Source: Sanderia malayensis
Lineage: Eukaryota; Cnidaria; Scyphozoa; Semaeostomeae; Pelagiidae
DNA: 64,000 nucleotides
Assembly (NCBI GenBank): GCA_013076295.1
Contig: RQOL01000718.1
Coordinates: forward strand, 1,798,001 to 1,862,000
Reading direction: 5' to 3'
This document shows, piece after piece, positions 1 to 64,000 of the stretch. The stretch's first letter is position 1. The number at the start of each line of letters is the position of its first letter. The notes below the pieces were generated by a model. The model ran no database searches. It was not told the DNA's origin and saw only the letters and a list, made by a program, of their open reading frames with translations. The position numbers and the translations under genes are program-made.

Positions 1-726
1 CGATCTGGATAATGCTTCCTTTGGTCATTATCTTTTTCATAATATGGTTTTTATTTGTGTCAGAGTGCACAACATCCAAGATGGGTACTTCAAGCTCCAA
101 ACCTGGCAGAAATGGCAATTTTAAATCATTTATGCTCTATAAATATCAGACCAAACATAACAGTTAAAAAAAGCATTTTATCATTGAGCAAACCTTGTGA
201 TTTTAAAGTGTAAGTTCCTTTATTTTTGAAAATTGCCTTTACTTTCTTTCTTCCTCCATACGCTTTTCGTTCTTGGATCCACTCATCTTGATCAGGCCTC
301 AGCTAAAAAATAAAATATCATCACATTACTAGAGCCCAACAGGTCATTTCGATAAGACTTCAAATATATATAAGTTGATTAATTTAAGGTTTTCTTCTCT
401 ACCTTTGTGTTACAAGGTCTTCTATGAAGCCTCCATTCACTCTTCTTTTTCAATAACAAACCGGTGCCGTGAAAGTTTCTTGCAAGAATTAAATCTAGAA
501 AGCAAAATCCGTGTAATTTCTGTCAAATACTCGCGGTTGGAAAAACTTAAATGATGAATGTGCCAGTCCACAGGCTTTAACAAGTTAATGGCCTAAATCA
601 CCATCAAATTTTGAAAAGCAATTTTGATAAATAAGCCTTTGTAAAATATATGATAAAGGATGATGGCTTACCTCTTCTTACAAGAGATAAGACAGCAATA
701 TTTATTGAAGGTATCAAGCCCGCCAT
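1..726 (-). CDS. Unrecognised, probably mitochondrial protein (5' part of gene)
   Basis: Best splice chain: exon 672-726 (ATG at 724-726, donor GTAAGC), exon 403-494, exon 194-302, exon 1-102, continuing off the left edge. Phases join cleanly (1, 0, 1). The product starts MAGLIPSINIAVLSLVRR, then LARNFHGTG and a basic stretch. This Arg-rich, acid-free start looks like a mitochondrial presequence. A Lys-rich middle follows (RKAYGGRKKVKAIFKNKG), then PILDVV and TKGSIIQI. The PIL...TKG spacing is the same as in the C-terminal barrel of the NSA2/S8e family, but the rest does not match NSA2, so I do not assign it. The region 441-592 also has a second open reading (acceptor after 593, donor at 440), so the second exon is uncertain. 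It lies downstream of NDUFV1 on the same strand. Confidence 0.5.
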
Positions 727-1161
727 CAAATTAATCTAGATAATTTGCATGAAAGTAAAATATGTTCTGTGGTGTGGTGGAGTGGAGATAACCAAAGCCT
801 ATGGCCTAAAAAAAGTCAAATTTCAAAAGGTGGTGGTTATGGTTATTCTTTATTGAATTGCATTGCTGAAGGCTGTTCTGCAACTTGCCAACGAGGGACG
901 AGAGTGTCCAAAGGTCCGTTTTTAACTGATGGTAAATGTATGAAAAAATTATTGATTATTTTTACATTTCATAATGTTTCCAACTCATTCAATATCAGTT
1001 GATAATGTACAAAGTTTTAATTAAGGAAATTGTACGAGAAAAAGTTTCAATCCAGCAAAGATCACAAACCTATATTTGTACGTTTGATAGTCTAAAAACG
1101 CAGAAATAATAATCATTTCAAACCATTTCACAAGAAACAAGCTCTAATAGTCAAGTTGCTA
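727..1161. other. Intergenic: NDUFV1 3' flank and promoter of the left-edge gene
   Basis: About 435 bp between the NDUFV1 stop and the first ATG of the left-edge gene, both on the minus strand. It must hold the NDUFV1 3' UTR and the promoter of the next gene. A plus-strand ORF of 85 codons at 745-1002 has no family resemblance and is taken as chance. No clear TATA box or repeat is visible. Confidence 0.5.
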
Positions 1162-8512
<7,351 letters not shown>

Positions 8513-10012
8513 GTCTCATCGATAAATCTTTTATTTAAAACGAATTCGGCGATTAAAGTTGAAATGAAAGGAATGCCACAATGTGAAACAGTCCAACTTT
8601 GGCCACGGCGTTAATGATCGATAGCATGTGCCAACATCCGAAGTGAATAAGAGGATGCATTGAAGTGGAGACTTCATCACAAAGGTGGGAGGTATTATGA
8701 CGTAAAGGAAAAACACAAGACATGCAGAAAAAATAATCAGCAAAGTATTTCAACAATTCACTGTCATTTCACTTTTCAGCAACATTCAAAACATTAGAAA
8801 AATGTCTAAAAAACTAAACTGGATAAAGCAAACCGCAGCATAAGAAAACAAAAGAAAGCACCCAAGAACACAGCGAAATTTTTCTGTTCTGTCAATCTCA
8901 ACATACCAGAATACCACACCACATAACTATTTGATATCGTATTTTAGAGTCATCTGGCTTAAAGGATAAAATTCTTCAAATACAAACATACTTTAAGGTG
9001 TGTTGTGTGAGACTTTGTTTTGCTAAATCTTTCATGTACATAGTTACCTGAAAGATTTGTTACCATTGTTACCTAAACATTGTTAGTACCTGCGATACAG
9101 CTTAATTACAATTAAAGAAGAATTGCGTGTTTTAAATATAATGGTGTGACCAGAAAATAAAAAACACTTCCGAATCATAGAGACATTCCTTTATAAATAA
9201 TTAAATTCTTGGTATTATAATTATTATTAATTAATGGTCACTAAAACAAAAGCAACCAAATTATAAAACATATTTTGGTGTTATCTATTCCGCAATTTTT
9301 CACCTTATATATTTATTTCTTTCCTATTCAAGTCAGGCTTTTCCTTTCAAGGCGCAAAAATGTGCCATATGAAGATAATTTACGAAGGGCACCGTTGCAA
9401 TTAAGCAATTTCTCCAAGGGCAAATTTCCTCTGAGCAAACAGAGGAGTTCCGTCCAATCGAGGCCCTTCGGGCTTAATTCTACGAAATCCAAAACAATAG
9501 AATGAATAACATTATTGTCACTGAAAATAGACAATAGAATCTGCATATAAAAAGATACGTCATACCGCCTTTTTGCGGTTCAAATGATGTCTGGTGTCTG
9601 GTTGAGGTTTCTTTCATTTGTGTTCAAACTCAAAGTGTTCATTAACAACGTTCAGGAAGGCTGACAGAAAGCATTTCCTCGAGAATTTAATTGATACTTG
9701 ATATTTTGAGATATTATGAGACTTCGCGGATAAAGCCAACCAAACATTGGTGAACTGATCACAACAGCAACAAACAAAATTTTATCAACTTTCTTCACCT
9801 GTTCGCAACTGAAAATTTTTCATCTGCCAAGATTATTGCATCATAACATAACAGCAAGAACAAAAGTCGTTATCTGTAATTTCAAAGCCTGGACGATATA
9901 TCAGTTATTGTCAAGTGACCTGCATGGTTACAAATTAAATTAAATTGTCTCTGACATTATATACATTGGAATTCAAACTGCAATATTTGGGAGTTTTGAA
10001 GAAAAAGTAAAG
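8513..10012. promoter_or_regulatory. Divergent intergenic region between NDUFV1 and the FAM167-like gene
   Basis: 1.5 kb between the start of NDUFV1 (minus) and the start of the FAM167-like gene (plus), so it should hold both promoters. It is A+T-rich. Short ORFs at 8531-8756 and 9275-9546 occur on both strands, look like nothing known, and are treated as chance. No tRNA or strong repeat was seen. Confidence 0.45.
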
Positions 10013-13000
10013 ATGGTTGTTGTGTCTTCATTTCAAACAGCTGAAACTTGCAAAACTATCAGAATTGTCACCAATTCCCCGTGGAAAAATAAAGGATTTG
10101 AACGACAGTTTCATCAAAAGAAAACCTCAACAAACATCGATATTTCTCTAAATAAACTCAGAGAAGCCTTGGTGAGTAAATTTTATCCTCCGCGCAGTTG
10201 CTTTTATATGAACATAACAAGTTGTGCGGCATATTTGCAGCATTATGTATAATATTAAAAAATGGCAGAAGTTGAAACTATATTCAGAAACTTTTCACTA
10301 TCCGTGGACGTCAGTTAAATCACCCTCATAGCATCACATCCTGAGTATGAGACATTAATTGTATTTGTATATATTCGTAAAAGCATGTTATTGTTTGTGA
10401 AACTAAAGAGAAAGACAACTGTCGAAAGAGCCCTTTTAACGTCATAATTTCAAACCAAAACATTTCTCTGTTATTCACGGATAGTTTACAAAATACCGTG
10501 GTGTTATGTTTCCAGGAAAGGAAATATTGGCCACTATTGTCGCATTAATGAAATAGTCTCCTGGTGTGTTTGTTTGGGGTTTTCTCGGATTGCAATTGTA
10601 TTTGGAGAATGAGTCATGCTTTTGCAACAATTGCAAAATCCAAGGCGTCTTTCGTCGTTCAAAACCCTTCAAAACAACTCTATATATGGTGAAGAAAGCC
10701 TCTTTTCCCCAAAAGCAATAGATTAGACGCCCCCTGCTAAGTTTGTGGACCAATATTGATCCATCATTATCTGTCAATACACGGTGCCTGAATGCAACAA
10801 TTTTTGATAAGAAACCAACCTCGACTGCGAGTTCTCAAGTTTATTAAAAGTCTCTGAGGATATTTTATCAGATATTTCTCTCAGATATTTTTATCATCGT
10901 CTGAACAATATCATCTCAAAAAAACGATAATGAGGGCAGCATGTTACCAAATGGGTTTTGCAGGTTTTACGCAACACAGACAAAACATTCAATGAAAAAA
11001 TATTAATTCTGGTGTTTTGCATATTTTCAAAATGAATCAGTGTCTTAATTTCTTTTTCGTCGAATATTGCAATTTCTTAACCTTTTCTGGTTGTTTGAGA
11101 ACTGGTTTTCGTATAGACACGTTCTTATAAAAAATAGGTCAACACAATACATTGCATCAATTTGGTGTTGTGTAAACAAAAGAACTGCAGTTATGATGTC
11201 CTCAGAGGTTGGTAACGTGACTTGCGTCATATTTTGCAACTTTGAGATATCACGTGGTGTGGTATTCTTAGTTGGGAAGCACGAATCAAAATGGCGAAGT
11301 TCTTTTCTTCGGAAGTTGCGTGAACCGGGGTTTCGCTGACGCAAACCAAGCTATTCAAATCCAAAATGATTTTATTAATTGTGCCTTGCCTTGCCTTGAA
11401 ATTCTAATCGAATGACGCAAAGGATGAAATCCTGATCAACAACAAAAATTTCCTCATGCAATTTGCCCACCTTGGCAACAGAAACTTTGACGTGACAACA
11501 GAGACCCCGAAAACATCCAATCAGTTTCAAGCATCCGAGATCATGTGATTACAATCGTGTTCTTTGATTGGTTATCAGATGATAAGATCGTGCATTTTGA
11601 TTTGCGTCTATTGCATGTCAAAGTCAAGACATTGAAAAATTGTCCTTTATGAACTTTGAAAAATTAGTTCTTGTAAAAGTTTTATTGTTCACGAGTCAGT
11701 TATTTCATTAACCGCTTTATATGAGATTCTTATCATGAGATCCTGTAAGAAAGAACCAGACAATGGTTCACCTTTTGTCATAAATTTCATTTGACCCAGC
11801 ATTTGTCACTGTTTGTCTCGATTTTATTAACGGCGAAAACGCTGCGCCAAAAGATAGATTATAATAATCAACTTTCGGGTTTATCTTGTTATTCAGAATA
11901 CGGAATTCGTGAGATCCAAGTTATGTAACGTAATACTTTCATATCAATGTGCAGAATTAGTGGAATGAGTCTAAAAGGATTGCTGGAAAGTCCCTTTGAA
12001 TTAACGAAATTGTTTCGAGAACTTATCACAACTATTTTGTCGTCTGAAGATTAAGGGATATTGCACCTAAGCCAATTATTTGTACTTCATTAGCCTGTGT
12101 TTTACTTCAGGTCCTTATTCGTAATTTTTGGATTTAACTAGTTTGAATTTTGGAAATTTATGTCAATATTTAAAAAGTTATATTTACAATAAGTTGAAAA
12201 ATAGAGTGTGAGCGTCCTATATTGTGCCTCATGTTTGTATACTCACTTTTTGTTTATTGGCAATATTGAAACTCAATATTGCCAAAATACAATGGAAATT
12301 TAAGAATAACAACGAAAGGCAATATAGGCTCGGAAATTTAAGAAATTCTTATAAAAAAAAGTGTGTTTAGCTTTGGTAATGGTGGTGTTTTCTAAAAAAT
12401 ACAGTTTAGCAAATGTACAATAGAAGATAGTGAATATGTAGCTAAGCTAAAGTATATATGTGTGTAAAAGAAGTAAGTTCGTTGTTCAGCTGCGATTTGC
12501 GTTACGACTGTTCATGTTATCTTTCTTCAGCTTGGCTTGAGAGACCAAGATAAAGACATTTACAAGCAACTAGTCAAGTTGAACGAGAAAATCCAACAAT
12601 TGAAAGAAGATGTTCAGATTGAGGAGCAGAAAAGGGAAGAATATGATGAAGAATGTTGTGAAGAATCTGACGAAGTATCTGACGAAGAATCTTGTGAAGA
12701 ATCGTGCGAAGAATTCGAATCTGACGATGAAATGGAAAATGGCTATTTGATGCAAGATATTAATATATCAAGGGTAGGTTGTTTGTGAATTCTTAGCCTA
12801 CGAAACGAAAGCTTCAGCAACAAAACCCTTGGGGTTTTTGTGAAATTGCCAAAGGGTGTGCTAAAATGTCTCCAAAACACAATAAATCATGACGTCTCAC
12901 ACAGACAGGTCACGACCCCGATGGTGACCCCGCTAAAGTATTAAAGAAAGTAAAGAAATATGCCATTGTATTATTAATGTTTTTTTCAATTCTAGATTGA

Positions 13001-14111
13001 AAATGACGATACGTCATCACATGAAAGGTATGACTCAGGCATCATAGAAGACGGTAGTTGTTGTAAAGACGAGGATAATAGCATGAATCAAAATCAGCAG
13101 CCATTGAATAGCTCGACAATAACTGATGATTGTAAAGAGAAAGAGGCATTGCAAATTACAAAGCATACGATAAAAGAACAGCTTGTCTCGCCAATTGAGA
13201 AGTTTGGACGCAAACAGCAGCTTTTACGTCACCAACAGTTCAATTTCAGAGAAGGTAATACAGAAAAACTCCAGTTGCAAAGAAGCCAAACGCTGCAACT
13301 AATTAAAGGACACACTGAAAGTCAAAGAGGGTATACGCCTTCTCATAAGAGATCGTTCTCGGATTATCTGCCTCGGAACGAGGCAGCGAAGGCGGGAAAT
13401 ATGGGAATAGACAACACGTCATTCAATAATGATGCTGCTATGTCATGGATGCCTTCGAAAGCCGGCAAGACCAGTACAGAATTGGGTAACATATCAGAAA
13501 ATGATATGGAAAGACCATGGACAATGGAAGATGTGAAGAAACACGCAACTGCGCGAAGGCTGTATCGCCATAAAATCCCAAGAGATAAAAACATGAATAT
13601 AATTAATTCAATGGCTAATAACGATTGTCGGAAAGACCCACTACACCGCACAGACTCAACCCGACATACAGACTCAACCCGACATATAGACCCAACCCGA
13701 CATATAGATTCAACCCGACATACAGACTCAACCCGACATACAGATTCAACCCGACATACAGAAAAATCAAACACGCATCTTCTCAACCGTTGCCTAACAC
13801 AGCTGAACCTACAAGGGGCCATCTCAAGCGGTACAATCAAAGCCATCCAAAGGTCCACATCAGTTTCAAACTGTTCCGGATTAGGCAGGACACAACAGAC
13901 GCACGCGAACGACAATCTGACCAAGACACTCGACAGGGCAACAATCCGGAGAACCGCGTCATCAGGCGGGTCGTTAAAATGCTCGCCGTATATGATTAGA
14001 AAAAGCTGGAACTTTGACAATTCATTTAGGCCCATGGAAATAGCGACTGGCGGATACAACAACAACATCACGAGATTCACAAGGATTGAAAGCACAACAT
14101 CACTCGTTTAA
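10013..14111 (+). CDS. FAM167-like coiled-coil protein with long disordered C-terminus
   Basis: Three exons in phase 0: 10013-10171, 12531-12773, 12996-14111, giving about 505 residues. The core crosses the first intron: SLNKLREALLGLRDQDKDIY then KQLVKLNEKIQQLKED. It matches the FAM167A/B signature (short helix, LRxxLxxxRxQDxxLxxQL, then a coiled coil), which is the only conserved part of that family. After the coiled coil come an acidic Cys/Glu tract (EECCEESDEVSDEESCEES) and about 370 residues of Gln/Asn/Ser/Arg-rich, probably disordered sequence, ending RIESTTSLV. Vertebrate FAM167 proteins are only about 160-210 residues, so the tail is an unusual extension. The molecular role of FAM167 is poorly defined; vertebrate FAM167A has been linked to NF-kB signalling. 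No signal peptide or membrane helix is present. The family call rests on one helical motif and is moderate. Confidence 0.7.
10172..12530 (+). other. First intron of the FAM167-like gene
   Basis: 2.36 kb, donor GTGAGT at 10172 and acceptor TTCTTCAG at 12523-12530. It holds overlapping 90-100 codon ORFs on both strands (10475-10777, 11045-11344) without family resemblance. I see no gene or mobile element in it. Confidence 0.6.
13648..13765 (+). repeat. 15-bp coding repeat (DSTRH)n in the FAM167-like gene
   Basis: About eight tandem copies of a 15-base unit (CAGACTCAACCCGACATA and variants) encode DSTRH/DPTRH pentapeptides. The length is a multiple of three, so the frame survives copy-number change. 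The long antisense ORF 13364-14095 and the +1 ORF 13625-13999 exist because of it. Confidence 0.88.
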
Positions 14112-14792
14112 ACCCAGCCGTTGAAGAACTTAATTGTGTTTGAAAATGAAAACATTTCGTAAGTTTGTCAAGTAACATCGTTGCAGTGTGTCTAAGTGTT
14201 ATTCTAACTTAAATCTTTAGTATAGATGAGCATCAGACAGTGAAAATAATAGTGTAAATCGCTTTTGTGAAATTTATTAATTACTTTGTGATTTTAGCAA
14301 GAGTGAAAATTTGTTTAAAATTCTATAACTAACTAACTTACGTTAACTTTAACGTTAATTTATATTAACTTTAAACGCATGAAAACTAAATTATTTCCAA
14401 GCAGCATTAATATTTTAATTCTCTTTTCATTACTCCTACCATATACATTATATGTATATATATATATAATGTGCTAAATTAACATAGTATTTTAGATTAA
14501 TATTATTTTATGGAGTTTATTTGCACTTTTCATACTAACAGGGTTTGTTGTACAATAGAATTGATGGTTTATGTTAGAAAAATGGTTTCGTTCTTTTATC
14601 TCAATTCTGCTTTAATTCATATGAAATATCTTTAGATTAAATCAACAACACGTACTAAAACCTCAAATACAAATGAGTAAATGATGCATACTATTTTTGG
14701 TAGCGTAGAAAGCGTCAAAACAAAACACTGAACATCAGTGCCAATCAGTCAACAAAAGCACAGCTAAATAACTCTAACATGAATCAAAATCA
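14112..14792. other. Convergent 3' intergenic region
   Basis: The FAM167-like gene (plus) and the ZC2HC1A-type gene (minus) converge here; 680 bp of A+T-rich DNA holds both 3' UTRs. A TA run with a small palindrome (TATATGTATATATATATATA) is at about 14450-14470. No gene was seen. Confidence 0.6.
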
Positions 14793-17649
14793 TTATACCT
14801 CGATATGCATTCTTTTGATTCCACATTCACAACAGAACTTTGCATTCTCCACTGGATACTTTGTTCCGCATTCATGACAGAAATTCGCCAGTTTTCGACG
14901 TCCACTGCCAGTTCGTTCTTCGGCCATTCCCGAGGCCTTTCGCGACGACGGCTTTACGACGCCGATGGCAGCCGGCTTACTCTCGAATCCCGAGAAATCT
15001 TCTTCGTCGTCATAGCGATGATCGTCTCTTCGTTTTGGTTTGAGGGGCTTCTCGTCGAAACTGAAAACATCTTCATTACGAGGCTGGCGAGTGCGTCCGC
15101 TGTGGCGTGCGGATTTTTCGGCTTTTTCCGGAAAAATCGACGGACTCTCGGTCTGTTGCAAATCTTTGAACCAAGATGGATCATTTTGCCTGAGAAATAA
15201 ACAGAAATTAAAACAAGTGATAGAGTAAACCAACACAGAATAAACGCCACACTGAGACATATTGTCACTGCCTCGATTTCATACCCAGTCAAGTCTATTA
15301 GAATTTTAACAGAGCTCCAAAGCAGAGCAAAATAAAATCATCAGTTAATAAACCTCTTGGAAGTTGAGTACTTATAACGATTTAGTGATGGCTTGATTGG
15401 TTTTTGCAGGGGGTAACATAATAGTTTTTAAAATAGCTTTGAAAATTGGAGACATAGCAAAACATAATAAATACTAAAGCTTTTCGTCTGACACTCATCG
15501 GAGTAGTAGTATGAGTGTCAGACGAAAAGCTTTAGTAGTTGTTATTATGTTTCGCTATGTTTCCGATTTTCAAAGCTATTTTGAAGTTATGTACCGATCA
15601 AAGATGGTTACAATAGTTTTTGCATGATAAACTTGATTAATTTTAATTAGAACCGATTAATTAACGTGCCCGGCGCTCTTTGTTCGTTGATATATATATG
15701 AAACAGCACCTTACCCACTGTGACCGGAGGCAACCCGACGAACGTCAGAATCAGTGGAGCTTCCACTCGATGCTCGCGGTGCATGATAATAGTCACTGGC
15801 TAGATATTTGCTGTTGTTGTTGCTGTTAGATTCGAGTGTCCGTGTTGATCCCAGCTGCTGATTTCGACGCTGCGAAGGAGGAGATGGCGATGCTTTCTTG
15901 CGCAATGCGCGTGGATCGTGCATCTCTGATTGGTCAGATTGTGCGCGGCTTCGCGAAGAAGGGGATTGCTGCGTGGTAGGGGATTGCTTCACCGTCCCAG
16001 CAGATGTGGACTGATGTCCAGCTGGAAAGAAAAGTAAATAAAGCATATTATACTATAGTATAGATACTATTGTATAATATAGAATAGCATAGTATAGCAT
16101 AGGATAGTATAGAAGTGAGAAGTAGCCAGCTGATAATGTTAGCACAGAAAAGAAGATTCAACCAACCTCTGTTTGGTGTTCTTTGCTTTATACTTCCTTC
16201 AGCATTTACACCTGAATGGCTTTTTTTGGCTCCAGGAAGTGGAGGTTTATACTAAAAAAAAAGCGAACCTATATATGAATCTCAGGGGCACATTTAATTG
16301 GTCCACAGGACACAATTACTAATCTGCTTTAAGTCTAATTAACTTCAATGATAAACTTACTTGTGTTCGAATTTCTAATTTTGTCTTAGCAGGTTTACTC
16401 TTCATCTGTTGGCGGGCTTTTTGATCCTTGCAAAATGGAATGTGTCTCTCTGCAGCATGTTCATTGAAGTTACGATTACAATACGGACAGTCTATGGAGC
16501 CGGGGTCGGCAATAAGGGCCACGGCTGGCCCCTCACCCCTTGCAGCCTTCAATGTTGCTATCAAATTTTCATGCTTTGCTCTCCAACTGGCTTTAGACTG
16601 AAATCAAGAAACATGAGCATGCCTATGTATTACAATGATAAGGATAATTTACAAGGAATACTACCTCTCAGAGTTTCACATCAATGCAATCATCAGAAAA
16701 ATTTTATGATTCATAAGATGTACATTAAATAACATTCTAGTTGTTTTTAGAGGTCTCTGGGATATGAACATCTTTAAAAATGGCAATGTTATATAGATAT
16801 ATAAGTAAGCACAATAATTATATAACATATCATAATATAACATGGCATAATATGATATGCTTACCTTTTTTGGAGGCTCAACAGCTGGGCTTGTCTTTTT
16901 TACACGCTGCAGGTCTGGAGCCAATAATTCTGTACGCTGCTTACTTGAATTAAATACTTTCCTCTGTTTCTGATTTGCACAAACTCTTTCATGTCTTGCC
17001 TGTAAAATGCAGTTTTAAAGACAATTAGAAAAGCAGTTTTAAGCGAAATAAAAGCTCTGCAAGCTGTAGATAACATGCAAAATTGAAGTTCATGTTTTAT
17101 TATGTACAATAAGTTTGAAATTGCTTACAAGTGTCTCAGGGTTGAATTTTCTGCCACAACAGCTGCATGGCTGAAGTGTTTGCGGTGTTTGCACGTCTCT
17201 AAATGCTAGAAAAAAATCGCCAGCAACAATGTGAAAAACATTATTCAATGCGAATCATAGGTTCACCCCAAAAGCCTTTCTGCATTGCTGCATTGCAGCA
17301 AACCAAATGTCGCAACTACAGAGATGCAAACCCAGGTTGAGTTTTAGCACACTGTACTGTAAAAAAATTTAAACTACCAAGTTAAATGTTACCTTCGAAT
17401 TCAGCCATAATAGATGCAGATGCTTTCTTTGGGCCTTGTTTAAAATCTGCACGAGGCGTTTGCAAACAATCTCCTGTTATTCCTACAATACTATTTTCCC
17501 AGTCAGTATAACTGCAATATAGTCTTTATTAGATCTAAATATCACTTTAAATAATCTCCAATAAATAATTTGCGTAAACTACAGCTCGTTAAATTGGAAA
17601 ACAACCGCAAAATGCTTGCAAGCTCTTACTCTATTTGAGCTCCATTCAT
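14793..17649 (-). CDS. ZC2HC1A: Zinc finger C2HC domain-containing protein, ZC2HC1A type
   Basis: Eight in-phase exons: 17630-17649, 17393-17511, 17129-17205, 16865-16999, 16361-16597, 16167-16251, 15715-16021, 14793-15189, giving about 458 residues. There are two C2HC fingers: [20 protein letters not shown] across the third and fourth exons, and [20 protein letters not shown] in the fifth. The order and spacing are those of ZC2HC1A/B. The C-terminus [20 protein letters not shown] is a zinc-ribbon end characteristic of ZC2HC1A. Between lies a Ser/Arg/Pro-rich disordered region. The second of two overlapping ATGs (17647-17649, MNGAQIDYTDWENS) is chosen because only that frame joins exon 2. The function of the family is not established. 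The start lies only about 330 bp from the end of the giant gene upstream on the same strand. Confidence 0.92.
15413..15593. mobile_element. Near-perfect foldback (hairpin MITE) in a ZC2HC1A intron
   Basis: Two arms of about 84-86 bp (15413-15498 and 15511-15593) are reverse complements with few mismatches, around a 12-bp loop. The central arm part ATGAGTGTCAGACGAAAAGC is exact. Such a fold could form a strong stem in the pre-mRNA of the intron between 15189 and 15715. There is no coding capacity. Confidence 0.85.
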
Positions 17650-17979
17650 CCGCCATTTTGTATTTATGAATTTTCGTCTCCTAGCAAAGTCGCTGGCCAC
17701 CTGTCAAGGCTCGCGGGCGCAGTATAGAATATTCACGCAAATTTAATGCAATTCAAATATAAATTGAAAAAAATATAAAACTCTATAAAACTTAAATCAA
17801 TTTTCGGAACTTATAAATAAACATAAACAGGATATAAAATCGAGAGCTATTTAATAGCATGTTGCAATATTTACATTAGCTTTGAAAAATTTAGTACATA
17901 TAAAAAATGGATTAAAAATGCTAAATTCATACAAAGCGGATTAGAAAATTATTCTGCCTAAACTTAAAAAGATTTAATT
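17650..17979. other. Short intergenic gap between ZC2HC1A and the giant gene
   Basis: 330 bp of A+T-rich DNA between the last codon of the giant gene and the start of ZC2HC1A, both on the minus strand. It holds the giant gene's 3' UTR and the ZC2HC1A promoter. Minus-strand ATTAAA-type signals occur at about 17847 and 17972. Confidence 0.5.
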
Positions 17980-18021
17980 CTATTCAACCCAGCTAAATAT
18001 TGACTTGCTGTTGCTATGAAT
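17980..18021 (-). other. Giant gene: last coding exon (cytoplasmic tail)
   Basis: Acceptor TTTGTTTTACAG then [13 protein letters not shown] and a stop; phase 0 as required by the donor GTAGGC at 18366-18371. If that donor is not used, the frame reads on to VGKLLQID and stops at 18345. Either tail is under 40 residues. Confidence 0.65.
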
Positions 18022-21000
18022 CTGTAAAACAAAAAGAACAACATATCAGAGTGGAGAAATACAATTTCTTAGTGCATAAACATTATATTGATGCTACAGG
18101 GATACAAAAACACAGCAAAACCATCATTTAAGAACTTGCAAATTTTGCACCAGGTATATTGTTCAAACCATAGTCATAAGAAAAGGATAAATGCACCCCT
18201 TTCTTATGACTATGTTCGAACACAATAAGCAATTGTTTCTTCTATTGCTTGGAGAATGAATTTTAGTGCCAAAGTTCTTATAAAAGTTGCTTCTTAAATG
18301 CGGGTAATTGCTGTAAACTTCGATCTAGTTTACGTAACAGACATTTAATCGATCTGTAATAGCTTGCCTACCTTCATAGGGGGTCCATCTGCAAATTGAC
18401 CCCTTTCCTCTTGGTTGTACTTCCTTCTTTTCTTATAATTTCTTATCAAGATGACACTGGTGCCAAGAACTGCGCCAATTAACAAAACACTAAATGCGAC
18501 CATTGCTCCGAAACCTGCAGAGATTGGTCCATCGTTGCTCATGATGGATAAATGAAGGAACGAAACTTCTAGAAAAACAAGAGGAGAAATAATGAGAATG
18601 ATTTTGATTCATGTTAAAATTATTCAGCTATAAAAATGACAAGTTAATCCATATGCAATTAAACGTGTGAATAAGCTTGTATGAAGCATGAAGCAGAATA
18701 TGCAAGTCAAAATTAAGAAATAACACGGGAAATGGCTTTAAGGTTTGCTTACTTTCACAGGTAATGTTATCCTTCTTTAGTTTGTATCCCTTTAAACAAG
18801 TGCAATTGTATGATCCATTTGTATTATTGCAAACTTGTGAACATGAATGATGGCCGTCCTGGCATTCATCGATATCTGAAATCAAAAATATTACTTAGCT
18901 CTGCTTTAAATATTGATATGGCATTAAAGCTTCAAACAATTACTATTTTGATAAAAATAATGCAGTAAGTATGATTTAGAAAAATCAAAAATCACAGTTT
19001 GGAGCATTCATGGAAAGACAAGCACTTAAACAAAGATGCTCTCAGAATAGAAGATCAAAAAAATCAGAGTGGTTGGGAAGAAGTATACAGTATTTAGCCT
19101 CACCAATGCAATTCCTTTTATTTGGATGCAACTTGTACCCGTCTTTGCATCCACAAACAAAGCTTCCAGGCGTGTTATAGCAATACTGCGAGCAGTCATT
19201 AGAAACTTGCGCACATTCGTTAACATCTGCGAAGGAGAAAAGGCGTTGATGAATATCAAGGAACGTAGAAATGGAAGCATCGTTTGTGGAAATGTGTTTT
19301 ATTCTTGTTTAGAGACGCAATTTTATACCTTGACATGTGAATGAGTCTTCTTGTAATGCATATCCAGCGTAGCAACTGCAAAAGAAGCTGCCAATCGTGT
19401 TGTGGCATTGGTGTTCGCACCGATGTAACCCGCTTTGGCATTCATCTGTATCTGAAAACAACATAGATAGCCTTTAATGCAAAACCCCCGTCTAACACAG
19501 CAAATAACATCGATTATCAACACTCAGCAAGTAAATACACGGGTGGTTCGTGTGTTTAGCCATAAGTAAACATGCCTAGCCATAAGCATTTTAAAAACAG
19601 TCATTACAGAGCCGCCGTGAAATGGTCATAGCATTCAGCAAGAAAACGAAAAGGCGCATTACACATACCTTTGACTCTAAGAAGAGCTTCTGCAGTGTCA
19701 GTGCCTGCATTGTTCGATGCAATGCATCTGTACACCCCGGCATCACTCATCCTCGCATTCTGAATCAACAGATTTCCTCCAGGTAGAGCTACGATCCTAG
19801 AATCACCGGTCAGCGGTTTGCTTTCTTGCAGTCCGAACGACCATGCGAATTTCGCAGTCGGATGTCCGTGTGCTGCGCAGCTGAGTATGACATTGTGTCC
19901 CTGTTGCACGTCTGTATCGTTTGGGCCATTGACAATCATTGCAGGAACTAAAATCAACAGCACGTGTAAAGACATATGAGAGAGTGGTTTTACAGGTGTA
20001 GAGCACAAACCAAATTAATGCTGCTATGAGCTCCTGTGAGCCATGCACTGGTTACAAAGGACTATTTTGGAGAAAGCAAATACAGTATTCCATATATAAG
20101 AACCTGCGTTTTTAAGAACCTTTAGGCCAACATTTCCTCTCAAACAATGTCAGAAACAATAGCTTATTCTCTTCGAACAATAATCTCCATACAAAATTTG
20201 CAGGTTCTTATATGGGAGTCTTCAGTGAGACGAAAAATGGACTTACTTAAAAATCGAGGTGGTCTTTGTATGTTACTCTTCTTCATCAGAGAGTTGGGTG
20301 TGGCTGAAAAAGAAGACAACAGATTGAAACATGTCATCTATTTACAGCTAAGTCAAGCACTGAACAGAAATAAATAAACGTTTCTAAAGTTATCGATTAT
20401 TTTCAATAATAATCATACCTAAATCGATGCATGTCATGTGATCATCGTTGAGCCTGAATCCGGAGCTGCAAAGACATCGATAGCTGCCAGGTGTGTTGAC
20501 ACAGATTTGTTCGCAGCCATGGATTCCCATTGCACATTCATCGATATCTGAAAAAAAAGCAACACAATTGAATTTCAGTTCGACTCTCCATCCGCACTCA
20601 GCACTTTCTTCCCTAGCTATATCTAGTATGGAACTGTGTATTACACTGTGTATCTAAGCATAGGACTCTGTATATCGGCATGGAACTCTCTGCCAATAAA
20701 TGATAAGCTATAGACATAAAGCAATTTTACGTAGAAAGATAAATCAAGGCATGTATCATAAATCACAAACTGAGTTCTTTCCATTCTTCCTCCTCAACAA
20801 ATTATATTTTTTGTGCTTTTTCCTTATTGCTTACATTGTAATCAGTTATCAATTGTATTAAATTGGCTAATTTTATTGAGTATTCTGTAACTAATTGATT
20901 TGTTGAGAAATGAAATGTATAATACAGTGATTATCCGCAAATAAAACTCTTACCATCACAAGTGTTGTTGAGTATGCTGCGGGTATACCCAGTCCTACAT

Positions 21001-24000
21001 TCACAACGATATTCATTTTCATCGAAGACGCAGATTTGATCGCATGTGTGAGAGTTGGAATCACATTGATCTTCGTCTAGAGAAAAAATAAGTTGCAAAT
21101 ATATACAACATCACGCCACGAAGCATCCCATTCTTGTGACGTATGCAAGACGGAGGCAAACTCAGAAAGTAACAATAGTAAACAGCATTGAATAAATACC
21201 TAAGCAATGCCTTCCGTCGAGTGCCAACCGGTATCCTTTGTGGCACATGCATCGGTGTCCACCATGCAGCAAAGTAATGCAGTAATGCTCGCATGAGAAC
21301 TCCTCTGCGGGGCAGCTTTCGTAGTCACCTGAGAAGAATAGCAAAGCATGGTCAGAGAAGAAAGATAAATCGGTAAGTGAAGACTGAGACATGTGACTTT
21401 ATTCAAATGGCGAACAAAAACAAAAACAAACATTTTTGAAAACAAAAATTGAAGTGCTGCAGAGAGAGCTGAATGACTCTACCAGTTATCTACGTGTATC
21501 CATTCGGTTCATCATAGAAAACCATCTTTCCATAGTCATGAGGTAATGATGATGTTAGAGGCATTGAAATCAGGAGCATAGAAATATAGATGAGTTACAA
21601 TTGCATAACATACTTGGATCTCCACTGCTGAGGGCATTGATCATATCAACATCCACTTCTGACAATGGCACTGGATAGAATTTCACTTCATCCTTACTTT
21701 TCGATATTTTTCTCTTTTCACCACTCTTTGGCTTCACCTCATGCTTATGATGACGATGATGATGATTATGATGACCATGATGCGTCTTATGATGAGAATG
21801 GCGATTGTGATTCTTAGTGCGAGGCCGAGAACTCTCCAGCATGTGAGCGAGGTTGAGGAAACTTGGATGACCCGATCCAGACCCTTCTCCGGACCCGGAT
21901 CCAGATCCAGATCCCTCGCCGGATCCCGACGATCCTCCTCCTAATTCGATCTTCTGCAGCAAGGCCATCAGACGATGATGTTGCAAAAGTTTGCGATAAT
22001 GAGACGCCATTTTCATGTCCTGTTTCATTTGTTCAGAGAGAGTTGGATGGTGCTTGTGTTCTTGTTTGAGTTTGTGTGAGTGGCTGTGAGCTTTGTGTTC
22101 TTCTTTGGACGGTTGGTGGTGATGTTTGCTTGGCCTCGTTGTTGCCTTACGGCTCGTGATTTTCTTAGTTGTTGTAACTGTGGTTGGCTTAGGCTTTGCT
22201 GTTGTGCTAACGTGAGAATCTGGAAATAAAATAGAAGAATATACAGTAAGATCCATCGAGATAAAAAACACCTAGTCTGATTAGAATCAGTGCCAGTACT
22301 CCGTGGTAGTATACGCATAAGAAGAGCATGAATAGCAATGCTCGCAGTAGACGTAATAGTATGAAAGATCCAGAATTAACAATATTGCCATTGTAATGTG
22401 ATGATTCGCGAAATGAAATCATAACTGACCTGTTGAATTCTTGATTCTGCTCACAAACGATATGACTGGATTCAGAAAGAAGTTCGGTGCTTTGAACGTT
22501 TTGCACAGCTCTGAATTGTAACAGTTAACAGAGTAGCAATTCTTGTCGATCATGTAAGCCAAGTGACACTCTTTATCTCTGCAGCAATACTCACTGCACG
22601 TATCCAAATCAGCCACCTCCCCGTGGTCACGAAACACTCCTGCCTTCATTCCACCCATCAACCGTTGATTCTCTAGCGTTTCGCCTTTCTCGCAGTAGCC
22701 AATGTCCATTCCTTGTGACGATTGAGGTATGGCAACGGTTGGATGAGCGATTTGCTTCTCCTTGCTTTCATTCGAAGCGACCGGTTTAGTTGGCTTGGTA
22801 GCATTCGATGAATCCGCATGCGCACTGGCGTCGTTTCCATTGACGACAGCATCTACCGATCCGTTCGATGCGTGCAGAGACATGTGCAGACCTCCTGGCT
22901 TCTTGAATATGACGTCGGTAACTGCCTCTTGTGCGTTCTTGAATAGACTTTTGCCATCTCGTATCACATAGCCGATGCTCGAATGGGAATCAGCAATCGT
23001 CGCTTTGCACAGATCTCGATCAACGCACTGCATAGCATAGCACGTTCCCTTGTCCAGATAGGCCACCGTACAACCTTGAGATTCACAACAGTGCTCCATG
23101 CAAATGTCGATGCTATCCATGTGGCCTATCGTTCGATATGCGCCTGCGTGCAATCCACCAATCAGCTTAACGCCTTCCAAAATGAAGTCAGCTGAGCACC
23201 AGGATTTCACACGGCTGCTTGGAATTTTGGGTAACTCGACCGTGTCTACATCAGGCTTTGTTTTCGCCGTTGTTGTTGTTGTTTTTGAAATTTTGGTTGT
23301 TGCCTTCGGAGTGACGGTCGTCTTGGTTGTAGGTTTTGGAGTAGTAGTGGTAGTCGTAGTAGGATGCTCGTAATCGTAAGACAGATCTAGAACAAAACAA
23401 ATCGCGCTGTTACAACGACAACAACAACACAAAGTGCAAGGCGCAATGGTAAGCAATCACTAGCAATAAGATTCCAAAGCAATAAAAAGCAGTAGATAGT
23501 GATGTACTGGCTATAGAAAAGCGCAAGACACGTTTTAATGATTGGTAGAATGTGTTATACCGTAAATCCTCGAATAAGCCCCCACGTTCGAATAAGCCCC
23601 CCCCCTCGATTAAGCCCCCACCTAAAAAATCATTTTTGCAAATAAGCCCCCCCCTCAAATAAGCCCCCATGGGGTCTTATTCGAGGGAAGCATAAGTGCA
23701 GAATAATATCTTATTTCGAGAAAGCCCCCACAGGACAATGCTATACAGTATCACTTCCTTTGACTCGAGACAAAAAAGCAAAAAGAAACGCGATTTTCGT
23801 GATGATAAACAAATTATAATTTTTGTTAGATCTTCACACAGCACTTTGTGAAAATAGTTTAGCTGATTGAAAAAATTATGTTGTCTTTTTTCTGTCAACC
23901 TTTGAGGAAAAAGCAAAACTTTGAAATAAGCGCCCCCCTCGAATGAGCGCCCCCCCTCGAATAAGCCCCCACCCAAAAATTCATTTTTGCAAGTAAGCCC

Positions 24001-27000
24001 CCGGGGGCTTATTCGAGGATTTACGGTATTACAAGATTCTAATACTACAAGAGCACAACGCACCTCGCTGTCCTGGTCGCTTTTTGTACGATAACTTCAG
24101 ACTGAAATTCGGCAACTGCGCATGTCGTGGTTTGCAAAGCGTTTTGTTCTTGCACGAAACGAGAAAACACGCCCCCTTCATCATGATTGCTACGTCACAA
24201 CTGGAAACATTGCAGCAGAGCTCCTGACAAATATCCATTGTTTTTGTCTGTCCTTTATGCGAGATGTCCCCGGCTCTCAAGCCGCCAATCATGGTCGTAT
24301 GATTGAGTACAGGTCCGAAGATGCACGTAGGTGGAGTCGGCTTCTTTGTTGTTGTATACCAAGAAGCGTCTGGGTGTAGCAGCTGGGATTCGAAGTCATT
24401 TATTTGTTGAAGTATTTTCGGGGGCTTGTGTGGTTTGCGAGGTGGTTTCTTGGTTGTTACTGGAGGTTTGGTCGTTGTGGTAACAGTAGTTGGCACTTCA
24501 GGTCGAATAGTTGTTGTTGCTGCAAAAGATGCATGATATACATGAATCCACAAAATCAGGCTTTGCTTTTAGTTATTAAAATCTCGTAAGTAATAAAACA
24601 ACTGAGTTGCTTACATTTCAATTTGCTTGGTCTTGTAACCATTCCAACAGTAGGTGCGAGCGATGAAAGCCCTTTGGGGATGATCCCACACACATCTTGA
24701 CTATAACATTCCACTAAATAACATCTACCAGATAGCATGTAGGACAGATCACAGGTTGGGAACATACAGCACATCTCCATGCACTGTGAGATGGTATTAA
24801 CCGGACCACGATCAAGAAAATTGCCAGCATTCAGACCGCCTTTTAGATCAGAGCTGGCGTAGATCTTACCAAGCTGACACACATCAGCCAATTTAGCAGT
24901 TGTAGCTGTTGTTTTTAGTTTTGGCTTTTCTGTTGTTTCTAGCCGATTGGTGTAGATGACTTCGATAGGTTTACTGATGGACAGCTGTGGCTTCTCAACT
25001 GCTTTCTGATTCTCATTTTCCTTCTCTGCGAGGCTCTCCTTAAAACTCCTGACGTAATCCAATATCTCCAACCGATCTAGTGCTCTTGAGTAAATGTAAA
25101 TATCATCGACATAGCCAAGTAGCGCGCGTCCATCAGTGTGCGTCCCAAATCCCGCTTTCGCCCCCCAATCCATGGACAACTCCCCGTGTCCCACATCAAC
25201 CGTCTTCAAAAGACCGTTGACGAAGATCTTCGCCTCGCCTAGATTTGAATCGTACAAAGCAGCAATGTGTGTCCAACGGTTACTCTTCACAACAGGCTCG
25301 GTCGTGACGGAGAAAACCTGTTCGGCGTTCTCGTCACGATGAAACCAGCGAACCTTTCCGTCTACTACCTCGAAGTGATACTGTCCGTTGTGGTGATCTG
25401 AGTTGCTTCCCACAGTGTCGAATACAGAGTGGACTCCAGAGACCTCGAGAAGTTTCACCCAAACTGATATTGTTATGGCCTGGCGTGGTTTCGGATTGAA
25501 GTGTTCTCCGTCCAATAGAACGTCCCCGCCGTCAAGCATTACGCCGTTGCCTCTAATTCCGCCGCCTGGCGAGATATTTGCACCTGAAGATAATAATAAA
25601 AACATGGAATTTAAAAATATTGTTTAGATTCTAAGATCTTGGATTCAAGAATTCCGAACTTGAAGTCTTATAGTCTAAAGGTACAAAATTCTTAAACATG
25701 GAAATAACTAAAGATAGAAATCCAAAGAGAATGCCAAAAAGAATGCTAAAAAGAATCCCAAAAAGAATACTAAAAAGAATGCCAATACGAATGCCAAAAA
25801 GAATACCTGACGTAAGAGTAGCATCATTTCCATATTTCGATTCATCGACGATTCTATTTTCATCAATTTTATCAAAAGTCAAATGTAGAACCAAGTTTGG
25901 ATCTGATCTAGTTAGGGTTGGTGAAAAAGTTGGCGTTGGGCGTCTTGTAGCAGCACGAGTCGAATGATGAATCGCTTCATCTGGGTTCTTTGTTGGCTTC
26001 ACTGGAACTTAAATACACAAGGAATAATTAGCATGGATTACACTCACCCCTGAAGTATCTGCTTAGCCCATTGATAATCTAAGTTGAATAACATAGTATC
26101 AGGGGGGATGTGGGAATGTAAAGCTTGATCTTATCAACTTACCAACACCATCCACGCCCTCTCTTGTGACGTATGCAATCTGCGCATGTCCGTCAGGGAT
26201 TGTTTGACAATCAGCCAGACTATAACAATGGACAGTGAAGCATTTTCTGCTGAGAACCATAGCCAGGTCACACGTCGTGTCATTGCAACAATGATTGACA
26301 CATTCCCTTAGACCCTTCACCACGCCCATGTCCGTAAACTTTCCGGACGTCCAGCCGCCGCGCAAGGCGACGCTGAAGTAAACCATGCTCTGAAGACACG
26401 TGCGTCTGGCAGGTGTTGTTGCTGTTGTTGGTGGCTTGGTCGTCGTTGAGGCCGTGGTGGGCTGAAGAAGGGGAGACTGGGTCGGGTAATTCTCTGTAAA
26501 TGGAAATAAGTAGATAATCACTGAAACAGAGGTGGAGCTAGTGAAATAAATACAGCACTTTCGTGTAAAGCTCAAAAGAAAATCAAATCCTGGTTTATGA
26601 CAAACTTCGACATCTACAGACATCTACAAAAGAGAACATCTACTTCTACACATTTAAATCAGCAACCTCGATGCTGATGATTCTGCATGAAATAAACCCT
26701 GGAATGCTTTGTTAGATCAAAAGCTCGGAGGAGGGTTAAAGGCACTGTTAAACAACTTAAAGGACCATTGCTTGGTTGGCTATATCAACATGCCCCTACT
26801 GCATGTGGAAATTGCAAAACGATTCACTTACGAGGGTCGTAAACAGTTCTTCCGTTGCGAGTGACAAAGCCGATAGTCGTATGGGTTTTAACGGATCTGA
26901 CTGGTTGGCAAAGCGACGGGAAATGACAGATGACAGTATAGCAAATGCTCTTGTCCATGTACGCTAGATCACATCTCGGCGTCGTACAACAGTGTTGCGT

Positions 27001-30000
27001 GCAATCCTTGATATCATTGACCGGTCCGATTCGCGTGAACAAACCGCTGTTACGACGGCCTCGTAGATCCGTGCTGTAGAACACAGAACTTCTGCTACAT
27101 TCTTCTTTTTTATTGTTATCACTATGATAATTATTATAATTATTCCTGTTACCATCGTAACCATTGTTATTGTTGTTGTTGTTGTTGTTGATGACGTCGA
27201 TTCCACTTGGATCAACGTCTTGGTTTTGATTGTAGAGGCCCGTGTGTGAATTCATTGTCGAGTGACGGTTTGCGTTCGAATCGGTCAGCCTCTCTTTCAT
27301 CTCTGAAACCTCGCTTTCAGGTATCAGGCCATTGTAGGCTCCGTTCTCTGTTGGAATTGCAAACTCTGAAATTCCAAACAGAAATAAGTCAATCTCCTTG
27401 TGCATCGATTGCATAGAAGAGCAATATGTTGCAATAGGAAATGTCTAACTGATCAACTAATAAATGACTTGAAGACAGGTAACTCCAGGAGGTCAAATCA
27501 AATGTTGTGAAACATGTACAGTAAACACCCGCATATAAGAACCTGTAAATTTTCCATCCAGCCTATTGTTCCAAGAGAATAGACTGTTGTTTCTTCTATT
27601 GTTTAGAACAGCAAAATCACCCTGAAGGTTTTATATGCGGGTTTTTCTGTAGCAATATCGTGTATAGACTGGAATGATCCAGTATATTATTACAGTATCA
27701 TCCATGCATCACGATGAGCTGTGGGTAGGGTCTACAAAGCGTAACGATTAAGCACCAACCTGGACCAATGTTGCACAGCTCTGTCAAATCTTTGACATCC
27801 AGTTGGGTCAGTGCTTTATTGTGAATGTAAAACTCGTCGACAAAACCAGGTAAACTGCCGTCAACCCCAATGGCTACTTTCCCATGCCACGCAGTAGACA
27901 GTGGACCAGTGCCATGCTCTGTCTTCACAAGTTGAGTGTCAACGAACAGCTTTGCTAGTCCAGTATGAGAGTTGTACGAGGCAGCAATGTGTGTCCACAA
28001 TCCTTGCGGAACAGTTGCTGATTGCAGAGTGAGAAGATCGAAGACATAGCTGCCATGCTCATCAATGTGGCTCCAATGCAACTGCCCTGTTTGATAGAAA
28101 AGGAAACACGAGCAATTAATGGTAATGCAAATTGATGGTATTAGCTTGTTTAGACACCCTAAAGAGTAACAGTAACAGTAACAGTAACAAAATTCATGGC
28201 ACAAATAAAGGTATAGGAGAATTTGAACCGCTCACCATTTTTAATCTCAAGAATATAGATTGCCCCGTTTCCACTCAACGTCTGTTTGACATTGAAAAAC
28301 GACAAGTTATCATCGTCTCTCTGAGTTTCACCCACATGGCAACAGTGATAGCTGAGCTGGGCTTGTTCTTGAACGACTGGCCGTTCATCAGGACTTCTCC
28401 TCCGTGCACATCGACTGACGCCGCGCATTTCGCGTCTCTGCTCACTCTGGCTCCGTTGACGAGCAGTGCGTCGTTATTGTAACCGGAGTCATCGTGAACC
28501 AGGTTCTGCTTGACGGCCTCAAATCCATAATGAGCAACAATACCTTGTTCTGGAAATAAATTTGAAAGAGATATTAGATAAATCATATCTGCTTAAAAAC
28601 CAGAGTGAAATATCGATATACCAGATTCGCATCTATTACAAAAAATGAACTGCCTGGCATAACTAACCACATATGTGATCAGTTGAACACATTCATAGTA
28701 CAACTTCGACATAAGAACACCCTATGTAATAAAGATTAATTCGAGCCCACAGTAGTAAGAAGAGCTTTCCTCGTTGACATAATTTCATAATATACTTACC
28801 ATCACATACAGTCAAAGGCAGAAACATTATTACTAACAACGAAAGGAGACAAAACATATCCTTGTGTCAATCATACTGAATGATCCGCGCCCTTTCACGA
28901 GTACAACTAACAACGTCGTCGTTAATTCTGCAGTAATTCCAGGAATAACTTCCCGCGCTTTCGTCCATTCACTATATCAACTACAGATGCTAACAATTCT
29001 AAACTATAGGCAAAAAATAGGAGATATTTTAGCTGAAGATGCCTTCTTCTCGAATATCCGTGCCTAGCCCATGCTTTCGAAACTGAGAGACTAACTAAGT
29101 TGTTTACAATCGAATCAAAAGGGTCAAAAATCAATGAAAACAGCCACCCGTTATGCTGACTTCACGTTGTTTGTAATTTCTAGCATTATAGTGTTAGGAC
29201 GCGGTGCATTTGCTTTGGCATCTCCACATTTCAACCAATCATAACAATGTGTTGTCGCTTGGCTGTGCGACACTGTCCAATCAAAACGCAGATCAGAGAG
29301 CAGGTGATCGTGATTTCGTCGTGCTGTCCATTGCAATGCATGCCGGGATGCATAACAGAGTAAGGATCGTCTAAAACGATCTCTTACAATGTTATGCTTC
29401 CCGGAATATTGTCACTTGGAGTCCATTCTCCATCTTGCCACTGATAACCGCATTTTAAACCAATCCATATTCTTCTCGCAAGCATATACGTAAACAAAAA
29501 AGAGTTGCATAATGTTACATAATAACAAACTCACCAGGTATATCGTCCCGTTGTCTGATGTCATTAACTGCATTCACACCCCAATAGCGTTTACGAGGCT
29601 TAGGCACGCGTGATTTCTTCAATACGAGGTTGGCATCGTCTCCGAGGCCTTTAATGGCTGCCGCGACCTCTTTCTTGTAAGTCATGATCTCTCCTATGTC
29701 TGATACGGATGGCGTCTCGGGACGATGCTTTTGAATATCCCCAGTTCCATTCTTCACTGCTGAACCATCCAGCTTTCGCTTCGATCCTAGCTGGGTGGGA
29801 GGCAGGAGTTTCGCTGCGAGGGAGCTCGAAATTGAATCACCCAAATTCCCCAGATCTCCAAGCTTCAAATCTTTATTTGAATGCGTTGATTTCAATGGAG
29901 GCTGGCTGAGATTCGCACGTGCAACAGACGTATTAGACGGTTTACTGGCTTGTGTTTTCTTGTTCTTTTTAGCCTCGTGTAAAGCTTTAATGTCATCCAT

Positions 30001-33000
30001 TGATGGTTGCTCTTTACTCTTAGACTTCACGTTCTCATTGACTCCAAACACCAGCTTGTTCGATTTCTTTGCATTGGGTTTCGGAAGCGCAAATCTCACA
30101 TCTTTCATTGCTTCTGTAGGCAGCATAAAGTCGAACATTTCGGAGAGGTTTTCTTGATTTACGGTTGGAGTTACCTCGTCGAGATGCAAGGCCATGTTAG
30201 CACGTGTTATTTGTGAATCTGTTGGTATTTGACTGCCGTTCGATCCTGCAACTGTTGTGAGTTTATCGTTTGTCTCCAAAGAAAGTGCCATCACGTTTTT
30301 ATCTTGGTCTTTACTCTCCAACTCTGTACAATTAAGCAATACAACATAATTAGACGTCAACCAAAGAAATCCTTCATCACGACCGACTGACACTTATTTT
30401 CGTCCCGAAAAAAGCACAGCATCAACTCAGACAATCAGCTATCTTAAAGAGATCACAACAGTATCTTAAAGAGATCACAATATGTAGACACAAACAAACA
30501 ACAGATCCATCAACTTTCTCTCATGCGTTTCACCGATGAAAGAAAACACCATGGGCTTATCCACAAACATAGAATTGTAAACAAAGCATACTCATACCTT
30601 CTAATGCAGCGAGCGACTGATTACTTGGTGGCAACGTAGCATCGAATGGCATTTTCTTAGTCGTATGATGATGCACTGTTTTCTCCAAGTTTGGCATGTA
30701 ATGTTTCATTGTTGGATGGCGAGCATTACTGTTGAGCTCTGAAGCCCCTCCATGACGCCAACCTTGCAAATCACCCTCGGGTGACTTTGAAGCATCCTTC
30801 ATCTCTTCCTCCAATGCGTCTTGCTTGAAAGACAGGTCTGTTGACTTTGGTTTGCTATGCATGTGAGGAATACTTGCTCGTCTACCAGCCTGCACTTTAT
30901 TCTTCTTGTGGATCTTTTCTTCCATATCACCCAGTTTCAATGCTAATGCTGCTCCTCCACTATCGTTGTAATGCTTGTGAATGCTGTCATTTTTCGCTTT
31001 GGGCATGTTAGATAGTTCTGATCGCAAATGTTCGATTTCTTCTGTCAGGTTCTTCACTGTTTGTCTTAGCTTTGCATCGACAGTTGGTTTCGTCACCTGT
31101 TTTACTTTTATCGTCGGGATCGTGTCCTTTCGTACTGTTTTAGATGTTGGCACCAAATCTCCAATTGCCAATCCTTTAACAAAACATTCAATGTCAGCTT
31201 TGAAACTTACGAACAGTCATAGATTTATAATCAGATGTTAGAGTTGACTTTCGAAAAGTTGAACATTGTTTGGTGTTCTGTATCATTTGCTATCAGATCT
31301 AAAATGACACAGGTTTGAGCCGAACATCTTTGAAACCATAGCAGACATACAATGACTAAGAAATACGCAAAATAATAGGACAGCAAATCGTGAGTTTTCT
31401 TGAATAGATGAAATAGATTCAAACTTACCATGGTGTGACAAAGAAGCTTGTTTAGCGGGTATTGGTCTGGCAGTAGTGGGTAGACCTTTCATATGTTTCC
31501 TTACAGTCGCAGTTGGCTTGAGCGTTGGCAGTAACTTAGATGTTCTGTACAAAATTTTGTGAGTCGTTCGTGTATGTTTTGCTTTGGTCGGACTAAATGG
31601 TCGTTTAGTTGGACGACGTTGCATATTCTGTCCATACGTCAGTGGTCTAGCTGTTGTCAATGGTCTTACATCAAGGTTCTTAGCAACGTTTGGTTTGTTG
31701 GGAGGTATACCTGGATAAGTTTCGACATTTATGGATAAAACAATTGGCCTCTCCTTTGTTGTTTCCTGGTGAGGCTTCGCAGTTTGAGCTGTAGTCTTCT
31801 TTTGAGTAGTCTTGATCGCTTTAGGCTTCGTTGGATGCTTGTGTGTTGTGCTTGGCTTTGGTTTTGGCTTCTCAGTTGTCTTTGGCTTTGTAGTCTTCTT
31901 CTCAGTCGTCTTTGGCTTTGTAGTCTTCCTTTCAGTAGTCTTTGGTTTTGTAGTCTTCCTTTCAGTCGTCTTTGGCTTTGTAGTCTTCTTCTCAGTTGTC
32001 TTTGGCGTTGTAGTCTTCTTCTCAGTGGTCTTTGGCTTTGTTTTCTGCTGAAGAGTTTCCTGTGTCTTTGTTGGAGCTCTTGCCTTACCTGTTTCAGCCT
32101 CGCCTTCAAGACCAGCTGGGTTCGCAGCTCCGAGACTACCAAGATCACTATTCCCAGATTTACCATTCACTCCTCCTGCATTTTCATTGAATATATCTTC
32201 TTCAAGCTCTTTATGTAGTTCCCACGGAAATAGACGGTGCTTATACTTTGGTTTACGCTTTATAATCACATAGGGATACTGGTCAGGACTCTCGTCTTCA
32301 TGAACGGCTGTGATGACCTCCGTTTTTTCTGGATCATCCACGAATTCATCAGGCTCTTCGTCATCGTGCACGGGGGCCATGACCCCAATGTCATGTCTTC
32401 CTTTCGAAACGGGAATCACCCTTAGATTATGATCAACCAGATCGTAAGATTCTCGTTCTGGTGCTGACGTATCATGGGATAGCCGGGATGAATCACCAAA
32501 CAGACTGCTGACTTCACGGTCGAAATTCAATTCATCGTAATCGTCATTTGAGATGACAACCACAGGTTTACGCTTTAGATTTTTATGCCCTCTATATGAA
32601 GTATCACCGAGAATATGATCAGGCGAATGGATGAGAACATACGGCTCTCTGTTTGATTGGCTGTGTTGATGCATCAGCTTTGTCACGCGTGATTTGCGTG
32701 GAATAATGAAATCATAATTATCATTGCTTTCTTGTCCATCATCAGGAACGTCTACATTCGATTCAGCTTCGTTTTCATGCGGATGAAACTTGTGCTCGTT
32801 TCCCTCGAGTCCCCTTTCCGTGTGACCATGTTTTATATGCCTCGCATCAGTGTCTAAATACTCTTTTCTGTGCTGATGAACACGTGGTTCATCATAATCC
32901 TCATCCTCAACATCGTCATGAATTGGCTTGTCATCACCATTATGATTATCATCATTATGATTATTATCATCGTCATAATTCAATTCACTTTCATGGTGAG

Positions 33001-36000
33001 TAGGCTTCATTCTGCGCGCATGATGTCTATGGTAACCATGGTCATCATCATAATCATGATCGTCATCATAATGATGTTTGTGATAAAATAAATCTTCTGT
33101 ATCTTCGTTATCGATGCGTCTATGATGAGGTATTTCAGTTGGATGCTCCTCCATAGTGTCTTGATCAACATAATCATTGCCATATTCATACTTGCGCCTG
33201 CCGTGCAACACCTGAAGTCTGTGAGATTTTCTTTGCTTCTTCCTTCGACGTCTCCGTTGTTCAAATTCAGCATTATCATCGTGAATAGGATGTGATGCCT
33301 CCATACCACGGCTTAACGTACCCTCTCTTCCATGAAGCATTTCTGCCTTGTTTTCAAAGCCATTATGCTGTTGTGTGTCATATTCCTCGTCATCATACCG
33401 AGACTTGGCATGCTTTCTTGGTGTTGGATATATATTGACGTCTCCTAACTCACCTATTGCGCTTTTCTCAGTACCATACAACAAATTGATTGGCTGAGAT
33501 TCGTCATTCCTCCAATCATAATCTTTGCTATTCTTTGCAGATTCTTTACGTCTGTAACTGTTTGGGTGCTTTAGCCTTTGACGTAAGCCATCCTCGTGTC
33601 TTTCTGCAGCTTTCATTCTCATCAAAAACTGCTTATGTCTTGAGATAACTCCAAGATCGTCTACTTCGCCTTGATTCGATTGACTGTCAGACTCTTTTTC
33701 GCTATGCGGCAGCTTGGCAGTATCGTCCAACTCTTTATGACCCTCGACAAATTCAATATTCTCGGCAGCACCCAGCGATCCAAAATCACTCTTCATTTTC
33801 CTATCATCTCTATTTCCATTATCTGCATCTTTCACAGAAGACTTTCTCTCACCACTACGAATACCATCCTCCTCCGCTGCCACCAGCTCAGGTGCAGGCT
33901 GCTCTTCGTCGTTATTTTCCAATGTCTCAACATGTCCCAACGATAAATCCCGATCACTTAAATCATCTGAAATCACGTCTAAGCCTTTAGTTGGTTCGAT
34001 GTACGATTTTCCAGCACGTGATTCAGTGACTGCATCACCATGATCACTGCCATCTTGGTTATCATGAATGAATATATTGTTATTCATCTCGATTCGAGAT
34101 CCATCAGTGATCACTGATTCCTGCTTTTGATGTCTTTTGATTCCTTCTCTTCTTAATTCCGTCAGTCCGCTTGTGGGATGAGATACTTCCAGCCTTCCTT
34201 CTTGTCTATCAGCTGCAACTCGGCCTCTAACAGAACTTGACTGATCATCTTCAGTCTGATCATGGTTTTCTAACACTTTACTACTTGCAACAAGATCTTT
34301 CAGAATTGCATCACCTTGTAAATTATCATCGTGAATAGCAGTTGAATAAGTCGTGTGCTGTTTAGTTGTTGGCTGTGGTATTGTTGTCTTCTTCTCCAAG
34401 AAAACATTCATATCCTTCTCCTTTTTATCACCTCCACTTTTAACGCCACCAACAGGCCTAATCACAGCAACTTTTGGTGAGAACGAAGTCTCTTTCAACG
34501 GATCAATATCGCAGTCTTCAGCACGGTGACATGCTACACTGTAGCAGTATTTCTTCAGCAAGAACGCAACATCACATCTTGCATTCTTACAGCACAACTC
34601 CAAGCACTCCTCTTCGCTTTTCACTGACCCATGCTTAGTAATCTCACCAGCATTCAGGCCTCCTTTCATTATGCCAGTTTCAAACTTCGTCTTCATGCAA
34701 GAAGAGTAGTTATAGGCTTGAACCTCGAATTTTCCTTCCACAGTTTTATCAGCATCATCATTGTCTCCACCGGCATGATAAACGTAGGCAACCAGAGTCT
34801 TGTGCTTTGTTGATAGCATTGTTCTCGTTGCACAACTGTTCGTACTAACGCAAGAAACCAAATAGCAATCGTCATCCAAGATAAACGCAGCATCGCATGA
34901 CTTTGTTGACCTGCAGCAATACTCTATGCATTGATCAATGCTGTTTATATTTACTAGTCGCTGTAATATTGTGATCCTTTTGATATTGACAAACGTTACG
35001 CTTGCTTGGATATCCCCATGCTCACATTTTGCAGCATGCTTTCCTGCATCAGTAATGTATGTACTGGAAGATTGTTTGTGCGAGACATATGAAAATGCCT
35101 TCTCATCGGCATGTTTGTCTTCCTTGGACTTCTCTTTTGAAAGACGAGGCAAAGCACTTTTTCCAAACTCTTCAAAATTGTTAATCAATTTAGTTTTTCC
35201 TTCTTCCTTACGCGCCTTGCTCCATTCATGCAACATCAAATCATATTTTCCTTCTTCATTCTGGTGATCTTCTTCATTCTGGTGATCTTCTTTACGTTCA
35301 ATTGTAGAAGCCTTCCTCAACTCTATCGGATATTTAGACTTCTCTAAAGGCCCCATTCTACCGTCCTCCATTTCAGAATTGCTCCGGTCTTCATTTTCAT
35401 TTTCATCATCAGTTCCATCATCTTCATTCCTGTCATCTTCTCTGAAATCATCTTCTTTCGTATACGCTTTCCGCAAATTATCTTTCCTATCATCTTCATT
35501 CGCATTGTCCTCCCTTGCGTCAAATTCATTATCTTCCTTCAACTCCTTTCCCCCTCCTTCTCTCCTCTCGCTGTCATCTTCCGACTCTTCATTACGATTC
35601 TTCGTCTCTTCATCACCTTGCTGCAGCCTTATTTCATCTCCCAAGTCACCTTGAGCATCTTTTGATTCTACATTTTCAGCCTCGCTTTCAAACGAATCAT
35701 CAACAGGTAAATCAGATTCTTCTTTATTACTCTGCTCTTCAGCCTTAGTGAAATCGTCAAAACCAGCTTCGTTATCATCATTGTCCTCTGATTTTGCACG
35801 AGAATCAACTGGCCTCTTAACACCAAAGTCTCCATAATTCGACCCAGGTTGTGACGTAGAGAAACTTTTGCTTGCTGCGGTTATTGGACTTTCATTCAAA
35901 TTATACTCGCTATCCATTGGCTCAGAGCTCATTCCCTTGGCAACACGCTCCTCCGTGTCTGGACTTTCGACCGTTATACCATTGGTTGGCTGGACTGTTG

Positions 36001-39000
36001 TTTCTCTGGCAATAGCTTCATCATAAACATTCGATTTTCGAATATTCTCACCAATATCTGGTCGGTATTCTTGTGGACTTTCTGTAAGCTTCGAGCCTTC
36101 CCCTTGCTGTGTGAACTTTGGACCAGAATCGTCCATAACTTCTTTAACTGTCGGATGAACCTTGTTAGTCAAATTGTACACTTGCAGCGAAATATCCTCT
36201 TCATTTCTGGCTGGCAAATCATGGATGGCATCGGCAATATCAGCAGCATTTGTAATGGCATCGAATTCGGCTTCAAAATTATTCACACTTTCACCATTTG
36301 ATTTCAAATTACCAACCATTTTAGATATGGCAGGCACTGTTGGCTTATTGGCACCGAGGGTAGTTGGCATTGGCATTTTACCGCTTTTCCTTATAACATG
36401 CATCTCAATATCACTAGATCCTCCACTTCCAAGGTCTTTATTACGATCACCATAGACCTCATTATGCCCTGAGAACGAAGTTGTCAATTGTGAAGAACTC
36501 GGCACTGATATATTGCTCTCGCTTATCTGAGTATCATTTGAAAAGTTCATTGACTTCGTTGCATCATCGTTGAACTGCATAGAACTCGTTGGCTTCTCCT
36601 TGGGGCTAGATCCATCCTCTCCTAAGTCAAAACTGGTCTTACTCTCATTGGATTTCATCCCCCCATCCAATGCTGCATCATTATCTTTTGCAGTCTCGTT
36701 TCCATTAATCCCGCTTTCATTTCTTCCAATTCCATCTTCCACATTAGACATTGACTGCGTCACATTCTCTGCCTTGCTGTTTACCAACAGTTTGCTCGCA
36801 TCTTTCGATGTTTGCATCTGTCTCCCCCCGTCAGCTGCTTGTTTTCTATAAACAAACACGATTTTCGGAGCTGCTTCGCCGGGCTGCACGTCAACCAGCT
36901 CGCACGACTCCATTTTCGGACGACATGCTACCGAGTAGCAATTGTCCAATAGCATAAATGCTACGTCGCAGGTGGGGTTGGTACAGCACAGCTGACTGCA
37001 TTCATGCTCAGGAACCTTGCCCCTGTTCGTGAAATAGCCCGACCCCAGGCCGTTTCGTAGCGTAACATTGTAAGAGATCGGGCTATATAAACACAGAGGT
37101 GGCAGGCTCCCAATATCCAGATTGTCTGCAGAGGATGTCGAGTTTGGGCTGGAACTGTGTTCTTCTGTGTCGTCATACAGCCGATGATGATAATGATGAT
37201 GATCAGAGCTTTGAAGCTCGTCGTGATTCAAGTTTTTACTGTGATTATTAATTGAGTGAACAACTGCCAACTCCTCGTGTTGTTGCTGTTGTTGTTGTTG
37301 TTGTTGCGTAGGTCGAGAATCGTCTGCATTGATGCTGTTACTACCAATGATGCCTTGGCTACTGCTACTTTTGCTGTCAGATGGTACTATTATGGTGCCA
37401 GAAGTAGGGCTGTTAATTTCTCGCAATGACGCAGGCAATGCCTTGCTGGTCTCGGAAAGTTGTTGGTGTTGACTCATAGGAAATGCAGTTGTTGCTGAGT
37501 GAGAGATATATCGAGAGAATTCATCAACTTTTGACGGTATACTCGTGTGTAGTTGGTGGGTGTTGGCTTGGGTTGTCGTTGCAGATAAAGATTTTCTTGG
37601 TGATCCAACATTTGAAGAGGTCACTTGCACTGGTGTGGCCAAAGAAGTTCTAATTGATGATGTTGTTTCGTTTAAAGTCGCTCTTGGTTCTGATGTAGGA
37701 GAGAAAGTCTCTCTTGATGTTCCAATATTAGAAGGAGTATTTTGCATTGATGTGGCCAAAGAGGGTTTCATTGGTGATGCAGATTGATTTGGATTTGATG
37801 AAGCAGGAATTGTCACTCCTGATGATCCAACATCGGAAGAAGTCACTTGCAGTGGTGTGGCAAAAGAGGTTTTAACTGATGATGCAGTTTCGTTTAAAGA
37901 CGCTCTTGGTTCTGATGGAGGAGAGGAAATCTCTCTTGATGTTCCAATATTAGAAGGAGTATTTTGCATTGATGTGGCCAAAGAGGGTTTCATTGGTGAT
38001 GCAGATTGATTTGGATTTGATGAAGCAGGAATTGTCACTCCTGATGATCCAACATCGGAAGAAGTCACTTGCAGTGGTGTGGCAAAAGAGGTTTTAACTG
38101 ATGATGCAGTTTCGTTTAAAGACGCTCTTGGTTCTGATGGAGGAGAGGAAATCTCTCTTGATGTTTCCACATTAGAAGAGGTAACTTGCATTGGTGTGGC
38201 CATAGAGGTCTTTATTGGTGATGCAGATTGGTTTGGATTTGATGAAGCAGGAATTGCCACTCTTGATGATCCAAAATCGGAAGAAGTCACTTGCAGTGGT
38301 GTGGCAAAAGAAGTTTTAGCTAACGGTGTTGTTTCGTTTAAAGACGCTCTTGGTTCTGATGTAGGAGAGAAAGTCTCTCTTGGTGTTCCAATATTAGAAG
38401 GAGTATTTTGCATTGACGTGGCCAAAGAGGGTTTCATAGGTGATGCAGAGTGGATTGGATTTGGTGAAGCAGGAATTGTCACTCTTGATGATCCAACATT
38501 GGAAGAAGTCACTTGCAGTGGTGTGGCAAAAGAGGTTTTAACTGATGATGCAGTTTCGTTTAAAGTCGCTCTTGGTTCTGATGTAGGAGAGGAAATCTCT
38601 CTTGATGCTTCCACGTTAGAAGAAGTAACTTGCATTGGTGTGACCAAAGAGGTTTTAATTGATGATGCAGATTGGTTTGAAAACGCTGTTGGATTTGATG
38701 AAACAGGTAAGGTCACTCTTGATGATTCAACATTGGAAGAAGTATTTTGCATTGGTGTGGCCAAAGAGGTTTTCATTGATGATGTTGTTTCGCTTGAAAA
38801 AGCAGTTGGGTTTGATGATGAAGCGGGAAAGGTCACTCTTGATGATTGAACATTGGAAGAGGTCACTTGCACTGGTGTGGCCAAAGAAGTTTTAGCTGAT
38901 GATGCTGTTTCATTTAAAGTCGCTCTTTGTTCTGATGTAGGAGAGAAAGTCTCTTTTGATGTTTCCACATTAGAAGAAGTAACTTGCATTGGTGTGGCCA

Positions 39001-42000
39001 AAGAGGTTTTCATTGGTAATGCAGTTTCCAGATTGTCTGCAGAGGATGTCGAGTTTGGGCTGGAACTGTGTTCTTCTGTGTCGTCATACAGCCGATGATG
39101 ATAATGATGATGATCAGAGCTTTGAAGCTCGTCGTGATTCAAGTTTTTACTGTGATTATTAATTGAGTGAACAACTGCCAACTCCTCGTGTTGTTGCTGT
39201 TGTTGTTGTTGTTGTTGCGTAGGTCGAGAATCGTCTGCATTGATGCTGTTACTACCAATGATGCCTTGGCTACTGCTACTTTTGCTGTCAGATGGTACTA
39301 TTATGGTGCCAGAAGTAGGGCTGTTAATTTCTCGCAATGACGCAGGCAATGCCTTGCTGGTCTCGGAAAGTTGTTGGTGTTGACTCATAGGAAATGCAGT
39401 TGTTGCTGAGTGAGAGATATATCGAGAGAATTCATCAACTTTTGACGGTATACTCGTGTGTAGTTGGTGGGTGTTGGCTTGGGTTGTCGTTGCAGATAAA
39501 GATTTTCTTGGTGATCCAACATTTGAAGAGGTCACTTGCACTGGTGTGGCCAAAGAAGTTCTAATTGATGATGTTGTTTCGTTTAAAGTCGCTCTTGGTT
39601 CTGATGTAGGAGAGAAAGTCTCTCTTGATGTTCCAATATTAGAAGGAGTATTTTGCATTGATGTGGCCAAAGAGGGTTTCATTGGTGATGCAGATTGATT
39701 TGGATTTGATGAAGCAGGAATTGTCACTCCTGATGATCCAACATCGGAAGAAGTCACTTGCAGTGGTGTGGCAAAAGAGGTTTTAACTGATGATGCAGTT
39801 TCGTTTAAAGACGTTCTTGGTTCTGATGGAGGAGAGGAAATCTCTCTTGATGTTCCAATATTAGAAGGAGTATTTTGCATTGATGTGGCCAAAGAGGGTT
39901 TCATTGGTGATGCAGATTGATTTGGATTTGATGAAGCAGGAATTGTCACTCCTGATGATCCAACATCGGAAGAAGTCACTTGCAGTGGTGTGGCAAAAGA
40001 GGTTTTAACTGATGATGCAGTTTCGTTTAAAGACGCTCTTGGTTCTGATGGAGGAGAGGAAATCTCTCTTGATGTTTCCACATTAGAAGAGGTAACTTGC
40101 ATTGGTGTGGCCATAGAGGTCTTTATTGGTGATGCAGATTGGTTTGGATTTGATGAAGCAGGAATTGCCACTCTTGATGATCCAAAATCGGAAGAAGTCA
40201 CTTGCAGTGGTGTGGCAAAAGAAGTTTTAGCTAACGGTGTTGTTTCGTTTAAAGACGCTCTTGGTTCTGATGTAGGAGAGAAAGTCTCTCTTGGTGTTCC
40301 AATATTAGAAGGAGTATTTTGCATTGACGTGGCCAAAGAGGGTTTCATAGGTGATGCAGAGTGGATTGGATTTGGTGAAGCAGGAATTGTCACTCTTGAT
40401 GATCCAACATTGGAAGAAGTCACTTGCAGTGGTGTGGCAAAAGAGGTTTTAACTGATGATGCAGTTTCGTTTAAAGTCGCTCTTGGTTCTGATGTAGGAG
40501 AGGAAATCTCTCTTGATGCTTCCACGTTAGAAGAAGTAACTTGCATTGGTGTGACCAAAGAGGTTTTAATTGATGATGCAGATTGGTTTGAAAACGCTGT
40601 TGGATTTGATGAAACAGGTAAGGTCACTCTTGATGATTCAACATTGGAAGAAGTATTTTGCATTGGTGTGGCCAAAGAGGTTTTCATTGATGATGTTGTT
40701 TCGCTTGAAAAAGCAGTTGGGTTTGATGATGAAGCGGGAAAGGTCACTCTTGATGATTGAACATTGGAAGAGGTCACTTGCACTGGTGTGGCCAAAGAAG
40801 TTTTAGCTGATGATGCTGTTTCATTTAAAGTCGCTCTTTGTTCTGATGTAGGAGAGAAAGTCTCTTTTGATGTTTCCACATTAGAAGAAGTAACTTGCAT
40901 TGGTGTGGCCAAAGAGGTTTTCATTGGTAATGCAGTTTCGTTTGAAAACGCTGTTGGATTTGGTGAAACAGGTAAGGTCACTCTTGATGATCCAACATTA
41001 GAAGAGGTCACTTGCACTGGTGTGGCGAAAGAGGTTTCCACTGATGATGCAGTCTCCCTTGAAGACGCTGTTGGTTTTGGTGTAACAGAATGGGAAACCA
41101 CTATTGATGACAAAATTTCTTTCGATGACAATAAAGAAGAAATGGTCTTGAATCCAGTTCTTGCCTGACTTGACTGCCCATTTCCATTGCGTATCATATA
41201 TGCCAGTTGCGGCATCAACCTCGACGGCTTAGACACCACAGGGGAACAAGCATCGGTAGATATGCAGTGTATCAAAATGCACTGTTTGTCAAACAACAGT
41301 GCCACATCACACGATGCCTCTTCTTGGCAGCAGAGCTCGATGCATTCATCCATATTCCCAACTTCACCCTTCCGCGCAAAATCACCAGCATTGAAACCGC
41401 TTTTTATGGTGTAATTGCTCAAAACACCGGAATGTTTACACGGCCGTGGCTGTTTCAGCGAACTCAATTCACTTTGAATATCATCACCATCATCATCAGG
41501 AAGATCGATGTTTAGTATAACAGGCATTGTTCCGTGTTGGATAACAGTTGAAGATTTGATTGGTGTAATTTGAATAGATCTCGTCTTTTGAAGACTTGGC
41601 AACTCGCCTTCTTCCATTGACGATCTAATAGCTGCTCCGCTCGTATTTTCTTTAGATTCGTATCGCGAATCCGCCTTCAAACTAAGTTTAAGATCTTCGC
41701 TTATCTTGTCAGCAATCAAACTGATGTTGAAATTTGGGTTGGGCAACATGTTGATTTTGTCTCGCTTTACCGCATTTTCCTCGCTCACCGAAGGCAATCG
41801 TAGACTCGCATTCGTTTGTGAAAAGTGCACAGCTGACGTCATTTGGTGAGTCGTTGTCAAGGTATGATCTTGGGTCATTGTAGGTGTCTCCTTTACACTT
41901 GCAGTGATTTCTATTTGTGGAAGGCGCACAGTTGACGTAATTTGGTGAGTCGTTGTTGAGGTATGATCTTGTGTTATTCTAGGTGTCCCCTTGATACTTG

Positions 42001-45000
42001 CAATGATTGATTTCGAAGGCATGAAATTGGTTAATGGTGTTGGAAGGATACTTACTGATGCTCCGAACTGTCCATTCGTATAAACACTAGATTGTATTGG
42101 TTTCTTTAGCGACGTGGTTTCAATTGGTTGGATTGCAATCGATCGAGAAACAGATTCGTCTAGATCGGCATCTCCGATTTCCGTCAAAATATTCTCCAAT
42201 GTTTGCTCATTAACAAGAGAATCACGATGTTCAATCAAAGTATCATTATCTAATCCAGAACCATCTACAACAAGTTGTCGGTTTATTGCATCCTCTGTAT
42301 GATTCGACCCTTTTAAATCCTGGATTGCGGATTTGATTACAGATACCATCGGCTTAAACAATTCTTCATTACTCAGATTAGCCGATTGATGAATCGTGTT
42401 CAAACTCTCCAATTTAGATTGGATATCTTTAATTGATCGAGACATGTTTAGCTTATCGATTTCACTTTTGATCAGCTCATGAAGTTGCTCTTTGTTTACT
42501 TCGGTCTCAGGTTCTTTGGATTGGTTAATCCTTTGCTTAATATAATCCGTGTCGTTAATCAGATTCTCGATGTGACCAATAAGATGACTCATTTTCTCCA
42601 CATACTTCATGCTAATTTGATCCTGTTTCGCAGTTTCGTTGATCAAAGATTCTCTCCATGTTACTTGGTCAAGCTTTTCTTCACTCGAACCACCATAATG
42701 CAAAGGAGTCGTGTGGTGAACGATCGTAGAAGATTGCTCAATCAGATTCGACCTTGTTGAAACACCCGGTAAATGTGACGCAACAATTTCCTGAGACATT
42801 GTAAAATGAGGCAACAGATCTTTATTCACTGCAGCATCGGGCAATGACTCTTGTTGCATCAAATTTTGAGATGCGGTGAATTCAGGAAATACAGCCCTCC
42901 CTGTGGATGCTGTTTTATGCATCGAAAGCACAACAGAACTTTGAGGCATTGATGTGGTAAGTATTGATGTTGTATGGATGATCTGTTGAGGTATTGTGGT
43001 ACGAGGTATCAATATCTGTGAAGGCATTACTGCGTATGAAGCTTGGTGCGTCGAGACTTCGTTTATTGATGCAGTTGGCATTAACGTTTCAGGCAGTGAT
43101 GCTGTCGAATTCGGTAACGAAGAAGGCTTGATTTTCGGCAAGGTATTCGCTGTAATCCTTACTGCAGTCGGCAATACTTGAGATGAAATTTGTGGTAACA
43201 ATGCGAGTGTTGTTGTAATATCTGGTACCTGCATACGAAGCAATGAGGGTGATGGTGACAATAAAGACGTTGCATTTGCTGTTTCACGTTGCATCTGATC
43301 TTGCTGCATGTTTGACTCTACGTTCGCTGCACTTTTCGCATTGACACGCGTAATTGTAATGTCTTGGCTGCTGGCAGATACTGTTGGAGTAATTTCGATT
43401 TCAGAAGACGTGAGTTGCCTTTCGATAGCATAAGCATTAGGTGTTGCAGCATGTAATATCTGATTCCGCTTTTCAATCTCCTCAAGTACAATGCTTGTAC
43501 CAGGAGGTACAGTCCGTGACGTTCCAAAGCTATTGTGCGAACTAAACACATTTTCTGTTGATACATTGGCAGCGAGACGTTCTTCAGCGGGAATCGTTGT
43601 ACCAATGTCCCCAAAAGTGATTGCGTCCCTACTTGTAATTATCTGCGTCTCCAATGTCAAGCTCGGTGTAGGCCTGATCGAATAGCTCTTCGCTGTCGTA
43701 AATACAGTTCCGCTTGAATTCAAAATCGCACGTTGTGAGTCATAAGGCACAGCAGAGCCAACCAACAAGTCTTCAGCTTCAGATTCGTTTATTTTACCAG
43801 AATCAAGTTTGTCTGATATTTCATCAAGCAGCTTCAAAATCCTTGCATTATCCTTAACAGCATTTGCAATAGTCGCATTCCGAGTTTCGATACGAGCCTC
43901 GATCTGAGTCTCATTCTGAGTCTCATTCTGGGTCTCATTATTGTGTACAGCAATCTCTGATCGTTTGATTGAATTTGAGCTTGCGTTCTTTTTAGCCAGT
44001 TCGCCTTCTTTGAACCTCCTTAAGGCCGCGAGGATTTCTTGCATGACGTCGTGCGACTTCTTCACTGCATCAAACGGATGGATCTCCTTAACTTCAGTAT
44101 GAAGGTTGCGCAGCATGTTTACAAGTTTGTTAAACTTGTCTTCCTGCACTGTTGAACCTTGAACTGAGGTCATGGGTTTGGGCTGTCCAATGCTTACTGT
44201 AGGTTGCAGTGTTTGCTGAAATGCGCTTGCATTGCTCGAAGATATCACATGAAAAGTACTGTATGGCTCATATGTGCTGACAGGCGTGGTTTGTAATTGT
44301 ATGTATTGCGGACTAGTAGTATGTGGAATTTCACCGTTATATCTAGATTCAGTTGGCAATACTGTACTCCTAAGCAGGTGAACAAACTGTTGCATATCTG
44401 GGCTGTTTTGGGCGTGTACTTGCAGGGTCGTTGGTCTTACAGTATCCTGAACAGAGTTTGTGCTTGTAGTCAATAGTGGAAGTTTTCTCTCTGTCATTCC
44501 ATCTTTTATCACCGCACTTTTATCTACAATCGCATCCCGAATGAAGCCACCGAACACACGAGCCTCGTCATCATTGCGTGGCACGTAGACGAGGCTCGGT
44601 TTCAAATCCAACTTGTCAGCAGAAACCTGTGAACAAGCCTCCAGAGTATGGCAGTGAATTAGAAAGCAATGACTCTTTACGAACAGTGCAACATTGCAGT
44701 TCAAGTTGCTGCAACAACGTCTCGAGCAATCTATAACCGAATCAGCTGAGCCCCCGTCTGAATAATCACCTGCTTTCCAACCGAACGTTAGAATCGAGGC
44801 TGGTAGTATTGTCGCATTTTCGCAAGACTGCGCACGAGGCACGGGGGTAACTGCAGGAAAAGAATAATCTGAAGCTTGGGAATGCACCGGAGTAGGTTGA
44901 TTTGCTTGGAAAGCAAGCTGCATTGGAGCTTGAGCTGTATTCTTGTGGAAAAAAGCAGCCAGTAGTTGATCCTTGTTTTGAAGCTGATATGCTGCTGTAC

Positions 45001-48000
45001 CTCCATCAGAATGATTTGTATTACCCGAAAAGACGCTGACCATATGTGGTAATACCGATGAGCTGTGAAGGCTTTCAGCTGGACTATCTTCTGATGAAGA
45101 CATCTTGATAGGTGTTTGAGAGCTTCCTGTCACTAGCTCATGTTGTAGAGTTCTGCTTGGATAGACTTGGATAGAGCTGCTCATGCTCGGATACGGCTGC
45201 CATGTTGTCGTAGCCTCAATTGCGTGGGCTTCAACAATTGATGTTAGTCTCCCTTCCATGACATGTGATAGTGATGCTGGTAGCAAACCGACGGTTGTGA
45301 CCTTGCTTGGTTTGATCCCATCGGCATCGAATGAAATAATATCAACTTGATGCTCGTTTGAAATTGAATTCTGCTGAGGGACACTCTCTTGAGCTTCGCC
45401 GATGTCTCCAAATGAAGGTGGGGTAGGTGTGCGCATGTTTGATAATGGCACCGTTTTCAGTGGCAACACACCAGGCGATGTTGAGACAAGATTTACCTCA
45501 TCCTTGCTGCTGCTAATGATGCTAGGTGATGCGGGTACGAAGGCAGCTGTAGATAAAATAAAATCACCAGCTGTTGAGGTGTAATCTATTCGTGATGTAT
45601 CCTTTCGAGATGTACGTTTGTGATTAATCGCTGTACTTTTATCTTTCTCATCTCCATTCGCCTCAGTGATTGCTTCGAGCTGTGTAATACCTATCGTTGT
45701 GGTTGCTTTAATTCCTTCTTGACGTGTTGGAATCGGCACAGGCAATTGAACCAATATAGCTGACTGCGTTGGAGATGGCGAACTCGGCAGATAAGCTGGT
45801 GTTTCATTTGATGCAGTTTGCGATTCAATGTTCTTGATAATCATTCTCTGATTCATGTCCCTAGCACCATTTGCAATAGTGCTGGTTGTATTTCCATTGG
45901 AGTCAAACAGTCTTTTCTGCTGGCTACTGTTAACGAAGCTAGACACTGATCCTGTCTGATCATTTCCTCTAGCAACACGAGAGCTAGCCCCCTGTTCACT
46001 TGCAGTAGTAACAAGCAGAGGCAAATTCATTGCAGAACTACCAGGGTGTTGCATCACTGCAGGCAAGTCAGATACGCTTTGAAATAAAGTGGGCGAGACA
46101 CGAGTTGAAACATTAGCCACTGCTGTAGTTTGAGGCTCGGATTCGGATTCTGCGACTAAAGATTCTCGTTGTTCATTATCTGTAGACACTGGCATTGAAA
46201 AGCTGTGAGTGACATTTGGATTTCTAACATACACAATCTTTGGCTTATAGTATTTTATTTTCGGTGACATTGGTAAGCAGCTTTCTGCATTGTTGCAACT
46301 GACAGTATAACATCGAACCATAACCATAGCCACCCGACATGCAGGAATGCTACAGCACTTTTCAACGCATTCGTCAATGTGTCTGATGTCATTGTGTCGT
46401 TCGAAGTCACCAGCTTTCCAGCCTGCCGATAGGACCGTATCGTAGAGGATTTTCGATGAATTGCATTGAATTGATGGTTTCTTCGATAGATGAGTAACTA
46501 CCACTGCATATTTTATGCCAGAGTCTTGTCCATTTGTTGAATCGGTGTTTTCTGGTCGGAAAACAGCACCACTTGAGGATTTTGGTTCCAGATTTTCTGC
46601 GTGGAAGACTGTACCACTTGAAGCTTTAGGTTCCATATTTTCTGCATGAAACACTGGACCGCTGGAAGTCTTTGGTTCAATTTGCTCGGCATGAAAGATT
46701 TCAGCACTGGAAGCCTTTGGTTCGATTTGTTCTGCATGGACCACTTCGTCACTGGAAGCCTTTGGCTCAATTTGTTCTGCATGAAATACTTCACCACTGG
46801 AAGCCTTTGGTTCAATTTGCTCTGCATGAAAGATTTCACCATTGGAGGCCTTTGGCTCCATGTGCTCTGTATGAAACACTGCGCCACTTGAAGCCTTTGG
46901 CTCCGTATCTGAGAAAGATGTTTTAGAACCCTCTGCATGGAATATTGACTTTGTTGTTGAATGAGATTCAGTCAACATATTACTTGATTTTTCCTGTCTT
47001 AATCCTGCTTGCTTAGAGATTGGCGAAGGCGAGCCTATCTTGACAACTCGTCCACTTGAAGTTGTAGCCGCTGATGATATCAATGGCTTCGTTGGAATAT
47101 TAAATTTTCTAATGATATCTTTGTCTGTAGCCTTGGTAACCTCGTTGACGTCTGCAGTGATCTTTGCTGAAGTTAAACTTGCAATTCCACCAATGCTTTC
47201 CAAGTGAGAGGAAGATGAAATTAAAGTGGAGAAATGTGAGGTCACATTATCCTTGTCTGATCCAACTTTATCATCCTTGTCTGATCCAACTTTATCATAC
47301 GACACTGCCTGTTGCGTGTCTCCTCTTTTCACGAAAACCAGCTCCATTTTCACGTTCTTATTATTGCTCTTAAGCTTTCCACACAGCCAACGATTGTTGC
47401 ATCGAACATTGAAGCACGAGCCTTGCAACATGAACACGACAGTACAAGACTTTGTTGCACAACACTTCTTTGTGCACTCCGCGAGATTTCTGGCGTCAGA
47501 GTGATGAGAAAATAACCCCGCGCCAAATCCACCTCGTAATGAATATCCTGAGTAGAAAGAGAGGCTGGCGCCACACGATTTGGAGAGTTCCTGGAACTTT
47601 GTAGGCATCAGTATCGGGGCATTTGGTATGCTTGAACGACGACTATCGGTTGGATAAGACTGAATCGTAGAATGAGCAACATATTGCGTGGCATTGATTG
47701 GCATTCTCCGGCTCCCGGACGCATCTTTTGATGATGAAACATTCTGCTTTGCTAGGCTAACAGTTTCATACATTGTAGCAGCCTTAATCTGGCTTGATTT
47801 ACGCTGCTTAAGTTTTGAGACGATTCTGCTGAGAACCTCAACAGTTTTGCTTCTATTTGGAATTCCACCCAGAACACCCGGTTCCTTTCCTCCACTACCT
47901 CCGATACTACTCACAACTTGTGATGATTTCGCCTCCAACTTTTCAATCAACCCAGTAAGGTAATTCAACCTATTAATCATGCTCACGTATTGTTGATCGG

Positions 48001-51000
48001 TTGCATTCTTTTGCTTCATTATCATTCCATTGATGACTTGCGCCTTCGGTTGACTCCTCTGCATCTTCGCTTCTCCATCGATCACGCTTTCAAGCTTACC
48101 CACTAGATTGGTTATATTAGACAACGACTTTGCAGTCGTCGACGTGTTCTGTGCCAGAAACTCTACTCTGCTTATCAAATCACCGACATCAAGGCTGAGG
48201 CTGTCAATGTCTTTAGTGCGGCCTAGTGATCCCTGTAGAGCTTGTACTGAGCTAAGTTGTTCCAATGTAGCAACAGTGGAAGCAATAGTTGGCTTGAAAG
48301 ATGCCGTCAATACGTGTGAACTGACATGAAAGTCCAGTAAAATCTGTTGTGAAGGGACGGTTTCACCTTGGCGGGTCGCTACCTGTGCCAACCCCTCGTC
48401 TTTCCACTCTTTTTCTGAATCGACGCGAAGCACTGTTGATGTCATTTCTAAGACAGTGCTCTGAGTAATTTTGTTGCTGTCACTTAAAACCGACGTGGCT
48501 TTAATTGCCGGAGTCCCTGAAAGGCTCATTATTGGCGTGGGGGTGATAGACTGATAAGGAATCCTACCACTGCTCTCTACTGGCGTGTTCAACTTTATTG
48601 TTTGGAGTGGAAGCAATGATTGTGATATTGAAGGTGATGGTGAAATGCTCCGTGTTTGTATCAATTTCTTGGTCTCTTTAGCAGCTGCATTTAATTGAAG
48701 GTCAGATGAATGGAAGATCTCGCCAGTTGTGCCTTGAACAGACGTGAAAATGCCACGAGGGAGATGTGTAATTGTTGTGCTTTCTTGGTGATGTGCGTTT
48801 GCTGAGCTTTCTTGGTGATGTGCGTTGGCTGAGCTTTCTTGAAGATGTGCACTTGATGTGCTTTCTTGAGGAGGTGTACTTGTAGAGCTTTCTGGAGGAT
48901 GTGTACTTACTGAGCTTTCTTGAGGATGTGTACTTGTAGAACTTTCTTGAGGATGTGTACTTACTGAGCTTTCTTGAGGATGTGTACTTACTGAGCTTTC
49001 TTGAGGATGTGTACTTACCAAGCTTTCTTGACGATGTGCACTTGCTGTTCTTTCCTGAGGATGGGTACTTGCGGAGCTTTCTTGAGGATGTGTATTTACC
49101 AAGCTCTCTTGAGGAGGTGTACTTGTAGAGCTTTCTTGAGGATGTGTACTTACTGAGCTTTCTTGAGGATGTGTACTTACCAAGCTTTCTTGAAGCTGTG
49201 CATTTGCTGTGCTTTCCTGAAGATGTGTACTTGCAGAGCTTTTTCGAAGCTGTGTACTAATAATGCTGTCATTTAAGGAAAAGGGAGATAGGCTTTCAGT
49301 GATAGACGTATATGGCACAGCCGATGACTTCCTCAATACGTCAGTCGCTGAGTTCCACTGCGAGATGCTCGGCGCATTGGTGATCTTGTCTTGACCGGAA
49401 GACGCAGTCGACATGTTTTGCTTGGACATCAAAACCATCAGAGGTCTAGTCTCGTTTACAAGTAACTCAGACTCGGTTTCATTCGACACGAGGGTGGTAT
49501 CATTAGAAGGTACTTCTTCCTTAACTTCCCTTTCCTCCGATGGTATGGGATCTTCATTGTCAATGCTAATAATCAAACTATCATCATCACTATCGTTCAG
49601 TGGGACCTTCTGGCGTCTGGTTCTGGTCGAATGGCGTTCGCTTTGATGCTTTCGATAATTAGGTGTCGGCTTCTTTCGTGAACGGCTGAATACAGGTGGA
49701 AACGAGGCTGGGAAATTTCCAGGAATTTCCCCACCGTTGATTTTCCGTTGCATCATTGGAAATGGCATCATAATACCTCTGCTCTCCTTGTTTCTCATTT
49801 GATGAATCTTCTTTTTATTTTTGTGAACTCGTGATGCCTTGTCATGCACTCGCATCGATTTCATCTTTCCTAATCTTTCCTGTTTTAATTTTTGCTTGAA
49901 CGATTCTCTCGAAGACGTCACCACCTTCTCCTTGGCAGCTTGAATCATAGACTTACTTGGCCTCTGCGTTGGAGCCTGAGTCATTTTGTGCTTTGACGAT
50001 GATTTCAGAGGACTGCCTTCTGCTCCGTTTCGTCTATCTTCTCCACGCGTAACATTAGCATATACCCTCTCGTTCTTGACACCGCGATAGCCATGTCTGG
50101 GTTTCACAGTCACGCGAGCAGCCTCGCTATCATCAGCGATCACGCTCGATTTTCCATGTCTTCGTCCGGATATTTTTCCTCGCAGATCATTATCATTTGC
50201 GGCCCACGGCGTGGAGATCTTGTCTCGAGTGTAGAGGTAAACAATTCTCGTGCGATACATCACACCGCGATAAGCGGGTACACTTTTGCATCCGCTTCGA
50301 CTATGACAGTACACCGTGTAGCATTGGCTGGCGACCATGTAGATTAAATCGCAAAAGCGCGCATCACAGCAATACTCCACGCAGTCGTTAATATTCCCAA
50401 CTTCTCCACGGTACGTGAAGTGGCCCGCATCATAGCCTCCAACCAGCGTATAGCCCTCGTACACGAGCGATTTCTCACACATTACGACGTTGCGTGGTAG
50501 TGAATCTGCCATTGTGGAGGAGCCAATAATGTGCTTCATGTCTGGAGAATACGTCAGCGTTCTCTTCACGTAGCCAACCATCATGACGTAATGACCTGCC
50601 TTGCGTCTAGGCACAATCTTGCACAGTTCTTGCGTAAAGCATTTAACAGTGTAGCAGTGTCCGGATACGAGTATTGCCAAGTCACACTTGTCAGCAACAC
50701 AGCAACTCTTAAGACATTCGTTGAGACCAGAAACCCGTCCTCTGAATGTGAATATCCCAGCTTTAGGCCCACCTACAAGTGTCACACCCATCTCAATCGA
50801 AGCGACAAGACATGTCATCTTACTTGCTTCATCAACCTTTATCTTCGCATCGTCTTGAGTTCGAACTCCTTGTCCATGTTTATCGTGTATTCGAACCCCA
50901 CTCCCGTGCATATTTCTGTTCATTTCCTCACTCGGTGTGTCACTGCCAAGTTCAGATACTTTTCCAGCAAGCTCGTGTGCACGAATCTCCTCCACAGCAT

Positions 51001-54000
51001 CGAATATTGTCTTGGCAATGTCTTTACCAGCCATTCGAGACCTGCTGTGTGCAATTACAGTTTTAAGCTCAGGCAGAACATCTTTAAGCTGCAGATTGAC
51101 ATTTGCTAAAAGCCTTGATAAGTTGATTATAACATCTTTGGCGCTTTTGCTCGATAACTTTGTAACTGCTGAATGAAGAGTGGGCCTATTAACTGACTTT
51201 GTTGTCATATTCTTTGTTGCGATTGAAACAGATGATATTGTCGGATGTTTTCTGGATGATTCTTTGCCTTTCACAAGCGGCATACCAAATACAGGGTTTT
51301 CTATCGTTGAATTAATACTTGCTTCGTGGAACGACTGTTTCACGCCTTGCTTTGATAGCTTCCTAAGCTTGTTATGCAGATGTTTTACCTTGCTAAAAGT
51401 TTCCGATTCATTTCTCGATGGCTCAAATTTTGGCTTCTTCTCCTCAAAGTCTTTTTTCTCAGTTGGACGTCTTTTTTGAAGTTCATCTAGTAGCGAATGA
51501 AACAAACCTAATAGGTTTTCCCTTTCGCTTTTGAATTGATGTCCCTTTTCATGTGCATGGAGCGCGGACTTCGGTCGGATAAACATGGTTGGTACATGCG
51601 TCAAACTGGACTCCGGTGGTGCTTTGAATACCTTTGACAAAGCCATTGACTGTGGTTCTCGGGTCTGCATGAGTACATGTGGATGCTTGGTCCGCAAATT
51701 AGCGTTGACAAGTTCACAACCGGCTTTACTGAAACACTGAATCAAATAGCAAATGTCCCTGTAAACCAAAGCGAAATCGCAACTCGGATCCTTACAGCAT
51801 TTGTGATGACAAATGACCGGATCTCTAACGAATGGAACCGGAGAGAAGTTACCAGCTGATGTACCATCCCGCAATACCTTGTCCGTGTAGATCCCAAGCA
51901 ATTTACAACTTTCATCCTGTTTGTATTTTTCGAAATTATCTGCTGAAGCAACTCGATTATCATATCTTGCGTGGAAACTCGTCTTTGGCATTGTTACATT
52001 TGCAGCAACCTGATCTTGATGTCCTTTTCTTGAATAACCCGTCATTGACGCAACAGTTTTGCTTGGACTACCTGCTTGCTGCACTGTAGACACTTCTCTC
52101 GTCGAGGCTATACTTGGCTGAACAATAGCCTCATTTCCATTACTTATAACCTCATTCTCCACGGTCAGATTCTTGGCTGCTTCCGAAGAAGAATCATTTG
52201 CCGCAATTGCAGTATTTATGGATGTCCTATTAGCTGTAGATCTATGACTCCCATGTCTTCCATACATAAGAAGCTTGGGATCGTAGTAAACTTTTATCGT
52301 AAGGTTAGGCTTGTTTTTCTGTTTGGTTGCTTGCATAAACTGTTCTGTCTTGTTCCATTTAGTCTGTTCCGGCTGCTTGGTATCCTTGGCGGCCTGAGCT
52401 ACAAGTGTTGCCGAATTGCCAGTGTTTGACTGCATTGGTTGGTGGTGACTTGCACTTTCAGTGTTATTGAAAACGCGCTTTGATCCGCTTTCTGTTCTTG
52501 CCTTAGAGTGTTTGAATCCTGTTTCGAAGCCATGCTGTTGTACCAGGCTAAGTTGGGGTAATCCTTCGTGAGACTGATTGAAACTGGTTTGATTGACACG
52601 CTGTACAGGGCTGATAACCTCAGTCTCTGCTAGCTTAGCTGAAACTTGAGTGGTTGACTTGGCTGTAGCTTGAGTTGTAGCTTGAGTTGTAGATTCAGCT
52701 GTAGATTCAGCAGTTGTGGACTGAGTTGTAGCTTGAGTCGTAGATTGAGTTGTAGCTTGAGTTGTAGGCTGAGCTGTAGCTTGAGTTGTAGATTGAGTTG
52801 TAGCTTGAGTTGTAGGTTGAGTGGTAGCTTGAGTTGTAGACTGAGTTGTAGCTTGAGTTGTAGCCTGAGTTGTAGACTGAGTTGAAGGTTGAGTTGTAGA
52901 TTGAGTTGTCGCTTGAGCCGTAGACTGAGTTGTAGATTGAGTTGTCGACTGAGTTGTAGCTTGAGTTGTAGAATGGGGTGGGATCTGAGTTGTTCTAGAA
53001 TCAGCCACATCCAGGATAATTGGTTGAGTTATAGTTTGATAGGGGCTGGCACTGGGGCTAAAGATCTCAGCTTCTCCACTTTCATGAGTTATTACCTCAG
53101 GTGGCGCCTGAAGTGTAGACTGAGTTGCAGCTTGAGTTGCAAAATGAATTGGAGCTGGAGTTTTAGATTGAATTGCAGCTTGAGTTGTAACTTGCGTTGT
53201 AGAATGGGCCGGAGCTTGAGTTGCAGACTGAACTGAACCATGAGTTGGTACGACAGATGGCGCTTGAGTTGTAGCTTGAGTTATAGATTGAGTTGTAGCT
53301 TGAGTGGTAGGCTGGGTTGTAGCTTGAATGGTAGGCTGGGTTGTAGCTTGAGTTGTGGGCTGGGTTGTAGCTTGAGTTGTAGGCTGGGTTGTAGCTTGAG
53401 TTGTAGGCTGGGTTGTAGCTTGAATGGTAGGCTGAGTTGTAGCTAGAGTGGTAGGCTGGGTTGTAGCTTGAGTTGTGGGCTGGGTTGTAACTTGAGTTGT
53501 AGGCTGGGTTGTAGCTTGAGTTGTAGATTGAGTTGTAGATTGAGTTGTAGGCTGGGTTGTAGGCTGGGTTGTAGCTTGAGTTGTAGTTTGAGTTGTAGGT
53601 TGGGTTGTAGCTTGCGTTGTAGACTGAGTTGTAGATTGAGTTGTAGATTGAGTTGTAGGCTGGGTTGTAGGCTGGGTTGTAGCTTGAGTTGTAGCTGGAG
53701 CTGTAGGCTGGGTTGTAGCTTGAGTTGTAGGCTGGGTTGTAGCTTGAGTTGTAGCTTGAGTTGTAGATTGAGTTGTAGGTTGGGTTGTAGCTTGAGTTGT
53801 AGGTTGGGTTGTAGGTTGAGTTGTAGATTGAGTTGTAGGTTGGGTTGTAGCTTGAGTTTTAGGTTGGGCTGTAGCTTGAGTTGTAGCTTGAGTTGTAGAT
53901 TGAGTTGTAGGTTGGGTTGTAGCTTGAGTTGTAGGTTGGGTTGTAGGTTGAGTTGTAGATTGAGTTGTAGACTGAACTGGAGCTTGAGTTGTAGATCGAG

Positions 54001-57000
54001 TTGTAAACTGAACTGGATCTTGAGTTGTAGAATGGGGTGGGATCTGAGTTGTTCTAGAATCAGCTATATCCAGGATAATTGGTTGCGTTATAGTTTGATA
54101 GGAGCTGGCGCTAGGGCTAAAGATCTCAGCTTCTCCACTTTCATCACTTGTTACCTTAGGTGGCGCCTGAAGTGTAGACTGAGTTGCAGCTTGAGTTGCC
54201 GAATGAATTGCAGTTGGAGTTGTAGATTGAGTTGCAGCTTGAATGGTAGGTTGGGTTGTAGCTTGAGTTGTAGACTGGGTTGTAGGCTGGGTTGTAGCTT
54301 GATTTGTAGGCTGGGTTGTGGGCTGGGTTGTAGCTTGATTTGTAGGCTGGGTTGTGGGCTGGGTTGTAGCTTGAGTTGTAGATTGAGTGGTAGACTGAGT
54401 TGTAGCTTGAGTTGTAGATTGGGTTGGGGCCTGAGTTGTTCTAGAATCAGCTATATCCAAAATAATTGGCTGAGTTATAGTTTGATAGGGGCTGGCGCTA
54501 GGGCTAATGTTTCCAAACCGACTTTCATTGACAACATCATCAGCCTCCTCCATGTACCTGCTGCCACTATTATCATCAAGTGAAGAGCCTCTGACATTAT
54601 TACTCGCAAATTGTCCTTGTGACGTCATCACTGGGCCGTGTAAATTAACCGTGTTTTCATTGTCGATATATTTTGTCCTATTTACTATTGATTGCCTTGA
54701 AACAGTATCATTTTGTACAATACTTGATTCCTCGCTACTCCCACCATTGAACCTTGTCTTGTGGATCAAATCCTTTCCTTTCTCGGTTTTCTTATGTACT
54801 CCATGACTTCTCGTCCTTTCCAAGGGTGCCAGATACGACACAAATGCTGCCACATTGCTCTTGTGTGTTTGAACCCTATTCTTGCTTGCAGGTTTTGCCA
54901 CATGGTCCTCCCTGTCAATCAAAACATCAAACTGACCTCTGCTTCCACCACGTGGATTTGATGCATGTTTAGTTTTGAACAAAACAAACTTAGGGTGTGT
55001 TACATTAATAGCTGCCTCGCTTCCTGAGCTTTGATTTCCGTTACTCTCTTTGAGAATGGGCATTCTGTCATCTATGCTTAAAGATCTATGTGGACCAGGA
55101 ATAACAGAGTTGTTTAGCACTCTCACAATTCCAGCGTTTGATGGTAAAGCATCTTGGAGATTCGTTGACTTTCTAATTGGTAAAATTGAATAAAAAGCAG
55201 GTTTTGCACTCTGCAAGTTCATTCTTTTCATCCCTCTTTCAATTGTAGCTTTCTGTTTTGCTCCAGGTCGAGGCATTGGCTTAATTGTCGTGATATCCAC
55301 AGGGAGAGTTGCAGGCTCGAAGACATGCGGGGTGTCAGATTTTGCCACAGCTTCAGTACTATCTACGTGAGCTCTACCATGAATTGTAGGTTTGAGAGTA
55401 GCTTCGGTTGTAGACTGAGTTGCAGGAAGGCCTTCGTGTTGAGTTAGATTCTGAGTTGTAGGTCTGAGAGTAGATCCAGTTGTAGATTGAGTTGTATGAA
55501 GGCCTTCATGTTGAGTTTCGTCCTGAGTCGCAGCATGTGTTGCAGTCTGGATTGCAGTTTGACTTGTTGGTTTATGGATTGGGCCCAGTGTTGCTTGTTT
55601 CACTATCGTTTGAGCCTCTTGTTGAGGTAAAACTTTGGAAGGAGAACCAGTTGCAGCCACAGCTATAGACTGAGCTATAGTTTGTGGTGTTGCTTCTCCT
55701 GCAGATCGAGTTGTACCATTCATCGTAGCTGCTCTAGGCATACCTCGAGTGGTTGGTTTTGATGTAGCTTGGGCTGTTATCTGGACTGTCTTTTGAGTTC
55801 TTACGTGTCGTGCAGCTTGATCTATAACACGAGTTGTAGGCTTGGAGGTAGCGTTAATTGTAAAGTGGGTTGCTGCATGACTCGTAGGTGTTTCAGTTGT
55901 AGCCTTAATTACTGGCTTAGCTGCAGATTGGGCTCCAGATCGAGGCCTTGATATAGTTGTAGGCAAAGTTATAGGTTGAGTTACAGGTTGCGTTGTAGTT
56001 TGAATTGCGGGTTCAGTTGTGTCTTGGTTTGCAGATTTGGCTACAGGTTGGGATGAAAATTTAAGGGAAGATCCCCGATCTGTGGTTTGAGATGTTGGCT
56101 TTATGGCAGCATGAGCTGTGCTCTTCAACGCATTTTGATTTCCCGCTTGCATTGCAGTCTGAAATGCGGCATGTGTTGCTGGCCTGGATGAAGCTTCTGT
56201 TGGAGAGCGAGTTGTTGGCAAAGTCAGACGTTGAGTTGCAGATTGTGTTGTAGTATTCTGAGCTGTAGGTTCCATTTCAACTTTTTTTGCAGCTGGATGG
56301 ATGGCAGCATCATGTGAAGTTGCAATTGTAGCCTGGGGTTCACTCTGAGCTCTAGCACGAGTTGCTGCTTCAGTGGTATCATAAGTTGTAAGTGTGGCTG
56401 TTGTGGGCACAGGTGAGGCTTTCGTTTCAGCATTAGTTACACTTTGAATAATGGCTTTAGCTGTAGGCTTAAATGTTGCTTCAGTTGTAGGCTTAAGTGT
56501 TGCTTCAGTTGTAGGCTTAAGTGTTGCTTCAATTGTAGGCTTAAGTATTGCTTTAGTTGGGGGCTTGAGAATTTCTTTAGTTGTAGGTTTGAATGTCTCT
56601 TTATTTGTGGGTTTAGATGTAGCTTTGTCTAAAAATTTAGGTCCAGCTGGAATTGTAGCTCGACTTCCAGTTGCAGCGTATGTTGGTGGCTTAGCTATGA
56701 CAGAATACGATGCAGCTTGAGTTGCATTCTCAGTTATGGCATAACCAATTGACTTATATGTAGCTGGAACAGGAGATGCTGATGTACGTTGACTTGCAGA
56801 TAGAGGTGTGGCATGAGTTGCAGTCTGATTAGACCGAGTTGGAACTTGGGTTGCGGCCTGAGTAGACTGAGTTGGAACTTGGGTTGCAGCTTGATTAGAC
56901 GGCGTCGGAGCTTGAGTTGCAGCCTGATCAGACTGAGTCGGAGCTTGGGTTGCAGCCTGATTAGACTGAGTCGGAGCTTGAGTTGCAGTCTGATTAGATC

Positions 57001-60000
57001 GATTCGGAGCTTGAGTTGCAGCCTGGTTAGACTGAGTTGGAGCTTGAGTTGCAGCCTGATCAGACTGAGTAGGAGCTTGGGTTGGAGTCTGATTAGACTG
57101 AATCGGAGCTTGAGTTGCAGCCTGATCAGACTGAGTCGGAGCTTGGGTTGCAGTCTGATTAGACTGAATCGGAGCTTGAGTTGCAGCCTGATTAGACCGA
57201 GTTGGAGCTTGAGTTCCAGCCTGACTAGACTGAGTCGGAGCTTGGGTTGCAGCCTGATTAGACTGAGTTGGAGCTTGAGTTGCAGCCTGATTAGACCGAG
57301 TCAGAGCTTGAGTTGCAGCCTGTTTAGACTGAGTTGAAGCTTGAGTTGCAGCCTGTTTAGACCAAGTTGGAGCTTGAGTTGCAGCCTGTTTAGACTGAGT
57401 TGGAGCTTGAGTTGTAGCCTGATCAGACTGAGTCGGAGCTTGAGTTGCAGTCTGATTAGACGGAGTTGAAGCTTGAGTTGCAGCCTGGTTAGACCAAGTT
57501 GGAGCTTGAGTTGCAGCCTGATCAGACTGAGTCGGAGCTTGAGTTGCAGTCTGATTAGACGGAGTTGAAGCTTGAGTTGCAGCCTGGTTAGACCAAGTTG
57601 GAGCTTGAGTTGCAGCCTGTTTAGACCAAGTTGGAGCTTGAGTTGCAGTCTGATTAGATCGAGTTGCAGCTTGAGTTGCAGCCTGGTTAGACTGAGTTGG
57701 AGCTTGAGTTGCAGTCTGATTAGACGGAGTTGAAGCTTGAGTTGCAGCCTGATTAGACCGAGTTGGAGCTTGAGTTGTAGCCGGATTAGACTGACTTGGA
57801 GCTTGAGTTGCGGCCTGATTAGACCGAGTCGGAGCTTGAGTTGCAGCCTGATTAGACTGAGTTGGAGCTTGAGTTGGAGCCTGATTAGACTGAGTTGGAG
57901 CTTGAGTTGGAGCCTGATTATACTGAGTTGGAGCTTGAGTTGCAGCCTGACTAGACTGAGTAGGAGCTTGGGTTACAGTCTGATTAGACCGAGTTGGAGC
58001 TTGAATTGCAGTCTGATTAGACCGAGCTGGAGCTTGGGTTGTAGGCTGCGTCCCAGTTTGGGTCTCAGCTTGATTCGTAGCCTGAAATACACCAAGTTCG
58101 GATACAGCCAGAGTTATTGGTTGGGTTATACCTTGAGTAGAGGATCGAGTTGCCGTGTGAGTTGATGTATGACTTGTGGCTTGAATTGTTGCTGGATTTG
58201 TAAGCCTAGCTGTAGGCGTAGTTGAATTTGGAGTTGTGCGCTGAGTTGTACCTGAAGTTGAAGACCTGGTGACACTACCCGAATCCACTGAGCCATCCTT
58301 ATGTAATGTTGTATGCATTGAAGCGTCAAGGAAGTTAAGCTCCGTTTTGTCGCGAGAATGCACAATCTTGGACGCATGAGGTTTCTTGCGTGCTTTTGTT
58401 TCGTGATGAGAAACTGGAGCACGGTGAGCATGCCTCTCGTGGTTCTCCTGGTTATCGTGGTGAACTTGTTCTTTCTTTCCTTTGATGCCTGTTGTCTCGA
58501 CTTTTGACTTCAATGTCTTGACATGCGTCTGCGCAGACATAATTGGTTTGATCATGTGAAACTTTGGGACAGAGATGTCTAGACTACTTTGCGATACATT
58601 TCCAAGAGCTGGAGAAAATTTACTTTTATTCTTAACCGAAAGTCGTCGTCTCGGCAATAGATTCTCATAGCTATGAACAAAACTTCTTCGGTGACCATAA
58701 AATCGAGATAGCAATAAAGGATTTGGAGTTGTGGCATTGGATTGACCAGATTTCATTTTCCTCATCACGTGACCAGTTGGTTTTAGATTGGCATGTCCTT
58801 GACTCCGCAAAGGATTCTTTGTCATCTTGTAATGTTTCGAGCTCAGAAAACGGTCTTTCACTGCACCAAACGTTGGTACATTTGAAGGATTATCAGTAAT
58901 TGTGCTAAAAGGCATTGCTTGCATGGATGTATTTCTTGGCATTGTAATGCTATCCTTATCAGCTTTAGCATCATTCTTAATAAGCAACTTCTTCTCATGT
59001 TGTTGATGATGATGGATGGACACAGCTTTGTTCTTGGGCGACAATTCCGGCGATGTCGGTTCGTAGATTCGGCCTCTGTACACAAATACAACTTCTGTCC
59101 TCTTGCGATGATGACTCGTAACCAACTGGCAATGAAACTCTGATTTGCACGTGATTGAGAAGCATTCGTTTTGTATCAGCATTGCCAGATTGCACGAATG
59201 TGACTCGCAGCAGTACTTCACGCACCTATCCATGCCAACGACACTCGCGTGCAGCACGACTTGCCCCGAATGCAATCCAAACCTCGGTATAACGTTGACG
59301 TGACGATGACCGTGGCTGCACAGTGGAATCTTGTGATAGGAAGGCGCTGACGGAGCAGCCATGCTCAGTGCCCTGAGGAGGTGCTTTGTGTAGTCCTCTG
59401 CGTCGTGTAAACGTGATGATGGGTGATTAACAACAACTCTTTCACCACGATCAGAATGATTTCGCAGCTCGTCGCTTCTTTGCAAAGCAGCTTTGCCAAT
59501 TAAATACAATCTCTTTGACATTTTCACTCTGACGTCATCAGGATGAAGCTGGAAAAATGTCTTGAGGATTTTATCTTTCTTTCTGTCATTCCCCAACGTA
59601 CACTTACTTGAATTTCCCTGTAAACAATCAGCCATCCTCAATGTTGCTGCTCCCAAAGTATGAAGTCGACGTTGACCGTTCTCTGCTTCTATACTCGTCT
59701 TATTACCGGCGTGACTGACGAATTTTCGATGATGTTTGACAAGCAATTTGGCAGCTTCTTTTATCACGTTCGTATTATCTTGCATGTCTTGGTATGCGAG
59801 TGCAGTGGTATCGTTGGACGCATTGCTAGTGGCATTATTCAACAAAACATCTTGGACTATCTTCGCAGACAAATTCTTAAATCCACCATCTTTACTGCCG
59901 TCGTCACCAGTTCTATTTCTGTGCCTTGAAGGTATCCCATGATGCAATTTCTGGCGGGAAATTTCACTTCTTTCCATCAACATTTCGTGATCAATTTTCG

Positions 60001-62535
60001 TGTGTACTGGTTTGCGTTTCGATTCATTCGATTTCCTTTTCGTCGTCTTTCGCTGCTCCATTTTACGAGGGGGACCAATTTGATCTCTTGTTTTGCTCGG
60101 GGGCAGGGGCGTCGTGTCCGCATGCAGCAAAACATTGTAAGAGACCGCCCTATGCCCCGTCGAGGAACGTACCAGCACTGAGGCAGTTTTATTCCGACTA
60201 TTCAAATCTTGTGGTGTGTGTTGTTGTCTGTCGTGTGTCAGTTGTAATGTAGTCTGACGTACGTCTGCCGTATCTGTCAACAGTAAGTGTAGTCATAAGA
60301 AACTCACCTATTAGTCAAGGCCTACGAAGTTGCTCTACCATTTTACTTTTGCGAGCTTCGCATCCAAAGATCTTCTGAACAGCTAACAGCAATGAACGCA
60401 ATGAAAGAATTGCTATGCCTAAAATTGCAGTTTATTTACGGTTCGACGTATATTATATTATGTGCCTTATCTCATAACAAATAATAAGACTGACTTACAG
60501 TTATGCTTTGAATAGCCATGTTTATGAACTTTTGTTGAATGTGTTTTATTGTTTAGTTTCTTCGTACGATTAGCTTTGTGAAAATGTCTTGATTGACCTC
60601 CTGAGAAAAAGACAAAGTAAGTTACAACGAGTATTGTACTTTTTAAGCTGCATATAGTTGCCAATAAACAAATAATTAAAAAAAGGGAGAGATACAATAC
60701 CTTGAATATGCAGCGTTTTGTTGCCAATATCTTTGGCAGCAGAGATCGAGTCATCATCGCGATGCGATAAAGACGATGCATTGCGCATTCTTGACTTATT
60801 CGTATTGCTCGCTTCGATCTGCTTGACGAGTTCAATGTTGATCTCATCTCCCAAGTCACCGAATTCGCCAGACACGCCGTAATGTTCAACATCTATAGAC
60901 ACTGGGGCATCCTTATCATCACCACCATTGACCCCCGTCATTGCAGCATTGCTTGCATAATATCTATTGCTCGGTCTCACCGTCCCGGGGGTCATCATCA
61001 TGATATCTTCGTTGTTTTCAGAGCTCAGCACGTCATTGTAATCTCTGCTTCTCGTTGGAGTAAACGGAATGGTAATAGGATCAGTCCTTCTTGTTGCTAT
61101 GACGTCATTTGCACTCTCATCATCATCATAATCATCATCATCATAAATGTTCCTCTGTTGCTCTGGGTAACGAGTGTTATCCAACATTCTGTATCTATCA
61201 TCATCATAGTCATCATAATCATCGTATAACGGACCCTCTGTTGCGAACCTACCGCGAAACTGATCACTGACATCCGGGTACTTGTCATACCCAGAATCCC
61301 TCATTATGTCCTCGTGTGTGCTGTAGCCTGCAGCCTCGTTTTCAGCTTCTTCATCAAAGAGAGATTTCTCGGTTGGGTTGTCCTCACTCGGCAACAAGCC
61401 CGATTTCATCAGATCTTCTGTTAAAAGTTCACTTCTTTTCAAGTCATCATTATCTTGGCGACTTGAAGAATCATTATCTGCGAGGATGTCGTCTGGGAAC
61501 ACTTCATCAAGGTCTACAGTCTCGCTGGAATTCATCGCATGTTTCTGTGGTGCTTCGTCCTCGGCAATGCTAAGCTTATCCTCTCCTTTTGCAACATCCA
61601 CCATCACTTGCTTTGAAGAAGTATCGGACTTATGCGTTTCATTCTTCTTCTCTGTAGAAGTAAACACACAAGAATAAGCATATCACTCTGATACCGATTC
61701 GAACTGGTTCTGCATCACAAATAAAAAAGTATATCAGAAGTCAACAAAAGAGCAAGATGAAAGTTTCACTCATTGCCAAATACCTGTCTTTTCATCTGCA
61801 TGAAGTATGTCAGTACCATTATGTTCCCTAAGCTTTTTGGAGAGTGACAATTTCCCTTTATTTTGATTAGTACTAGTTGCCTTATGATCAAATGTGACTT
61901 TCTTGTGCATTTTCGGCTCTTTTGCAGCAGTTGTTTTTAGTGTCTTGTGCTGTTTTGATGGTGCAAACTCTTTGGTAATCTCCTCATTTTTCTTCGTATT
62001 TGTTGCTTCTCCCTCGTTGGTAAAATGTCCTAAGAGCGAAAACAAGGGGAAAATACCAGTAGAGAAAAAGTTAACTTACACTACGAAAGTCAGAATCATT
62101 TCCAGCAGGTATCAACATGCCTTATCTAATACCTTTAGACAACAAAACTAACTAACTAGTGCCCCCATAGCAGGGAGACGAGAGAAAGAAAGAACTACAA
62201 ACCTCGGTCATGTTGTAGCCTCGTCTTCGTTCTAGTGATATATGCAATTGTAATGGATTCCTTCCGGCTACTGGCATCCGTCCACAGACAGGCTTCTTCA
62301 TCTTTGCATTCAACTGAGTAACAATGATCATTTACCACGTAAGCTACGTCACAGGTTGAAGACTTGCAACACTCGGCTTTGCACTGGTCGAAGTCTTTTG
62401 CGTGTTTTCTGCGCACGAATTTGCCTGATCGCGTGCCCAAACGCAAGTCTGCACGAAGAAGTGCAGGAGTTACAATGCAGTCTCTTTCGTTGCCTGAACG
62501 TTTCGCACGTTCAATGCGCGAATGGGAAACTTTAC
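17980..62535 (-). CDS. Giant MANSC-repeat, mucin/proteoglycan-like type I membrane protein
   Basis: Twenty-six chained exons: 62203-62535, 61784-62029, 60701-61651, 60499-60600, 31429-60273, 30598-31173, 29535-30323, 28236-28549, 27760-28086, 26832-27365, 26143-26493, 25807-26007, 24615-25583, 24064-24519, 22430-23386, 21614-22219, 21200-21328, 20954-21076, 20419-20547, 20247-20303, 19678-19947, 19329-19451, 19104-19226, 18753-18875, 18372-18568, 17980-18021. They give about 12,600 residues. Order: MANSC; acidic linkers; the 28.8-kb exon with 11 MANSC domains among Ser/Thr/Pro/Gln repeats; coiled-coil linker; laminin-G-like; two MANSC; a second laminin-G-like with MANSC; three more MANSC; His-rich and Ser-Gly tract; EGF x3; Ig; EGF x3; membrane helix; short basic tail. 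All internal junctions except the last are phase 1, so modules are exchangeable. The first exon starts in phase 1 after an unseen signal-peptide exon. The composition points to an extracellular, heavily O-glycosylated membrane-anchored molecule. MANSC domains of this type are known from KIAA0319, but no PKD domain is seen here. One exon (28236-28549) carries a frameshift. I know no described protein with this architecture. Confidence 0.85.
18161..18221. repeat. Palindrome in the last intron of the giant gene
   Basis: GTTCAAACCATAGTCATAAG faces CTTATGACTATGTTCGAAC around a short loop. It lies in the last intron (18022-18371) and may be the core of another short inverted-repeat element. Confidence 0.65.
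18372..21328 (-). other. Giant gene: EGF x3, Ig, EGF x3 and membrane helix
   Basis: EGF exons 21200-21328, 20954-21076, 20419-20547; a 19-residue linker 20247-20303; one I-set Ig domain 19678-19947 ([20 protein letters not shown] ... [15 protein letters not shown]); EGF exons 19329-19451, 19104-19226, 18753-18875. Four EGFs start with the calcium-binding motif DxDEC or DVNEC. Exon 18372-18568 holds the membrane helix ([20 protein letters not shown]) followed by [11 protein letters not shown], which sets a type I orientation with a cytoplasmic basic stop-transfer. Confidence 0.92.
20081..20225. mobile_element. Short inverted-repeat element (TATAAGAACCTGC family)
   Basis: Arms CCATATATAAGAACCTGC and GCAGGTTCTTATATGGG face each other about 105 bp apart. 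Its ends resemble the element at 27518-27652. It lies in the intron before the Ig exon. The plus-strand ORF over it is chance. Confidence 0.7.
21614..22219 (-). other. Giant gene: His-rich and Ser-Gly (glycosaminoglycan-type) exon
   Basis: Encodes a Thr/Lys stalk, a His/Lys-rich segment, then [20 protein letters not shown] (about 21880-21940) and a second His tract ([19 protein letters not shown]). Clustered Ser-Gly pairs with adjacent Glu are the classic xylosylation pattern for chondroitin/heparan sulphate chains. It sits directly before the EGF block, as in a membrane proteoglycan. Confidence 0.85.
22430..23386 (-). other. Giant gene: double MANSC exon (domains 17, 18)
   Basis: A Thr/Pro/Lys stalk, then MANSC 17 ([20 protein letters not shown] ... 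CYAMQC), a Ser/Asn/Ala linker with NGSV and SNAT sequons, and MANSC 18 ([20 protein letters not shown] ... CYSVNC). It is the only small exon with two MANSC domains, so a tandem exon or domain duplication without an intron. Confidence 0.88.
23558..24028. mobile_element. MITE-like element with TACCGTAAATCCTCGAATAA ends
   Basis: Begins TACCGTAAATCCTCGAATAA followed by GCCCCC, and ends with the reverse complement (GGGGGCTTATTCGAGGATTT then ACGGTA), about 26-bp terminal inverted repeats. Internal copies of CTCGAATAAGCCCCC are tandemly repeated near both ends. There is no ORF with transposase features. It lies in the intron between exons 24064-24519 and 22430-23386. Confidence 0.85.
24064..24519 (-). 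other. Giant gene: MANSC 16 exon
   Basis: Thr/Lys/Pro stalk ([20 protein letters not shown]) followed by MANSC 16 ([20 protein letters not shown] ... CFLVSC). All eight Cys are present. Phase 1-1, 456 bases. Confidence 0.88.
24615..26007 (-). other. Second laminin-G-like domain plus MANSC 15
   Basis: Exon 25807-26007 opens with a Thr/Pro stalk and [20 protein letters not shown]; exon 24615-25583 continues the fold ([69 protein letters not shown]), intact in frame. After a Lys-rich linker comes MANSC 15 ([20 protein letters not shown] ... CYLVEC). The domain order repeats the LamG-then-MANSC order of the preceding block, so the block was probably duplicated. Confidence 0.88.
25710..25806. repeat. 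12-bp minisatellite in the intron of the second LamG domain
   Basis: About eight copies of a 12-base unit (AATGCCAAAAAG and variants AATACTAAAAAG, AATCCCAAAAAG) abut the donor of exon 25807-26007. It is noncoding on the gene's strand after the donor. Confidence 0.8.
26143..27365 (-). other. Giant gene: two MANSC exons (domains 13, 14)
   Basis: Exon 26832-27365 has a poly-Asn tract (about nine N at 27166-27192), then MANSC 13 ([14 protein letters not shown] ... CYTVIC). Exon 26143-26493 has a Thr-rich stalk ([15 protein letters not shown]), then MANSC 14 ([15 protein letters not shown] ... CFTVHC). Both keep eight Cys and are phase 1-1, so each exon is one stalk-plus-domain module. Confidence 0.88.
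27518..27652. mobile_element. Short inverted-repeat element (CCCGCATATAAGAACCTG family)
   Basis: Starts TACAGTAAACACCCGCATAT and ends TATATGCGGGTTTTTCTGTA about 135 bp later, arms of about 22 bp with mismatches. It lies in the intron between exons 27760-28086 and 26832-27365. It shares TATAAGAACCTG with 20081-20225. Confidence 0.7.
27760..28549 (-). other. First laminin-G-like (LamG/concanavalin) domain, exon pair with 2-bp frameshift
   Basis: Exon 28236-28549 begins [16 protein letters not shown] and carries [20 protein letters not shown] then AMWVKLR; exon 27760-28086 continues [40 protein letters not shown] and [13 protein letters not shown]. This is the Laminin_G_3 fold, paralogous to the copy at 24615-26007. 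Exon 28236-28549 is 314 bases, two more than a multiple of three. The frame is lost in AGAGAGAC (about 28317-28325): before it reads WVKLRE, after it only the +2 frame gives [20 protein letters not shown]. An extra GA in a dinucleotide run explains it. Confidence 0.85.
28168..28192. repeat. (AGTAAC)n microsatellite
   Basis: Four tandem copies of a six-base unit in the short intron within the first LamG domain. Confidence 0.75.
29535..31173 (-). other. Giant gene: two linker exons after the giant exon
   Basis: Exon 30598-31173 includes [20 protein letters not shown], a short coiled-coil heptad stretch, and an N-glycosylation sequon. Exon 29535-30323 is Ser/Lys-rich and contains [17 protein letters not shown] and a basic [20 protein letters not shown]. 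Neither has Cys-rich domains. Both are phase 1-1. Confidence 0.75.
31845..32050 (-). repeat. 30-bp coding array ([10 protein letters not shown])n
   Basis: About seven ten-residue units of [10 protein letters not shown] / [10 protein letters not shown], ending the giant exon with a Thr/Lys/Pro stalk. The basic charge contrasts with the acidic linkers upstream. Similar short TTTKKPxTT stalks recur in later exons (24064-24519, 22430-23386, 21614-22219). Confidence 0.9.
32860..33300 (-). other. His/Asp-rich linker of the giant protein
   Basis: Reads [20 protein letters not shown] and later [17 protein letters not shown], next to a basic cluster [13 protein letters not shown] at about 33225-33265. 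Alternating His and Asp suggests divalent metal binding, by composition only. The plus-strand ORF rich in Ile/Met here is an antisense shadow. Confidence 0.8.
34455..35027 (-). other. MANSC domains 11 and 12 of the giant protein
   Basis: Domain 12 ([20 protein letters not shown] ... CYSVAC) is a typical copy with the GGLNAG turn. Domain 11 has all eight Cys but has lost the GG.xAG motif ([14 protein letters not shown] instead), so its first loop is altered. They are only about 70 bases apart, the closest pair in the exon after 50222-50811. Confidence 0.8.
35270..35770 (-). other. Acidic Asp/Glu-rich linker of the giant protein
   Basis: Minus-strand frame reads long runs such as [20 protein letters not shown] and [20 protein letters not shown]. 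It has no Cys or predicted fold and is likely extended. It may bind calcium; this is inference from composition only. Confidence 0.75.
37115..40936 (-). repeat. 1,911-bp tandem direct duplication inside the giant exon
   Basis: 37115-39025 and 39026-40936 are direct copies at a fixed offset of 1,911 bases (637 codons, frame kept). I found one base difference: 37904 c and 39815 t, which changes Ala to Thr in PR(A/T)SLNET. Each copy contains the poly-Gln tract and the QVTSSNV / NETASS repeats. The junction is at CAGTTTCC/AGATTG with 3-5 bases of microhomology. The near identity means a very recent event or an assembly artefact. Confidence 0.95.
37281..37310 (-). repeat. Poly-glutamine tract (copy 1)
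   Basis: About nine consecutive Gln codons ([17 protein letters not shown] context) followed by a His-rich [14 protein letters not shown] segment. It is repeated in the second duplicate at about 39192-39221. Confidence 0.85.
37545..41110 (-). repeat. 222-bp coding repeats ([10 protein letters not shown] / [10 protein letters not shown] type)
   Basis: Within the duplicated segment and just beyond it, a 74-residue unit recurs. It contains [36 protein letters not shown] and [19 protein letters not shown]. The same bases recur at 37861 and 38083, a 222-base offset. Each unit appears to be two related half-units of about 110 bases (QVTSSN.. and QNTPSN..). It is Ser/Thr/Pro-rich with an N-glycosylation sequon (NET) in each unit. 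Confidence 0.88.
46545..46915 (-). repeat. 45-bp coding array ([15 protein letters not shown])n, 8 copies
   Basis: Eight 15-residue units of [15 protein letters not shown] type, with variants [16 protein letters not shown] and TVFHAENL. Unlike the other arrays, it keeps a fixed charged and hydrophobic pattern (VFHAE), so it may fold or bind rather than only carry glycans. It lies just before MANSC at 46218-46470. Confidence 0.92.
48780..49260 (-). repeat. 27-bp coding array (ESSVSTHPQ)n, 18 copies
   Basis: Eighteen nine-residue units ([36 protein letters not shown] and others) lie in tandem. The period is 27 bases and has no internal Cys. It lies between the acidic region at 49400-49650 and the next Ser/Thr linker. 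Confidence 0.93.
52640..54520 (-). repeat. 12-bp coding array ([12 protein letters not shown])n in three blocks
   Basis: Three blocks of tetrapeptide repeats ([12 protein letters not shown]) are separated by a conserved spacer of the form [19 protein letters not shown], at about 54436-54510, 54046-54120 and 52990-53060. The spacer is nearly identical each time, so the array grew by duplicating block plus spacer. One Thr-Thr pair per four residues gives a very dense potential O-glycan track. Plus-strand ORFs rich in SLSCRLSC are the antisense shadow. Confidence 0.93.
56440..56640 (-). repeat. 30-bp coding array ([12 protein letters not shown])
   Basis: About six tandem units of KPTTEATL / KPTIEATL / KPPTKAIL / KPTTKEIL type, read on the minus strand. 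It is adjacent to the 33-bp array and to an irregular Thr/Ala/Gln region (about 55400-56430) that looks like decayed copies of the same kind. Confidence 0.8.
56815..58085 (-). repeat. 33-bp coding array ([11 protein letters not shown])n, about 38 copies
   Basis: Head-to-tail 33-base units encode the 11-residue repeat [11 protein letters not shown], with variants such as [22 protein letters not shown] and [11 protein letters not shown]. Nearly every unit has three or four Thr/Ser residues and no Cys, as in mucin O-glycosylation domains. Copy number is estimated as length divided by period. The period is a multiple of three. Confidence 0.93.
58250..60060 (-). other. Giant exon start: MANSC 2 and basic linker
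   Basis: After a basic N-terminal stretch ([19 protein letters not shown]) comes a helical linker and MANSC 2 (59072-59320, with [18 protein letters not shown]). A His/Lys-rich linker follows ([19 protein letters not shown] at about 58345-58415) and leads into the Thr/Gln array. The first Gly-Gly of the domain signature is FGLHSGQ here, so this copy is somewhat diverged. Confidence 0.75.
60499..62535 (-). other. Giant gene: first four visible exons (MANSC 1, acidic linkers)
   Basis: Exon 62203-62535 starts in phase 1 and carries [11 protein letters not shown], where RAKR is a furin-type site, then the first MANSC domain ([20 protein letters not shown]). Exon 61784-62029 is Lys/Thr-rich. Exon 60701-61651 is very acidic with [12 protein letters not shown] and [13 protein letters not shown] tracts. 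Exon 60499-60600 is a 34-residue Lys/His-rich linker. All lengths are multiples of three and all junctions phase 1. No ATG with a signal peptide is visible in frame, so the true 5' exon lies between 62536 and 64000 or beyond the window. Confidence 0.82.
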
Positions 62536-64000
62536 CTGCAAATAAAACATCTGCATTAAAAACAAGCAAATCGTGTTAGATTCAGAGGTATTATCGGCAT
62601 ACAGCTAGATGCGCAAAGTTTTCAGCCCCTCCGATGCATAACAAGTATAGCATTTGCTTTCATTTGTCTGCAACTAAAAGAAAGAAGCTTTGAGTTTCAC
62701 TGCGAGCCGTCAAAATTCGTAGTCATGTTCGCATACAAGCTACTCATTCTAAAGATACATACTACAACAAAAAATGCAAAGATACGAAACAATACCTAAC
62801 TAGCAATCTTCAGAGACATATCAGCTCAGATGATTTGAGATCAACGAAGGCAGCACAAATCAGACGTATATTTACAACCAAACCTTAAGCAGATCTCTTG
62901 AAGAGTTAAATCTTCACTGACTGTTCACTGTTCTAGGAACAATTGTTTGCTCAGCTCAAAGTTGATCAATCCATGAGTGCGTGCGTTTGTTAAAGGAGTT
63001 TTCAATTTAACCCCTTCATTAAACTGATTACCTAGTATTGATTATAATCAAATCACGCTTACAGTGCACAATAATGTGAGCAAAGTTCACGGCGAGTCAA
63101 CCTTGCTAACGCCCGGTTCAATCCACTCAGGCCAATAGGTAGCAATAGTCGTGGTTGGCTGTGCTCAAAGAAAACGGGGGTATTGCTGGATCAATGTACC
63201 GCACGAAGCATGCGAATTCGCAATGGACAATACCAGAGCAACTGTTCTCACTATACCCCCTGGTCTATTTATGCATCAAGCATGAACATTCATTAGCATG
63301 TTTGAAAACAAGTAATTTTACTAAGCAGTGTCGATTCTTCTGTTATTCCCACAAAATTAGCTCAATTCTTTTCTTGCATTGCGGCCAATTAGAAAAAAAC
63401 ATCGTTCAATGATTTAAAATGCATCAGATCGAGGCTTCCTTTAATGTGTAGAAATGATCAAATGACAACTAAAGCGGAATAAAAAATGCTCGTCTGGTGT
63501 TTAGTGATCTCAAGTGGTTGCTCAAACGCAAGACTGTGTGCAGCAGAGAATGAAACATCCTAAACTCTAAGCTCAAGCTGTAGGTTTTTAGCTAGGAAAA
63601 CTATACAGCTAAGCTCATCTGCCATTTTACTAGTCCATGGCAGCTTGCTAGGCCTGCTTAAATGCAGATGAATTTGCCGGTGAACCTAAGCTGGCAAAAA
63701 TGATCTACTGCAGTGCACCATACACAAAAATTGGCACAAAGACTCCTGCATCTGCAAAAATAATGCATTAGCTTATCTAGCTGCAATTTATAACACGTTT
63801 AATGTATCTTATTTGCAAGTGAAAGCCAAAAAATGTAATACATAACTAGCTTGAGCAGTAAAACTAGAGCAGACATTACTAATGCACGGTGAGAAGGTAT
63901 AACACAGCTTAGTGCAAATGACTGCACCATGTTGCTTGATGCTTTTACTGCCATTCTAGGAAGTTGGTGTGATGAGTAAGTCAGTGGGTATGATTCCGTT
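62536..64000. other. Upstream region of the giant gene, nothing firm
   Basis: 1.46 kb, A+T-rich. The giant gene needs a phase-1 signal-peptide exon and promoter here or further right. A weak hydrophobic candidate starts at minus-strand ATG near 62650 (MLYLLCIGGAENFAHLA), but its phase does not fit. A plus-strand 85-codon ORF at 63155-63412 has no known relatives. Confidence 0.4.

Follow-up and report, generated by a model that had tools for sequence, protein, structure and literature searches.

A candidate single coding exon of 28.8 kb with eleven KIAA0319_N/MANEC domains in the scyphozoan Sanderia malayensis

Introduction

The question raised by this locus of Sanderia malayensis is whether a stretch of 28.8 kb that is free of stop codons in one frame constitutes a single coding exon. 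Exon definition, co-transcriptional splicing and the repair of repeats are all put under strain by giant coding exons. In an early-branching animal whose introns are otherwise short (mean 381 bp according to the genome paper, PMC7305137), a giant exon studded with folded domains would be a natural test of the need for special splicing or export, and of the repeated origin of mucin-like surface coats. There is also a warning for annotation, as such an exon will probably be broken up by gene finders and in short-read transcriptomes. The window considered here is the whole stretch analysed, 64,000 nucleotides of contig RQOL01000718.1 (C675 in the genome searched, which comprises 184,004,477 bp in 918 contigs). 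Coordinates are those of the window unless otherwise stated, and (-) marks the reverse strand.

Results and Discussion

The open frame and its edges

The element under study is the following:

31429..60273 (-): giant coding exon, 28,845 nt (9,615 x 3), phase 1-1, no stops

The sequence-only reading had described an open frame of about 9,615 codons with phase-1 splice sites at both ends, and this was borne out. The exon is contained in a stop-to-stop frame of 9,669 codons (60292..31286, (-)) without any stop. An acceptor (...TTGACAG/AT) precedes position 60273, and a donor (CATG/GTAAGT) follows position 31429. Of the two sites, the donor scores high (10.6 bits) and the acceptor is weak but usable (0.6 bits), with alternatives at 60264 (0.1 bits) and 59787 (-0.2 bits), so the 5′ edge could be shifted inward by 9 nt or, with lower likelihood, by 486 nt.

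A frame open by chance was rejected: log10 of the probability of meeting no stop was about -240 when computed from the local base composition, and about -169 when computed from the trinucleotide frequency of the giant exon itself. The other five frames of the exon contain 396, 751, 480, 516 and 628 stops, and the same frame on each side of the open stretch contains 37 and 32 stops per 666 codons.

Gene model

Twenty-three exons were modelled by hand around the giant exon from GT/AG sites; 21 have lengths that are multiples of 3 and 22 are stop-free in the phase-1 frame. The exceptions are an exon of the laminin G (LamG) region with a frameshift, described below, and the last exon listed (length only). 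The giant exon and its neighbours, called here the A part, form a model of nine exons and 10,739 aa without stops. It comprises the giant exon, two exons downstream of it and six upstream, of which four lie in the window and the other two in L002:

66225-66162 (-): signal-peptide exon, 5′ of the window, in L002 (L002 coordinates are these minus 64000)
65313-65026 (-): 5′ exon, in L002 (same conversion)
62203..62535 (-): upstream exon, 333 nt, one KIAA0319_N domain
61784..62029 (-): upstream exon, 246 nt, phase 1-1
60701..61651 (-): upstream exon, 951 nt, phase 1-1, acidic low-complexity
60499..60600 (-): upstream exon, 102 nt, phase 1-1
60274..60498 (-): upstream intron, 225 nt, phase 1, weak acceptor ACTACACTTACTGTTGACAG
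31198..31428 (-): downstream intron, 231 nt, phase 1, strong donor GTAAGT, weak modelled acceptor (-3.0 bits)
30598..31197 (-): next exon downstream, 600 nt, phase 1-1
29535..30323 (-): exon, 789 nt, strong phase-1 donor GTGAGT (8.9 bits)

A search of 3.3 kb for signal-peptide exons gave the exon at 66225-66162 as its sole candidate. Next to the KIAA0319_N gene on its upstream side, at L002:5118-5756 (+), there is an endonuclease/exonuclease/phosphatase gene, TDP2-like. As KIAA0319 and TDP2 are neighbours in human, this proximity may be old microsynteny.

Search for introns within the exon

Splice-site and content models were trained on the introns of the locus, a small training set, and the inside of the giant exon was scanned for single introns of 70-1,200 nt with lengths divisible by 3. 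The 22 modelled introns, one of which (985 nt) presupposes the splice from the A part to the downstream B part discussed below, scored 22.9-215 bits, with site scores taken leave-one-out and the content part not. Inside the giant exon, 1,578 in-frame candidates were scored, and the highest total was 13.0 bits. The content score in 150-nt windows of the exon had a mean of -0.09 bits/base (maximum 0.04, 4% above 0), versus 0.11-0.35 bits/base for the modelled introns (leave-one-out). Reading through the modelled introns leads to a stop in 19 of 20 cases. The median of the modelled sites is reached inside the giant exon by 19 of 1,223 GTs and 5 of 2,093 AGs.

These data bear on the possibility that parts of the exon are removed in many transcripts, be it as in-frame exitrons, by alternative splicing or by skipping of the whole phase 1-1 exon, which would leave the frame unchanged. 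Some in-frame pairs do have fair sites, such as 45690-45547 (donor 6.8 bits, acceptor 13.2 bits), but the interior of this pair scores as coding (-9.5), and the best candidate stays well below the range of the modelled introns in a scan that addressed single introns. Frequent removal of this kind is considered clearly unlikely.

Repeat arrays and domains

Four arrays of short repeats were delimited in the giant exon:

56814..58048 (-): 33-bp array, 11-codon unit, about 37 copies
52631..54439 (-): 12/24/36-bp array, TTQA/TTQP units, purifying selection in frame
48763..49258 (-): 27-bp array, PQESSVSTH, about 18 copies
46548..46903 (-): 45-bp array, about 7 copies, pN/pS 0.27

The composition is mucin-like, with Pro, Thr and Ser adding up to at least 40% in 26 of 96 windows. 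In the 12/24-bp and 45-bp arrays, pN/pS was 0.27-0.50 in frame versus 1.2-2.7 in the other computable frames. Purifying selection was not clear in the 33-bp array (0.77; other frame 0.65), in the 27-bp array (0.60; other frame 0.40) or in the long repeats at 39.9-41.1 kb (0.79-1.94). For four arrays, their own substitution pattern predicts about 12.2 stops and none was observed (nominal P 5e-6, the units not being independent).

Spaced by these Ser/Thr/Pro/Gln-rich repeats there are eleven eight-cysteine domains. Identities are given to the domains of two protein-database relatives, P0006 and P0007:

59072..59320 (-): domain 1, KIAA0319_N/MANEC
51653..51910 (-): domain 2, KIAA0319_N/MANEC
50558..50815 (-): domain 3, 76.7% identity to domain 1 of P0007
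50222..50482 (-): domain 4, 68.6% identity to domain 2 of P0007; structure modelled
47318..47575 (-): domain 5, KIAA0319_N/MANEC
46217..46468 (-): domain 6, 46.8% identity to domain 2 of P0006
44570..44827 (-): domain 7, KIAA0319_N/MANEC
41183..41440 (-): domain 8, KIAA0319_N/MANEC
36839..37093 (-): domain 9, KIAA0319_N/MANEC
34772..35029 (-): domain 10, KIAA0319_N/MANEC
34457..34699 (-): domain 11, KIAA0319_N/MANEC

All eleven matched KIAA0319_N (PF23597) at 29.4-47.0 bits, above the curated cut-off of 27 bits. With MANEC (PF07502, curated cut-off 25.5 bits), three multi-domain pieces scored 39.4, 31.9 and 36.9 bits and two single-domain pieces 22.4 and 19.2 bits. Exactly eight cysteines were found in every one of the eleven domains, in invariant columns, so the domains are intact, as the sequence-only reading had stated. 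By the structural model of domain 4, the KIAA0319_N/MANEC domain is predicted to have the PAN/apple fold; a search of the PDB with a single sequence gave no match, and a profile search did give matches.

Close matches among the protein-database relatives concern three of the eleven domains (3, 4 and 6). P0007, the one match among 7,403 candidates, contains two adjacent domains that correspond to domains 3 and 4, and the matches of P0007 and P0006 stand each well above the next one. Domain 3 of P0007 and domain 1 of P0006 are without a clear counterpart in the giant exon; given these two unmatched domains and the fact that the P0007 frame ends soon after, the relatives may lack the same exon structure. 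No relative of the giant protein at comparable or whole length was found at E ≤ 0.01 among 84 candidates, and a scan of viral contigs with P0007 gave no match. In a tree of 53 domains, two of the 50 inner branches were well supported. The distribution of the giant-exon domains on it needed at least 8 changes (mean of shuffled data 10.2; 17 of 500 shuffles as low), and as the tree is poorly supported no claim is made on the origin of the eleven domains.

It could be argued that the frame has stayed open accidentally in repetitive sequence, or that it belongs to a decaying gene, since some arrays are open in other frames as well and display little selection. This is extremely improbable in view of the in-frame constraint on two arrays, the stops missing against expectation, the complete set of cysteines and the conservation across species, and a decayed gene was rejected on these grounds.

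All the sequence tests run support the proposal of a single very long coding exon, with some repeat arrays lacking a clear selection signal. The stretch is best interpreted as a single exon, internal and symmetric (phase 1-1), within a putative giant extracellular glycoprotein gene, with a probability of roughly three in four.

A near-identical tandem duplication and the true length

A tandem duplication missed by the sequence-only reading occurs within the exon:

37116..39028 (-): duplication copy A, near-identical tandem, unit 1,911 bp
39027..40939 (-): duplication copy B, 1 difference in 1,913 bp with respect to copy A

Because of this near identity, the true length of the exon could be 26.9 kb, if the second copy were an artefact of assembly or of a chimeric read. 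The copies are far closer to each other than the other repeats of that region, and the assembly was obtained from self-corrected PacBio reads and Hi-C, according to the accessible part of its description (PMC7305137), a conceivable source of such an artefact. On the other hand, the junction unites sequences with just 2 bp in common (a 2-bp overlap, with similarity past the edges at chance level, 12/50 and 15/50 bases), and the duplicated unit is a multiple of 3, so that the frame is preserved. Misjoins by assemblers usually happen where long homologous repeats are present, so a recent and genuine tandem duplication would account for the junction no worse than an error of assembly. An exon that is real but of about 26.9 kb is possible, on the unlikely side.

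Comparison with other giant exons and protein families

The sequence-only reading had placed the 28.8-kb exon, if confirmed, with the longest coding exons of any animal, on the yardsticks of human titin (about 17 kb) and MUC16 (about 22 kb). Its place in the top class is fair, while a record is not established, and the yardsticks are outdated. In the accessible part of a 2026 preprint (PMC13345508), human MUC12 proteins are predicted to reach up to 23,080 aa, the MUC12 repeat exon is called the largest coding exon of some humans, and a MUC4 allele of 27,843 bp is given. The coding sequence of Argiope trifasciata AgSp1 has 42,270 bp in two similar-sized exons, as stated in the part available of its report (PMC6553539). 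A record claim was rejected on account of the longer MUC12 coding exons predicted in some humans in the accessible preprint text (PMC13345508). Among the papers listed by a literature search, none showed the Sanderia exon.

Like this gene, MUC16, MUC4 and MUC12 have one very large in-frame exon of Ser/Thr/Pro-rich tandem repeats, and the EGF-type and transmembrane exons downstream would be shared too if the A and B parts were joined. In contrast with those membrane mucins, eleven PAN/apple domains are interspersed here, there are several unrelated repeat types rather than one VNTR, and a SEA domain was not found in the pieces scanned. The exon stands out by the eleven folded domains interspersed in it and by its non-bilaterian host. 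AgSp1 is similar in that its repetitive coding sequence extends over tens of kilobases with few exons, but it belongs to a different protein family.

KIAA0319 and KIAA0319-like proteins have KIAA0319_N (PF23597) in common with this gene by Pfam. In KIAA0319 proteins, PKD domains follow the N-terminal domain. Here there are many domain copies, mucin-like spacers and LamG/EGF/Ig regions, and no PKD match (E up to 0.1 or 0.01) appeared in the scanned pieces, which cover the giant exon and leave out the exons 61784-62029, 60499-60600, 30598-31197, 29535-30323 and 28234-28549. On this basis, a KIAA0319 orthologue was rejected. The proteins with related modules, namely HAI-1 (MANEC), plasminogen, factor XI and plasma kallikrein, offer another protein context, as neither protease nor Kunitz domains were found here in the pieces scanned.

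The B part and its possible junction to the A part

Downstream of the A part, the following were modelled:

28800..28857 (-): B-part signal-peptide exon, phase-1 donor GTAAGT, 11.2 bits
18022..28549 (-): B part, with Laminin_G_3, six KIAA0319_N, EGF-like, I-set Ig and a transmembrane helix
below 18022 (-): short terminal exon of the B part

Two relatives of the B part, P0002 and P0003 (the latter with a EukProt name in the Clytia hemisphaerica style), contain LamG and/or KIAA0319_N, EGF and Ig in similar order, with 40% and 36% identity, respectively, to the B stretch queried. They have 1,229 and 1,322 aa, are apparently partial, and lack the giant-exon part. The C-terminal tail of the B part resembles that of P0002. 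A separate observation in a B-part intron (23560-24000, (-)) is the presence of tandem and inverted copies of an 18-bp-type sequence, AATAAGCCCCC.

From the modelled splice sites, the A exons probably continue into the LamG/PAN/EGF/Ig/transmembrane exons, giving a predicted product of about 12.7k aa; EGF and a transmembrane segment would belong to the protein of the giant exon only through this candidate splice. A complication for this splice is that the B part has its own signal-peptide exon. There could then be two genes: one (signal peptide, 13 PAN domains, giant exon) secreted and ending at about 29.5 kb, the other starting at 28857-28800, where the 11.2-bit donor follows a signal-peptide-like sequence of a strength not found in three control stretches. 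Moreover, the A frame, if unspliced, soon reaches a stop past 29535. Against two genes stand the strong phase-1 donor at 29535, the absence of any of eight variants of the poly(A) signal between 29535 and the start of the B part, and the phase 1 of the LamG exon, which could thus accept the A transcript. The first LamG exon (28234-28549, (-)) can be read through two open frames in succession, and the expected frame contains one stop. Whether due to an indel in sequencing or to a real lesion, this apparent frameshift would break the A-to-B junction as read. Two separate genes are a serious possibility, short of an even chance. The most probable outcome, in our view, is a long tethered form accompanied by a short one made from an internal promoter.

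Proposed product and origin

The giant exon would be translated whole, with the 5′ signal peptide directing the chain to the secretory pathway. By analogy with membrane mucins, the repeats may form an extended O-glycosylated brush, in which the PAN/apple modules would act as spaced binding or cross-linking sites in glycocalyx, mucus or a mesoglea-facing layer. Splicing from 29535 to the B part (28549 onward) would anchor the product, of about 12.7k aa, in the membrane with type I topology, and a second promoter with the signal-peptide exon 28857-28800 would yield the short, B-only form. The exon could have grown as repeats of 12-45 bp and 117-222 bp, lying between old PAN domains, expanded without breaking the frame, introns being neither retained nor acquired between the domains.

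A further-reaching reading, somewhat less likely than not, is that eleven ancient PAN/apple domains were gathered in a single 28.8-kb cnidarian exon, possibly the longest coding exon so far outside bilaterians, and that the product is a membrane-tethered string of binding modules on mucin-like strands, of about 12.7k aa and of a mucin-like design independent of vertebrate mucins.

Most relatives within the genome have one KIAA0319_N domain per open frame. Further clusters of KIAA0319_N genes occur at C675:2.53-2.56 Mb, C655:3.65-3.67 Mb and C815:2.50-2.52 Mb, their members having mostly one domain per open frame; one frame has three (L032:5103-6452). Searches for other genes showed no COX1 in the assembly and gave no match to let-7 or innexin, which were equally missed in the controls. 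The best match to silicatein, a sponge marker, is cathepsin-like with CGSCW, and a sponge origin was rejected as there is no positive evidence for it. Concerning other genes of the window, the gene adjoining the B part (14796-17660, (-)) is ZC2HC1-like (zinc finger C2HC), as judged by eye, and an intron-free frame of 405 codons at 4194-5408 (+) corresponds to a lipase of the lysosomal/gastric type (PF04083, PF00561).
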